Of a stretch of DNA of 64,000 nucleotides, positions 1-64,000 are shown in pieces. A program made the translations under genes and the position numbers. The stretch is taken from the NCBI GenBank assembly GCA_034231615.1, contig CM067298.1, forward strand, positions 9,414,140 to 9,478,139, in the 5' to 3' direction. The notes below the pieces were generated by a model. The model ran no database searches. It was not told the origin of the DNA and worked only from the letters and a program-made list of their open reading frames with translations. This DNA comes from Meghimatium bilineatum. Its lineage: Eukaryota > Mollusca > Gastropoda > Stylommatophora > Philomycidae. Numbering within the stretch: the first letter of the stretch is position 1; every line of letters starts with the position of its first letter.

Positions 1-380
1 AATATTAGCTCCAGTCCAGACCATGGACGTACATGCCAGAGTGTACCAGGTGCACGGGATATGAACAGGTGGCACATGGGATGTGATGAAAAGCAACTAT
101 GTGCAGGACGTGTTAATTCCCTGTCAGTGTCCAGACTTCAAACTTGTTTCGGGCAAAATTGTTAGAGCCCCCTTAGATGGCCGGGATTTCACAGCTGATT
201 TCCACACCCATCTGTGACCATGATCCACGGCTGGGTTGCCGTGGAGACCTGACAGGAAAGAGTGCTTGGCAGGAGAGATAAATCTAATGACTCCATTAAT
301 GAATGTTACGAAAAGGTAGGGAAAAACCCCAAACCCCTAGCTTGAACCCCACTGAGTAGGAGACTTCTCACAACATTACA
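1..380. other. Unannotated stretch
   Basis: No coding motif, tandem repeat or recognised mobile element is visible. The only open frames are short and carry no domain signature. Confidence 0.4.
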
Positions 381-390
381 TATCACTGAC

Positions 391-514
391 AGTTATGTGT
401 CATGCCAAAAGGCGCAGAAATCGCAGCAATGTTGTAAACTATGACACAACGCATTCCGTTCTCCGGACTACATCCTGCTAATCTGCATGAGTTTGAGAAC
501 GAACGCAGAAGAAG
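391..514 (+). repeat. Family B retroposon, 5'-truncated
   Basis: This copy keeps the B core and 3' end. It has the H1 stem TGTGTCAT (396-403) paired with ATGACACA (441-448), and an inner GCC-AAAA-GGC hairpin just after the first arm. The conserved block CTCCGGACTACATCCTGCTAA follows in slightly shortened form, then the terminal GAACGAACGCAGAAGAAG. The upstream head seen in long B copies (for example 61722-61960) is absent. Short ORFs here are chance frames. Confidence 0.75.
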
Positions 515-539
515 TCTTTCGGAGGTGCAACAAAAAAGT

Positions 540-650
540 CTTCCTGTACACGTCGCGGCGACATCTTTGGCAAAGCGGCCTTTATTTCCACAGCCAAAAA
601 GCCTCCCTGCACTACTTAACAGGAAAATGCAGTAACGAATTTTTTTTAAT
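540..650. repeat. Short dispersed segment shared with 26655-26750
   Basis: About 90 bp containing TTTATTTCCACAGCC and CTTAACAGGAAAA recurs near 26.7 kb with scattered differences. No terminal repeats or coding capacity are visible. A (GT)n run lies just downstream at about 700-718. Confidence 0.4.
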
Positions 651-784
651 TTTAAACTTTTCACTTCTGAAGGCTCGCAAGATACAATCCAAATAACGGA
701 GTGTGTGTGTGTGTGTGTAGCATCATGGTTCAAAATACGGCTGCTATAATTTCGGCTTTCCATCCCACACTTTCTACACAGGTC

Positions 785-1045
785 AAGGGGGCCGCATAGC
801 ATAGTGATTAGCGCACTTTCTTTGCATATGAGTGGTCCTGTGTTCATTCTCCAGTTGATCCGGAAATTTTCACACCGCAACAGCTCAGGGGTCGGCCTTT
901 ATTGGGCACCGGATTAATCCGGAAAATAAATGCAATGAGGGATGAGGGAGAGGAGTACCGTGCCTCATATAGCAGGGTCACTGAAAAGTGAGATTGCTAA
1001 CAACTCACACCCCTACGGCATTAATAAAAGGATGAACTTTGCTTT
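785..1045 (+). repeat. tRNA-derived SINE candidate
   Basis: The 5' end reads like a tRNA. A box A-like TAGCATAGTGATTAGCGCA at about 796-814 is followed about 30 nt later by a weak box B-like GTGTTCATTCTCC. A non-tRNA body runs on to an ATAAAAGGATGAAC end near 1040. The spacing suits an internal Pol III promoter. The copy looks old. Confidence 0.45.
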
Positions 1046-1078
1046 TACTTGAGTCAATATACTGCCTGTGTTGCCGGG

Positions 1079-1316
1079 ACCCACAAGGGGAGACGAGAAT
1101 AGTTCGCCGTAAGAGGCGAATAAGGAGGTTATGATTTGGAGTTGGCTGTCCCATCCCATCTAGGGTTAAAGGAACTATGCTGATGTGTTATACCGAAAGG
1201 CTAAAATATCGCCTTTCTCAGTTTAAAATAAAAGCTACGCTGTAAACCATGACATTTCATTTCGTTCTCCGGACTACATCCTCATAATCTGCAGACGTTT
1301 CGGAACGAACGCAGAA
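1079..1316 (+). repeat. Family B retroposon, long form
   Basis: The B head module (CGTAAGAGGCGAATAAGGAGG, then a block ending GGCTGTCCCATCCCAT) is joined to the B core and the terminal CGGAACGAACGCAGAA. H1 is decayed here: the first arm reads TGTGTTAT and the second ATGACATT. This copy shows that the head belongs to family B and is lost from short copies. Confidence 0.65.
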
Positions 1317-1370
1317 TTATCAATATATACGGAAACAGGTATAGGATATATTTGTTACCAGCACCATAAA

Positions 1371-1445
1371 CACATACTAGAAACGAGACAAGGCGATAGA
1401 CGACATTTCGACTAAAAACCCTTCATCAGGACGAGACAATACACA
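1371..1445 (-). repeat. Penelope-type terminal sequence, ribozyme-like
   Basis: Read on the minus strand it has CCTGATGA (1430-1423) and, 13 nt on, CGAAA ending at 1406. This is the order of the hammerhead CUGAUGA...GAAA core found in Penelope-like element terminal repeats. Related segments lie at 2143-2173, 10330-10390, 11100-11160, 35740-35810, 47349-47385 and 50156-50190. Stem II is weak here, so activity is unlikely. Confidence 0.4.
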
Positions 1446-2424
1446 TAAAGGGTCACTTTGATACATGCTGTTTCCTTCGCAAACCCACTCCCACCGTTAA
1501 TTAATGTTATTTCTTCTTTCATGCTTGGTAGGTGGCAGTTAACTATTCCCGACTCCCCCTTCGGGCCCCATTACTTCACATGCGGGTCAACATAGAAACG
1601 GCTGGTTTCTCACAACATAAAACTGCAGCTGGCATTCACCTTTACTCACACACCAAGGGTCAGAGAAGGGGCAGACGGGTATATCTAATCAGGTACTATT
1701 TCTTCGAAAAGTACAGCAACCACTGTTCCCACGGTAACCGGAATGTTCTCCACTCAAACTTCGTCTATGTCAGCTCTTCGCTCCATGCCCGGAGCATCTC
1801 ACCCCGTCTCCTTTGTGTTTGTGAACTTGCGTGTTTGTGTGCTAGGGTAACAAGAGAAACAGGTCAATGGAAACGTTGGTACACTTCCAAACTACTCTGC
1901 CAGTTACAATTAAAATGCCCTGGTCGGACGTAAAATGCCTGAGACAACCCCTATTGTCATGTGGGCACAGCGGGGCATGGAGCAGACACACAAGAAAAGG
2001 GAAACCCTACTACAGAAACTCAGGTAGTAGTTTTTTCCCCTATCCCAGGGAAATTAATATCAAACGTTTATCCATATCCATGAATGCGTGATAGCTCAGT
2101 TGTTAGTCTCTACTTGTCGTTTTTTATTTATATGTATGTTATCCTTGATAAGACCTTTCAGTCGAAACGTCGATTTGTGTACGTGCCTATGTTTGTTTTG
2201 TATTACTATAAAAACTTTATTACCCAGTTTCACGCTTTACCAGTTGTTAGTGAACTGGTTTCCTAGTCTGGTGTTCCAAGATTCAATAGTAAATATCTTT
2301 AAATCACCAGCTGATCCTAGGTCGACCCAGCCTAAAGAAATAGGTATCAGATCTAGGAAAGTAAAGGCGGCAGGCATGATGCCTACAACATCATCTCGTG
2401 TATGCAACAGGATTATGAAAAATA
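1446..2424. other. Non-coding stretch with one Penelope-type end
   Basis: Several open frames of 60-133 codons occur but show no domain signature. At 2143-2173 a TTGATAAGACC...GTCGAAACGTCGA segment matches the Penelope-type terminal motif on the plus strand. A tRNA box A-like GATAGCTCAGTTGTTAG at about 2089 has no matching box B. Nothing else is recognised. Confidence 0.35.
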
Positions 2425-3372
2425 CGTCGTAGATTCATCCTTGAATGAACACTCTGATCACCTACCGGTTTGCTGGACCTGTCCTAGATTCATCCTTGAA
2501 TTAACACTCAGATGATATTGATCTTATAGCTGGGTCAGAACAATCATTGCAAGAATTAACAGCAAAGTTGGAAAAAGTTACCAGCAAGTACGGATTGGAA
2601 ATCAATACAGATAAGAGCAAAATCTTGGTAAACAGCAGAGACACAGAAAACCAGACTAATATCGTGATGTATAAGCTTGAGGAGGTGAATACCTTCAAAT
2701 ACCTCGGATCCAGTATATGCAGCGATGGTAAATGCAAAGCAGAACTAAAAATAAGACTGGAGATGGCTTTAGCGTCCTTGTCAAGGCTAACTGTGATTTG
2801 GAAAAGCAACATCAGTGTTGGAGTGAAAATCAAACTGTATAAGTCGCTGGTGCTTTCTGTTGTGTTGTATAGTTGTGAGAGTTGGACACTCACTGCGGGC
2901 ATGGAGAGAAGATTACAGGCTTTCGAGTACAAATGCTACAGAAGAATTCTACGAATTTCCTATAGGGAACATAAGACCAATGTGTACGTAGGAAATAAAG
3001 TAGAGATGTGTGCAGGTGTTCAGGAGCCATTACTTTCAATAGTGAAACGACGAAAACTAGCATGGTTCGGACATGTATGCAGGCACGATTCCTTGTCAAA
3101 AACAATACTGCAGGGAACTGTCGAGGGTGAAGAAGCAGAGGAGGACAAATAAAGACATGGACAGACAACATCAAGGAATGGACAGGGCAATATATTTCCA
3201 CACTCATCCGCATCGCTGAGGATAGAATTCGCTGGAGGACTCTGTGTGCTGAAGCATCCAATGTGGTACCCCTACGACCCTGAAAAGTTATGGGTTTATT
3301 GACTGATTGATTGAACACTCAGATCTCCTACCGGTTTGCTGGACCCGTCGTATATTCACACTTGAATGAACA
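2425..3372. repeat. About 58-bp tandem unit split by an RTE insertion
   Basis: A unit with CATCCTTGAATGAACACT and CTACCGGTTTGCTGGACC appears at 2429-2484, partly at 2485-2513, and again from 3310 to 3372. The RTE tail at 2514-3313 lies inside the array. The sequence AACACTCAGAT occurs on both sides (2503-2513 and 3314-3324), an 11-bp target-site duplication. Confidence 0.65.
2508..3283 (+). pseudogene. RTE-like LINE, RT C-terminal half
   Basis: This is a 5'-truncated non-LTR reverse transcriptase. The open frame starts in the remnant of the catalytic motif (SDDIDLIAGS) and continues through KSKILV, FKYLGSSICSDG and YSCESWTLT to the family tail CYRRILRISYREHKTN and KRRKLAWFGHVCRHD. A one-base frameshift near 3130 moves the rest (KTWTDNIKEWTGQ...RIRWRTL) to another frame that stops at 3283. 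The 3' end is a short TTGATTGATTG repeat, as expected for RTE elements. Amino-terminal RT motifs and the endonuclease are missing, so the copy is dead. Confidence 0.85.
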
Positions 3373-3634
3373 CTTAAAATATCACAAATCTCAATGAATA
3401 CATCCTCTGAGATTATCACTCTGTTTACTTTATCCATGCTATGAAATGGTATGGATAAAATTGATATCTCGACGACGGCATTGGTTTCAACGAAAACTCT
3501 GATTTTATTTGATTAGATGATTTTGGGAACATATTCTGCCTGATATCTGACATCAAGAAAGAATGATCAGATGCCTAGTCTTCAATGCCGTAGAAATATA
3601 GTGTTGGTTATGTAACAGTACTTTGTGCAGACAT
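3373..3634. other. Unannotated stretch
   Basis: AT-rich, with no recognised gene or repeat. Confidence 0.35.
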
Positions 3635-3957
3635 CCAATGAAAATCACAGGAACAGTCAAATGTCATCACTGTATAATTGACGAAATATATTTAGTGGCA
3701 GGGACGACCGCAATTTAAGACATATTTCATAATGGAAACCCAGAATCTCTAAATGTGTCATTTGATTATTATCGACATTTTCAAGATGATTATACTTTGC
3801 AGGGCATGCAACGAAAATCTAAGGAATACTAAAATGAGTCGTTTTAAAAAGTTTGATTTTCCACTAGCCAATACGTCTCATATTGTAGATGTTCATGTAC
3901 CACAGAGTCTATCATCAAGTATATAGGGTAATTGACTTTTACCGTGATTTTCATTGG
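3635..3957. mobile_element. Inverted-repeat (MITE-like) element
   Basis: CCAATGAAAATCAC at the left faces GTGATTTTCATTGG at the right (3944-3957). The inverted match continues inward less perfectly (AGTCAA versus TTGACT). No ORF spans the roughly 320 bp. A related short foldback lies at 16377-16469. No TSD could be defined. Confidence 0.45.
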
Positions 3958-4009
3958 TTGACGACACACTAGTATACAAAGCGACCAATAAAAATAACGG
4001 ATAGTCATC

Positions 4010-4350
4010 ATAAAGTGCTGTCTCCGCAACGAAGGTTGGCTGCAACGGACTTGCAACTCTTGGATTAGTGGCCCTCAGCTAGACTAATCTGTCCATCACG
4101 ATATGTTTTTCTCCCACTTGTATTTATGCCTACCACTTAATCGCATCCTCTCGACTTTACGTCCAATAAAGGTCCTCAACAATGTGTCATATATTTTAAT
4201 ATGTCCAAAATACTGTATTTGTTTGATCTTTATTTCCTTTAATAGTTCTGTTTTTATACGACTTGTTGTTAGAACCTCTTTGTTCGTTGTCTTCTCTTTC
4301 CGTAACGTTCTCCCTATTCTTCTATTTGTCCACGTACACACACAAATCAC
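4010..4350 (-). pseudogene. RTE-like LINE 3' tail
   Basis: The minus strand encodes the extreme C-terminus of an RTE-type protein: NRRIGRTLRKEKTTNKEVL, then KEIKIKQIQYFGHIK and a basic RLSGRHKYKWEKNIS block. The nearly identical tail at 32570-32835 fixes the family. A 3' UTR with GTTGCAGCCAACCTTCGTTG follows, running down to about 4010. The RT catalytic region is absent. Confidence 0.75.
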
Positions 4351-4701
4351 GGGAATGAAATCTCAAATAGCATCACGTTTGAATACTGGTACCGATAAAT
4401 CTACATGACTATGGGGGATTCGATACCGCCATGTAATGAGCAATAGGTTATGCGTTCCACGAATGTCAAGTAATGGCGATATCGATACGCGTGCTGAATG
4501 AGACACTGTTTGGTCGATGGTCAACCCTAGACCGTGGACACTATAAAAACTGTAGAGCGGTGTGTAGACATTTGAAGAGATTTGGTTATGTCACTTTAGT
4601 GTCACCTGTTGTCATACTCGCACATAAACTTACAAGAACGGTCAGCTAACCTCACAGCACATGTCAGTTATCCTCGCACATAAATGTACAGTAGCAGTGA
4701 C
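4351..4701. other. Unannotated stretch
   Basis: No gene or recognised element. From about 4600 the sequence drifts into degenerate copies of the downstream minisatellite unit. Confidence 0.35.
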
Positions 4702-5330
4702 CAGCTATCCTTCACATACACAAACTTCCATTAGTCCCTAGTTATCCTTCATGAACACAAACTTCCATTAGTCCCCCGTTATCCTACACGAACACGAACT
4801 TCCATTAGTCCCCAACTATCCTTCGCGAACACACACTTCTTTAGTTCCTAGTTATCCTCCCCGAACACAAACTTCCGTTAGTTTCCAGCTATCCTTCACG
4901 AACAGACTTCTTAAGTTCCCTGTTATCCTCCCAGAACACAAACTTCCATTAGTTCCCAGCTATCCTTCACGAACACAAACTTCCATTAGTTCCCAGCATT
5001 CCTCCCCGTACACAAACTTCCATTAGTTTCCATCTATCCTTCACATACACAAACTTCCATTAGTCCCTAGTTATCCTCCCCGAACACAAACTTCCATTAG
5101 TTCTCAGCTATCCTTCACGAACAGACTTCTTTAGTTCCCAGTTATCCTCCCCGAACACAAACTTCCATTAGTTCCCAGCTATCCTTCACATACACAAACT
5201 TCCATTAGTTCCCAGCTATCCTTCACATACACAAACTTCCATTAGTTCCCAGCTATCCTTCGCGTACACAAACTTCCATCAGTTCCCAGCTATCCTTCGC
5301 GTACACAAACTTCCATCAGCTCCTTGCTGT
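4702..5330. repeat. Minisatellite, about 37-bp unit
   Basis: About 17 head-to-tail copies of a unit with CTATCCTTCAC and ACAAACTTCCATTAGTTCC. Units differ by substitutions and small indels (one subtype ends GAACAGACTTCTTTAGTTCC). No unique spacers separate them. The frame is broken by stops, so it is not a coding repeat. Confidence 0.9.
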
Positions 5331-5794
5331 ACATAAATTACTGCTAACACATTAAGGTTTTGCGCGCCACAGCAGATGCATGCGCCAGTCCCAACTGCAA
5401 ACTGACGCAATCATGCATTGATACGATAGCGCTGATACATCGACCTCACACGGACAAAAATCTGGCTATGAGAAAATATTGTCATTCAATAAGGTCTTAA
5501 CGAAGACAGTTGTAATACACATCTTTCTCATTTGCATGCAATTTCAGACGTGAATATGTAACGAAGATTAACAGAAACGAATAAAAATATTTACACGGGG
5601 GGGGGGGGGGGGGGGGGGAGCGCTCTCACAGGCCACAGAAAAGTAACTATTTAAATATCTAATGAGAAGATACATTTTTTTTAAACAGCCCTGAAGAAGA
5701 TTGGCAAGCTGTTTTAGGTTCCAAGAGGGCAATGATAGACAAAACATTTCAGACCTATTATCCTACATAGCAGTTTCTGACATCATCTGCGCGC
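5331..5794. other. Non-coding stretch with a 22-G run
   Basis: An uninterrupted run of 22 G lies at 5597-5618. No gene is seen on either side. Confidence 0.6.
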
Positions 5795-6195
5795 TGTCTC
5801 AAAACTCCTGCAGATTAGCAGGATGTTGTCCAGCGAGTGGAATGCATTGTATCGTCGTTCACATATTTGCTGAAATATATGCGCCTTTCCGCCGAAGACG
5901 GATGTGTCGGGCCATTGGCGCAAATAAAACGGCGACACAACGCATTTCCATTCTCTGGACTGCATTCTGCTGGAAATCTAGTAGGACATGTCCTGCTACA
6001 AGAGAATTCAGCAGGAGTTTGAGAATGTACGCTGAAGAAGAAATATGCGCCTTTCGGCCTGACATATCCGAGTTCAGCGTGGCATCTAGGTCACTTTGTC
6101 CATGTGATAGGACAGCCAACTCATCCACCCTCCTTCCCATGCGTGAAAAGTAAACAGTGTTGCTATTCTTTCTGTCCTTTCGGGACCTGGCAACA
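5795..6195 (-). repeat. Family B retroposon split by an A insertion
   Basis: The minus-strand B copy has its 3' part at 5795-5889 and its core and head at 6043-6195. The head includes the antisense of the ATGCATG and TTGCTATTCTTT...GTCC blocks. The split falls in the H1 loop. The sequence ATATGCGCCTTTC occurs on both sides of the inserted A element, so this B was resident before A arrived. Confidence 0.8.
5890..6042 (+). mobile_element. Family A retroposon, full length, perfect 13-bp TSD
   Basis: A 153-bp SINE-like unit bounded by ATATGCGCCTTTC at 5877-5889 and 6043-6055. It begins CGCCGAAGACGGATG and ends in a GAAGAAGAA tail. The H1 stem is TGTGTCG (5903-5909) with CGACACA (5933-5939), enclosing GCC-ATT-GGC. 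A second hairpin (H2) has CTGCTGGA and TTCAGCAGG arms around an AGGACATGTCCT palindrome. The 3' simple-repeat tail and variable TSD indicate target-primed reverse transcription. Confidence 0.9.
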
Positions 6196-6964
6196 CACGG
6201 GCGATTTCTGACATTTAAAAGTTGGGAAGGGGTGGACTTTTAATCCATTCATAATGGCAACATTGGTTGTGACTCGCGACCACCTAAGATTTTGACGTGT
6301 CTTTAGACGCCATTAGTAGCCAATGGATACACCATCCCTTCCAAATTAGGCTTTCTGTATCATATCTACTGAAAAAATAGCATGGTAATGAGACAAATCG
6401 ATATTTCTGAAGCACAACGTATACATTCACTAAGATCAGCAGAATAATTCAATCTACCAAAAGTAAAATAACATAGTTGCCATTATAAATCAATGCTCAT
6501 CTAAATAATAGTGTATCATATCTCCAGCTTGTTAATATTCTAAGGATCAGCTGCGCGGATAGAGCACATGTGTTCAGCGAGTCGAGCTTGCCGATACTTC
6601 CTTCTGCTCAGCAGACGGCATTACTGACAGCTGTGATGCGTACTGAGGACTCCCAAATCAATACTAGTGAGAGCAGCTGAGAAAGAAAACGGGGTTAGAT
6701 ATTGATGAATGTGGGTTGATTAACACGGATGTGCTGGACCGAAAAGAGCAAATATCGTGGCTTTGCTGCAATCTAGTAGCAAAGCACACTTATTTGTTAC
6801 AGACCGAACTAATTTAACTCAAATAATTCTTCAACGAAACGTTGTAGCATATTCTATTCAGAATATAGCCAACAACCCAGCGGTTTTTGCTGTAGTACCT
6901 TTCTATGCAATATAAATACGCTCAGTAATTTGCCATTACTTTCTGAACAGTTCCGATGAACATT
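6196..6964. other. Mostly unannotated; one B/C-like core at 6721-6790
   Basis: From 6721 a segment resembles the B/C core: GGATGTGCTGGACCGAAAAG, with TGTGCT (6730-6735) able to pair with AGCACA (6783-6788). A tRNA box A-like CAGCTGCGCGGATAGAGCAC lies at about 6548. No gene is recognised. Confidence 0.4.
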
Positions 6965-7037
6965 TGCGTACGGATTTGAACAAGGTACCTTAGCCGAGTG
7001 AGACGTGTTGTGTACCATTCCGCCACATAACCGCAAC
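6965..7037 (-). repeat. tRNA-like SINE head, target of the I-like LINE
   Basis: On the minus strand a box A-like GTGGCGGAATGGTA is followed by anticodon-arm-like sequence and a box B-like TTGTTCAAATCC. This resembles a Pol III promoter of a tRNA-derived SINE or a decayed tRNA. The I-like LINE inserted at its 5' edge, duplicating ATAACCGCAAC. Confidence 0.4.
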
Positions 7038-8959
7038 TTCTTCTTCTTCTTCTTTCGTTCGCTAATAATCTGCAGTGTTGTTTCTTGTATAAATTGGACA
7101 GTGTTTTCCATTTCTTGTTTTGTACCATAAAGTTTAACATTCATTGGTGTATCAGAAGGCCAGTATGTGCATCTTAATGTGTCATAGTTTGCACATTCTT
7201 GAAGGATATGTTCTGAAGTATAGTTGACTTGTCCACAATTACACTTTGCTGGTGTGCCAATTTTAAATTTTGCATACATATGGCTGTTTAGTCTATTGTG
7301 TCCAGTTCTCAGTCGAAATATGATGACCTGTTCTTGTCTGTTAAGTAGGTGGTAGTCGTCCCGTGGAGGTAAGTTAGGCTTTCGTTGTGCCTTTATCATG
7401 GATTTCTTTTGGTGATAGCTGATTGGTACATCCGGTTGCTGCATGTTAGCACCTTCCTTGGCGAGTTGATCAGCTCTCTCATTTCCTGCTATTCCACAGT
7501 GTGATGGAATCCATTGCAGTATAACTCTACACCTATTTTGTACTATGGACTCTGGACTCTTTTATGGACTATGGACTCTTTTTATGGACTGGATTCTTTT
7601 AACACTGAAATTTTATTGGATTGTAATGCCTCTAGTACTGACCTTGCATCTGTAAGTATTACAATAGGGTGTGAGGTCCTGTCCAATGTTAACAGTTTCT
7701 CTGCAGCTGTATAAATAGCTTTGACTTCAGTCATAGTTATTGCAGTAATTCCCTGTTGGTATACAAGTGGTATCAGTGGTGACATCTGGGTATTCTACAT
7801 ACACACCATTTCCTCCATTTTTTAACTGAATTCTGTGCTGATCCATCTGTGTATACTCTGGTCCATAGATCACTTGGGTAAACATCACCAAGGAAACTAA
7901 GAGCTGCTACTCTTTTCTGCAGATTATTCTGATGTCATCCCCATGCACACCTGCTACTGCTGTTTGGATGGTCACTGGTAGGCATGTCCGTTTTCCCCAT
8001 GGGGTGTGTTCTGGTTGAGATGTCAGTGGTATTGTTACCTCTGTCAGATCCGATACCTGTCAACGTAGACGCTTGGCCTGGTGTATGAAGCTGCTTCTTT
8101 TAAACCGCCCTTGTGACAGATTCTGGAATCTTTCCTTCATTGGGTGACTATGGTGGGAAAGAAACTTTTCTCCATGAATTATAATTTTAGTATCTCTACG
8201 CTCTTTCAATGACTGCATCCCTTCGATATTCTGCATTTCTATGATTGGTGTGGATCTCATTGCGCCTGTAATGATTCTAAGTGCTTGGTTCTGTACTCTA
8301 TCTAGGTTTTGTAGTGTAGTGTTTGATGATGAACTCCATGCTGTAGAACCATATTCCAAGTGTGGTCGAATGGCTTGTTGGTATACATTTTTTATAATTC
8401 TTTCATTAGCTCCCCAAGTTGTCCCACTCAGTTTTCTTAGTATAGCTATCTTCCTTTTAGCCTTTGTTTCTGCTTTGCTGATATGATGTTTCCATGTCAT
8501 TTTGGCATCAAATGTTACACCAAAATATGTGGGTTGGTCATCTAATTTTAAGATAGTTTTATTTACATAGATGTTTCCTGCTCTTTGTTTTGGTGAAAGT
8601 GTAAAAAGGGTTGTTGCTGACTTCTCTATATTGATACTTACACACCATTTGTCAGCCCAATTAGTCAAAATGTCCATGGCTCTCTGAAGCATTTTTGTGG
8701 CAACCATGGCGCTCTCATGTATGCACCATAGAACCAAGTCATCTGCATATAGTGCTGCCTTAGTTCCACATGGTATTTCTTCAATTAGATCATTGATAAA
8801 TATGAGAAAAAGAGTGGGTGATAGAACTCCTCCTTGAGGCACTCCATGGCGTAGTAATACTTTCCTACTTTTTTTGCCATTTACTTGTACTCTGGCTCTT
8901 CTATTGTGAAGAAAGGCTTTAGTCCATCTATACATATTTCCACATATCTTGTAGTTTCT
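7038..8959 (-). mobile_element. I-like LINE, 5'-truncated, RT + RNase H + Zn motif
   Basis: The perfect 11-bp duplication ATAACCGCAAC (7027-7037 and 8960-8970) bounds the copy. On the minus strand a 291-residue RT ORF (8935-8060) carries GVPQGGVLSP and YADDLVLW. A broken RNase H follows (YTDGSA near 7840, then VILTDARSVLEAL). The C-terminal domain (7444 downward) has IFRLRTGHNRL and a CNCG...EHILQEC zinc-knuckle-like motif. The 3' end is AGCGAACGAAAGAAGAAG. The domain order matches RNase H-bearing I-superfamily LINEs. Frameshifts and stops separate the domains, and a TATGGACTCTTTT microrepeat has expanded inside RNase H (7530-7600). ORF1 and the endonuclease are missing. Confidence 0.9.
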
Positions 8960-8970
8960 ATAACCGCAAC

Positions 8971-9613
8971 GAAACAGAGGTTCTCAATGCGCAGAGTATT
9001 TATTTATTTGTTCTCGCGTTTCCCCGAATGTACCATGTACCTCTTAAAAGAGCAACAATGTACACTGTAGAGAGTATCTTTCAAAGCACGTAACGACAAC
9101 AATGCTTATAGCCTCAGATAAAAATGAATGATAGACCTCACGGCTCTATTTCGAACCCACAACCTTACAGTACAGGCAGCATCACTGCTGTCTTGTATAA
9201 TAGTTAGTTAGTCGTTGGATCATCGTCATTGCACTCCGGACAAGTCCATAGGTGCTCAGATCTTTCCTTGAGTGTATCCGCCATTACACGTTGACTGACA
9301 GTCCCAGTACGTTGTTGATTGACCATCATTCTTTTTCGCCCACGAAAACTCTCCTTTCTAGCGACACCACATTTCAAACCAAGTTCCTTTATTCTAATCA
9401 TGGAACAACAGTCATCGTCGCTTGTACAGTCATTTGTTCGTGAGTTTTCACGTAGGGCATTCAAAATGTTTGCCCGATCCATCGCTCCACTAACAGCCGT
9501 AGAAGCAGCACTTCAATATGTGCCCCCCCCCCCCAACGGTACAAGTACGACCAAAATCGGCATAGTTTATAGAAAAATGTCAAATTCAACCTATTTATTT
9601 AATATATTTATTT
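8971..9613. other. Unannotated; orphan 92-codon ORF on the minus strand
   Basis: The minus ORF at 9482-9204 ends in WTCPECNDDDPTTN, a lone CxxC, with no recognised family. On the minus strand near 9195-9125 a GGTTGTGGGTTCGAA box B-like segment suggests another tRNA-derived SINE head. A C-run lies at about 9523. Confidence 0.3.
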
Positions 9614-9760
9614 GACGTTTATTCTCACACTCCCGCCGGATCTCTTGTAACAGGACAATGTTCCTACTAGATTTCCAGCACGATGTAGTCCAGACAACAT
9701 AAATGCGTTGTGTCTCGTTTTATTTTGCGCCAATTGCCCCGACACATCTGAGTTCAGGCG
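9614..9760 (-). repeat. Family A retroposon, decayed
   Basis: Antisense A copy with CTCCCGCCGGATCTCTTG, TAGATTTCCAGC and GCGTTGTGTC. The H1 arms read TGTGTCTCG and CCGACACA, slightly out of register. The GAAGAAG tail is eroded. Confidence 0.75.
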
Positions 9761-10299
9761 TTATTTGGTATACTAGAAAACAGTTGTGCTGACGTCCATT
9801 TTTTTCCAACTCCCCCCCCCCCTCCCTCCAAGTCAACATTTGTCAGATCCTCATCCCCCTAGTTGATCTAATTTATGAACCTCCTCAGAACTGTACTGCA
9901 GATTTTCTTAGTATGATGTAATTCTTCGTAATGTCGCCCATTGAATTTATTTTGATTGGTACCAGCCTGATGAGGACACCTCTCTGCATCATAGCACGGC
10001 ACCGCCCTGGACATCCCCTAAAGGACGAAGACCATAGAAACTCAAGGAATGACGAATTGACCACTCATGTTTCCTATACCGGGCGGTAGAGTTCTACTTT
10101 CAGCTCCGGGGGGGGGGGGGGGATGTCTCTCAGCAATCTATTTTATGGGGAGTTTACTCGGAGTGTTTATTAGCTCTAGATGATTGTTTTATTCATGTTC
10201 TGGCTGTGTATGGTGAAATGCTAGTCGCTGATCAGTCTTCTACTCGGGAGAGAATTTTGCCATGATTTTCATGAATATCGACTCATTTTGTTTGCTAAA
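9761..10299. other. Unannotated stretch
   Basis: Poly-C and poly-G runs lie near 9815 and 10110. No gene or recognised element. Confidence 0.35.
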
Positions 10300-11170
10300 A
10301 CGGATGTATTTTCTCGCAGGCGAAACTTAAGTTTTGCTAATCACTAACATAACACACACACAAACCGAGGTCTCGGACAAAAGGGCCTTTATTAAGAATA
10401 CATTTTTTTTAAACTACGAGTAAGAACGGCACTTTTGCCGTTCACTTAACAGAGCTAAATATAGATATATGTGTTATTATGTGCAAGTGCGTTACCAGTG
10501 TTTAGCAAAACTTCATTACACTTACAAAGTTTGCTTGTTGGATTTCAGTTTTGTTCCGTAACCTAGACACGGGTTCTCAACAGGCTTCATCGCATAGGAT
10601 ATTATTAGGTACGGAGGAGGGGGATAGCCAACATTACGCACATCATCCTTAGTTGCATCTAACAACATTCATGGCATGTGACAGTGTTACCGTTGTATGT
10701 CACAAGCAAAATTACAAATACTAATAATAAAAGTATTCTGCATGCATTTCTTTGTACCGGCGTTTTATCTGAGTGATAGCACGTCAATGTTTGTATTAGC
10801 CCAGGGCTCCAGCTAGACTAGTTACACCTCTGCAGTAACCACTGTTGTTGCCACGCTAGATCGTTAACGTAGACATAGTCATCCCCTTCGACGACCACTG
10901 CGTGATCGATCCAGCATCGCCCACAGGGAAATACAACAGATCCTATAGTGTGCAGTGACGTCAGGACTATTTTTGTATGGGTGTTATTTCCGACTTAACA
11001 AAACTGATTCCCGCATGTTATCGATAATATGTACTCACCGCGGCAAAACTGAAATCCAACAGGCGAAACTTGAATAGTGTAATGAAGTTTTGTGGAAACA
11101 CGCATAACACACAAAAATCGATGTATTTACCAAAAGGCCTTTATCAGGAACACATTCACCATAAGAATGA
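10300..11170 (-). repeat. Penelope-type ends with a 55-bp inverted repeat
   Basis: Two antisense Penelope-like termini occur here, with AAAGGGCCTTTATTAAGAA at about 10380 and AAAAGGCCTTTATCAGGAA at about 11132. About 55 bp at 10498-10552 (from GTTTAGCAAAACTTCATTAC to GGATTTCAGTTTTG) recurs inverted at 11045-11098. The roughly 490 bp between hold no ORF. This may be a rearranged terminal repeat pair. Confidence 0.45.
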
Positions 11171-11399
11171 ACCACTGACGTTTACATGGCAGAACTAATT
11201 ATAGACAACATTTCTGAGTTTTACATGGTCCAATAGAGGTCACAGAACAATAACACACTGTGATCTGCATACGTGTCAAAATAAGACGCTAAGGAAGAAT
11301 GGGAGCGATGTTTAAGTATTTCGGTAAGTAACAAGTCACGGCCAGACAAAATCAACAAAGGAGTTAGAATGGAGTGGAAGCACGTGTTGCCAGTGCACG
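11171..11399. other. Unannotated stretch
   Basis: No recognised gene or repeat. Confidence 0.3.
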
Positions 11400-11729
11400 G
11401 AATGGGAGCAAAGTATAGGAAAAAAATGTGGCCATGTTAGGCATGTCGTAAGAGAAAGCTAAGGAGCGCCATAGTCTAGTTGATAGTGTAATTTTCCATC
11501 ACACGGCTGACCTAACTTACAAAAACGTAGGAATGACCCTTTCTTAAGGTAGCACACCCCCTCCCTTCAAAGATAATGTTGCCCACGTAAGTATAGCACA
11601 ACTACAAAATATATACGGCCACATGACTCATAACCTCAAACAAATGTCTTGATGCTACGTCAACCAACACAGCCCACATGCGTAGTTCCGTGCAAATAAC
11701 ACTGAATTTAAACATATATATATTACAAC
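11400..11729 (+). repeat. Family B head fragment and tRNA-like box A
   Basis: From 11404 the sequence GGGAGCAAAG...GCATGTCGTAAGAG matches the B head, without core or tail. It runs into GCGCCATAGTCTAGTTGATAGTG at about 11466, like the tRNA-related start of the SINE at 15490. The rest of the stretch is unannotated. Confidence 0.45.
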
Positions 11730-12300
11730 AAGTAGAACATTATCAATATCTTGGACACATAATCACAAATGATGACAGATGTGAAACAGAAGTTGAAAGG
11801 AGAAAAGAAATAGCTAAAGTACTTTCAATGACATGAGGAAAATATTGACATCTAAACATATTACAAGCCAAAAATGAGAATTATAAACGGCTACATATAG
11901 TCTACATTTATGAGTTGCTCAGAAACATAGATAATAAACAAACAATTACAAGACAGAATTGATGTCGCTGAGATGTGTATGTATAAAAGAATAGAGAGAA
12001 CTTCGTGGAAAGAGGGGGGAAACGAACAAAGAGGCTCTAAGAACATTTTTCATGAAGAAAAACCTATTAAAGGAAATACAAATCAAGAAATAAAGTGTTT
12101 TAGACATTAAAAGACATGACACCTTGTTGAAGACCTTACTTGAGGTTAAGTCAAGGGGATGCAAACAAGGCAGCTTTTCAAGTAAAGAGAAATTTTACGA
12201 AATGTACAGGTTAGGAGACCGCAACACCACAGCAAGACTGAATGTGTTGTAGGTGCGTTTCAGCCAACCTTCCTTTAGCAGACGGCAGTTGATGATGATG
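11730..12300 (+). pseudogene. RTE-like LINE tail, decayed
   Basis: Aligns with the tails at 32325-32930 and 4010-4350. It has an EHYQYLGHIITND-like stretch near 11740, AGAATAGAGAGAACTTCGTGG, AAAAGACATGACACCTTGTTG, and a 3' UTR with CAGCCAACCTTCCTTTAGC ending in GATGATGATG. Multiple frameshifts are present. Confidence 0.7.
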
Positions 12301-12734
12301 AATCCTAGTTGCAAGATGCCATAAATCTGAAAACACCCCAGTATCCGTTATGCCATATATCCAATGAGAGTGAAGCTTGAAAGTGTCAAGTGACAAGACG
12401 TAATTATTGGGTGTATAAGATATGCTAGGCTGAAAAATTGGCCCTAGGCTCCATCAGCTCGTTTTTAACAACAGGTTAACCATTGAATTTTGTCTAAAAT
12501 TATCCACAGGCAAGGTATGCCTTGGCGAAATTTCTGACAGTTGAAAATGTGGCAGGAAAAAAATGTATTATACTTTAATTAAAAGTTATACAGGGTGTCT
12601 ATAAAGTAACAGTGCATTCACTTACAATGCTGTAAATTCTACATCAAATCTAGTCTGGGTATTTAGTGCATATCTGAGTGAAGTTATTGACCATGAAACA
12701 TTTATGAACAAAACACTACTGCTCATTTCAACCG
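12301..12734. other. Unannotated stretch
   Basis: No recognised gene or repeat. Confidence 0.3.
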
Positions 12735-13110
12735 GGTACTGGGTCAACAACAGATCATCACCTTTCGAATTAGAACTTCGCCGAAGACGGATGTGTAGGG
12801 CCATTTGCGCAAATAAAACGGCGACACAACGCATTTCCATTCTCTGGACTACATCCTTCTGGAAATCTAATAGGACCATTGTCCTGATACAAGAGATATC
12901 CAGTGGGAGTTTGAGAATGAACGCTGAAGAAGAAGAATTAGAACTGGCCACTGCAGGCTAAAGAGCCACCTGTTCAGATGGTCCGACAAATGAATGTCCA
13001 TGCGGAACATGCGTACAGACCCACTGAACACATACTCCAAGGATGTCCAGAATACAAAGAATTGCGAGGAAAGATATAGCCACACCGGCCTGAACTGTGG
13101 CAAAACAATT
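12735..13110 (+). pseudogene. I-like LINE C-terminal fragment split by an A insertion
   Basis: With the inserted A skipped, codons on the two sides match the C-terminal domain of the I-like LINE. The left side has a QQQIITFRIRT-like stretch up to 12778 and the right side has GHCRLKSHLFR from 12946. A zinc-knuckle remnant (CPCGTC...EHILQGCPEYKELR) follows after a frameshift. The fragment was already inactive or became so with the A insertion. Confidence 0.75.
12779..12934 (+). mobile_element. Family A retroposon, 11-bp TSD
   Basis: Flanked by GAATTAGAACT at 12768-12778 and 12935-12945. The body has the A order (CCGAAGACGGATGTG, GCGCAAATAAAACGGCGACAC, a TAGGACCATTGTCCT near-palindrome, GAACGCTGAAGAA). 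One H1 arm reads TGTGTAG against CGACACA. It lies inside an I-like LINE fragment. Confidence 0.9.
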
Positions 13111-13242
13111 TGAGGCAGTCGCTCTGTATACTTTTTTAAATATATTTCTTTATTTCCTTTTTTTTTGTTGACTTCTGTATATTTATCTATCAATAGTCGG
13201 ATACTAATAACAACTTTATGGTCAGTTGCTGATCCAGCGGTC
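13111..13242. other. Unannotated spacer
   Basis: T-rich, no recognised feature. Confidence 0.3.
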
Positions 13243-14560
13243 TTATGCCCTTTGACCCAATGCCATTGTGTAATATATGCATGTGTTTGTGAGCTGTTGT
13301 TTTGTTCCATATAATGTGTTCCTTTTATCTGGTCCTGGAGGGAGAAGAATTTTCCTGATGTCATCCAGCGCTGGGCATTCAAAAAGGTGGTGGTCAACAG
13401 TTTCATATGGATGAGTGCACATCCGGCACCCTGGAGTGTGTTGTGGTTGTATTCTGTTCAGGTGATTGTTAAGCTGCACATTTTGTCTGAAGATGATACT
13501 CTGGTCTTTTCTTTCCAGGAGGTTGATGTTGTCTTTAGGATTTGGGCTGGTCATATATTTATAGATTTCCCTCCCAGTGTTTCCCATGGCCCATCTGTTC
13601 ATTCAATTTTTTTAATTACAGATTTCAACATCATTTTAACTGTGTGCATTGTTGTTTGTGTACATGATTGCTCTTGTTGTGCTCTCTTCTTTGCTAGCCT
13701 GTCTGTCTTGTCATATTCAGGTGTGTTTGAGTCGCCAGGAATCCACTGCATAACAATGACTGCATAAGACGTAAGCAGTAGGTTTGCATGGTGATATATT
13801 TCAACTAGCTCAGGTTTACAATGTCCATCACATTCCAGTGCTTGAAGAGCAGACAGAGAATCTGTAAAATTCACAGTGTTTTGGACTTTTCATGGAAAGA
13901 CATCAAATATGGTCTTCAGGTGGTACAAGGCAACTTCTACTGCTGTTATTTCAGCTTCATAGTTAGAAAATATTAGAATCTCCCCACAGGTATCAAACAA
14001 CCCATCAGATGTTTTGACTGGATATTCTATATAGACACCATAACCTGCTTTGATGGTGGCTTTAAAAGCAGACCCATCTGTATGGACATGGATCCATTGT
14101 TCTGGGTTGGTGTTTATTGTTTTCTGTGTTGCTTTCATAAGAATTACTGGGTCGGAACTTTTCGTTGCGTTATCTCTTAATTGTGTCTTGATTTCCGGTA
14201 ATTTAAAACTTGCGTATGGTGGTAAATATTTTTCTACACTTTGCAGTTCTTGTCTCTTGTCTGGGAGGTGATAACTGTCTTTTATTTCATTGACATAGCA
14301 TGGCTAAGGACTGCCAGTTTTCTACATGTTGTTTATTTGGGTGGTATTTGTTCATTCTTTTGCTTCTTTCATAAGCTTCAATTGCAGCCATATCTCTCCG
14401 CATCTCAAGGCGTTCTACATTTGTATGTATTTGACATGCAGCCGCTGGTGTACACTTCATTGCTCCACTAATAAGACGTAGGGCATTGTTTTGCACTCTG
14501 TCTAGAGTTTCTACATTTGTCTTGGAACATGTGAGGGGTGAACTGTTTGTACCAACTTTA
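13243..14560 (-). pseudogene. I-like LINE, RT end + RNase H + C-terminus
   Basis: A second, divergent RNase H LINE on the minus strand. The RT end lies at 14496-14287 (MQNNALRLISGAMKCTP). RNase H runs from 14138, with HTDGSA, an active-site Glu in NYEAEITAVEVAL, DSLSALQAL, and GDSN...YDKTDRLAKK. Its frame is interrupted by one in-frame TGA at 13890-13892. After a frame change at 13600 comes the C-terminal domain with a CRMC...HHLFEC zinc-knuckle-like motif (13602-13243). It differs enough from the 7-kb copy to be another subfamily. Confidence 0.85.
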
Positions 14561-14662
14561 TAGACACAATATAATCTTTAAACAGAACGTGGAATGTTTG
14601 ATGTTTCATGGGCCTCTATAATATTCCATACTTATCGTTGGAGACCAAGACCTTATATATAA

Positions 14663-14731
14663 GTGTGAATGGAAATGCGTTGTGTCGCCGTTTTATTTGC
14701 GCCAATGGACCAATACATCCATCTTCAGTGG
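14663..14731 (-). repeat. Family A fragment
   Basis: Antisense core only: AATGGAAATGCGTTGTGTCGCC through GCGCCAATGG and CATCCATCTTC. Both ends are missing. Confidence 0.7.
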
Positions 14732-15489
14732 TATAATTGTATTCGTATATTCAGTCAGAGCAACATGGCGCTGTGTAAAAAGTTCTTAGTACTATATCCC
14801 ACACACCCCCAATGTATTGTCCTTATTAGGACTTTCAGACCAGACCCAAGGTAAAACTGACTAGTCCCGTAAAGGACAACCCAGTTCACTAGGCCACAGA
14901 ATACGCCTCAATATAACCAATAGGAGTTAACATCCAATGTTGAAAGAAAATGCGCTCTGCCTTGCTATATCTATCGCCCAGTATGCTGCCATTACCTGAC
15001 AACTAATCTAACTTCGATATCTTAGCAGTATCTGACCTAATTTGCTATTTGTCAATATGTCGAGTCCATCGTTTTATGTGCATTCCTGTGAACTTATCGG
15101 TTTTTCGTACTTCAAAATTGACGTTATTTATTTTTTCAGTGAATTTCTTTGATCACTTTGTGTTATTTTGTCTTGACAGCCAATTAAAATCACGGAAAAG
15201 TCAACTAGCATCCCTTTTGAATGATGATTCCGAAGGACTATTAATTGACATGCTCCTTTATTTTGGTTGGTCATCCTACACACAACAGCTTTGCTTCTTC
15301 TGCGTTCATGTTAGATTGTCAGGTCTGCGGTCACGGCGAAGTCTAATGAGGCTGCCCTATAGCTTTTGCCTCAAATCTGCATCAACCGGCCAGATCCGCC
15401 ATCTTTGTCCTGTGTATGCTTTTCAGTAACAGTTTTGCTATTCTTTACAGCCATCTTGTACCTTGGAAATACACAGGCTACCCTGTGCA
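14732..15489. other. Unannotated stretch
   Basis: A 126-codon plus-strand ORF at 15049-15429 has no recognisable domain. A CCAATTAAAATCACGG segment at about 15180 recalls the inverted-repeat elements at 3635 and 16377. No gene is called. Confidence 0.3.
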
Positions 15490-15790
15490 TTGAGGAGCGC
15501 GGTAGCCTAGTGTATAGTGAGCTTGCCTGCTATCATCTGGCTACAGCGTGCCGGGTTCGAAACCACGTCCGGACATTTAAAAAAATCAGGGTTGTGGTTT
15601 CTCACTTGACACGACCACTCCTCCAGTCGACTCAGCTGTAAATGAGTACATGACGCATGAGTTAGGGAAGGTAAAAAAACAGTAAGGAAGGGAATTGGCC
15701 ACCCCATCTAATAGTTGCTGCGGCTTAGTACATGAAGAGTTATCTTCATCCCCGACGGCAGATGCCATGGGGGCCTACCTTTACCTTACC
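15490..15790 (+). repeat. tRNA-derived SINE
   Basis: The head has a box A-like GCGGTAGCCTAGTGTATAGTG (about 15499) and a clear box B GGGTTCGAAACC (15552-15563), the layout of a tRNA-derived Pol III promoter. The body has GAGTACATGACGC, GGGAATTGGCCACCCC and GGCTTAGTACATGA, ending near GGGGCCTACCTTTACC. The head resembles SINEs seen in other marine invertebrates, but the family name is not claimed. Confidence 0.7.
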
Positions 15791-15814
15791 CTATGCATTG
15801 GTATACTTCTCTCT

Positions 15815-15900
15815 GCAAAGTTCATTCTCAAACTCCCGTTGGATCTCTCTTGTAGTTCTGACTATCCTACAATTTCAGAAGGAATATGTTGCAATATTCA
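15815..15900 (-). repeat. Family A 3' fragment
   Basis: Antisense A end: TTCATTCTCAAACTCCCG, GGATCTCTCTTGTAG, then a decayed ATTTCAGAAGGAATATGT. Confidence 0.65.
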
Positions 15901-16068
15901 AAACAAAACTCTCCTATATAGCACATCTTTATCTTGTCAAGAGATAAAGATGCCATGATGAAGTCAGATGTGTGGACCCACATGGTATGAGGTTGAGAAC
16001 ATACCCACTGATAGAAATACATAGAATATCCTAGTTCGTCGTATGCACATAAGGATGTGTAAATTCCA

Positions 16069-16320
16069 TAGGAAACCCACTTGAGTTTGATTGGATCGAG
16101 ACGTTGCAACATAAGAAACCCACTTGAGTTTATTGGATCGAGACGTTGCAACATAAGAAACCCACTTGAGTTTATTGGATCGAGACGTTGCAACATAAGA
16201 AACCCACTTGAGTTTATTGGATCGAGACGTTGCAACATAAGAAACCCACTTGAGTTTATTGGATCGAGACGTTGCAACATAGGAAACCCATTTGTGTTTG
16301 ATTAGATCGAGACATTAGCA
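16069..16320. repeat. 42-bp tandem repeat, 6 copies
   Basis: Four near-identical 42-bp units (ATAAGAAACCCACTTGAG and TTGGATCGAGACGTTGCAAC) are flanked by two variant edge units of 43 bp carrying TTTGATT and ATAGGAAACCC. Because 42 is divisible by 3, the array stays open on both strands and gives artefactual repetitive ORFs. Confidence 0.9.
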
Positions 16321-16376
16321 GTAAAGGCACATGTACAGGAATTAAATACGCCTTCATTCATTACGTTTTTTAAAAT

Positions 16377-16469
16377 ATTATTGTCGTGATTTTTGTTGAT
16401 CACTATTTAAATATTTGGAGCTGCATGACAAAATAACCATGGTCGACCAACGAAATTCACGGAAATAAT
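16377..16469. mobile_element. 93-bp foldback element
   Basis: Left arm ATTATTGTCGTGATTTTTG (from 16377) faces right arm CGAAATTCACGGAAATAAT (to 16469). The arms are about 22 bp with few mismatches around an AT-rich centre. There is no ORF. It looks like a minimal MITE related to 3635-3957. Confidence 0.5.
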
Positions 16470-16746
16470 AAAGAAATCAGGCTTTCATGTCATGTCTACA
16501 TTCTGCACACAGATCTTTACTGGAGTTCGTTTATGATTGGATCAACCCATGAGCCGATTACGATCATAAACATACAACGGAAGAGTGACCTTCAACAGAA
16601 CTAGGAGACCACTGTTCCACAGTGTACACAAAGTGTAGACATGCGTGTACATTGCTGCTAAATTTATATGACATATCGTAAACCCCAAATATCTCATCTA
16701 TGGTTGACTCGGGCATGTTTGGCTATAGAAATGTTAAGCATGTTCT
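16470..16746. other. Unannotated stretch
   Basis: No recognised gene or repeat. Confidence 0.3.
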
Positions 16747-16910
16747 CAGGGCCGGACTTAGACTTGATACGGCCCTAAACTATTTGAGATATGGGGCCTT
16801 TATATGTTCAGATATTATATATCAGTGCCAAATATGATTTTTGGGGCCCACAAAAAAGTGGGGGCCCTAAGCTATAGCTTGTGTAGCTTATAGGTAAATC
16901 CTACGCCGCA
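16747..16910. mobile_element. hAT-type non-autonomous element, decayed
   Basis: Starts CAGGGCCGGACTTA, has TGGGGCCTTT and a GGGGGCCCTAAGC stretch, and ends near TATAGGTAAATCCTACGCCG. This is the layout of short hAT MITEs with CAGGGCCGG-type ends. The right terminal repeat is mutated and no 8-bp TSD is legible. Confidence 0.5.
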
Positions 16911-17774
16911 TATTTTTATCCTTGTTAAGCTATATAAATCCGTTGCTGTGTGTCACAGTTTGTGGCTTTCTGTTCAAAATGTCCGTTTTCATCTTTTTAT
17001 TTTTGGAAAGTTATTTTCTATTCCTCTTCGATCTCTAATCAAGTAGCCAGACTTCGGTTATTCAGCATGTTTCCATAGCAACCACTCGGATGTCGATTTG
17101 CGTGTTGATTAACTCTGATTTTCAGACTCTGAAACTGTGCCTTAAGCTCCGTACGAACTTTGAAAATTACAAGCATCCTAACCATCCACCAGGAGTACTT
17201 ATTAAAAAAACAAAACATTTCTCCGTTCTGCAGTAAGTGCCCGCATAATACAGTACAACTTTGTTAGATTTCTGATTAGTTGCATCCCTTTCTCTTCCAT
17301 ACTCGTTATCAAACATACACACAGACAGAGAGAGAAAAATGGCGACTAGATATCTTGCTGCAATGGTAATCCACATATATGGATTTGAGATTCGCCCTTG
17401 AGTTGCCAGGCAACGAAAGCGATAGCAACACTGTGACCTGTAGATACGTTCTCCCTAAGGCGGAGTTTTACCTCCCAAAAAAATGGTAATTCGTACGTTT
17501 TCCTGTATTAGATCTTTTTGATGAAAAATTTGATGACTTTTTGTGAGAAATCGTTGGGGTGTGGGGGCATGTGGTCCGCTTTTTGGCCATGTTGTTAACG
17601 ACATTTTCCGAATTGCAAAATGGGAAATGTACGAGAGTTTGAATACCCCAAACTCTCCCCTATCTACGGACCTGCAGCCATGTTTGTATTAGGTTTGTTG
17701 TGTGGTAATATAACGTATATGCTATAGACTGTAAATACCCAGATTAAACACCATATGGGAGAATATGTACAGCA
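16911..17774. other. Unannotated stretch
   Basis: No domain-bearing ORF and no recognised element. Confidence 0.3.
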
Positions 17775-18124
17775 AGGAAAATAAATCTATATAAATCTCT
17801 TACTTATTATTTTGTACGGATGTCAGAGTTGGACAATTGAGTCGGAAATGGAGATAATACAGACTTTTGAAAACAAATGTTACAGACGAATATTACGCAT
17901 CCATTATACAGAACATAAAAACAACATATACGTGAGAAACAAAAAAAAATATTCGTTGGAGGACAAGAACATTTCATGGCAGTGCGAAGGCGTGGTACAC
18001 TTGTGTGGTTTGTCCACATAAGGCACGATTCCCTTTCCAGAACTATCTTGAAGGGAACAGTTGAGGTAGCAAGAAGAAGGAGTCAGAGGAAAGTATGAAT
18101 GGATAATATTAAATCCTGGAATAC
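17775..18124 (+). pseudogene. RTE-like LINE tail fragment
   Basis: Encodes YGCQSWTIESEMEI and FENKCYRRILRIHYTEHKNN, matching the RT tail at 2508-3283, followed after frameshifts by AGGCACGATTCCCTTTCC and TTGAAGGGAACAGTTGAGG. The A copy at 18125 follows directly. Confidence 0.75.
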
Positions 18125-18277
18125 AGTCGAAGACGGATGCGTCGGACCATTGGCGCAAATAAAACAGCGACACAGCGCATTTTCATTCTCTGGACTACAT
18201 CCTGCTGGAAATCTAGTAGGACCATGGTCCTGCTACAAGAGAATTCAGCGGGAGTTTGAGAATTACCGCTGAAGAAG
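18125..18277 (+). mobile_element. Family A retroposon
   Basis: Near-complete A with the perfect 14-bp palindrome AGGACCATGGTCCT (18218-18231), GGAGTTTGAGAATTACCGC and a GAAGAAG tail. One H1 arm has mutated to TGCGTCG opposite CGACACA. No TSD is readable. Confidence 0.85.
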
Positions 18278-18389
18278 TACTATTGAAATGTGTGTCTTAC
18301 CAGCAATGTTGTCTTTCTGTGGTTGTACTCTTGAAATGTGTCTTTTGTCGTTGCACTCTTGAAATGTGTGTCTACGTTGTCTGAAATCA

Positions 18390-18497
18390 ACCATGCTGAA
18401 TTGGATGTGTCAGGCCGAAAAGCGCAGATAACGCATTCCGTTCTCCGGACTACATCCTGCTGATCTGCAGGAGTTTGAGAACGAACGCAGAAGAAGA
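18390..18497 (+). repeat. Family B retroposon with core deletion
   Basis: B copy with GTGTCAGGCCGAAAAGCGCAG joined directly to AACGCATTCCGTTC. The second H1 arm and most of the loop are deleted. The H2 arms (TCCTGC, GCAGGA) and GAACGAACGCAGAAGAAG end are intact. Confidence 0.75.
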
Positions 18498-18544
18498 CAA
18501 AATTCACAGCAGAAACAGACACAATAACAAATGAACTATCACAT

Positions 18545-18890
18545 TGGCAGATATCACAAACACATATACAATAATGGTTAATACTCACACACACACACAA
18601 TAATGGTTAGTACTCACACACACACACAATAATGGTTAGTAATCACACACACAAACATTCACACACACAATAATGGTTAGTAATCACACACACACACACA
18701 AACATTCACACACACAATAATGGTTAGTAATCACACACACACAAACAATAATGGTTAGGAATCACACACACACACACAAACATTCACACACACAATAATG
18801 GTTAGTAATCACACACACACACACAAACACAATAATGGTTAGTAATCACACACACACACAAACATTCACACACACAATAATGGTTAGTAA

Positions 18891-18923
<33 letters not shown>

Positions 18924-19190
18924 AATGGTTAGTAATCACACACACACACACACAAACATTCACACACACAATAATGGTTAGTAATCACACACACACACAC
19001 AAAGATTCACACACACAATAATGGTTAGTAATCACACCACACACACAAACATTCACACACACACAATAATGGTTAGTAATCACACACACACACAAAATAA
19101 TGGTTAGTAATCACACACACAAACACACAAACATTCAAACACACAATAATGGTTAGTACTCACACACACACAATAATGGTTAGTACTGAT
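18545..19190. repeat. CA-rich compound minisatellite
   Basis: Repeated AATAATGGTTAGTAATCACA blocks alternate with (CA)n tracts and an ACAAACATTCACAC variant, giving units of about 28-45 bp. Length differences come mainly from CA slippage. Confidence 0.9.
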
Positions 19191-20184
19191 CCCAGATAAT
19201 AAGATCATAAATATAATTATTTTAAAGCCAACGCGCCCTGATATAGCCACACAGGACTCGGGTAATAGGTTTAAAAGAGCTTGTCTCGGCTTAAAGTGGC
19301 TTTAACCTCATCCTTTATGGCTGCATATAACATGTTTTTATCAATTGTACTCTTCCCCCCCCCCACAACTCCCAAACTCGGTTAACAAATATTAAGAATT
19401 CAGAAACCCCAGGCTTAATTATGCACACAAAAATGTTTCCCCTCTCCGCTTAAAAAAAAAATTGAACACAAAAAGTTCGAGTAAAAAACATGATGCACAC
19501 ATTTTAAGATTAATATTTCAACAAAAATGTAACCAATGATATAATTAGTGTATTAAAATACAACATTGTTGACATCCACTTTTTACCCCCCCCCCCCTTG
19601 TTAAATGATACTCTTTTACACCACCTCCCCTTGTCAACAACTGCCACTCTTTTACATCCCCCCTCCCATAAATTATTAACAAAACAAACTGAGAACAGTC
19701 GTCAGATTATCATAGAATCAAGAGTCCCAATACGAAAAATAATCGCCGAAGGATAACCATTTTGCGCCCATTTCTGACCCCGGTAACATATGGAAATATT
19801 TCATCTCTTCTGGTGGTTTTTAACCAACAACATCTCTACTGCTCCACACAGCACCATCAACCCAATAATCAACCGTCGACTCAGAGATAACGCGTATTAC
19901 GTCACTAATGTTTGTGCACGGATATGCTTCTGGGATATAAAAAAAAAGATTTCAATGGCAAATACGGGATGAGAGGAGGGGGGCGACAGTTGAAGACAAA
20001 GAAGTGAGACAGATACAGACGTGAACCGAACTAAACTGGGGCGGTGATAGTGTAGAGTGGACCCGTGGATGTAGAGAGAGAATCAATCACTTCCTGTGAT
20101 ATGGATGGATGCACGGAGATTGAAGAAGTCGATATTACCTGCTGTTCAGTGTAGGAATATTAGGCGAAGAGTTTACTCTATCTA
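19191..20184. other. Unannotated stretch with C-runs
   Basis: Several C-runs (about 19356, 19587, 19661) and AT-rich sequence. No domain-bearing ORF or recognised repeat. Confidence 0.3.
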
Positions 20185-20690
20185 TACAATGTGGCCCTTG
20201 TTTGCGGCGTCAGGGTGAAAAAGTTCTCTGGAGATGGCCTTCTTGTGTGCTGTTTGTAAGCTTGTACATGTGGCTTCTTTGATCCATCTTTTACATGGTC
20301 TTCCTCTGGCTTTATAGCCGTAATGTCTATGTGTTATGGCTATTTGTGGCATGCTATCTGTTGGTAGTCTGGAAGCGTGTGAAAACCACTCGATCTGTTG
20401 TCTTTAGATGTGTTCCAATACTGGTATTGTTTTGGTCTGATGTTATCGTTTCTAATTCTATCTCTTAATGACACTCCGAGTATTCTTCGATATAATGTTT
20501 CCTAAGTAACTGCACTCATTTACCTGTTTACGGTGTTCATCATCGATGGAGTGCTTTTTTTTTTTAATTTGCCATTATTTCTGTCTTTTCAATATTAATC
20601 TTCATGTTGAATTTTTGACATGTGTGGAGTTTGTTCATATGTTCTTGCAAATGTTCTCATGTCGCTATTAGTACTTGGTCGTCAGAAGAG
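20185..20690 (-). pseudogene. RTE-like LINE, internally deleted
   Basis: Minus strand, upstream to downstream: SDDQVLIA (catalytic motif remnant) near 20690, a KINIEKTEIMAN-like stretch near 20590, CSYLGNIIS near 20500, QQIEWFSHASRLPTDSMPQIA near 20370 and a final RGRPCKRWIKEATCTSLQTA. The part between YLG and the tail is shortened, so a deletion is likely. Confidence 0.7.
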
Positions 20691-21330
20691 TTTACTACCA
20701 GTTGCTAGGGATTGCAGGTATTGTGCATTTATGCCTGTTGATTTTAATTCATTCATAAATGTTCTTCTGGGCGTTGTTTTTGGTCTTCCCTGTTTTCTTT
20801 TCCCTTTTGGTGGCCACATGAAGGATTGTCGTGGGATTGTGTCTTCCTTCATTCTAAGTACGTGACCGATGTATGTCCAGCGACGTTTTCTGATGATGTT
20901 CGTCACATATTCTTGTTTTGTCTCCTCTCTTAGTATGTCTTTTGATTTGAAATCTTTCCAATTAGTATTTGTGATTTTTCTAAGGCATCTATTCTCGAAG
21001 GCAACTAACTTCTTATCCATTATTGCGGTAGATTTCCAACTTTCACATCCATATATCAATGATGGAATCACACTTGCATTGAATAGTCGCAGTTTAATGT
21101 GTTACTTGCGATCTTCGATCTCCAGATGTTTGAGAGTTTGTTAAAGGCGTTGGAGCGATTCAAGTCTAGATTTCTGAGTTGGTATCCCCGTCTGCTGTTA
21201 TCTTGCTTCCCAAATATACGAAATTTAAAACGTTGTCTAGTATATTATCATCTAGTTTAATTGATTCTGTCAGGCCGGTAAAGTTCATGATTTTCGTTTT
21301 ATGTGTGTCTCACAGATACTGATCAAATAT
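20691..21330 (-). pseudogene. RTE-like LINE RT tail
   Basis: Starts at KTKIMNFTG near 21300, then FVYLGSKITADG and a 129-codon ORF (21071-20682) with SLIYGCESW, AFENRCLRKITNTNWKDF, RRWTYIGHVLRM and KGKRKQGRPKTT. A second RTE family copy abuts at 20690. Confidence 0.8.
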
Positions 21331-21342
21331 TACCCAAAGATA

Positions 21343-21500
21343 AGCCAAAGACGGATGTATCGGGCCATTGGCGCAAATAAAACGGCGACACAAAGCATTT
21401 CCATTCTCTGGACTACATCCTACTGGAAATCTACAATGGATCATGGTCCTGCTACAACAGAAATCCAGCAGGAGTTTGAGAATGAACGCTGAAGAAGAAG
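21343..21500 (+). mobile_element. Family A retroposon
   Basis: Complete A layout with H1 arms TGTATCG and CGACACA, and H2 arms CCTACTGGA and TCCAGCAGG (an A-G clash at one position). The inner palindrome is mutated to TGGATCATGGTCCT. It ends GAACGCTGAAGAAGAAG. The TSD is unclear. Confidence 0.85.
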
Positions 21501-21504
21501 CTGA

Positions 21505-22148
21505 AAGACTAATCACTGAACTGCTGAAGAAATGCACAGAACACTGGCCAGCTGTGGACATGATAGAACACACACCACAGATATGATCAAATAGAGTGTA
21601 GGACACTCTCAAGATCACCGAACTGCTTAAGACATGGATATGATAATGAACATTGATATATCTGATGATAGGACACTATTGACCTGTCAATGCATATTTG
21701 GAACACAGATCAATGTCTATCAAGACATGATACAACAGTTTGAACAATGTCCAGATCGAGATATGGTAGGACATTGACCACAGATCTGCTAAAAACATAG
21801 TTAGGAGAAAGATCACTACTTCTGCGTTCATCCTGAAACTACTGTAAATTAACAGGATGTAGTCCGGAGAATGAAATGCACTGTGTCATGTCATAGTTTA
21901 CAGTTTTGCTGTTATCTGCCTTTTGGCATGACACATCATACTTCAGCATGGCCTCTAGGTCATTGTGACCATATACGGGATGGGACATTCAACCCCATCT
22001 CATAACCTTCTTAGTCACCTCTTATGAAATGCATGGAAAGTAAAGTATTGCTATTCTTTGTTCCCCTTTCAGACCCTGACAAAATACTGTGACACGGATC
22101 AATGACTAATCCAAGATATGATAGGACACAAATCACTGACCTGTTATG
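21505..22148. repeat. Diverged edge of the satellite block
   Basis: Degenerate units carrying GATAGGACACT, CACTGACCTG and AAGACATGATA motifs spread from about 21580. This is the oldest-looking part of the array ending at 25690. It is interrupted by the B copy at 21815-22085. Confidence 0.65.
21815..22085 (-). repeat. Family B retroposon, long form, in satellite
   Basis: Antisense long B with core and head: GTCCGGAGAATGAAATGC, H1 arms TGTGTCAT and ATGACACA, GCCTCTAGGTCATTGTGACC, CCATCTCATAACC and TTGCTATTCTTTGTTCCCC. It shows the complete order of the head modules. Confidence 0.85.
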
Positions 22149-22841
22149 ATGATGATGATGTTCGTCCGTCGTAATCGACGATGACCAAAAACTCAACCAT
22201 AATAATAATAACAATAAATAATAAAAATAATAAAAGTTAATAGTGCGTTTTTAAATGACTAGCAAGTCCAATGTGAGCACAAAATGTTCTTTTACAGAAT
22301 TGACAACATTAGAAGGTATCTGTGTGAGGTTGAGATGTTTTTTCTTTTCTACGTGTCCGCTTCTGTCTTGCAGTTTCTTGTCTGAATTCTTCCGTCGCTA
22401 GTGCTCCCGTTCTAATGCTGTAACGCCATGCTGTTCTATCCTGAGCGAGGCTCTCCCAAGCGCCTACGTCAATGTTAAGATGTTTCAAGGATGAATTTAG
22501 CGTGTCTTTGAAGCGCTTTTTCTGTCCAACAGCTTTTTGAAATCCTGACAAGATGGCCTGCCCAGCGTGCTTGCACCTTCATAAGTATTGTGTGTATACT
22601 TATTGAGGTTGATTTTTCCAAGACCTCGTAGTCTGGTACTTTGTCCCACCAATGGATGTTTAGTAATTTACGTAGGCAGGTAAGATGGAAATGATTTAAT
22701 TTTCTTGCATGTCTAGCATACACTGTCCACGTTTCACAGGCGTATAGTAGGGTTGGTATAACAGCAGTATGATATACTTGAAGTTTGGTGGTTGTTCTTA
22801 TACCTCTTCTGTCCCATACATTGTTGCGTAATCTGCCATCA
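22149..22841 (-). pseudogene. RTE-like LINE tail with C2H2 finger, inserted in satellite
   Basis: Minus strand: ORF 22852-22475 has YHTAVIPTLLYACETWTVYA, CLRKLLNIHWWDKVPD and MKVQARWAGHLVRI. ORF 22551-22309 has GQKKRFKDTLNSSLKHLNI and QDRTAWRYSI. A frameshift then leads to a C2H2-type finger (CQFCKRTF...HIGLASHLKTH, about 22310-22250). The 3' end is GACGGACGAAC followed by CAT repeats. Satellite units continue on both sides with an ATGAT overlap, so this is a clean insertion into the array. Confidence 0.85.
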
Positions 22842-23051
22842 TGATAGGACACAAATCACTGACCTGTTATGATATGACACAAATCACTGACCTGTTATGA
22901 TATGACACAAATCACTGACCTGTTATGATAGGACACAAATCACTGAAATGTTATGATAGGACACAAATCAATGACCTGCTAAAAACAGATAGGACACTGA
23001 CTCATGATCTAATCCACATGAAATGACACTGATCATTGACCTGCTAAAGAC
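22842..23051. repeat. Satellite subarray, 28-bp unit
   Basis: About five copies of a 28-bp unit with GATAGGACACAAATCACTGA and CCTGTTAT, grading at 22960-23050 into the next unit type. Confidence 0.85.
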
Positions 23052-23343
23052 ATAGATAGGACACTGATTGTTAACCTGCCAAAGACATACTGTCAGATAG
23101 GACACTGATTGTTAACCTGCCAAAGACATACTGTCAGATAGGACACTGATTGTTAACCTGCCAAAGACATACTGTCAGATAGGACACTGATTGTTAACCT
23201 GCCAAAGACATACTGTCAGATAGGACACTGATTGTTAACCTGCCAAAGACATACTGTCAGATAGGACACTGATTGTTCACCTCCTAAAGACATACTGTCA
23301 GATAGGACACTGATTGTTCACCTCCTAAAGACATAGATGGGAC
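23052..23343. repeat. Satellite subarray, 41-bp unit
   Basis: About seven near-identical 41-bp units with GACACTGATTGTTAACCTGC and CATACTGTCAGATAG. The last two read TTCACCTCCTAAAG. It shares GATAGGACACTGATTG with the neighbouring subarrays. Confidence 0.9.
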
Positions 23344-25690
23344 ACTGATCATTGATCTAATCCAAGACATGATAGAACACTGATTATTGATCTAATTCAA
23401 GACATGATAGAACACTGATTACTGATCTAATCCAAGACATGATAGAACACTGATTACTGATCTAATCCAAGACATGATAGAACACTGATTAATGATCTAA
23501 TCCAAGACATGATAGAACACTGATTATTGATCTAATCAAAGACATGATAGAACACTGATTACTGATCTAATCCAAGACATGATAGAACACTGATTATTGA
23601 TCTAATCCAAGACATGATAGAACACTGATTACTGATCTAATCCAAGACATGATAGAACACTGATTATTGATCTAATCCAAGACATGATAGAACACTGATT
23701 AATGATCTAATCCAAGACATGATAGAACACTGATTATTGATCTAATCAAAGACATGATAGAACACTGATTACTGATCTAATCCAAGACATGATAGAACAC
23801 TGATTACTGATCTAATCCAAGACATGATAGAACACTGATTATTGATCTAATCCAAGACATGATAGAACACTGATTATTGATCTAATCCAAGACATGATAG
23901 AACACTGATTACTGATCTAATCCAAGACATGATAGAACAATAATTACTGATCTAATCCAAGACATGATAGAACACTGATTACTGATCTAATCCAAGACAT
24001 GATAGAACACTGATTATTGATCTAATCCAAGACATGATAGAACACTGATTACTGATCTAATCCAAGACATGATAGAACACTGATTATTGATCTAATCAAA
24101 GACATGATAGAACACTGATTATTGATCTAATCCAAGAAATGATAGAACACTGATTACTGATCTAATCCAAGACATGAAAGAACACTGATTACTGATCTAA
24201 TCCAAGACATGATAGAACACTGATTATTGATCTAATCCAAGACATGATAGAACACTGATTACTGATCTAATCCAAGACATGATAGAACACTGATTATTGA
24301 TCTAATCCAAGACATGATAGAACACTGATTACTGATCTAATCCAAGACATGATAGAACACTGATTACTGATCTAATCCAAGACATGATAGAACACTGATT
24401 ACTGATCTAATCCAAGACATGATAGAACACTGATTATTGATCTAATCCAAGACATGATAGAACACTGATTATTGATCTAATCCAAGACATGATAGAACAC
24501 TGATTACTGATCTAATCCAAGACATGATAGAGCACTGATTACTGATCTAATCCAAGACATGATAGAACACTGATTACTGATCTAATCCAAGACATGATAG
24601 AACACTGATTATTGATCTAATCAAAGACATGATAGAACACTGATTATTGATCTAATCCAAGACATGATAGAACACTGATTACTGATCTAATCCAAGACAT
24701 GATAGAACACTGATTACTGATCTAATCCAAGACATGATAGAACACTGATTATTGATCTAATCCAAGACATGATAGAACACTGATTATTGATCTAATCAAA
24801 GACATGATAGAACACTGATTATTGATCTAATCCAAGACATGATAGAACACTGATTACTGATCTAATCCAAGACATGATAGAACACTGATTATTGATCTAA
24901 TCCAAGACATGATAGAACACTGATTATTGATCTAATCAAAGACATGATAGAACACTGATTATTGATCTAATCCAAGACATGATAGAACACTGATTATTGA
25001 TCTAATCAAAGACATGATAGAACACTGATTATTGTTCTAATCCAAGACATGATAGAACACTGATTACTGATCTAATCCAAGACATGATAGAACACTGATT
25101 ACTGATCTAATCCAAGACATGATAGAGCACTGATTATTGATCTAATCCAAGACATGATAGAACACTGATTATTGATCTAATCCAAGACATGATAGAACAC
25201 TGATTATTGATCTAATCCAAGACATGATAGAACACTGATTACTGATCTAATCCAAGACATGATAGAACACTGATTACTGATCTAATCCAAGACATGATAG
25301 AACACTGATTATTGATCTAATCCAAGACATGATAGAACACTGATTATTGATCTAATCAAAGACATGATAGAACACTGATTATTGATCTAATCAAAGACAT
25401 GATAGAACACTGATTACTGATCTAATCCAAGACATGATAGAACACTGATTATTGATCTAATCCAAGACATGATAGAACACTGATTATTGATCTAATCCAA
25501 GACATGATAGAACACTGATTATTGATCTAATCCAAGACATGATAGAACACTGATTACTGATCTAATCCAAGACATGATAGAACACTGATTACTGATCTAA
25601 TCCAAGACATGATAGAACACTGATTATTGATCTAATTCAAGACATGATAGAACACTGATTACTGATCTAATCCAAGACATGATAGAACAC
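23344..25690. repeat. Satellite array, 35-bp unit, about 67 copies
   Basis: A highly homogeneous 35-bp unit with AACACTGATTATTGATCTAA and TCCAAGACATGATAG. Two main variant sites exist: ATT or ACT before GATC, and TCCAAG or TCAAAG. TCAAAG occurs only with ATT in the units inspected. All frames carry stops. Rare singletons (GAGCACTG, AACAATAATT, TTGTTCTAA) mark individual units. Confidence 0.95.
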
Positions 25691-26340
25691 TTAACAATGC
25701 ACTAAAAACAAAGCACAGCTTTCAATTACCTTTCTGCCTGACTCGTCAGAAGTAATGTATCCAGAGATTACTTGTGGGGAGTGTTGCATTGGATGGTTAT
25801 TGCTGTAGTGGTCTGTGGACAAGACAAAAAAAGACCTAGTTACATATTATAGCTTGATGATAATAATGCAATAATCCATTTAGATGTGAGCAGGTAGATC
25901 TAAATAGCCCATATCCTTTATGACAAAAGCATACCAGTAGGTCCTCAGTTAAAGTTATCAGGATGACACACTCAAACGGATAAGCTTTGCTGTATCAAAG
26001 GTATGGTTGAGGGTCATTTATGGTTTTTATTTTAGTCTTCGAAGGCAGACATTCCAGTGTGGCAGTATCCGGGGATCATCATGTCCTGCAAGGAGTGTAG
26101 CAGATACATCTGGGTCAACTGGTTCATCATTTTACTGTCAGATTTGTTGATCCATCTGCTGTGATGTCCCCTTTTGCTGGTTTTTCCTGCCTCCTAGCAG
26201 CCCGTCACACCCCCTTCCCTGCCACCTAGCAGCCTATCACAAAAGGACAGAGGTGCAATGTTCACTCGCTTGGTTCTCTCCTTTATCCATGCAGACCATT
26301 TGACAGAAGACAAAAATAAGAAATTGAGGCAAGACATGCA
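25691..26340. other. Unannotated stretch
   Basis: No recognised gene or repeat. Short CCTGCC-ACCTAGCAGCC duplication at about 26190-26235. Confidence 0.3.
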
Positions 26341-26600
26341 GTGACAATGACCAACCACGCTTTCAAAGCACTCCATGCTGATGACCTGGCGATGTGGGTT
26401 GCTGCAGATCACATCAACACAGTCATGAGTAGAATGCAGACAGCACTCAGCAACATCAACAGAAAGGCTGGAGAGTACACATCAACATTGTTAAAACAAC
26501 AACAATATGCCAAAAATAGCCATGGTGATTCCAAGTATATAAATGGAGCTAGTGGTCACCATGCTAGAATGTCAGTCCCAGAACCCTGAGGTCCCAGATT
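26341..26600 (+). pseudogene. Jockey/I-like RT fragment
   Basis: The frame encodes ALHADDLAMWVAADHINTVM, the RT YxDD-type catalytic motif with His in the first position, followed by RMQTALSNINRKAGEYTSTL, the helix that follows it in Jockey/I-type RTs. Nothing of the RT lies on either side. Confidence 0.65.
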
Positions 26601-28261
26601 AATCGACAGCTGGAACAAGAATTTTTGTTTTTAATGGAGGTGCAATAAAAATTATTCCCATACACGTCTGGCGAAAGCTACGACAAATTTGCTTTTATTT
26701 CCACAGCCTAAGAAGCTTCTCTGCACTCCTTAACAGGAAAACACACAGTAATGAGGAAAAAATAATTTTTTTTACTAAGGAAAATGTCCACTTCAACTAT
26801 GCTTTTTTGAAGCCCTGGTTATTACAGCTTGTGTTGAAGATAAATAAGACAAGTTCTATCATATTCATAAAATCATTCAACAATACAGTCACACTACTCT
26901 TCGACTCCCATCATATCATGCTCACTTTAACCCGATAGTTAGTTTGGATCAAAGGGCAAGTTGCCAAACAGAACACAACGTTTAAAATATGTGATGTTGA
27001 AACTCTGATATGTGAGTACCTCTCCAAAATAGACATTCAGTTTTGGAAAAAATGTTTTGGATCATGTAATCTGATAGGAAGATGACTACTGACACCGACA
27101 TTTATTACAATTTATGCAACCATTAACAATAATCAACCTCTTGGAATTATCAGATTAGAAATTTTGAAGAAGTTATTTCGTGGACAGACCTCATAATGAC
27201 CCCAGATAAATACGTGCATGTTAAGCACACCATTAGCGACATATACAGTGGAACAAAATACATCTCATCCAGTATAATAGAGTATATAGGCGCAGTTTAA
27301 GAAACCCTGGGATCTAATGGTGACAAAAGGACAGATTAACTTCTGCATATTGCAGTGGCGTTTACTATTACGCATAGCATAACTGACAGCACATACAACA
27401 ATTTGACCTAATAAGTATTTTTTTTAGAAGATACGTCTTTGAATGCAATGTTACTTGATAGTAACATGTTTACTGTAATACCTAACATTTGACAACACTC
27501 ATTTGCAATGGACCAAAAACTTCAAAGAGTTTCTTCGATATGCACAATCCAAAACCGTTTAGATCTAAATGATAACTATTTTTTGCGTTGGATAAAATCT
27601 AATTTAGCATGCCTGATATCTTTACGGTCTAACAGGCAGTTTCTGAGATATTCGCTTGAAAGTGTGATTATGAATTTATAAACGAATTATAGTTATTTGT
27701 AAGTATGTTGCTTACCGTCTTAGCATACCGGACGTGTGTGTAAAGATGTTCAAATATTAGCTTCAGTCAATCTCTCAGGGTGTTACAGCTATTTGGTTCA
27801 TGTCATGTGTTGGTTGTGTTCTTTTTTTAAAAATGTTCGTGTTCTCTACGTGCGACCCGATCCTTACTCCCACTTCAGCACTTCGATTCTATCTCATTCT
27901 CAATGACCTCAAAATTATACGATTGTGCAGACCTCTCGTAGAATATTTAGTATCTCTGCTCTGTCCATAGGTTGGCCGCCTGTTATAGAGGCATATCAGC
28001 CAGATTGTCGGCTCGCTCGTTCTCTCGACACCCGCGTGTCCGGGGAAAAAAAAGAGGATAAAAGTGATTTTGCGAAACAGGTGTGAACCAACGACATCAG
28101 CTCACTCTTGGGATATCGTCTGGGAATGAATCGTGTCTTGATTTACAATGAACGCCTTGCGAATCGACACATCAGAATCCAGCATGACAAATTTGTAGGG
28201 GGGGGGGGAGATTATCAACCTTTTAGTTGCTAAAACTCTTAGCAGCATCTTGCTGCATGCG
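26601..28261. other. Unannotated, relatively unique stretch
   Basis: The 26655-26750 segment repeats 540-650. A G-run lies near 28199. No coding motif, SINE or LINE piece was recognised elsewhere. Confidence 0.35.
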
Positions 28262-28480
28262 TAGTAGGTTTATTAAGTGTTATTCTCTGTTCACATAGTA
28301 AGTGTTATTCTCTGTTTGCATAGTAAGTTTATTAAGTATTATTCTCTGTTCGCATAGTGTTATTCTCTGTTCGCATAGTAAGTTTATTAAGTATTATTCT
28401 CTGTTCGCATAGTACGTTTATTAAGTTTTATTCTGTTCGAATAGTAAGTTTATTAAGTGTTACTCTCTGTTCGCATAGTT
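28262..28480. repeat. 34-bp minisatellite
   Basis: About six units with AGTTTATTAAGTGTTATTCT and CTGTTCGCATAGTA. The array resumes at 29797-29885 beyond the C element, so the C copy inserted into it. Confidence 0.8.
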
Positions 28481-28485
28481 GTTTG

Positions 28486-29796
28486 TTCGTTTGTTTTGCG
28501 TTCGCTCCATTGTAACCATCACGGATATCCGTATGATTTCCGCCGGGAGCGTGATTACGTTGTGCCACCGTTATGCGCCTTGTAGGCCTAGCACATCCGA
28601 TTTCGGCATGCCTTGACAATTCTCACGCCTCTATATCTGTCTCCTGGCACGCGTAGTGGCGACTCTTCGCCCAGACTATTTTTGCTCTCGTCTGACTCGC
28701 ACGAGGTGTTCCACTGTCTATGAACTTGCCTCGTGTAATTGGACGTGCTGTGCCCATTGGGTACTGAACCGTTTCTCATCCGTGAGCCTGGTTCCTTAAG
28801 GAGAAGAACTCAACCGAGGAGTTGGACCCTGGCTCTTTCGCCCTCTTAGCCGAGGTGTCATTCACCGACATCGTGTACCCCTTGTCCAAGTTCGAGTCTC
28901 ACACCACGCGTTTGAGAGCAAGGCGTTCTCGAGCTGAGCGTCCTTGTCCCAATAGCGCCTGAGCCCATCAGGTACTGAACCCTTTCTCTCTTCAAGTGTA
29001 TTTCCGGTGTAGAAAAACCTGACAGTAGAGTTGGGCCAGGGCTAAACCGTTGTCCCTTTTGTGCCTGATCCCATTGGGTACGGAACCCTTTCTCTCTGCA
29101 AGTGCGCTTCCGGTATAGGAAACCTTGACAGTAGAGTTGGGCCAGGACTACCATCGTTGTCCCTTTTTTGCCTAAGCTCGTCGGATACAGAACCCTTTCT
29201 CTTCGTGAGCATATTTCCGGTTTAGTTCGACATAGCTCGACATTTGAGATGGATTAGGTCTTTTTGCTTTACCAAACGCCAATGAATAGGTCTGGGTCTC
29301 TGCCTGTAAGGGACACAGGTAACTAGAAGCTCGTCTCGAGCTGACTAAGCTTGTAGTTCCCCTTTCCTAGGGACTTTTCACTTTCTATTTGCAGTTCGCG
29401 CTGCCCTCTAGCGCTGTTCTGCCCTTTCATTGTTTCATTGTACTCGGTATGAAATCTATTCGTCTCTCGCCATGCATCTACCTTTACGTGCATTTTACAT
29501 TGGCCGCCCCTCCAATGTTCGGACTGAGCTGACTAGCTTCACTGTATGTCGACAGTGTCGTTATATGTGGTGATGCTGATGGTGTCGGAGATATTGTCTG
29601 TCTCTTGTGCAGTCAAATCTCTTTCTATCTGCTACCTCCACATTCTCGGACACGATCCCCAAATGATTTGGCCAGAATCAGCTCGAGCTGCTGTGTTTCT
29701 GTTTCCAGGGTGCACCGCGTGGAGGTACATTTGGGATCTTGGTTATCTGCTAACCCTGGGTCCGCCTAGAGCAATGCGTTCCCTTTGCACCCCTGT
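28486..29796 (-). mobile_element. Family C element, copy 1
   Basis: A 1.3-kb element in antisense. Its sense 3' end (left) is GGAGCGAACGCAAAACAAAC. It holds H2 (CGCTCC at 28503-28508 with GGAGCG at 28556-28561 around CACGGATATCCGT), H1 (TTGTGC with GCACA), three to four internal repeats of about 103 bp (GGTACNGAACCCTTTCTC... TTCCGGT...GAGTTGG) and a unique part ending GCGTTCCCTTTGCACCCCTG. TGTTCGCATAGT and TGTTCTCATAGT flank it, though these also belong to the host minisatellite. ORFs inside have no domain. Confidence 0.8.
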
Positions 29797-29885
29797 TCTC
29801 ATAGTAAGTGTTATTCTTTGCCCGTATAGTAAGTTTATTAAGTGTTATTCTCAGTTCAGTGTCATTTATTTCCCGCTCCATGTCA

Positions 29886-30064
29886 ATTATTCTCTGCTCG
29901 CCTTTCGGGCTCCGGCAGCTCATGGACGAGGATTGATAAACTGGTTGAATTGCTGCAAAACTATGGCTATTAATGACGCTTTTCAGTTGAAACATTCATC
30001 TGCGTGTGTTTTCCTATGTGCTTTCGGTGATTCTCAAAACGTGTTATCATGTGTATTAAATTTT
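29886..30064. other. Spacer
   Basis: No recognised feature. A long plus-strand open frame covering 29546-30238 is a chance frame across the C element and a LINE tail. Confidence 0.4.
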
Positions 30065-30412
30065 CCGTGGATGAGGATTGCAAATTACAGGCTACAGAGA
30101 TGTGGTTTGAGAAGAATGATGAAAATACCATGGGCAGCTAAGAAAACTAATGCAGAGGTTCTCATTGATGCTGGCGTAAAAAGAGCAAACATTAGGGGCA
30201 GACAGTCAAGATTTCTAGGACGTGCTGTGAACACGTAATAACCACTGGAGAGATCAAGGGGAGAAGAGATAGGGGACGACAAAGAGAGAAGTTTCTAGAT
30301 GGACTTGTATTGTGGCACGGTAGAAGTTCATCAACCGAGCTTATCGACAACACAAGAAACGGCGAGTCGTGGAGAAACGAGATCGACAACGCCATTCCGG
30401 ATGGCACTTGAT
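30065..30412 (+). pseudogene. LINE C-terminal tail
   Basis: Encodes RCGLRRMMKIPWAAKKTNAE and VLIDAGVKRANIRGRQSRFL. After an in-frame stop at 30236-30238 and a frame change come GRRDRGRQREKFLDGL and ESWRNEIDNAIPDGT before TGA at about 30411. A related tail lies in antisense at 31045-31270. RT core is absent. Confidence 0.75.
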
Positions 30413-30667
30413 TGAGGATTACTATACAAAATAAGTGCCGAAATTGTATGTGTTGGGTCGAAAGTAGCAGATATCGTAGCTTTGCTTATAAGTTAGTAGT
30501 AGAACTTCCGCTTAATCCACAAACATAAATTGCTGTTATACTGGTGTATGTCTTCTTCCCCCCCCCCCCCCCCGACATACCTGAAAGAAATACTATGACG
30601 ATGTGACAAGTCTGAGACAGACCGCCACTTTCATAATAGAGATCAATGTAATCATATGAGCGAATCA
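30413..30667. other. Spacer with decayed B-like core and a C-run
   Basis: At 30447-30500 GTGTTGGGTCGAAAGTAGCAGATATCGTAGC resembles the B/C core. A run of 16 C lies at about 30558-30573. Confidence 0.4.
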
Positions 30668-31045
30668 GCCCCAAAGATGAGCAAGGAATAGTGACTGTTA
30701 TCTGTCAGGCATGTCATAAGAGGCAACTAAGGAGGTTTCGGGTGGAATTAGCTGTCCCATCCCATGCAGCAGTTCTAAATTTGTGGGTCGCACGACCCAC
30801 CATTTCACATTGGTCGCCTAAGACCAGATAAACATGTGAAGCAGCAACGAAAATAATTGTAAGATGGAGGGACAACACAAGGAATTGTATTAAAGAATCG
30901 CGGCATTACAAAGGTTCAGAACCACTACCATTGAGGGTCAAAGTGACCCATACGCCATGCTGTAGTTGTATGTCAGACAGAAAGGCGCAGATATTGCAGC
31001 TACGCTATAAACTATGACATAACGCATTGTGTTCTCTAGACTCAT
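30668..31045 (+). repeat. Family B retroposon with hAT insertion
   Basis: The B head (GAGCAAGGAATAG, GTCATAAGAGGCAACTAAGG, GCTGTCCCATCCCAT) ends at 30766 and the B body resumes at 30928 (GAGGGTCAAAGTGACC, AAAGGCGCAGATATTGCAGC, ATGACATAACGCATT). The B 3' end is lost at 31045, where a LINE tail begins. A stray B 3' end lies at 31316-31360. Confidence 0.75.
30767..30927 (+). mobile_element. SPIN-like hAT non-autonomous element
   Basis: 161 bp starting CAGCAGTTCTAAATTTGTGG and ending AGGTTCAGAACCACTA, inverted ends of hAT type. Internal TTGGTCGCCTAAGACCA, GAAGCAGCAACGAAAATAAT, AGGAATTGTATTAAAG and TCGCGGCATTAC match, by memory, the SPIN family of hAT elements known for transfer among distant animals. 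An 8-bp TSD is not preserved. Confidence 0.7.
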
Positions 31046-31270
31046 CATTATGTGCCATGCCGGATGGCGTAGGCGGTCATGGCTCTCCACGGCTCTGTCC
31101 ACAGTATTATGTATCAAAGTCGTTTCTTTGCCGTGCCAGGTTGTCAAACTGTCTAATATTTTCTCAAGTTGTCGCCCTCTGTCTCTGGTGCCTTCAATCT
31201 TGCCTGTTGTGATTATGTTCTCTAAACCTGCCTGTCTTATGAAGTGGCCGAAAAAAAGAAGATTGCCTTT
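31046..31270 (-). pseudogene. LINE C-terminal tail, antisense
   Basis: Minus strand: KFFGHFIRQAGLENIITTGK-like residues from about 31260, then RDRGRQLEKILDSLTTWHGK, NTVDRAVESHDRLRHPAWHI and a stop. It aligns with the tail at 30065-30412. Frameshifts occur near 31200. Confidence 0.7.
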
Positions 31271-32324
31271 TTCTTATATTGTTGATTACGGTCTGTTTCG
31301 CATTTGACTCATTCAACACCTAGACTAAATTCTGCTAATCTGCAGGAGTTTGAGAACGAAATTCCCTTTTTAAAAAGTCAATAACGCTTCCATGTTAGAC
31401 ATTCGGTCCTTTCATTAGTGCACTCTTTACTCTACATATATATATATATATATATATATATACATGAGTAGAATAGAGTGTAAATTAATTTGTAGCCTAA
31501 CTTAAACAAAAAAATATAGAATAGGAGATGTGTGTTCAAAAAAGGTTCCCAAAAAAACCAAACAGGGAAAATATGACCAAAACAAATTTCATTGAAAGTG
31601 CTCTTTAAAATTGGCAAAATGTGATCGGAAAGTGGCAACACTGGGCTGCCGACTACTTCAAACGATTTTCACTGTTGACATATTAATATGTGAGGGGAAA
31701 AATTCAGCAGCAGATCTTGGTTTGTGTAGTTTACTCCGCGAAGTAAAGGCATGAAAGCACGGATGCAGTTGAAGTGGCCAAAGGGTGACACGTTGGGGAT
31801 TACGGACGCCCGGTACTCTCGCGCCAAAATCTGAGGCATGCTATTTCAAATGCACGACAACAACGGCATGGGCTAAATGTGTTGGATTGCCACTCCTTCC
31901 ACTTCCAATGCCTAGAGGCAGACACGTCTAGGAAATTTGATACACAGAGAGAAAGAGTGAGAAAGCAGGGGACTGCAACAGTGACTGACAACTGGGATGA
32001 AGGATAGACATACCGGGAAAATAAAGGGAAAAACAGAAATAGGCAGCATTTGAAAAGAGAAACTGAAAAAGTGACGACATATGGAATGGGGGAGGGTGAA
32101 TAGAGCACATTTTAAAAATGATTCTCGTAAAAATTCAATAATTTGCTTATTGTATGTTTGTATTTATTTTGGACTTATTTGGTAATCAGAATACCAGCAA
32201 ATGGAGACTCAAGTACAGAAATTATGACCAGAATTGCTCGCTCTGTCATCAAGTGCATTCAACTCACTTTCAAACATTTAGAGTTATAAAAAAAAAAACT
32301 CAGCTTTAATACAAAGCTACGGCT
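31271..32324. other. Mostly unannotated stretch
   Basis: Contains a B 3' fragment (TCTGCTAATCTGCAGG...GAGAACGAA, 31316-31360) and an (AT)n run at 31436-31461. A 102-codon minus ORF at 31800-32108 is rich in Phe and Ser with no domain. Confidence 0.4.
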
Positions 32325-32935
32325 GTTCAACGAATGTGCTATTTCGGCTTAACATACGGGTGTGAAAGGACACTAAATAAACAATTAGAAGACAGAATTG
32401 ATGCCTTTCTTCTTCTTCAGCGTTCATTCTCAAACTCCCGTTGGATCTCTCTTGTAGCAGGACCATGGTCCTATTAGATTTCCAGCAGGATGTAGTCCAG
32501 AGAATGGAAATGCGTTGTGTCGCCGTTTTATTTGCGCCAATGGCCCGACACATCCGTCTTCGGCGGAAATTGGTGCCTTTGAGATGTGGGTATATAGAAG
32601 AATAGGGAGAACGTCATGGAAAGAGAAGAAAACAAATAAAGAGGTGCTAAAGACACTTAATATGAAGAAAGAACTACTAAGAGAAATAAAGATCAGGCAA
32701 ATAAAATATTTTGGACACATTAAAAGACATGACACCTTATTGAAGACCTTACTTGAGGGTAAAGTCAAAGGGAAGCGAGCAAGAGGTAGGAAGAGATACA
32801 AGTGGGAGAGTAACATCACACGATGGACAGGTTAGTCTAACAGAGTGCACCACCAAGACAAGAGACAGGTGATGTTGGAGATCCGTTGCAGCCAACCTTC
32901 GTTGCGGAGACGGCACTTGATGATGATGTGAAAGC
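32325..32935 (+). pseudogene. RTE-like LINE tail split by an A insertion
   Basis: Left part: LTYGCERTLNKQLEDRIDA. Right part from 32576: FEMWVYRRIGRTSWKEKKTN, LREIKIRQIKYFGHIKRHDT and KGKRARGRKRYKWESNITRW. The 3' UTR GTTGCAGCCAACCTTCGTTGC ends in GATGATGATG. Codons are continuous across the A insertion apart from the TSD. Confidence 0.85.
32409..32568 (-). mobile_element. Family A retroposon, 12-bp TSD
   Basis: Antisense A with tail CTTCTTCTTCAG at left. Flanks ATTGATGCCTTT (32397-32408) and ATTGGTGCCTTT (32569-32580) differ at one base. H1 is perfect (TGTGTCG, CGACACA) and the palindrome AGGACCATGGTCCT is intact. Confidence 0.9.
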
Positions 32936-33335
32936 TGGAAATCAACTACATCTTTATTACAAACTATCTACAAACTAAATGCCTTCGAAAACAAATTCAG
33001 GAAAATTTCACACACAAACTGACAAGACTAAGTCAAACGAGACACTAAGAGAAGAGACAAAACAAGAATACATCACAGACGTTATTATAAAAAGGTGTTG
33101 GACATACATGGGTCACGTACTCAGAATGAATAAAGACAGAAATTTACATGGTCACCGACTGGCAATAGAAAAAGGGGAAGACAAACACAACACTGAAAAG
33201 AACTACAGAAAAAGAAATCACAACAGCTGGTATGAAAACGAACGATCTGGAACAACTGGTTGTTGATCGACAAGCATGGAGAGCTATGACATCTGTCCTA
33301 TTTGCCAAGCTTGGCACAAGAGGAAAATGATGATG
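32936..33335 (+). pseudogene. RTE-like LINE tail, second copy
   Basis: Pieces in shifting frames: CESWKSTTSLLQTIYKLNAF, ETLREETKQEYITDVIIKRC, WTYMGHVLRM. It ends GGCACAAGAGGAAAATGATGATGATG. The family matches 20691-21330 in antisense. Confidence 0.75.
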
Positions 33336-33348
33336 ATGTTTGTATACC

Positions 33349-33500
33349 AACGAAGAGGGATGTGTCCAGCCATTGGTGCAAATAAAAACGGTGAGACAGC
33401 GTATTTCCATTCTCTGTGCTACATACCGCAGGAAATCTAGTAGGGTCATTTCCGTTTCAAGAGAGATCCAGCGGGAGTTTGAGAATGAACTCTGAAGAAG
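33349..33500 (+). repeat. Family A retroposon, diverged
   Basis: A layout with GGATGTGTCCAGCCATTGGTGC, AACGGTGAGACAG, CCATTCTCTG, GAAATCTAGTAGGGTCATT and GAGATCCAGCGGGAGTTTGA. The H1 pairing has decayed (TGTGTC, GAGACA). It ends CTGAAGAAG. Confidence 0.8.
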
Positions 33501-33565
33501 TATGTATATGCGACGATATGTATATGGTAACTAGCATAAAAACTAAACTAGAGAATTGAACTTAC

Positions 33566-33899
33566 CCTGAACACTTCGTCTGTAAGTGGTCTCTCTAAAA
33601 TCGTAAAATGGGGAAGTGCAAGATTCTGAAGATGGACTGATATTTGGGCTCAAGTTAATAAGTGGTGGACTATGGGTGCTGATGAGGTTGTCGTTGTTGT
33701 CGAGGTTCAGAGCTGCTACTGCGGCAGAGGCTGCAATGTGTTCTGCTGTGCTAGTACGGCAACTGTTATCCGGTCCTGCAACCAGTTCCAAATCTTCAGT
33801 GTAGCATGGCAGAAAATGATGATGATGGCGACTGGAGTGACGATGATGATAATGGACGCGTGACGTGTCCTGTGAAGACTCTACTGGCATAATCCACAA
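33566..33899 (-). CDS. Possible internal exon of an unidentified gene
   Basis: On the minus strand an open frame of about 110 codons ends at an ideal splice donor: the exon's TTCAGG (33571-33566) followed by GTAAGT (33565-33560). Possible acceptors are ATTATGCCAG and TCTTCACAG near 33900-33875. The peptide is His/Ser-rich at first, then TEDLELVAGPDNSCRTSTAE, an alanine-rich stretch, SPPLINLSPNISPSSESCTS and SPFYDFRETTYRRSVQ. It does not look like a transposon. The family is not recognised and no partner exon was found in this window. Confidence 0.4.
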
Positions 33900-34019
33900 A
33901 ACCTAGGTGTCATCAAGTCTAGAGGAAACAAAATAAATAAAAATGACTTCATTCTTAAGGATGTCAGGTGGAAAAAACAAAAAACTAAATATGAATTGCT
34001 TTCTTTCTCGCTAGTGTTC
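33900..34019. other. Spacer
   Basis: No recognised feature. Confidence 0.3.
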
Positions 34020-34450
34020 TGAAGAGGCCCGAGAAGGGAGCAAGGAATAACAATGTTACCTGTCACTCATGTCGTAAGAGGCATCTAAGGAGATTCTGCG
34101 GTGGAGTTGACTATCCCATATCTTCGTCATCAGAGTTCATTCTCAAACTCCTACTGGATCTTTCTTGTAGCAAGAACAAGGTCCATTCTAGATTACCAGC
34201 AGGATGTAGTCCAGAGAATGGAAATGCGTTGTGTCTCCGTTTTATTTGCGCCAATGGCCCGACACATCCGTCTTCGGCTGAGATATCCCATATAGGGTCA
34301 AAAGGACACAGAAACCATAATGAAGTCGGATGTATCAGGCCATAATTCACATGAACTGTCACGAAGCTGTAATCTATGACACAGCACATTCCATTCTCTA
34401 GGCTATATCTTGCTGATCCACAGGAGTTTGAGAACGAATGTAAAAGAAAA
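34020..34450 (+). repeat. Family B retroposon, long form, split by an A insertion
   Basis: Head at 34030-34121 (GGGAGCAAGGAATAAC, GTCGTAAGAGGCATCTAAGG, GACTATCCCATAT). Body at 34284-34450 (CATATAGGGTCAAAAGG, GAAGTCGGATGTATCAGGCC, ATGACACAGCACATTCCATT, GTTTGAGAACGAATG). The insertion point sits at TATCCCATAT. Confidence 0.8.
34122..34283 (-). mobile_element. Family A retroposon, 10-bp TSD, inside B
   Basis: Antisense A bounded by TATCCCATAT at 34112-34121 and 34284-34293. H1 reads TGTGTC and GACACA. The palindrome is mutated (AGAACAAGGTCCAT). Confidence 0.9.
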
Positions 34451-34504
34451 CTTTCTTTCTACGTGTGTTACAGGTACCAGAAATTACACAACTGGAAGAT
34501 AGTG

Positions 34505-34658
34505 TTCTTCTTCATCCCTCATTCCACACTCCAACTGGATCTCTCTTGTAGCAGGACAATGGTGCTACTAGATTTCTAGCAGGATGTAGTCCAGAGAACA
34601 GAAATGCGTTGTGCCGCCGTTTTATTTGCACTAATGGCCCGACACATCCGTCTTCGAC
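34505..34658 (-). repeat. Family A retroposon
   Basis: Antisense A with CTTCTTCATCCCTCATTC, GGATCTCTCTTGTAGCAGG and GACACATCCGTCTTCGAC. The first antisense arm reads TGTGCCG while the second is CGACACA, giving a G-U or mismatched pair in H1. Confidence 0.8.
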
Positions 34659-34995
34659 AGGTAAGATACCGTAACTTAGTGGTTACTGCAGTATCTTCAT
34701 GATCAGGTTTGTCTATGTTTCAATTGTTCTCACCCTTAATTGGCCAGCACATATTATTGTGTGATTGGGACAATATAAATGCATTGCTGATTCTTCATGA
34801 GTTCTTGATGAGCATCCAGCATCACTGCACAAAAGGAGTTTTCCATAAATGCGCTGCTTGCCATTCCGACAGATATCTAAAAGTATATAAGCTCAATTGT
34901 AAAACTACTTTAAAGCAATGATGCGATATTTGTTCATTTCATCACAGTGCACCAGAGTTTGACATTTCCAGGTCACGGATATGTTGCCGGAATGC
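34659..34995. other. Unannotated stretch
   Basis: No recognised gene or repeat. Confidence 0.3.
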
Positions 34996-35252
34996 AAAAG
35001 GGGAGCGCAGAATGACGACAATGTTACCTGCCAATCAAGTCATAGAAAGCCGCCAATGAGAGTTATAGGGGGTGGAGTTGCCTATCGCATCCAATAGGGT
35101 AAAAGTAATCTTAAGTCATGCTGAAGTTGGATGTATCAGTCCAAACTGTGCAGATATCACAGCCAAGCTGTAAAGCATAACCCAAATCATTCCGTTCTCT
35201 GGACTACATCCTGAAAGTCTGCAGCGGATTGAGCACTATTGCAGAAGAATAT
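34996..35252 (+). repeat. Family B retroposon, long form, diverged
   Basis: Head (GGGAGCGCAGAATGACG, TGTTACCTGCCAATCAAGTC) and body (GCTGAAGTTGGATGTATCAG, TCCGTTCTCTGGACTACATC, TATTGCAGAAGAA). H1 has decayed. Confidence 0.75.
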
Positions 35253-36214
35253 GTAACTGAGCTGGAAAAATTATTAGACCACAAATAATCCACCATAATG
35301 AAATTGGTACCAGAATTAGAAAAGCAAAGGCGGCAGGTAGGACATCACTCTAGCATGCTATTATATATTAAAGTAAACTCTGTTCACTTTAAAAATTAAG
35401 TGGGTCAATACACACCCCCACATTACTCCGCGACAACAGACGATTATGGTGCTGGAGTAGGCCTAGTCCCATCCCAAAGTCATCCAGAAGCAGTGCTGAA
35501 GTCACATGTGCTAAAAGGGCAACCAATATTGTAGCTAAACTGCAAAAACAAGACACAGCGCATTGCATACTTTGGACTACATTCTATTAATCTACACGAG
35601 TTTAAGAATTAACACCGAAAAAAACTGAGCATGACACTAATATCAATTTTTGCCATCCCGTATTTGTATCATCTAGGAACTGGAAAATTACTACGGAAAA
35701 ATTAAATAGACAAAATATTGATGTTTTGCTAATCACTGGAAGCGTACAGGAAATACACAAACTGATGTTTCGACAAAAAAGACTTTATCAAAAACACAAC
35801 TTAGCTCACAAGTAAAGGACAGCACTGCCTATGATAAATATTCTAAACAAAAATGCTAAAAGGGAAGGAATAATAAATAGCAATATAAAAAACTTACGGG
35901 ACAGATGAAACAGAATTAATGGAAAATTGACAGAATACAACAGGATATTCACAATGAAGGGTGGTCAGGCTGAAATACTTTAGTGTATCAAAGTGGTGGA
36001 TACATCAGTTCTCAAGCGTATATCAAGCCCATTGATCTGAGGAACGCTTTTTTAACGACAGCCATTTGAACATCCCAGAACAATGGTTAATAGCTTGTAG
36101 ATGTTGACAGAATTGGTCACAGAGTCTCACCCAACTTCCCTCTGTAGTTCATATCACTATGGTTGCAAATGAATAGTATAGATAACATTTCGGGACACAT
36201 TGTGCAGATGCATA
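35253..36214. repeat. Diverged B copy and a Penelope-type end
   Basis: An old B copy lies at 35455-35622 (CCCATCCCAAAGTCATCC, GCTGAAGTCACATGTGC, GACACAGCGCATTGCATAC, TTGGACTACATTC). An antisense Penelope-type terminus lies at 35740-35810 (GATGTTTCGACAAAAAAGAC, TTTATCAAAAACAC), preceded by GTTTTGCTAATCACT, shared with about 10330. The remainder is unannotated. Confidence 0.55.
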
Positions 36215-36430
36215 AAGGGACACAACTAAAAGCAGCCATGCATGTCATGGGAGAAAATGCCAATAAGGAGGTTTAATAATGTACGTTGTCTGCCCCATCT
36301 CACAGGTCAGTGGCCCAAAAACCATGTTGAGGTCAGATATCACAGCCTGGATGTGAACACACACAGCACATTCCGTTCTTGTAACTACATCTTGTTAACC
36401 AACTAACATTCGAGAACGAACTTAGTTGAT
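36215..36430 (+). repeat. Family B retroposon, strongly diverged
   Basis: Recognisable by GCATGTCATGGGAG, CCAATAAGGAGGTTT, CTGCCCCATCTCA, ACAGCACATTCCGTTCTTG and CGAGAACGAAC. The pairing segments are lost. Confidence 0.6.
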
Positions 36431-36794
36431 TTCAAACAATTATATGATAACTAATGGAAACTAGGCACCTCCTAAAATTCCAATTAAAGTGGCTTTCAGT
36501 CATCCATTTGTTCTTATCGCAGCCTGAAGTGGCTTTTAAATATTAGTCATTCAGAAGCAGTGCACAAACAGCTGTGCAGTATGTGTGTATGATGTTGTCT
36601 GTGTTTTGATCAACAGGTTCATATTCATAGTAACTTGAATACACATTGGAAGTCCTGACTAAAATCGAATATATTTTTTTACAGATAAAGTGTGGTAGAA
36701 TTTGGCATATGTGTTGATTGATCTATTTTGTGAGGCAAATAGGTGCCAGCTGAACGGACCTGGTTCAATCCTGTCTAATGCTTTCAAATTTTTG
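36431..36794. other. Unannotated stretch
   Basis: No recognised feature. Confidence 0.3.
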
Positions 36795-36915
36795 CATAAA
36801 AACACAACTTTAATCTACATAATAATAAGACCCATAACCCATCAGAGTTGTAGGGGCACCCTTTGGAGACATCACAAACAGTCCTCCAATCACTTCTGTT
36901 CTCAGCCATTCAGCT
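36795..36915 (-). repeat. RTE-like LINE 3' end fragment
   Basis: Antisense of the 3' terminus at 3200-3300: CCCATAACCCATCAGAGTTG, TAGGGGCACC and AGTCCTCCAATCAC correspond to the GGTACCCCTACGACCCTGAA region. The same terminus recurs at 52290-52430. Confidence 0.6.
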
Positions 36916-37134
36916 CAGACGAGTGTAGAATAATCATGCCCATATCATTCCTTGTTGTTAATCCGAAATTTATTTTCTGTCTCTTCTACTTCCGCTCTTA
37001 ACTGTTCCTTGCAAATTAGTTTTAGGAAAGTGAGTCGTATCTCATTACATATCCTAACCAAACATGTTAGAACAGTTTTACAATTACACACACTGAGATT
37101 TAAATATATTCATTTAATGCCAAAGTCACATTTT
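36916..37134. other. Spacer
   Basis: No recognised feature. Confidence 0.3.
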
Positions 37135-37262
37135 TCTTGCCAATGGCACAAATAAAATGGCAACATAACGCATTTCAGTTCTCTGGACTACATCCTACTG
37201 GAAATCTAGTAGGACCATTTTTTTGCTATAAGAGAGATTCAGTAGGAGTTTGCAAACAAACA
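37135..37262 (+). repeat. Family A retroposon, 5'-truncated
   Basis: Starts inside the H1 loop (GCCAATGGCACAAATAAAAT), then CGCATTTCAGTTCTCTGGAC, CCTACTGGAAATCTAGTAGG, GAGATTCAGTAGGAGTTTG. H2 arms here are CCTACTGGA and TTCAGTAGG, so a base pair has changed on both sides (G-C to A-T). Confidence 0.75.
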
Positions 37263-38454
37263 ACAAATATATTCATCTGGAAATTTCAGATTGGTTTTTT
37301 TTTTACCCTGCCACTCATTCATTAGATCACAACACAAACAGCTTCAATGAATTGTCATTCACTTTAAGTTCTCCAAAGAGACCCTCGGATTGTGTGCAGT
37401 ACCTTTTTTTTAAGTAATCTAGTAAACAAGCATTACAACAGGATGTTTGTTCGAGAACCCTATGAATTGCGAGTGAATAGCTCTTACTTCCTCTTATGCA
37501 GTGGGGCGTTTTTTCTGAGCTTTCTTTCATACCAAGTAGACTTCAGCTTTCGGCTGAGTGTAATACCTATTGAAGGCAGAGGTTTAGTCTATAATTCAGA
37601 ATTAGATCTATAATTGCATAGATAACATGCTACAAAGTTTCAATAAGAGAGCCTCAATATAACAGTATGTCATCAACTAAGATTTTCTGTTGTATGGGTG
37701 GTTTGTCTAGTGGGTCATTGGTGAGACCTACAAACACAACCGCATGCATACATACAACAGGATGTTGAACTAACCAAAATGAGTAATCGATGTGTAATTT
37801 TAATCAGCCACGTACATTATAATATTCAACCAATCTATATATATTACTAACACAACCTTACACAGCCCAAGCCTGTAGATAAGGTGGGCTGGATCGGTGT
37901 TGGTTGTAGTTTTCAACCCCCCCCCCAATAAGAGAACATTACTTTTAGTACAGTGGAAACCATGTTTTAAAACATGTCCAGTTGAACAAAATATGTGTGT
38001 AACTATCCCAATTCTCTATATACAATTATTCACAGAGTAACTCATAAACTAATTGGTGATTTTGAAAATGTTGAAAAAAGAGGGAATTTTGTTATAAAAG
38101 TATGCAATCTAAAGGGATTCCGGTGTACTGGGAAACAAGTCAAATGGAGGGTAATCCCCATCTCCTTAACTATTTTGCAATGCCGAAATCAAATGTGTTG
38201 AACTGGAAGCTGCAAAATAACGCAGCTCCGCTTTGAAACCAGCAGAAGCAACGTACTTTAGGCATTCCAGCAGAAATCACATGAACTTGTGTGTTGGTTA
38301 TCAGAAAGTGAATGAAGAAGAACTATTTCCCACAGAAAATAACAAAAACCCCACTTAAACAAGATTATTAGCAATTTTTTTTAAGGAAAGCCCCCACCTT
38401 AAGTGATGTCATATCTACAGCCCTGACACAGACAACTGAACTTTAGCACACAAC
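37263..38454. other. Unannotated stretch
   Basis: No domain-bearing ORF. C-run at about 37917. No recognised repeat. Confidence 0.3.
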
Positions 38455-38690
38455 TTCTACTGCGTTCTGTCTCAAACTTCTGCAGATTGCAACATGTCTG
38501 CAGATTGGAATATGTTGTCATAAGTTACAGCTTGGCTGAGATATATGTGGATTTCGGCAAGCATACTTGGATCTCGGCAAGCATTAAGGATCATGGGTCA
38601 CTGATCCTTAATGGGATGGAGGATCCACTCTCAAATCTCCTTTATCACCTCTTATGATATGCATGTCAGGTAACAGTGTTACTCTTTTTT
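38455..38690 (-). repeat. Family B retroposon, diverged
   Basis: Antisense B: TGCGTTCTGTCTCAAACTTC, TGCAGATTGCAACATG, ACAGCTTGGCTGAGATAT, ATCTCCTTTATCACCTCTTA and TGCATGTCAGGTAACAGTGT of the head. H1 is not preserved. Confidence 0.65.
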
Positions 38691-38885
38691 ACTCTTTTCA
38701 TCTCCAAGTCATGGTAATCATACATAGCCTAGGAATGCACATTGGGTCAAAGGGCATGAGCACATGGACCATGGTGGACCAGCAACCAACTAGGATTGCA
38801 CATCTCTGGCTGCAACACAACTAAACAGCATATACATTGTTGCTGATTAAGCTGATAGTGATAGAACGTGTCTTTATATCTAGGT
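38691..38885. other. Spacer
   Basis: No recognised feature. Confidence 0.3.
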
Positions 38886-39040
38886 CTCCATCGAAGATGG
38901 TGTGTCAAGCCACTGGCACAAATAAAACGGCAACAACACATTTTCATTCTCTGGACTACATTCTGCTGGAAACCTAGAAGGACCATGGTTCTGCTACAAG
39001 AGAGATCCTATGGGAGTTTGAGAATGAACGCTGAAGATAT
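38886..39040 (+). repeat. Family A retroposon
   Basis: A layout with ATCGAAGATGGTGTGTCAAG, GGCACAAATAAAACGGC, TTTTCATTCTCTGGACTACA, AAGGACCATGGTTCT and GGGAGTTTGAGAATGAACGC. The second H1 arm is damaged. Confidence 0.8.
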
Positions 39041-39087
39041 CTAAACCTATAGCCATATACACCTTAGTCTACTTGAGTGATCCATTT

Positions 39088-39229
39088 CTTCTTCAGCGTT
39101 CATTCTCAAACTCCCACTGGATTTCTCTTGTAACAGTACAATGATCCTACAAGATTTCCTGGTAGTCCAGAGAATGGAAATGCATTGTTTTATTTGCGCC
39201 AATGGCCCAACACATCCGTCTTCTGTGGT
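39088..39229 (-). mobile_element. Family A retroposon, perfect 12-bp TSD
   Basis: Antisense A bounded by AGTGATCCATTT at 39076-39087 and 39230-39241. An 11-nt deletion removes part of the H1 side (GCATTGTTTTATTTGCGCC). Insertion after this loss, or later decay, cannot be told apart. Confidence 0.9.
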
Positions 39230-39289
39230 AGTGATCCATTTAATTAATCTTTATTATACAACTCAAGACATGGACTTTATATTCCAGAC

Positions 39290-39402
39290 ATAGGCCAAAA
39301 GATGATAGTGCAACAAAGTTGTAAACCATGACACATGCATTTTGTTCTCTGGACTACATCCTGCTAATGTGCTGGAGTTTGAGAATGAACACTAAAGAAG
39401 AA
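39290..39402 (+). repeat. Family B retroposon, short
   Basis: B core (GGCCAAAAGATGATAG, TGTAAACCATGACACATGCA, TTTGTTCTCTGGACTACATC) and end (GGAGTTTGAGAATGAACAC, AAGAAGAAAC). Confidence 0.7.
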
Positions 39403-39554
39403 ACTCCAAACATGCCAGAAGACCCAAAAGGCCTAAAGTTCACCCACAGTGTCAACATACCAGCAATGAACATCAAGTGGCAGGAAAAAAATCACAAACA
39501 CAGAGATGCTGCAGTGGGCACATGGCATCAATAATGGAAAAACTCAGCATTAGA

Positions 39555-39785
39555 CAACTAAGCTATACATGGGTTAAACGTGACTAAGCTGGTACACACA
39601 TGGGTTAAACATGACTAAGATGGGTCAAATGTGGGTTAAAGCTGTGTTACATGTGGGTTAAACATGACTAAGCTGGGTTACATGTGGGCTAAACATGACC
39701 AATCTGGATTACATGTCATTTACACGTGATTAATTAAGCTGGGTTACATGTAGGTTATACGTAACTAAGCTGGGTTACACGTCAA
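39555..39785. repeat. 31-bp minisatellite
   Basis: About seven imperfect units with TACATGTGGGTTAAACATGA and CTAAGCTGGGT. Divergence grows toward the right edge. Confidence 0.85.
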
Positions 39786-41402
39786 AGATTAACAACTGTG
39801 ATTAGCAACACCAGATGACTACTGTGATATAAGATGTATGCAGTCCCAATGAGAGCTGACTTTTTAATCAATCACAATATTTAAAGTTCAAGATTGGCAA
39901 CACAGCCATATGTACATGTTCCAAGCGAATGAAAGAAGAATCACAATAGCTGGGAAAATATGGGTGATGAAAATGGTGCTTGGAGATCCAGTATTATTCA
40001 AAGGTGCAGAAACGTTTTAAATAATTCTGAGGGGCATACTTGAACAGACACATGAAAGCGGAAAGTAAGGCAATGAATACCACTTTAGTTTTACTGAGGC
40101 TGAGTATTCTACAACAAACTCTACATAGAACACGCGAATTTCTCAAATTAACTAACAGATACAAAAACAAATGTTACACAACTAATGGATCAGGATATAT
40201 TGAGCCTTATACTTATATGGAATGAAAACTCAAGTTCAACTGATAGATCCATTGTCGGTTATCGTAACATTGCCTAACTACGTCGGTCCTAGGCCTGTCT
40301 TGCTTAATTTCTCAACTTTCTAGCACGCTGTTTTCAACACAAATTTCATTAGAATGCGACATTATCCGACATACATATAGATAATAGGGTTAGTGTGTAT
40401 AGTTACAGTATTTGAGTATTATATCATATACTATATATGTATGATATATAGGCCTAGTGCCTGGCTAGTCAAATATCTAAGCTTAGGCCGATCTAACAGT
40501 GCCAAATCATAATATTACTAACTACACATTACTGGCAGGATTGCTGTATAGTTCAAGTATTAGTATAGGCCTAGTGACACACTACATGACTACAGTAAAT
40601 TGTAAATAAATACACTATGCCTACACAAATTTTAATAGACTAGGCCTAATCAGAAATCAGTCTAATCTAAACTTAAGGTAAAGCAACGAACATAGGAAGG
40701 CCTTGCCTTACTATTACATTGACAACTTAGATTTAGTGGGCGTGTTTGTTTCGACTTGGTTATTACAAGACAACGCCTTCAAATCTTCTTTAATAATTTA
40801 AAATATCATAGAGTAGGCCCGAACCGTATTTCTAATATAACCAGCATGTAGCACCGTGCCGTTAGGACCTACATCAACAACTTTCTGAACTAAACGGCGC
40901 AGATGACTGTCTGCTTAGCCTAGACTACAAGTACATGCCTTTCTGCTATTGGCCCGCGTGCTTGCTACCGCCAGGCCCACTACAACCTCTTCTAACAACA
41001 CACTTACTTTATATGCTTACTTCAGTAACAATCCCTTGATGAAAATGAAGACATACCGCAACGTATAGTATCCTTTTGAGTGAAATGTGAACAAGAAACG
41101 TGTATGTTACTTCACAACACTAAAACGAATGAATATTTCTCATGCAGTGCGACAGTTAGCTCACAGCAGCTATGCCACAACTCACAATCCTAAATGCGGT
41201 CGACCAAAACTGACCCAACTTTTCTGTTGGGAAGGGAAGGGCGATAACTCTCACATTAAAATACTCGCATTGTTACCGTTCTTTGCTTTCATTATACCGT
41301 ATTGCTGGCGTCCTCTTTTTAATCATCTTCGAGGTTGTTGCAATCTTGATTACCTGAACAGCGATCTCCATTAGTATTTTTTAAATTGTAACTGCAATTT
41401 TT
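39786..41402. other. Unannotated stretch
   Basis: AT-rich, with many TAGGCCTA motifs. A 95-codon plus ORF at 41087-41374 has no domain. No recognised repeat. Confidence 0.3.
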
Positions 41403-41620
41403 GACCTGCCACGCATGTTCTAAAAGGCGACTAATGAGGTTTTGAAATGGAGTTGCTGTCCCATTTAATGCAGAAGCCATGATAATTAAAGTCGTATATG
41501 TCAGGCATAGCCTAAACCAAAGATGTCGCAGCTAATCTGTAAACCAGGACACAACGCATTCCGCTCTCCGGACTACATCCTGCTAATTTTCAGGAGTTTG
41601 AGAGAAAAATCTGAAGAAGA
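41403..41620 (+). repeat. Family B retroposon, long form
   Basis: Head (GACCTGCCACGCATG, CTAAAAGGCGACTAATGAGG, GAGTTGCTGTCCCAT) and body (TCGCAGCTAATCTGTAAACC, AGGACACAACGCATTCCGC, TCTCCGGACTACATCCTGC, GAAGAAGAC). H1 is damaged. Confidence 0.75.
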
Positions 41621-42394
41621 CGACGATATAGTCAAATTTGATTAACATTCACGGTTGAAAATAGCTTACCTCACCAATATAATTATTTTATAAAATGTTT
41701 TTAGTACTGTTGTATAATTAGAATATTTATGGTATATCTTTGTGATAAGCAACCTTAAACTTCGACACGCCATATTTTACTTCTCGATTCACCATATATA
41801 TATATATATATATATAGTCTGTGATGTTTCTCCTTCGCTAACGAAGTTTACGGCATGAAACAAAAATGTGATGAACAAGTGAAAAGGAAATAAAAACCAT
41901 GTGATTGTCTAATTTGCTTGTTCGTAGATGCCCGATAAGTCCGATTCGTACCCGGAAAATTCTTTTCGGAAAGAATATCGCCATGGTTATAGATGTCATT
42001 TAGTATTTTGATGATTATTTTTATGCCATACTCCCCCAGAACTTCTAATTATTCCTTTGTAACATTACTGGTCAATGAGATTTATTGAGGTTATCTTCTT
42101 ATAGAAGCTTCATGGCACGTTATCTATATAATCCCGTAGTCGTAACCTTCGATAACAGTTACCATGTTGTTCCGACAGGCCGACGTTGTGCTTGAATTAG
42201 TTACGAGCACGGCGTGGGTGGGCGGAACAACAAAGAAACCTGTCTCAGCGGCCAGAGTTGTGCCCTGATGTCGACGTCTGTTTCGGCGGCATTGGACTCG
42301 AAACACCATCGAGTCGAATATTATATTGTTTATTATATATTGTTTCTTCCACCCCATGCAGTTAATATACAGGATGCCTTCTTTGTTGTACTGT
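41621..42394. other. Unannotated stretch
   Basis: An (AT)n run lies at about 41795-41817. No recognised gene. Confidence 0.3.
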
Positions 42395-42620
42395 ATGTCT
42401 GACTATATTGCATAGAATATTTCTCAATTTTTGTAACGCTAATTTGGCTTGTGCTATTCTTTTCTCTATATCATTAGAGCTAGATGCCATCTGATATTAA
42501 AATGGTGCCAATATACTTGACTTTATCCACTCGATTTAATTGTGCATCATTGATATTAATACTGCATCTTGGCGGTGTGTATTTCTTTGAAACAACCATC
42601 CTTTTTTTCTAATTTAGACA
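42395..42620 (-). pseudogene. RTE-like RT fragment
   Basis: Minus strand: NDAQLNRVDKVKYIGTILIS then, after a frameshift, SSNDIEKRIAQAKLALQKLR. This is the YLGxxIxxDG and following helix region seen in other RTE copies here. Only about 65 codons survive. Confidence 0.65.
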
Positions 42621-43084
42621 TGGGTCTTTATTTTCACTTTATAGTACTATCTATTTATCCATCCATCCATCGTTATGTCTGTCTGTCTACCTAACTATCT
42701 ATGTACCTATATGTGACAGATAGAAAGGGGAGGAGTCGATATATCAGCCTTGTTTGATATTCGATGATACGACAGAGAGCCCTTCCTTTAACCTTTCATT
42801 AACGAGTAAATAAATACGGTATAGTGCATTTGCGTGGTCATTGTAATTGGCAAGCACCTAGCACCTACAGAAGTAGTGCAGGTAGCTAATGTTCGGATGG
42901 TTTTGTTTTGACAAACTAATAACAAGGCGATCCGTCTAGACAGTTAAGAAAAATCTTTTTAGAGTCAAGACGGTGATGGTCGGATCAATGTACATATTTA
43001 TCTAGTTCGCCATAAAGCGCGAAGTAAACTTAATCCGTTAACATTACCATTGCCCAATGGGAGACCGAAAACATTCGACCATAG
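42621..43084. other. Unannotated; short tetranucleotide repeats
   Basis: TCCA/TCTG/ATCT-type tetranucleotide repeats at about 42655-42715. No gene recognised. Confidence 0.4.
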
Positions 43085-43700
43085 ATGGAGATTGCACTTT
43101 TTAAGTTTATACAGCCCCATCGAGGCCAGCAGCTTTAAGTGGTGATAGAACTAAGTTCAGCCATCAGTGACTTTGAAAACTAAGACTGGTCGGGCAGTCC
43201 CACTCGAGCAGGACTATATTCCTGTCCAAGTAAGCAGAGTGCTGAAGACGGAAGTAACCAACCAAAAGGCGGACAATTAATCAGAATGGTACATACAAAA
43301 CACAATGGAACCATGTCTATATTCAAAGATAGGTATGGTGCCTGCCCTGTGACGGACGTCCAGGAAGGGACAGTGCCGGGCCTATACATGAAAAGCCCAA
43401 ACTCCAATTACAGGAGACCCTTCTCAATTGCCCCGAGGAGCCAGGAGGCAAGGTGTGAACTACAAAAGACAGTGAGTTTTATTTTTGTTCTTCAGCATTC
43501 ATTCAAACTACTGCTTGATCTCTCTTGTAGCAGGCGATGGTCCTACTAGATTTCCATGATGTAATCCAGAGTATGGATATGCGTTGTGTCGTTGTTTAAT
43601 TTTCGGCAATGGTCCGACACATCCGTCTGTGGCAGAGTTTTATTCAGGAGAAATAATTACAGATATAGATATGTTTCAATCGAACGAAAGAAGCAGAAGA
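43085..43700 (+). mobile_element. Family D: internally deleted I-like LINE derivative, copy 1
   Basis: The first part (CCCCATCGAGGCCAGCAGC through GTGCCTGCCCTGTGACGG, GGCCTATACATG and GAGGAGCCAGGAGGCA) matches the 5' region of the I-like LINE seen in antisense at 47690-48000. The last part (TGAACTACAAAAGACAGTGAG, ATTACAGATATAGA, GAACGAAAGAAG) matches that LINE's 3' end at 57470-57550. The protein-coding middle is missing. An A element interrupts it at 43484-43634. Confidence 0.8.
43484..43634 (-). mobile_element. Family A retroposon, 10-bp TSD, inside D
   Basis: Antisense A bounded by GAGTTTTATT at 43474-43483 and 43635-43644. Contains CATTCATTCAAACTACTGC, TAGATTTCCATGATG and GACACATCCGTCTGTGGC. 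Confidence 0.9.
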
Positions 43701-43799
43701 GGTTGTACAGGATGGGAACGGGGGAAATTGACTATGTTTGACTTGGCAACACAAAATTGGTATAAAAATAATGTTTATCAATTGTCGTCTTGTAGCCAT
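43701..43799. other. Spacer
   Basis: No recognised feature. Confidence 0.3.
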
Positions 43800-44700
43800 G
43801 CAGATTGATGGGTGTTTAAGTATTGGTGGCTGGTAAGCTACAACATTAGCTTTTTGACAACTTGTTTTAATTTCTCTGTCGAGTTTGCCATCCTCCGTAA
43901 ATATGCTTCCTATGTATTTAAACTCTGGGACTTGTTTTAGTTTGGTACCATTGACAGATATATTTTAATGGCCTGGTGTTCTGCTTATCTTCATAGTCTC
44001 TGTTTTAGATGTGTTTAGTTTCAGGTTGTGTTGTTCGCAGGTTGTATGGGATAAGTGTGTGTGTGCCGCTATAATTCGTGTTCAGATTCGTATATTAAAC
44101 ATTGATCATTTGCAAATAGCAATTCGTTGAGTGAGCTGTGATCTTCATTTGATGCTTCTGCTGGAGTTAGTTTGTTTCTTGGGTCTGCTTCTTTAGCTAT
44201 CCTGTCCATGTATGTTACCAACAGAAGTTGTGATAGTACACAGCCTTGTCTAACGCCTGTTTTTATTTCAAATGGGTCTGTTGTGCCCCAGTAGTTCTGA
44301 TTACGCTCTGGCAGTTTTTGTATGAAGTTCTTATGTTGTCTAGTAATTGTTCATGTACTCCATAGTCCTCCAATATTAGCCACAGTTTATCTCTGTCAAC
44401 TCTGTCAAGTGCCTTGGTCGCTTGGTCGTTGAAGGCGATCTTTAGTTGTAGGTCATATTCAAGTTTCTTTTCGCTCAGCTGTGCATCCCATACAATTCCT
44501 GAAACCAAATTGTGTCTTATTTAGCTGGGGTTCTATTTTCTGTCTTACTCTCTGTTCTATGATTTTTTTGCGTATATCTTTCCTATGTGGCTGAGCAGAG
44601 ATATGCCTCTGTATGTCTCACACTCTCTTTTGTTGCCCTTGTTTTTCCGTATGGGTGCAATTATTGCCCTCTGTCAGTCATTTGGTACTTGTTTGACAAA
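43800..44700 (-). pseudogene. RTE-like LINE RT domain
   Basis: Minus strand from 44700: QVPND...IAPIRKN-like residues, YRGISLLSHIGK region (shifted frames), then ORF 44508-44263 with DLQLKIAF, ALDRVDRDKLWLILEDYGVH and IRTSYKNCQSVIRTTGAQQ. Next come IKTGVRQGCVLSQLLLVTYM, LLFANDQCLI (catalytic motif with Asn for the first Asp) and EFKYIGSIFTEDGKLDREI. Most of the RT palm is covered, but the catalytic change and frameshifts mark a dead copy. Confidence 0.8.
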
Positions 44701-45050
44701 GATACTTCTCTATGGTGAGCTGGAGAAGGGTACACGATCACAAGGTGGCCAAAAGAAGCGCTACAAGGACTCGTGAAGAACTCACTGAAAGTCTTTGAAA
44801 TAGACCACGATACATAGTATGAACTTGCACAAAATAGATCTACATGGCGTGCAACAATCAAAAAGCGCGCATGATCCGTCTACAGTGGTCATTAATGCCC
44901 GAACTGTCCAAGGACATTTACAGCTCGAATAGGGCTTATTATCCGTCTACGAACTTATAATCAAGGACATAACTCTAATTGAATTTTCAAAAGGGGATGT
45001 AACAAATGGTCATCTTCATCATCATGTGATGGACGAACAACACTTGTTTA
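44701..45050 (+). pseudogene. RTE-like LINE tail fragment
   Basis: Encodes LLYGELEKGTRSQGGQKKRY, the same region as in the 22-kb copy, followed by frames with stops. The end near 45010-45045 (GGTCATCTTCATCATCATG, GATGGACGAAC) matches that family's CAT-repeat 3' terminus. Confidence 0.7.
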
Positions 45051-45325
45051 ACTTAAGTTGAATGTCAGACTTGTGAAAATCTGGAAAGGTCTGAAATTAA
45101 ATGCAAACACGTGCATTATATTAGGAACTAGTATAAATGTTGAAAATATTCAGGTTCGAGATTGGGGAATCGAATTCTGCTGGCGGATGTGGAGGTAGAC
45201 AATCAGTAAGGCAGATTCGGGTTCAGTTTCGGCTGGCAGTCAACCAGAGTTAGAGTTAGAAGTCGGACTCGGAGTCGAGTCTGTGAGGCAATCGACAGCT
45301 GTGGAATTACCAAAGGAAATAGATA
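45051..45325. other. Spacer
   Basis: No recognised feature. Confidence 0.3.
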
Positions 45326-45605
45326 GATTTGAAAAATCGAGAAATCGTCTCGAATTGTAAGTATGAGGATTAGTTTAGAGACTTCGAAATACGTCAAGAA
45401 TTCTATGTGTAAGGATTAGTTTAGAGACCTCGAAATACGTCTAGGATTCTATGTGTAAGGATTTGAAACATCGAGAAAACGTCTCGAATTGTAAGTGTGA
45501 GGATTAGTTTAGAGACTTCGAAATACGTCTAGGATTCCATGTGTGAGGATTAGTTTAGAGACTTAGAAATACGTCTAGGATTCTAAGTGTGAGAATTAGT
45601 TAATA
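45326..45605. repeat. About 47-bp minisatellite
   Basis: About five units with GGATTAGTTTAGAGACTTCG and AAATACGTCTAGGATTC. One unit is a fusion variant (GGATTTGAAACATCGAGAAA). Confidence 0.85.
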
Positions 45606-46131
45606 TATTTTCGGATATTGAATCCAAGGTAAGAGATACGGCGAAACGAAAGTCTGATAGCATACAACTAGAAAAGGAAAACAATTTCTTCTGAGAACAA
45701 AACCTGTGGCTTGCAACGTGGAGATTACCAACCATCATAACAAGCAGAGAAGTTAGAGATCGGTAGACATTCTCTAAAATACTATACGATCGAACAACAA
45801 TTTGCAGTAACGAAACAATTAAGACGAGTTGTAAAGTGGACGGTCAGAGGAAGTAGATTAATCGGGATAGCGAACCGTTAAATGTAGACGTTAACTCGTA
45901 GCAGTAGATCTTTTGATGCAAGTATTTGATTTCTTGTTGATGTGCATAATTGATGCCCTTGATGTCCTTAACTAGTTGTTCTACACAAAAATAAAGTCTT
46001 CGAGTTGAAGACGTTGAATGATACATCACTTGTATCGTGTTACTGATTAAATGTACATCAGTTGTCAGTGATTACATATTATAGTTTTTTATACTGATAT
46101 GTTGATTCGGTTGGTTTTTGTTTCTTGATGT
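45606..46131. other. Unannotated stretch
   Basis: No recognised gene or repeat. Confidence 0.3.
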
Positions 46132-47348
46132 TTTGTTTGTTTGTTTTGCGTTCGCTCCATTGTAACCATCACGGATATCCGTGCGATTTCCGCCGGGAGC
46201 GTGATTACGTTGTGCCACCGTTATGCGTCTTGTAGGCTAGCACATCCGATTTCGGCATGCCTTGACAATTCGGGTGGGATACCTTTAGCCTGTGACAGCC
46301 TCTATATCTGTCTCCAGGCACGCGTAGTGGCGAATCTTCGCCCAGACGATTTTTGCTCTCGTCTGACTCGCACGAGGTGTTCCACTGTCTATGAACATGT
46401 CTCGTGTAATTGGACGTGCTGTGCCTGTGCCCATTGGGTACTGAACCGTTTCTCATCCGTGAGCCTGGTTCCTTAAGGGGAAGAACTCAACAGAGGAGTT
46501 GGACCCTGGCTCTTTCGCCCTCTTAGCCGAGGTGTCATTCACCGACATCGTGTACCCCTTGTCCAAGTTCGAGTCTCACACCACGCGTTTGAGAGCAAGA
46601 CGTTCTCGAGCTGAGCGACCTTGTCCCAATAGCGTCTGAGCCCATCAGGTACTGAACCCTTTCTCTCTTCAAGTGTATTTCCGGTGTAGGAAAACCTGAC
46701 AGTAGAGTTGGGCCAGGGCTAAATCGTTGTCCCTTTCTTGCCTAAGCCCATCGGGTACGGAACCCTTTCTCTTCGTGAGCAATTTCCGGTTTAGGAATGC
46801 TCGACATTAGAGTTGGATTAGGTCTTCTTGCTTTACCAAACGCCAATGAATGGGTCTGGGTCTTTGCCTGTAAGGAACACAGGTAACTAGATGCTCGTCT
46901 CGAGCTGACGGAGCTTGTAGTTCCCCTTTCCTAGAGACTTTTCACTTTCTATTTGCAGTTCGCGCTGTTCTGCCCTTTCATTGTTTCATTGTACTCGGTA
47001 TGAAATCTATTTGTCTCTCGCCATGTATCTACCTTTACGTACATTTTACATTGGCCGCCCCTCCAATGTTCGGACTGGACTGACTAGCTTCACTGTATGT
47101 CGACAGTGTCGCTATATGTGATGATGCTGGTGGTATCGGAGATATTGTCTGTCTCTTGTGCAGTCAAATCTCTTTCTATCTGCTATCCCCACATTCTCGG
47201 ACACGATCCCCAAATGATTTGGCCAGAATCAGCTCGAGCTGCTGTATTTCTGTTTCCTGGGTGCACCGCGTGGAGGTACATTTGGGATCTTGGTTATCTG
47301 CTAACCCTGGGTCCGTCTAGAGCAATGCGTTCCCTTTGCACCCCTGTT
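46132..47348 (-). mobile_element. Family C element, copy 2 (best preserved)
   Basis: A 1.2-kb antisense copy. H2: CGCTCC (46153-46158) and GGAGCG (46196-46201) enclose the perfect palindrome CACGGATATCCGTG (46170-46183). H1: TTGTGCC and GCACA. Then GGCATGCCTTGACAATTCGG, three roughly 103-bp internal repeats, a GAGCTGACGGAGCTTGTAG region and a terminal GCGTTCCCTTTGCACCCCTG. No ORF with a domain. It is closely similar to copies 1 and 3 with scattered differences. Confidence 0.85.
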
Positions 47349-47483
47349 TCTTGATAAAGGTCCCAGTGGGACCGACACGTCGATAATTGTCTTTGTTCTA
47401 TATTTTATTGTTATTTCTGATTATTTTATATTGATAGTTATCAACAATAACCTGTGTACTTGAATTCGTATTTACCTTCGTAT
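47349..47483 (+). repeat. Penelope-type terminus, hammerhead-like
   Basis: TTGATAAAGGTCCCAGTGGG at 47352 onward forms a 6-bp stem GGTCCC/GGGACC with a 3-nt loop. It is flanked by TTGATAA and GACACGTC, close to the hammerhead order CUGAUGA - stem II - GAAAC - GUC, with about three core changes. AT-rich sequence follows. Confidence 0.5.
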
Positions 47484-48000
47484 TTAAGATAGCATTGGTA
47501 GCTTCTTATTATGAAAGGTAGCTACATCCTTGTTAAGATGGGTTTCTTGCAAGCAGCATACATTTACTTGCTCTTCATTTAAGATGTATTCGAGTTCCAC
47601 TTTTTTATTGTTGATGTCTTCAGCATTCCAATGCATTATTTGTAATGTTCTTGTTTTTTGGCCAGTTGCTTTATTCTCATGCCTCCTGGCTCCTCTGGGC
47701 AATTGAGAAGAACTTCAAGTAGCTGGGGTTGGACCCTTTCGAGGATTAAGGCCCGGCACCATCCTTGCCTGGATGTCCGTCAAAGGGCAAGCACCATAAC
47801 ATATATCAGATATAAACATATTTATATTGCGTGGGTTGGTACGTGGCATCCTGATTGCTGTGGTGTGCCTCTTGGCTGGTTGCCTTTGACTTCAGAACTT
47901 GTACTTGCTAGGTCAGACTGTAGTTTTGCTCGATTTTAGGAGGCTTGTCAGTCTTAGTTTCCAATCTCTGGTGGCTGGACTAAGCTTCATCTCCTCGGCA
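47484..48000 (-). pseudogene. I-like LINE 5' region and start of endonuclease
   Basis: The minus-strand 5' UTR-like part (48000-47705) aligns with the first half of family D. It runs into ORF 47702-47484, which reads TRTLQIMHWNAEDINNKKVE and VNVCCLQETHLNKD. That matches the start of an APE-type endonuclease (IMHWNA, QETHL). This links the D elements to the LINE. Confidence 0.75.
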
Positions 48001-48356
48001 AAGAGCTTACCTCAATGGAAACAGTCATATATAAATATTGACAAAACCAAAGATTTATATGTTACTCTTAACACGGGTTGTGATCCTGCTTTCCCAAATG
48101 GGGGTTAATCAATGCCTTGACCATTGTCAGTCTTTTCTTAACTTCAGCTATTGATTCACCATTACCACTAATGTAGATTCTACGTTAAGTAAACGTCGAA
48201 ACTTCATCAACCTTCGATTATAAGATTTACCTGTATATTGGTTGGGACTCATCTGCATTGATCTCCATGCCAAATTGTTTAGATATATATTTACAATCTT
48301 GATAACTCTTGTAATTATGCATCTGTTGTCGCTATCAGACCTATGTCATTAATCTC
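48001..48356. other. Region upstream of the Penelope ORF
   Basis: Probably holds the decayed N-terminal part of the Penelope-like element, but no certain match could be read in any frame. An AAACGTCGAAACTTCATCAA motif at about 48189 resembles a Penelope-type end. Confidence 0.3.
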
Positions 48357-50074
48357 TTAGCATCGATCAAAGTTGTTTAGGCAAACCTGTTTTCTATATG
48401 CTGCCTAAAATCCATAAGGCATCGAATCCGGGTAGACCTATTGTCTCTGCTTGCTCTTGTCCGACTGAGCGCATCTCCGACTTCCTTGACAGCATTTTTC
48501 AGCCGTTAGTCGAACAACTGCCTTTATTCTTGAAAGACACTAAGCATGCCCTAACCATTTTTTCTACCGTCCAGTTGTCTTCTGACCGTACCTATCGTCT
48601 GTTCTTGCTTGATGTCTGTTCTTTGTACACTTCTATACCCCATGCAGATGGTCTCAGGGCTCTACAGTTCTTTCTTGACAAGAGTCCCCACCGCTCTGTA
48701 TCCACTTCTACTCTTATCCGTCTTGCTGAACTGGTGCTTACGCTCAACTCTTTTGAATTTGATGGACACTTTTTCGATCAGATCAGTGGCGTTGCCATGG
48801 GAACCAAAATGGGACCTAGCTATGCGTGTCTCTTCATGGGACATCTGGAACATTTAGTTTGGTCTACCTATGATGGCCCGTTCCCATCTCTTTTCCATAG
48901 ATACATTGACGATGGGATAGGTATCACCGACATGTCCGAAGTTGAATTGTCTCGTTTTATCAACTTCATCGGCAGTTTTAACCCTGCTATTCAATTTACA
49001 TCTAATATCTCCACTACTTCTGTCAACTTCCTTGACATCATTGTCACCATTCATCCCCCTTACCTTAGCACATCCGTTTACTATAAACCTACTGATGCAC
49101 ATGGCTTTCTTCTCTACACTTCTTCTCATCCTCCTGCTTGTCGCAACTCTCTACCGTACTCCCAGCTTCTTCGCCTGCGTCGCTTATGTAGCGATTACGA
49201 CGATTTTCTCGACAAGTCCTCTGAGATGATTGAGTTTTTCCGTAGACGATCGTTCCCTGACAGCATTCTTTCTTCCGCTTGGCTCCGTGTGCGCCATTTG
49301 TCTCGCCTCGATACCTTGACTAACTCTCAGGGTTCTTCCTCCTCCTCTGATCGGGTTAAACTTGTTCTTACCTTTCATCCCCATAACTCTTCTGTTCGAC
49401 GCATCATGCTCAAACATTATTCTCTTCTCCAGTCTGATCCTGACACCCGTGACGCTTTCCATGACTTACCTCTGGTGGCTTATAGGCGTGATAGAAATCT
49501 GAGGGACATTTTGGTTCATAGCCACCTTAAGTCTTCTGTTCCTGACCATTTTGGCACTGCTCGTTGCTCACGTGTCCGTTGCTTTACATGTCCTTATGTG
49601 GTTCAGATGCGCTCCATTTCATTTCCCAAGGCCACTTTCTCCATCGATGAGGCCTTTACATGTGAATCCCGTAATGTCATTTACGTGATCATATGTAAAC
49701 GCTGTGGCAAACAGTACATCGGGGAAACCGGCCTACGATTGAACGATCGCTTTTGTAACCATCTTCATGCCATCAAGCACAGAACACCCACTCCTGTGGC
49801 CACACACTTCAACGGCGATGGTCATCATGGTGCTTTGGATATTCAGGTCACCGCCATCAGATCTTGCACCACCGATGATAGATCTAGATATGCTCTAGAA
49901 AATCGTCTCATTTTCGAAATGGGTACACTCAAGCCTTTTGGACTCAATTCCGACACTCTTATGTCTAGTACTGGTTGGGTGTGGTCTTTGTCTTTATTCT
50001 TTTTGTTCCGTCATTTACTCATCTTTTTGTTCGTTTCGTTTCCACATATATTTACGTTTTTATGTACTTTCTGA
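48357..50074 (+). CDS. Penelope-like element ORF (RT + GIY-YIG endonuclease)
   Basis: One uninterrupted frame: 558 codons from the first Met (48398), open from about 48357. Residues below count from that Met. LPKIHK (2-7) and PGRPIVS open the RT. FLLDVCSLYTSI (69-80) holds the motif A Asp, GVAMGTKMGPSYACLFMG (131-148) is motif B, RYIDDG (168-173) is the catalytic motif C, and VNFLDI follows at 209. A Cys cluster CSRVRCFTC (390-398) leads to the GIY-YIG nuclease: YVIIC (429), QYIGETG (439-445), LRLNDRF (446-452) and ALENRL (499-504). In this superfamily RT and GIY-YIG nuclease act together in retrotransposition. The N-terminal part is missing or frameshifted. The hydrophobic tail after about residue 525 probably reads into the 3' UTR. 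Confidence 0.95.
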
Positions 50075-50339
50075 CCTTCCGGCATATCATTTCCATATTT
50101 CCGTTGGACGTTGTGATAATTTTTCTATTCGTCGTCTTTTAATGTTTTGTTTGTGTCTTGATAAAGACCTTTTGGTTGAAACGTTGAATATGATTTGTGT
50201 ATTGTAATTTTTATTATTTCTTGTGTGCTCATCATTGCCCATCATTACCCACTAGTTTTAGATATAGTCTGTGGTGTCCCATTGAGACGATATATAAACC
50301 TGTGTTTTACGTAAGTCTAATTGTCATTAGCGAAGCAGA
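50075..50339 (+). repeat. Penelope 3' region with hammerhead-like motif
   Basis: At 50156-50190 TCTTGATAAAGACCTTTTGG, then TTGAAACGTTGA, gives a short AGACC/GGTT stem between TTGATAA and GAAACG. This is the sense Penelope-type terminus, about 80 bp past the stop codon. No downstream terminal repeat copy was identified. Confidence 0.5.
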
Positions 50340-51465
50340 TTAGCAATTTGGCGACATCCGACTTATGTTGTTAAATGGAATTCCTTCAACACTTCTCTCA
50401 CGATTGCGTATAGGTAAATGTTAAATAGTGTTGGTGAAAGTAAGCATCATTGTCGCACTGTTTTAAAAAAAGTCACCGACTTCGTTGTTTATGAACATAT
50501 CACTTTTTGTATCTTAATATAGAACATCTGTGACGACGATGATATTGTCAAAATTAAACTGTATCATAGTATTCCACAGACCTGCATGCCAAACTCGGTT
50601 TAAAAAAAAGCTTTGTTGAGATCAATAAAGTTATCAAATAGGTCGTATAGGTGTTGTAAGAGCTTTTCATTTCTTCTTCTTCTTCAGTGTTCATTCTCAA
50701 GCTCTCGTTAGATCTCTATTGCAGCAGCAGGACAATGGCCATACTAGATTTTCAGAAGGATATAGTCTAGAGAATGGAAATGCGTTGTGTCGCCGTTTCA
50801 ATTGCGCCAATGGCCCGACACATCCGTCTTCGATGGAAGCTTTTCGTTTAATAGGCGTAGAGTGAAAGTTTGTTCTTCTGTACTTCTGTTCTTCCGGAAG
50901 CCGGTTTCTTCTTCTCAGTGCGTTCGATGTATGGTGAGTATCTGTTTTCACACCTCATTGATGCAGTTTGTTCCCAATATATATTTCTAATCAGTCTGAT
51001 GTATTTTCCATCTATACCTATTTCTTGAACACATTTGATTAATTTTTCATGTTGGACTCTATTAAAGGTCTTGCTATAGTCTATAAAGCAAATATAGATA
51101 CTCTTTTGGACTTCTAATTATTTATCTATCACTAGTCGGATACTCAGTATAGATTCTCTGGTTCCTTTGTTTTTCCTAAAACAAAATTGTTGTTCACCGA
51201 CCTCCATGTCTATATTGTTCTTAATTCTTTCGTGTATTATCTTGAGGAGTATTTTAGTTAAATGACTCATTAGACTTATTGTTCTATATTATGTACAGTC
51301 CACAACCCTGTGCTTCTAGGTAGTGGTATGAATAGAGTTTTTATTATATCTGCTGTTATGTTGTCGGAGCCTACAGCCTTTCCACATTTTAATGATTTTA
51401 TTGCATGTTCTACTTCTACTTTCAGTATTGCTGGTTCATCGTTGTTGTGTATTGTTGGTTTTAAA
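50340..51465 (-). pseudogene. RTE-like LINE RT pieces split by an A insertion
   Basis: Minus strand, upstream first: NKNSIHTTT-like and YRTISLMSHLTKILLKIIHE (51300-51240), FCFRKNKGTRESILSIRLVI (about 51180), SICICFIDYSKTFNRVQHEK (about 51060) and VQEIGIDGKYIRLI. Beyond the A insertion a second piece has LFDNFIDLNKAFF (about 50620) and LSPTLFN-like residues (about 50430). Two similar RT copies or a rearranged one may be present. Confidence 0.75.
50673..50837 (-). mobile_element. Family A retroposon, 12-bp TSD
   Basis: Antisense A with a CTTCTTCTTCTTCAG tail. AGCTTTTCATTT (50661-50672) and AGCTTTTCGTTT (50838-50849) flank it. H1 is perfect (TGTGTCG, CGACACA). Confidence 0.85.
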
Positions 51466-51467
51466 TG

Positions 51468-51585
51468 GGTTGTGCCGCCGTTTTAATTTGCGCCAGTGAC
51501 TCGGCACATTCGTATTCTGCGTGCCTTTAATTCGGGTGAACTTCATTAGCCTGTGACAGCCTTCCTATCTGTAGCCAGGCGGCGA
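51468..51585 (-). repeat. A/C intermediate core
   Basis: Antisense segment whose H1 loop is A-like (GCCGTTTTAATTTGCGCC) but whose downstream part is C-like (TTAATTCGGGTGAAC...TTAGCCTGTGACAGCC). H1 arms TGTGCCG (51471-51477) and CGGCACA (51502-51508) differ from family A by one compensated base pair. It joins the two families. Confidence 0.75.
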
Positions 51586-52264
51586 GTGTGTATTGCCTCT
51601 ACGTCGAGACTTCTTTTCTTTCTTTTCGCTTTATACCCCTTTGTGCCTTTCAGCGTCAGTAGTTGAAGAGTTCTCTAGAGATGAATTTTGTGTGTGCTTC
51701 ATATATGTTTTCGCTGACTCCTTTATTTATGTAATCCATCATTTGCATGGTTTGACCTGGCTTTGTATCCATTGCGTCTGTATATCAATGATGTCGAGTA
51801 AAATACGTCGCGCGAGACGGTGACCGGATAGTGAAACTTAGTTAATCCTCTAGGGCAGTGTTTCCCAACCTTTTTTGGCTATGCCGAACCTAAGTCTTTC
51901 TAAAATTCTTATGTCCCCCTTTGTAACATATACATATTTTTTTAATATACAAAAATTGAATTATTCCATAAATGAAGCCTAATTACAACTTGTTCGATGC
52001 CCCCCCCCCCGCCCTAGATAATCAAATTGCCCCCCTGTGGGGTGTGGGCCCCACGTTGTGAAACACTGCTCTAGGGACAAAGACGGTACATAGGGCGAAT
52101 ATCATAGATTTCCATGTATCTCGTTTCATTGCAACTTGCTTTAGATTTTCATTGCTTCTGATACCGACGGTGAAACGTTCTCTTGTAATAATTCTACGTA
52201 ACGTTTCTTTTGGTCTTCCTCGTTTTCTCTTTCCATTTGGCGACCACATAAATGGGAAAGTGAA
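51586..52264 (-). pseudogene. RTE-like LINE tails around a hAT insertion
   Basis: The right part (52264-52077) encodes FMWSPNGKRKRGRPKETLRR and NLKQVAMKRDTWKS, the tail seen at 20691-21330. The left part (51848-51590) resembles the tail at 20185 (TTTGACCTGGCTTTGTATCC, GAGTTCTCTAGAGATG). The hAT element separates them. Confidence 0.65.
51856..52068. mobile_element. hAT non-autonomous element, perfect 8-bp TSD
   Basis: 213 bp with ends CAGTGTTTCCCAAC and GTTGTGAAACACTG. It is flanked by CTCTAGGG at 51848-51855 and 52069-52076, the 8-bp duplication typical of hAT transposases. Internal sequence is AT-rich with a C-run and GTGGGGTGTGGGCCCCAC. No ORF, so it was mobilised in trans. Confidence 0.85.
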
Positions 52265-52430
52265 ACTGCAAGTAGTGTAGCCAAATAAAAATCTCGATTC
52301 AATCAATCAATCAATAAACCCGTAACCCTTCAGGGTTGTAGGGGTACCACATTGGATGCCTCATCACAGTCCTCCAACGAATTATATCATCAGCGATGCG
52401 GATGAGTGTATAAATATCTTGCTTTTAAAA
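52265..52430 (-). repeat. RTE-like LINE 3' end
   Basis: CAATCAATCAATCAATAAAC at 52299 is the antisense of the (TTGA)n terminus. ACCCTTCAGGGTTGTAGGGG, CAGTCCTCCAACGAATTATA and ATCAGCGATGCGGATGAGTG match 3175-3300 in reverse. Confidence 0.75.
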
Positions 52431-54918
52431 TCCCGATTACGTGTGAATAGAAACTTCTAAATTTAAACTTGAATTTTCATTGGTCCAAGTACGTCACACA
52501 GATCATATGCCGAGATGAAAGACATGAAGAGAAGTGAAATACGTATTCTTTCTTATTCGAGAGCAATATTTCCTTTGGTTTTGTGAGGATTTCAATTTTC
52601 AGCAGGTAACTGTCGTAACTTGTGGATAAGACATATCTATAAAACATTTTAGAAACGAAAGATAGTATTATTCAACAGATTTATTATGCAAAAAATGAAT
52701 ATTATTGATTCAAGAGATGCAAAAAGATGTCTCCGTCGACCGTAGTGTCCTCGACCTACTTGTTTGTTGCACTGAACTTCAGTTAGATGTTGAACTAGAA
52801 TTTTTTTAAAAGTCCTACCAAATGCTGTATTGATCTCCAGCTATAGTGCGAACATTTTTTATACTGTCTATGCCCGCCAAATATGGATGTATCGGGTCAT
52901 TGGCGCAAATAAAATGTTAAACGGATAACGCATTTTACTTTTTTTTTAGCTTTTTTTTTAAATTTTCATTTTTTATTTCCATTCTCTGAACTACATCCTG
53001 CTGGAAATATATCCATGCAAATTAGTCTACTTTGAGTCACATATTTGTATGACTGTCTACATATCTACATTTGAAATGCATGTTCTATTAATTAACATCA
53101 CATGTTAATAGCTGTCTAATCTTGTCTACTATCTTTATGTGGATGAACTTTCAAGTATCTTTGAATTTCAATTTTCAAGGGCTGTCGTAATCTAACCCAA
53201 CTGGTAAGTGATGTAATTGTAAACTAATAAACCCATTTTCTAAATTTTGTCTAAATGTAGGCATTAGGAAATCGTAAGGGGACGTGAATGTGGCTTAAAT
53301 TACTTCCCCCTGTTTTGGTAGCGTCCATGATCGATTTTTGCATCACGCGAAACACTGACCACAGCAATTGTCTTCAGGCAAATCAACGCAACCTTATTTC
53401 TTAAAAAAGACAACTGTTTAATTTTTCTCATTCATTTGTGCATCGGATTACGTAACTAGAAATTGGAAATACGCTGTGTACATTTTTCACCAAGCAATTA
53501 AATAAACCTAGGTAAGTGTTTTTCTCTGTGCACACGTATATTTATTAGTTTGAATAAAATAGTATGTTGTAACCATGTCTAACTAATGTAACAACCTTTT
53601 TTCTCTTTATAACAGAATTTCACTATTTTTGGAAGTTGCCTGTAATTATTATCGAATTTTAAACAAACACACTGCAGATCGGTCACGTGTTCCTCAGCCG
53701 CCATCTTGTTTAGCGCTATTCTTTCCTGCCGCGTCGATAATTCTGAAATGTCTCTTATTTAAAGAAATTGACGTTTAACAACTACAATTCCTGCCTCTTT
53801 TAATTTCTTTAATTCATTTTTAAATGTTACTAGTAAAAAATCTCAGATTTTTATGTAAAATCATTCAAAATATTAGTACAAGACCATGCCGGGTGCGCGT
53901 ACTACTGCATCCGTCGCCATGACGACTGAAGTGTTTTCTTAGTCACATCGGTCTATTTCATGTGGATAATTATACAAGAAACACATTTCACATTAAATAT
54001 ATATTATTTATATTGTTTATGAAGTCTAATTACCTATAATTCTCTCATGAATATTTCGTAAAATTCACTTTTTATTGAGAGATGCCTTCTCCTTTCAGTA
54101 GGCCTAATAAATCAAATCATCAACCACGCAGACAATGTCAACTTCACTCAGCATCTTCCAAACTTTCTCAATCTTTTTTTGATATCTTTGTCTCATGTTT
54201 ATTATAAAATTTGCTCAATTTTCTACATAAGACTATTTACATTTAATTATATAGTGCTAATTAGGTATCACAAACATAGGGAAAGGCATATTCATAATGA
54301 TGTCAAACCATTTTGAAAACTTGGTGCACATACCTACCTAGTATTTCTCCCATACCTTTAACATAGAATTGTTTATGTACCTGTGATACCAAATGCCAAT
54401 AATAATAATAATCAAATATTATATTTCAGATACAAAGAGGGCTGAGATGACAGATTGTCAGCCACATGCGTGTTGCCATAAAGGGGAGCATAGAAGAGAT
54501 TTGAATTATGCTAATTAGACACTATTATTAATTATTAATTGGCTCTGGTTGCATTGGAAAATTAACACAATGTAATGAACAGGTGCATCTTGTCTTCCCG
54601 AACAAGAGAATGTATATAATTTGTTATATTTTTTAATGCACATAACTTTGATATTCATAAATTAGTGGCTCGGCTTTAAGGCAGGGCCGCAACTTTTTGA
54701 CAACTGTCATTTCATATTTCCTTATATGTTCCATGTAATTATCATGAGTAAAAATATATTCGAAAAAAATTCGTAACTTTTTTTAGAATTGATGTAGAGA
54801 CTTGGTTGAGATATCGTTGGACTGCAATTTTCAAGGGCTATCTAACTGGTATTTATAATGATGTAACCCCATTTTGAAAATTTTGTCCTAATGCCTACTA
54901 AATGGCTAGGCGTCTGAA
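52431..54918. other. AT-rich stretch with few recognised parts
   Basis: A disrupted A copy lies at 52875-53015 (GGATGTATCGGGTCATTGGC, then a T-rich insertion, then ATTTCCATTCTCTGAACTAC). Two segments resemble each other: 53130-53290 and 54800-54905 (TTCAATTTTCAAGGGCT, CCCATTTT...TTTTGTC). No gene recognised. Confidence 0.4.
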
Positions 54919-55306
54919 GTAAATTATAGTTCTCCGCTGTGACCTTTGCTCTAGTGTCGAGGTGGTTACCTGACCTTTGTTGTGTGATTTGGCAGTCTTA
55001 CGGGTAAGTACTTAGAGTAAGGTTAGGATTAGAAATAATATTTCTAATGTGTGCGCGTACCTCGCTCTGTGTGTAGCGGGCAGAAATACTGATCGCTCAC
55101 CACAAATAATAGGAAATTGTAAAAAATGTGTAAATTAAACAGATTATGCATAAGTTCGTCTATGTCTAGATTTGAACTCGTGATTGTCAGATGTGACGTC
55201 ACGGCAGCCATTATTTTGATTGGTGTTACACGGGAATCCATGACGTTGGATAGTTAAAATTGTCAACAGTGTGCTATTTATAGCACAGCGGAGAACTAAT
55301 CTTTAC
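54919..55306. mobile_element. Inverted-repeat element, cluster copy 1
   Basis: 388 bp. Left end AGTTCTCCGCTGTG faces right end CACAGCGGAGAACT, and the inverted match extends outward to GTAAA and TTTAC. Just inside the right end is the perfect palindrome GTGCTATTTATAGCAC. Internal GACCTTTGCTCTAG, AAGTACTTAGAGTA and ATCCATGACGT are shared with copies 2-4. No ORF. Confidence 0.75.
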
Positions 55307-55451
55307 TTTCACCGGCTAGGCCTAAATGCACGCATATATATCTCTGATTTTTTATGGACGAATTGCGAATGTTTATTTTAATGCATGTGTAGTCCTATCT
55401 GCCTTTTATGTGATGATGTAGGCCTACACTACACTTATAATTATTATTATG

Positions 55452-55520
55452 TAAAATCTAGTAGGACTGTCCTGCTACAAGAGAGATCCACCGGGAGTTT
55501 GGAAATGAATGATGAAGAAG
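55452..55520 (+). repeat. Family A 3' fragment
   Basis: AAATCTAGTAGGACTGTCCT, GCTACAAGAGAGATCCACCG and a GATGAAGAAG tail. It abuts inverted-repeat element copy 2. Confidence 0.75.
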
Positions 55521-55530
55521 ATTTGTAAAA

Positions 55531-55842
55531 CTGCGGATCAACTCTTCACTGCGAACTCACTGTTAACATATTTACAAAGCTGACGTCACCTATTTCCCAC
55601 TGTGCATGCCCAGTCAACTATTAACCAAGTGGCAATAAACTTTAAAATTATAACTAATTTATTTATTACTTTATAACAAATGATAACCCTTACCCCCTCC
55701 CTAATCTGAATGCTAATGCCAGATCAATATTCCATTTAAAATAACATAATTTAATTTTAATTACAACTTCTGCAGTCACACTGCAAAGGTTAGGTAATAC
55801 CTCGAAACAGAACAAAGGTCACAGTGAAGAGTTGATCCGTAG
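55531..55842. mobile_element. Inverted-repeat element, cluster copy 2
   Basis: 312 bp with GGATCAACTCTTCACTG at left and CAGTGAAGAGTTGATCC at right, 21 bp in all with one mismatch. The interior matches copy 1 in inverse order (AATACCTCGAAACAGAACAA, AGGTCACAG near the right end). Confidence 0.75.
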
Positions 55843-55970
55843 TTGTGCCAGAAGAATAAAGTATGTGCACTGACTTGTATGTGAATTTTCAAAATGTAAA
55901 ATTACACCACAAAGCTGTCACAAATAAATGATTTTGTTGTAACCACTTGATATCATTTTTCTAGAGGCGC

Positions 55971-56386
55971 AAGTTGCTTTTAATTTTATGTTGTGACCTT
56001 TGCTCTAGTTTCGTGGTATTTCCTAATCTGTGTTGTGTGATTTGGCTTAATATGTAGTACTTAATTACGGTTAAGTACTTAGAGTACGGTTAGGATTAGA
56101 AATAACATTTCTAATGTGTGCATGCACCTCGCTCCATGTGTAGCGGGTAGAAATACTCATCGTTCAGTACAAATAATAGGACATTTTTTAAAATTTGTAA
56201 ATTGGAAAAGAAACAGTTTATGCTTAAGTTTTGTCTGTATCTAGATTTTAACTCAGTGATTGTCGGGATGTGACATCATGGCAGTCATTAATTTCATTGG
56301 TTTTTAAACGGAAATCCATGACGTCACCTAGTTAAAAATGTAAACAGTGTGCTATTTATAGCACAATGTAGAATCAAAAGCAACTT
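55971..56386. mobile_element. Inverted-repeat element, cluster copy 3
   Basis: About 416 bp. Left AAGTTGCTTTTAATTTTA faces right GAATCAAAAGCAACTT. The GTGCTATTTATAGCAC palindrome and the GACCTTTGCTCTAG, TTAGGATTAGAAATAACATT and AATCCATGACGTCA blocks match copy 1, but the outer ends are different sequence. Confidence 0.7.
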
Positions 56387-56502
56387 TTACTTTTTCTATG
56401 CCCTAGTTAGTAGTTAATAGATGATGATATTTGGGTGAAAATGCAGTATGGGTCTCTGTTGGGCTATAAATACTAATAGCGCACTATTTATGACATCACA
56501 GG

Positions 56503-58135
56503 GGTGCAAAGGGAACTCATTGCTCTATACGGATCCAGGGTTAGCAGATAACCAAGATCCCAAATGTCCTCGCTGTGCACCCTGGAAACAGAAATACAGC
56601 AGCTCGAGCTGATTCTGGCCAAATCATTTGGGGATCGTGTCCGAGAATGTGGAGGTAGCAGATGGAAAGAGATTTGACTGCATAAGAGACAGACAATGTC
56701 TCAGACATCACCACATATAGTGACACTGTTGACATATAGTGACACTGTTGACATACAGTGAAGCTATTCAGTCCAGTCCGAACATTGGGGGGGCGGCCAA
56801 TGTAAAATGCACGTAAAGGTAGATGCATGGCGAGAGACAAATAGATTTCATACTGTGTACAATGAAACAATGAAAGGGCAGAACAGCGCTAGTTGGCAGC
56901 GTGAACTGCAAATAGAAAGTGAAAAGTTCCTAGGAAAGGGGAACTACAAGCTCCGTCAGCTCGAGACGAGCTTCTAGTTACCTGTGCTCTGTACAGACAG
57001 ACCCAAGCATTGGCGTTCGGAAAATCAAGAAGTCCTAACCCAACTCTAATGTCGTGCCTTCCTAAACTGGAAATATGCTCATGAAGAGAAAGGGTTCCGT
57101 ACCCGATGGGCTCAGGCACAAAAGGGACAACGATTTAGCCCTGGCCCAACTCTACTGTCAGGTTTTTCTACACCGGAAATACACTTGAAGAGAGAAAGGG
57201 TTCAGTACCTGATGGGCTCAGGCGCTATTGGGATCAGATCAGAACTAACAGATCAGAACTAGTTATAATTCTACGTCTCAGAACAGGACACAACCAACTC
57301 CGCAGTCACATGTATACAAAGTTCAAGATTAGCAACACAGCCATGTGTACATGTGGACAGGCAGCACAGAGTGCCAAACATATACTTCAAGAGTGTTCTG
57401 AGCATGAAACGCTGAGGCAGACATATTGGCCAGAGGGAACAACACTGGAATCAAAGCTTTATGGAACACTGTATGAACTACAAAAGACAGTGAGTTTTAT
57501 TAAGGAGACAGAATTACAGATATAGACATGTTTCAAGTGAACGAAAGAAGAAGCCCTGGCCCAACTCTACTGTCAGGTTTTCCTACACTGGAAATACTCT
57601 TGAAGAGAGAAATGGTTCAGTACCTGATGGGCTCAGGCGCTATTGGGACAAGGACGCTCAGCTCGAGAACGCCTTGCTCTCAAACACGTGGTGTGAGACT
57701 CAAACTTGGACAGGGGGTACACGATGTCGGTGAATGACACCTCGGCTAAGAGGGCGAAAGAGCCAGGGTCCAACTCTTCCGATGAGTTCTTCCCCTTAAG
57801 GAACCAGGCACACGGATGAGAAACGGTTCAGTACCTGATAGGGCACAGTGTGTCCAATTACACAAGGCAAGTTCATAGACAGTGGAACACCTCGTGCAAG
57901 ACAGACGAGAGCAAAAATTGTCTGGACGAAGAATCACCACATACACGCATGCCTGGAGACAGATATTGAGGCTGTCATAGGCTAGGGTAACCCACCAAAA
58001 TTGTCAAGGCATGCTGAAATCGGATGTGCTAGGCCTACAAGGCGCATAACGGTGGCACATCGTAATCATGCTCCCGGCGGAAATCGCACGGATATCCGTG
58101 CTGGTTACAATGGAGCGAACGCAAAACAAACAAAC
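56503..58135 (+). mobile_element. Family C element, copy 3, with I-like LINE insertion
   Basis: Sense orientation: starts GGTGCAAAGGGAACTC and ends GGAGCGAACGCAAAACAAAC. H1: GATGTGC (58023-58029) with GCACATC (58055-58061), inner GCC-TACAA-GGC. H2: GCTCC and GGAGC around CACGGATATCCGTG. An I-like LINE tail lies at about 57240-57552. About 100 bp of C (from GCCCTGGCCCAACTCTACTG to GGCGCTATTGGGA) occurs on both sides of it. Confidence 0.85.
57240..57552 (+). pseudogene. I-like LINE C-terminal tail, 5'-truncated
   Basis: Encodes ITRTS..LVIILRLRTGHNQL-like residues, SHMYTKFKIS, CTCGQAAQSAKHILQECSEH (zinc-knuckle-like), TLRQTYWPEG and LYELQKTVSFIKETELQI. The 3' end is TTTCAAGTGAACGAAAGAAG. It matches the 7-kb LINE. 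Confidence 0.85.
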
Positions 58136-58397
58136 ATGACATCACAAATTTCCCCTCGAAAAACCAATCATATTGATTCACGCCTTTTCCGATAATTCTT
58201 AGAGAATTAATTATTAATTCTAAAACTAATTATAATCCCCCCCCCCTCAATCTATAAACTAATTATAATCCTTCCCCCCCCCAATATATATAACCTTACG
58301 CAACTTATCTAACACTGCAAAGGCTAGGTAATGTCTCAAAAGTAGAACAAAGGCGGGTCAACGGCCACAATGGAGACCTATACTGCATTTTGGCCGA
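58136..58397. other. Spacer with C-runs
   Basis: Two C-runs (about 58239 and 58275) lie in duplicated ACTAATTATAATCC sequence. A decayed end of the inverted-repeat family (GTAATGTCTCAAAAGTAGAA) is at about 58328. Confidence 0.4.
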
Positions 58398-58790
58398 TAT
58401 TTGATATATTGTCCCCATCGAGGCCAGCACCGTGCAGTGGTGATGGGACTTAGTTCAGCCATCAGGGGCTAGAAACTAAGACTGGTTGGGCAGTCCCACT
58501 CGAGCAGGACCATATTCCTGCCCAAGTAAGCAGAGTGCTGAAGACTGAGGCATCCAGCTAAAAGGTGTACAGATAATCAGGATGCCACGCACAAAACACA
58601 ATGGAAACATGTCTGTATTTAAAAATAGTTATGGTGCCTGCCCTGTGGCGGACGTTCAGGCAGCGACGGTGCCTGGCTCTATACCTCGAAAGGGCACAAC
58701 CTCTGTTGTATGAACTACAAAAGGAGTTTTATTAAGGAGACAGAATTACAGATATAGACATGTTTCAAGTGAACGAAAGAAGATGATATA
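58398..58790 (+). mobile_element. Family D element, copy 2
   Basis: Same fusion as 43085-43700: CCCCATCGAGGCCAGCACC, AGACTGGTTGGGCAGTCCCA, GTGCCTGCCCTGTGGCGGAC, then the junction GTATGAACTACAAAAG and the LINE 3' end (ATTACAGATATAGACATG, GAACGAAAGAAG). It lacks A. Its junction differs slightly: the GAGGAGCCAGGAGGCA part is absent. Confidence 0.8.
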
Positions 58791-58937
58791 TTGTCACATT
58801 GATATAGACCTAGGCCCCCTATACAATTATAATTATTAGGCCTAATTAGCCTATAATAGAAATAGGGCCCAGGCAATATTATTATTAGGCCCTGCCCATT
58901 TGGCAACCAGGGCCTGGGCTTCTAGTTCTGGGTACAT

Positions 58938-59486
58938 CTTCATCGTTCATTCTCAAACTCTCACTGAATCTTACTTGTAGGATGAAAGTAAAGAATAAGT
59001 CTTCACTGTGCTATAGCATACTGTTTACACTTTTGACTAGCCAACGTTACGAATTTCCGTACAACTTATGCATGCGCAACAACAGCTACGCATGTCGTCA
59101 GCTACTTACACAACACAAGACACATTCATCAGAGACGAGATTTTACAATTTTTTCTTTTCCAATGAATTGTACTGCCCGCTCATTATTTCTGCGCGCTAT
59201 GCACTGAGAGAGGGTCCCCGATTGACCAGCTAAGATAAAATTTGTCTTAATTTTAAGTACTATTTGTAGTTATTCTAACCTTAGCACACCCAAAGGATAG
59301 GAAATACCTTGAAACTAGAGCAACGGTCACAGTGAAGACTTATACTTTACTTGCACCCTCTTTTAATAGGACCAAAGTCACACTAGATTTCCAGCAGGAT
59401 GTAGTCCAGAGAATGGAAATACGTTGTCGCCGTTTTGTTTGCGCCAGTGCCGTTGTGTTTGCAATGCAACACATCCATCTTCGGCA
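58938..59486 (-). repeat. Family A retroposon split by an inverted-repeat element
   Basis: The A 3' end lies at 58938-58980 (TTCATTCTCAAACTCTCACT, CTTACTTGTAG) and the body at 59367-59486 (TAGATTTCCAGCAGGATGTA, ACACATCCATCTTCGGCAGG). The H1 region has a small internal duplication (GTTGTCGCC...GTTGTGTTTGC). Confidence 0.75.
58988..59350. mobile_element. Inverted-repeat element, cluster copy 4, inside A
   Basis: 363 bp. ATAAGTCTTCACTGTG (58995-59010) faces CACAGTGAAGACTTAT (59328-59343). The match extends out to GTAAAG and CTTTAC with one mismatch. TACCTTGAAACTAGAGCAAC near the right end matches copies 1 and 2. It interrupts a family A copy. Confidence 0.75.
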
Positions 59487-59489
59487 GGA

Positions 59490-59640
59490 GTTCTGGGCAC
59501 AAATAATAGGGCCACTGTTACCTGCCAAGCATGTTGTAAGATGTGATGTAGGCAGTTTTAGAGTGGAGTTGGTTGTCCCATGTCATTAAGGGTCACAGTA
59601 AACTAGAAGTCAGACTGAAAGGCGCATATATCGCTGTGGG
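59490..59640 (+). repeat. Family B head and partial core
   Basis: CACTGTTACCTGCCAAGCAT, GTTGTAAGATGTGATGTAGG, GTTGTCCCATGTCATTAAGG, GAAAGGCGCATATATCGCTG. The 3' half is missing. Confidence 0.65.
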
Positions 59641-60094
59641 AGTGGTTTAAAAATGTCAACATAATTAATTCCCTGTTTGTTACGAACTAGGCCTAAGCAG
59701 CGTTACCACTCAACATTTTTTTAAAGTCTCCAATTTCAAAGATTGTTGGTGTGGGATTGGCAGTTTCCGATCACCGTCAATTCCAAATGGCTGCACTTGG
59801 CGGATTTCGCCATAGTGATTTTAATTATATTTCTTCACTGTTTAAATATGATATGCTAAATTTAACGTGACTAGCAGCAATGGCGGCTTAAATAGTAGTT
59901 TTCCAATAGCTTCTAACAGCTCTAGTTTCTGATCTGCGGAAGGAAAATGACCTTCAATTTTCTTATAACTTTGATCAGAATGGACCTACCGATACTTACG
60001 ATTCAGATGAGGTTGATAAGCAATTTTTTAATGAGTTTTAGAGAGCGAGAATGAATCAGACATTGATGGAGAATTAATTAAGTATTTAGAAGTT
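59641..60094 (+). other. Unannotated; possible acidic coding remnant
   Basis: From about 59935 a plus frame reads ENDLQFSYNFDQN and DSDEVDKQFFNEF. A one-base shift near 60040 leads to SENESDIDGELIKYLEVEST. The acidic composition recalls a transposase N-terminus, but no family can be named and chance is possible. Confidence 0.2.
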
Positions 60095-60465
60095 GAAAGT
60101 ACTTCTGATCCATACTGCAAGACTGTTTTTTGTAGTTCATACAATGATCCACACATTATGAGAATGAAGCCAAACCAAATACCAATAAGAGCATATAATA
60201 CAAGAATATCCGGGTGTAAGGCCAAAGATAGACTAAGAAAACGGTTGATAGAAAACATCAAGATAGCCGTTGGTGTTCTTATTGTATCTCTAGGCTTGTG
60301 TGAATATTTTTTATATACACCTGCCCGTTCATTCCTCACTGCATTATGTGCTGACTGATCTGTGTATACTCTGACCCATATATCTAGATATTCCTCGTCC
60401 AGGAAATTGAGGGTGACTGTCCTTCGTGCACACTGTTCTGTTCGTATAATTGTATTTCATACCTT
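60095..60465 (-). pseudogene. I-like LINE fragment with deleted RNase H
   Basis: Minus strand: NFLDEEYLDIWVRVYTDQSA (RNase H start, Gly to Gln next to the catalytic Asp) and RAGVYKKYSHKP. A jump then leads to GSLYELQKTV of the LINE C-terminus near 60125. The middle of RNase H and the zinc-knuckle domain are missing. Confidence 0.7.
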
Positions 60466-61105
60466 ATGTGGTGCACCCGGCAAAGAAAGCAGCCGTAGCC
60501 CAACCCACCTGTTGAGCTTTCCTATACCGGAAACATGCTCGCTGAGAGAAAGGGTTCTGTACCCGATGAGCTCAGACAAAAATGGGACATGATCATTTAG
60601 CTCAAGGACATATTTGCTCTCAAACGCATGGTGAGATTCTGATTTGGACAAGGGTTCACAATGTCAGTGAACGACACCTCGGATAAGAAGGCTAAAGAGC
60701 CTGGGTCCAACTCCTCTGTCAAGTTCTTCCAGAACTAGGCACGTATGTGAAATGCTTCAGTACCCGATGGGCACGGAATAGGCACAGAACATCTAAATAC
60801 ACAAGGCAAGTTCACTGAATATGGAACACCTCGTGTGAGATGGACGAGAATGACAATAGTCTCTGCGAAGAGTCATTACACACCCGCTCGCCCGTCGACA
60901 GATAGGCAGACTGTCACAGGCTAGGGAAACCCACTATCCAAAGTTAAGGCATGATGAAAACGGATGTGCTGGAACTCAGATGTCCGGGCCATAGAGTGAG
61001 CCAACAGAGATAACATACTAGCAGTATAACATACTTCACACTTCCCGACGGAAATCACTCGATTTATTCGTTGTGGTTATAAGAGAGCGAATGCAGAAGA
61101 AGTAT
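60466..61105 (+). repeat. Family C element, copy 4, truncated and diverged
   Basis: Begins inside the internal repeats (GCCCAACCCACCTGTTGAGC, CCGGAAACATGCTCG, GTACCCGATGAGCTC) and ends near GAGAGCGAATGCAGAAGAAG. Its tail reads CAGAAGAAG as in family B, not CAAAACAAAC. H1 and the palindrome are decayed. Confidence 0.75.
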
Positions 61106-61344
61106 AGAGTAGTAGCAAAAATCATTATCTACAACACGTCTAAGTGAACAAATAAATGGAAGTGACAGAAATCTGATGCAATATATGATATCTAGAAGTG
61201 TGAGAAAAACCACATTATTTAACTCCAGAACAGGCTACTGCAGACTTCTGGGCCACCTCTACTAATTAAGGATCTCATACACTAATGTATGTCAATTTGG
61301 ATCAAGAATACAAAATTCCTGAACACGTGCTGCAACCGTTCATA
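61106..61344. other. Spacer
   Basis: No recognised feature. Confidence 0.3.
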
Positions 61345-61696
61345 TGATACTGGGCCAGAGAGGGGAGCAAAGATCAGCAACATTGTATACCTTTCATACT
61401 TGTCCTAAGAGGCGGCTAAGGCAGTATTTGGGGCATGCTGAAATCGGATGTGACAGGCAAAAAAGCGCCCAACCCCACCTCCCAATATTTGGTTGCAGGC
61501 TAAAGTAAGAAAATAGTCATGATTTTTTTCATACTTTTAGAAAAATGTTGGAATTCAGTTTAAAATTGGTATATTAAAAAAAATGTGTTTGCCGTCAATG
61601 ACTGTCAACATTTTTTCAGACCAGCCTCCTCTCAATTGTTGACAATTTATGGGCAGCCGCTAATTTGCAGGAGTGTGAAAATGAACGCAGAAGAAA
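61345..61696 (+). repeat. Family B retroposon, interrupted
   Basis: Head (GAGGGGAGCAAAGATCAGC, GTCCTAAGAGGCGGCTAAGG) and core start (GCTGAAATCGGATGTGACAG) are followed by about 170 bp of foreign sequence. The B end then resumes (CTAATTTGCAGGAGTGTGAA, AATGAACGCAGAAG). Confidence 0.65.
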
Positions 61697-61721
61697 AAAT
61701 CATCATGTTATGTTGCTAGAG

Positions 61722-61960
61722 TCCAAAATGGAACAAAGAATAGCAACACTGTTACCTGCCATACATGTTGTAATAGGCAACTAAGAATTAAGAAGGTATT
61801 TGGGATGGAATTAGCTGTCCTATCCTATAGAGGGTCAACGTGGCTCAAGACGCCAGCTGAAATTGAATGTTAGTCCGAAAGGTGCACATATCACTGCTAA
61901 ACTGTAAACCAGGACACAACACATTCTGTTGTCAGTAGGTTGAGAACAAACAAAGAAAAT
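61722..61960 (+). repeat. Family B retroposon, long form
   Basis: GGAACAAAGAATAGCAACAC, GTTACCTGCCATACATG, GAATTAGCTGTCCTATCC, AGGGTCAACGTGGCTCAAG, GTCCGAAAGGTGCACATATC and GAGAACAAACAAAG. H1 is decayed. Confidence 0.75.
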
Positions 61961-61961
61961 G

Positions 61962-62197
61962 TAGATGAGAATACCATGGACATAGAGAAAAAGATGAATC
62001 AGGAGGTGCTAAGAACATTCAATTTTGAGGGTCAGTTCCTAAACAAGAAAGCCGAAGTCTTTTGCTATATAAAAATGGAAAAACGAATATTGGAAGGCAT
62101 GATTGCTGGTAATAGGGCAAAAGGCAGCACAAGATCACAATGGATAAGAGACAATTCAATTTGTTTAAACATTGGTGGCAGCTGGTCAAAATATTGA
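61962..62197 (+). pseudogene. RTE-like LINE tail fragment
   Basis: Short frame with KKMNQEVLRTFNFEGQFLNK, YIKMEKRILEGMIAGNRAKG and QWIRDNSICLNI, the usual TNEEVL...GHIxR...GKRARGR tail in diverged form. It lies just upstream of the host exon candidate. Confidence 0.6.
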
Positions 62198-62420
62198 GTT
62201 CAGAGTATCCATAAAGAATACCTACTTGTTGTTCTGGAAAGAAAATATCAACTGAGTGGTTATTGTGTACTAAAATACAGAATTTAGTCATTAATTTGTG
62301 CTAAAATATAGGGTGGTGCAGCTATGGAATGATAATTACCAAAAAATTGTGTATGAAGCCCAAAGGCGTGTGAGAATAATTGATGACATTTTGAATACAA
62401 ACTTATTTTATCTGTTGCAG
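62198..62420 (+). other. Putative intron end with splice acceptor
   Basis: AT-rich sequence ending in CTTATTTTATCTGTTGCAG at 62420, a good polypyrimidine tract and acceptor. No repeat recognised. Confidence 0.5.
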
Positions 62421-62938
62421 ATTCTAACAGCATGCCATCAGCAGCCAGACAGAGACTTCCTGTTGATTTGTGGTATCAGGGGCATCGAAAGCCCCTATGT
62501 GGTAGCCCTGTGCCTTTTTACCACACTCATGAGATTCAAGCCAATCCTGGCCATTGTGATGTCTTACTCGAGGACAAACAGCACAATTTTCAGGGTGGCA
62601 AAATCCATTTAAGTAAATTAAGAAGGGGAAGCCCCAAGTCTGTGACACGAAGTAGAGTCAACACTCCAATTATTGGGGTGTCAGATTCTGAAAACAGTTC
62701 TGTTATTGGTGGGATGGATACTGTTAAACTATCAAGTTCAGCAAAATCAGACAGCTACTTAAACTACACTCCTTCCATTGTGTTGTGTAATGCCTATGCA
62801 ATGGAGTCAACGTTTGCACCACATCCCAGTGAAGTACCGTTTCCCCCACTTAAGTGGCTACAATCTACTTCAAAACGTTCTCTTGTGATCAGTGACATAT
62901 CTCTGAAAACAATCTTGGGCTTCCACGTGGTTGCGTAA
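62421..62938 (+). CDS. Terminal exon of a host gene, PNRC-like C-terminus
   Basis: An open frame of about 172 codons starts at the acceptor (phase: two bases complete the first codon) and ends at TAA 62936-62938. The peptide has SMPSAARQRLPVDLWYQGHR early and is Ser-rich in the middle (DSENSSVIGG). The last 45 residues read AMESTFAPHPSEVPFPPLKW then ISDISLKTILGFHVVA. PNRC-family proteins, adaptors that contact the decapping factor Dcp1 and nuclear receptors, end with a similar order: Phe, Pro-Ser, a hydrophobic-Pro-x-Pro-Pro-x-x-Trp motif, and LKTLL. Here VPFPPLKW and LKTIL fit that order. Upstream exons were not found. Assignment is tentative; its reality as an exon is more secure. Confidence 0.55.
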
Positions 62939-63345
62939 TGATTCAGAAAACTCCAGAAATAAATGACTGGTAGCAGACGCTCACGCACAGACAACGAATG
63001 ATGTTTATCGCTCAAAGGATAAATGTATATTTGACTTGAATAATCTTTCATTATTTTGCATATATTCATCAGCTTGCCATATATAATTGTATGCTTTCAA
63101 CAATTCTGTTGTGATTTGCCTTGTAGTTTTATAACTTTTAAAAGGGTAACACATTGTAAAATTGAGATCACAAGTGTAAGGTTATGTTAGATATATACGA
63201 GGGACAAATTTAGTTTTGATATTTGGAGGACTGGGGATAATTTCTTATGCATGGTATGTTTTGTTACTTTTTGGGCGGGAATGTATGTTCATTTATTTGG
63301 TGAATGGAGACTTCGTATAAGTTTTAAAAAATAATAAAAAGTACC
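62939..63345 (+). other. Putative 3' UTR with polyadenylation signals
   Basis: AATAAA at 62958-62963, 20 nt past the stop codon, and again at 63333-63338 in an A-rich context. No repeat is recognised, which supports this being transcribed host sequence. Confidence 0.4.
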
Positions 63346-63439
63346 AACTATGGTGAGGTACGATCTCTTTGATATTCGTCCAGTTTGGTTATATCAGACC
63401 TGTGACCACTACAAATAAAGAAAGTCATAGTTCATATAA

Positions 63440-63870
63440 TCCTGTCACCACAAACTCAGTGTTAGCATGGGTTTTCTTGGTAGCTGTGGGATATGTTATG
63501 AGTTTCATTTCCTTGGTAGATGGGGAACTTATGTTATGTGTTTTATTTTATTGGTAGTTGAGGGATTTCTGTTATGAGATTTATTTTATGAGTGTCATTT
63601 CCTTGGTAGATGGGGAAACGTTATAAGTTTCATTTCCTTGGTAGATGGGGAAACATGTTATGTTTCATTTCCTTGGTAGATGGGGAAACATGTTATAAAT
63701 TTAATTTCCTTGATAGATGGGGAAACATGTTATAAGTTTCATTTCCTTGGTAGATGGGGAAACATGTTATAAGTTTCATTTCCTTGGTAGATGTGGGACT
63801 TATGTATGTCATTTCCTTGGTATGTGAGGACTTATATATGAGCTTAATTTTCTTAATAGGTGGAGGGCAT
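63440..63870. repeat. 37-bp minisatellite
   Basis: About ten units with TTTCATTTCCTTGGTAGATG and GGGAAACATGTTATAAG. Edge units are shorter and more diverged. A minus-strand ORF here is an array artefact. Confidence 0.85.
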
Positions 63871-64000
63871 ATAATTTTATAATTAGGTGGGGGACTGTTA
63901 TTTACCCACGGCAAACCAACATAATCACAACAGAATTGCACTATTTTCTTCTTTTCACTCAATCTTCTAAATCTCTTATGGTTATATGTCACTTCATTCT

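Follow-up and report, generated by a model that had tools for sequence, protein, structure and literature searches.

SINEs built of LINE-derived sequence only include Bov-A2. Persaeus SIDE is another such element (PMC6740152). In monocots, L1-clade LINEs and SINEs have a common 3'-end hairpin, with compensatory changes in the stem and CGAG 3' of it, as described by Ohshima (PMC3747384), and in eel UnaL2/UnaSINE1 and other stringent-type pairs recognition of a 3' stem-loop by the reverse transcriptase has been tested (PMC5135761). In molluscs, SINEs with highly conserved domains include V/RUDI and Meta (PMC10294476; PMC6887750).

In the window, a 64,000-nucleotide stretch of the Meghimatium bilineatum genome (contig CM067298.1), we found five non-autonomous retroposon families (A, B, C, E and F) that carry a 3'-terminal module with the order hairpin H1, second hairpin H2, GAACG and short-repeat tail. 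Judged from the consensuses, the families end in this module and both of its long predicted stems stay paired while their letters differ between families. Family A (~158 nt) is essentially the module alone, B is ~250 nt and C ~1.2 kb, with E and F being the families of copies at 51.5 kb and ~61 kb, respectively (Table 1). The sequence 5' of the module differs: A has none, B has an upstream body, C has about 1.1 kb and E a C-like upstream part. GAACG adjoins the tail in 5/5 SINE-side consensuses.

These families resemble the monocot elements in having a 3' hairpin with compensatory stem changes and conserved bases just downstream of the stem, which are CGAG in monocots and GAACG here. However, the monocot LINEs and SINEs have about 50 nt in common, whereas the LINE ends read here match in the last bases only, with no hairpin seen in them, and the module here comprises two hairpins spanning roughly 110-150 nt. 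As in UnaL2/UnaSINE1, the non-autonomous RNA carries a stem-loop near its 3' end and then a short tail repeat, but while recognition was tested in that pair, our module is known from sequence and the helper LINE is a candidate, and the GGAUA loop was not seen by eye in the H2 consensuses. As with V/RUDI and Meta, several bodies have one common 3' part, although, unlike in these, the window yielded no tRNA-related head; the upstream body of B contains AAGAGGCGACTAAGGAG-like sequence, as occurs in molluscan SINEs. Likewise, A resembles Bov-A2 and Persaeus SIDE in being a short element in which a 3' module but no Pol III head was recognised, but no module-bearing parent LINE for A was found among the LINE ends read. 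Shared 3' hairpins are already known in other retroposons; the present group adds another example and opens no new class of element. It is an abundant group in an animal genome, and the paired changes across its five families allow its putative 3' recognition structure to be read. An open-literature search found no published account of the module, and one exact 21-base pattern gave 0 matches in viral_contigs and 0 in genome_contigs, collections that may omit this genome.

Table 1. Module-bearing copies, LINE sequences and an unsupported stem in the window (TSD, target-site duplication).
Feature	Positions	Strand	Details
Family A copy	5888..6047	+	H1 arms 5903-5909/5933-5939; H2 arms 5949-5955/6021-6027; (GAA)n tail; TSD ATATGCGCCTTTC
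Family A copy	12777..12940	+	TSD GAATTAGAACT
Family A copy	18125..18288	+	decayed H1 TGCGTCG/CGACACA; TSD not clear
Family A copy	21343..21505	+	TSD not clear
Family A copy	32404..32569	-	H1 and H2 intact; TSD
Family A copy	34112..34281	-	TSD
Family A copy	34500..34658	-	H1 TGTGTCG/CGGCACA, U.G at pair 5
Family A copy	43476..43636	-	inside a LINE 3' end
Family A copy	50672..50838	-	TSD
Family B module	375..515	+	H1 arms 396-402/442-448; H2 arms 457-463/495-501; tail GAAGAAG
Longer family B copy	1062..1316	+	upstream body (AAGAGGCGAATAAGGAG); TSD TCAATATA by eye
Family C copy	28484..29796	-	TSD by eye
Family C copy	46126..47347	-	TSD by eye
Family C retroposon	56498..58144	+	H1 58025-58031/58053-58059; H2 58069-58074/58112-58117; tail (AAAC)n; TSD by eye
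Family E copy	51463..51610	-	3' part lost; H1 TGTGCCG/CGGCACA; plus-strand arms 51471-51477/51502-51508
Family F copy	60482..61101	+	H1 match 60952-61037, TGTGCTG/CAGTATA
6.7-kb stem	6730..6788	+	letters present; membership unsupported
LINE, candidate helper	7025..8983	-	RVT_1 and borderline RNase H match; 3' end AGCGAACGAAAGAAGAAG
Related-LINE 3' fragment	57246..57551	+	end GTTTCAAGTGAACGAAAGAAGAAG

A preliminary description of this DNA had listed ten H1 arm strings, all of which are present exactly where they were placed (10/10), and had proposed that H1 unites families A, B and C with two intermediates. This grouping holds for the three families and for the 51.5-kb copy, although the latter, described as differing from A by one swapped pair, is a minus-strand element and represents a separate family, E, for which we scored 40 relatives from 1277 first-look candidates and read 12 loci. 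The second supposed intermediate, the 6.7-kb stem, is not supported as a member. It was absent from the 92 matches (E up to 1) obtained in 264 kb with an H1 covariance model under default filters, no H2 follows it by eye, and BLAST linked this place only to 30448-30486 (82% over 39 bases). For C, the register GATGTGC/GCACATC was replaced, since among the C copies read the outer GA/TC occurs only in the 58-kb copy, the others having AC after CACA; in C the arms are TGTGCTA/TGGCACA, which include a single U.G pair. We confirmed that the small inner GCC...GGC hairpin is kept while its loops change; in F it is longer, at the same place (CCTCGG/CCGAGG). The A-type stem is far above chance: allowing up to 3 mismatches it matched 13 times, where shuffles gave 1.94 on average and 0/100 of them reached 13.

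Family A was shown to be retroposed by a controlled test, and B and C by inspection. Target-site duplications of about 10-14 bases, with oligonucleotide tails, were found in 22/32 of the A copies examined compared with 4.2% of shuffled pairings, and in 14/24 when loci fetched by similarity were left out and only window and random-stretch copies counted; those of B (one clear copy) and C (three window copies) were identified by eye. Duplications together with a 3' tail repeat place A, B and C among the SINEs and other non-autonomous retroposons. By sequence identity A is recent: of the 40 genome matches scored from 1792 first-look candidates, 22, the window copy included, showed 100% identity across 112 bases or more. 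Extrapolation from 200 kb gives ~10^5 copies each of A and B. Among the families read, A comes closest to the 3' end of E, itself a non-autonomous family. The C copy at 56498..58144 is about 1.2 kb long apart from a LINE 3' fragment that has inserted into it (about 57234-57551), and tblastn with the window LINE as sole query detected no reverse-transcriptase similarity in the window C bodies outside this piece. We also observed that the A copy at 5888..6047 sits inside a minus-strand B copy (about 6240-5750).

We favour, with moderate confidence, the explanation that the module is the 3'-terminal RNA domain of non-autonomous retroposons, with a 3' structure of the SINE type that a LINE reverse transcriptase would recognise. 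The folded 3' end would offer its GAACG-(GAA)n or (AAAC)n tail to the enzyme, which would act in trans at a nicked target by target-primed reverse transcription, with H2, adjoining the tail, as the putative main recognition element and H1 as a possible accessory or stabilising domain. Examination of nine LINE 3' ends (about 75-230 bases each) showed GAACG and a GAA-type tail in 6/9, and two of them resemble the SINE ends more than shuffles do (0 to 62 of 5000). The candidate LINE, however, has only ~10-25 terminal bases in common with the SINE ends, in a stretch picked after inspection. Family A suggests that ~158 nt of module would be enough in cis for spread, and it offers a minimal 158-nt element in which to map what a SINE needs in cis.

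The Alu fold binds SRP9/14, and the fold here could likewise be kept for a step other than reverse-transcriptase recognition, namely transcription, 5'-end definition, RNA processing or host-protein binding. We regard this as a credible alternative, though one with a clearly smaller chance of being right. It would fit the position of H1, which in A lies on the 5' side, the single fixed place (CCGCCGAAG) at which A copies begin, and the finding that none of the nine LINE ends read showed an H1 or H2 of its own. Rfam gave 0 gathering matches and ARAGORN 0 tRNAs within the window, so that any promoter or processing signal of A is unrecognised, which also suits this alternative. However, in B, C and E the module lies at the 3' end, distant from their 5' ends, a location less expected of a promoter or 5'-processing signal, and a GGYGCARAT stretch is only loosely A-box-like by eye. 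With the same two window searches the families do not qualify as classical tRNA/5S/7SL-headed SINEs, although B may have a degenerate tRNA-like head. Readings of H1 as an H/ACA snoRNA or as hammerhead, HDV or twister-like were dropped on by-eye consideration, and a known-RNA-family search of 5700-6330 gave one snoRNA match (E 4.9), judged to be chance.

Whether recognition or another step is served, the case for a fold comes from comparison of the families. Over five family consensuses H1 is paired in 35/35 cells and H2 in 32/34, each with 3 double-changed pairs, against 20-50% (H1) and 29-52% (H2) in slid controls, and RNAalifold returned the CCG hairpin, H1 and H2 from four consensuses. A first covariation analysis of 34 window rows gave 0/400 simulations for all helices; a tree-based null gave 1/1000 for all 28 pairs, 6/1000 for H1 and 2/1000 for H2, and the small helices on their own showed no covariation (314/1000). 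The signal consists of differences among five families and so of few independent events. An unlikely rival, which we rank below the previous one, is that there was no selection on the fold, the palindromic arms deriving from one ancestor, CpG decay giving matching CA/TG changes and the rest being chance. At H1 pairs 6 and 7 and H2 pair 2, CpG is present in both arms in some families, and independent CpG decay can therefore mimic a swap there. When a tree-based null was made CpG-aware (106 copies), it was nonetheless exceeded (0/1000 for all 28 pairs, 7/1000 for H1, 1/1000 for H2, and 0/1000 for three non-CpG varying pairs together, picked afterwards), and the complete pairing of H1 over five families also argues against this rival; in its favour, H1 minus its two CpG-type pairs reached only 56/1000 and double-changed pairs were no more frequent than in letter shuffles (H1 with the CCG hairpin 101/500, H2 93/500). 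In the same control the number of pair types was not unusual (441/500 and 500/500, respectively).

Within families, copies decay without compensation: covariation was absent in A, where 261/300 simulations were at least as high, and weak in B, where the null was not clearly exceeded (55/300). The preliminary description had proposed selection on an RNA fold, to be abandoned if covariation did not rise above a phylogenetic null, and it did rise for the five families together, failed to do so within A and was not clear within B. Consensus pairing and tree-based nulls thus support selection on the predicted fold at the level of families. Reverse-transcriptase recruitment, also proposed there for H1, appears plausible for the whole module, probably mostly through H2 and the GAACG tail and less through H1; packaging, another role put forward there, gained no support. 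H2 had been overlooked, yet it provides stronger evidence than H1 and is a 3'-terminal stem-loop kept by paired changes, as in a stringent-type LINE/SINE pair.

That the arms act as a DNA palindrome (cruciform or fold-back DNA transposon end) is hardly credible: they are perfect inverted repeats in young copies, but they are internal and not terminal as in a fold-back or MITE transposon, which has terminal inverted repeats and no tail, the copies carry the tails and target-site duplications of retroposons, and the consensus stems contain several sense-strand G.U pairs versus one A.C.

Returning to the preferred 3'-recognition reading, energy-model folding placed H2 in the minimum-energy fold of 5/5 consensuses and H1 in those of B and F only, while in A, C and E no H1 pair had a probability above 0.02. 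H1 was likewise missing when a slightly different version of the F consensus was folded together with flank. The H1 region of A preferred another fold (-15.7 vs -11.6 kcal/mol). A more speculative and rather improbable extension is that these elements form a SINE superfamily defined by RNA architecture and not by sequence, in which two covarying 3' hairpins move as a module between unrelated 5' bodies. Family A, the bare module at about 158 nt, would then be a retroposon in its own right with recent activity, and H1 might switch between two states, one for transcription and one for reverse transcription. The TGTG of H1, which is invariant, can pair with a near CGCA or a far CACA; in the energy model B and F take the far partner and the other three families the near one. 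Fold z-scores were -5.0 for A, -2.5 for B and -1.6 for C.

All ten arm strings quoted in the preliminary description were present where it placed them, and the A-type stem pattern had 13 matches (≤3 mismatches) against 1.94 expected. We compared the arms over the consensuses of five non-autonomous retroposon families, A, B, C, E (the 51.5-kb copy) and F (the ~61-kb copy), counting one stem pair in one consensus as a cell. The hairpin originally described, H1, was paired in 35/35 cells, two by G.U, with pairs 1-3 invariant, pair 4 changed on one side and pairs 5-7 double-changed, while a second hairpin 3' of it, H2, was paired in 32 of 34 counted cells (the exceptions being pair 7 in C and pair 6 in F); in H2, pairs 2, 3 and 6 were double-changed. 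Sliding the partner arm left 20-50% of cells paired for H1 plus a small inner (CCG) hairpin and 29-52% for H2. When letters were shuffled, paired cells and covariation score were each as high in 5/500 shuffles for H1 plus the CCG hairpin and in 0/500 for H2; counts of double-changed pairs, reached in 101/500 and 93/500 shuffles, respectively, and of pair types, reached in 441/500 and 500/500, were not unusual. RNAalifold, one of the programs that the preliminary description had suggested, returned the CCG hairpin, H1 and H2 from the A, B, C and E consensuses.

Consensus arms of H1 and H2 by family
Family	H1	H2
A	TGTGTCG/CGACACA	CATTCTC/GAGAATG
B	TGTGTCA/TGACACA	CGTTCTC/GAGAACG
C	TGTGCTA/TGGCACA	CGCTCC/GGAGCG
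E	TGTGCCG/CGGCACA	CATTCTC/GAGAATG
F	TGTGCTG/CAGTACA	CGCTC/GAGCG

Covariation was scored with a G-type statistic summed over stem pairs, and compared with a null in which the substitutions of a family-constrained tree were re-placed at random positions. For the window copies (32 rows, with the 51.5- and 6.7-kb rows left out and the F copy counted with C), 1/300 simulations scored as high for H1 and 0/300 for H2. Wider sets drew on the A, B and C pieces lying outside the duplicate locus L001, 131 in all, of which 81 rows remained once pieces covering <75% of a consensus were dropped; removal of eight rows (seven similarity-fetched A loci and one B row, for which a joined version was used) and addition of two older rows gave a 76-copy set (34 A, 34 B, 1 E and 7 C, one of these being the F copy). 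Here the tree null was matched in 34/1000 simulations for H1, 1/1000 for H2 and 0/1000 for all pairs, with no signal within the 34 A copies (261/300) and at best a weak one within the 34 B copies (55/300). Bringing in the E and F families and more C copies made a 106-copy set (34 A, 34 B, 15 C, 12 E, 11 F), which gave 6/1000 for H1, 2/1000 for H2 and 1/1000 for all pairs; the best slid control, H2 at +3, reached 26/1000, and the small helices taken jointly 314/1000.

In some families CpG occupies both arms, at H1 pairs 6 and 7 and H2 pair 2, and therefore double decay gives CA/TG, matching half the time by chance. A CpG-context null gave 7/1000 for H1, 1/1000 for H2, 0/1000 for the three varying pairs that are not of CpG type (taken jointly and picked post hoc) and 56/1000 for H1 stripped of its CpG-type pairs. 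The earlier proposal that the H1 arms change together, on a fold under selection, is partly supported: over the five families together H1 covariation exceeds both the tree and the CpG-aware nulls, but with less independence than that proposal assumed. Arm-position permutation over the five consensuses gave 0.005 for H1 and 0.23 for H2 with fully paired variable columns, and 0.0095 and 0.019, respectively, with identical family partitions. In most of these null tests and permutations, the support is stronger for H2 than for H1.

All five consensuses had H2 in their minimum-energy fold, and those of B and F also had H1 (pair probabilities 0.76-0.98); the energy model gave H1 pair probabilities ≤0.02 in the A, C and E consensuses, and a less refined F consensus that included longer flanks was likewise predicted to fold without H1. 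Over the part of A that holds H1, the model favours CGCCG/CGGCG with TGTGTCGG/TTGGCGCA (-15.7 vs -11.6 kcal/mol). The conserved TGTG could pair with a near CGCA or a far CACA, which may reflect a switch or merely an error in the modelled energies. Fold z-scores were -5.0, -2.5 and -1.6 for A, B and C, respectively. As modelled, the five folds strengthen the case for H2, and not that for H1 in A, C and E; they do not shift the balance between the rival readings of the module.

Family A is ~158 nt long, with a fixed start at (T)CCGCCGAAGACGG followed by H1, H2, GAACGC and a (GAA)n tail. Target-site duplications, taken as a 5'/3' flank alignment score ≥8, were found in 22/32 near-full copies against 4.2% of shuffled flank pairings: 7/11 in the window, 7/13 in random stretches, 7/7 at loci fetched by similarity to the window copy and 1/1 for a bystander in such a locus. 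Among the best 40 of 1792 candidates from the 1.61 Gb genome (32 contigs), 22, including the window copy itself, had 100% identity across ≥112 bases, so family A has been mobile recently. Family B (~250 nt) has an upstream body with AAGAGGCGACTAAGGAG-like sequence. Family C (~1.2 kb) has (AAAC)n tails, target-site duplications in 3/3 window copies as judged by eye, and is non-coding by a limited test. Family E joins a C-like upstream part to an A-like module (H1, H2, GAACG and a short-repeat tail). Relatives were scored for the best 40 of 2839 candidates (C 5' end), 1277 (E; 12 loci read) and 4305 (F; 10 modules read). Twenty 10-kb stretches at fixed places on contigs 1-20 held 40 A, 32 B, 4 C and 1 E BLAST pieces, and element counts are lower since ~10 A pieces form one tandem array in L017, possibly a newborn satellite. 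E copies at L034, L037 and L038 likewise repeat the H2 3' half.

In families read to the end, the module forms the element's 3' end behind differing bodies, beside GAACG and a short repeat. LINE 3' ends carried GAACG before a GAA-type tail in 6/9 cases and a one- or two-base variant in 3/9, and two resembled SINE ends more closely than shuffled sequences did (0 to 62 of 5000 shuffles, in a post hoc test on non-independent families). The LINE at 7-9 kb matched RVT_1 (E 1.4e-17, 64.6 bits, cut-off 29.6) and, just under the cut-off of 25.8, RNase H (E 1.5e-5, 25.7 bits). An H1 or H2 of their own was not seen in the nine LINE ends (75-230 bases each). The main rival reading has the module serve transcription, processing or the binding of a host protein. 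We somewhat favour target-primed reverse transcription in trans by a LINE of the GAACG/GAA-tail kind, for which H2 and the tail would be the main contact. Published work describes a 3' hairpin with compensatory changes common to SINEs and LINEs of monocot plants (PMC3747384), and 3' stem-loops needed for retrotransposition in several LINE/SINE pairs (PMC5135761); by these precedents the module would be an example of an already known kind of 3' structure.

Locations of further elements and hairpins (L numbers, loci or stretches of the same genome)
Feature	Location	Strand	Observation
Family F	window 60.5-61.1 kb
C-like relative	L020:9660-9790	-	H1 TGTGCTA/TAGCACA, a further pair combination, in one copy only
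Family B 5' part	window ~1062-1312 and 6050-6240		further hairpin laid out like H1 (by eye): GTTGC/GCAAC around GGTCC-CGAAA-GGAC, then A-rich strand
B copy inside a LINE	L003 ~1800-2095		~60 bases upstream of the LINE 3' end
Tandem array in A-like copy	L017:3312-3861	-	ten copies, 52-base unit, the apical part of H2
Tandem array	window 4701-5323		37-base unit, 17 copies, higher-order period 219
Tandem array	window 23328-25691		35-base unit, 67.5 copies, 96%
Long open frame	window 48353-50074	+	reverse-transcriptase and GIY-YIG similarity, both under Pfam cut-offs; presumably a Penelope-like element
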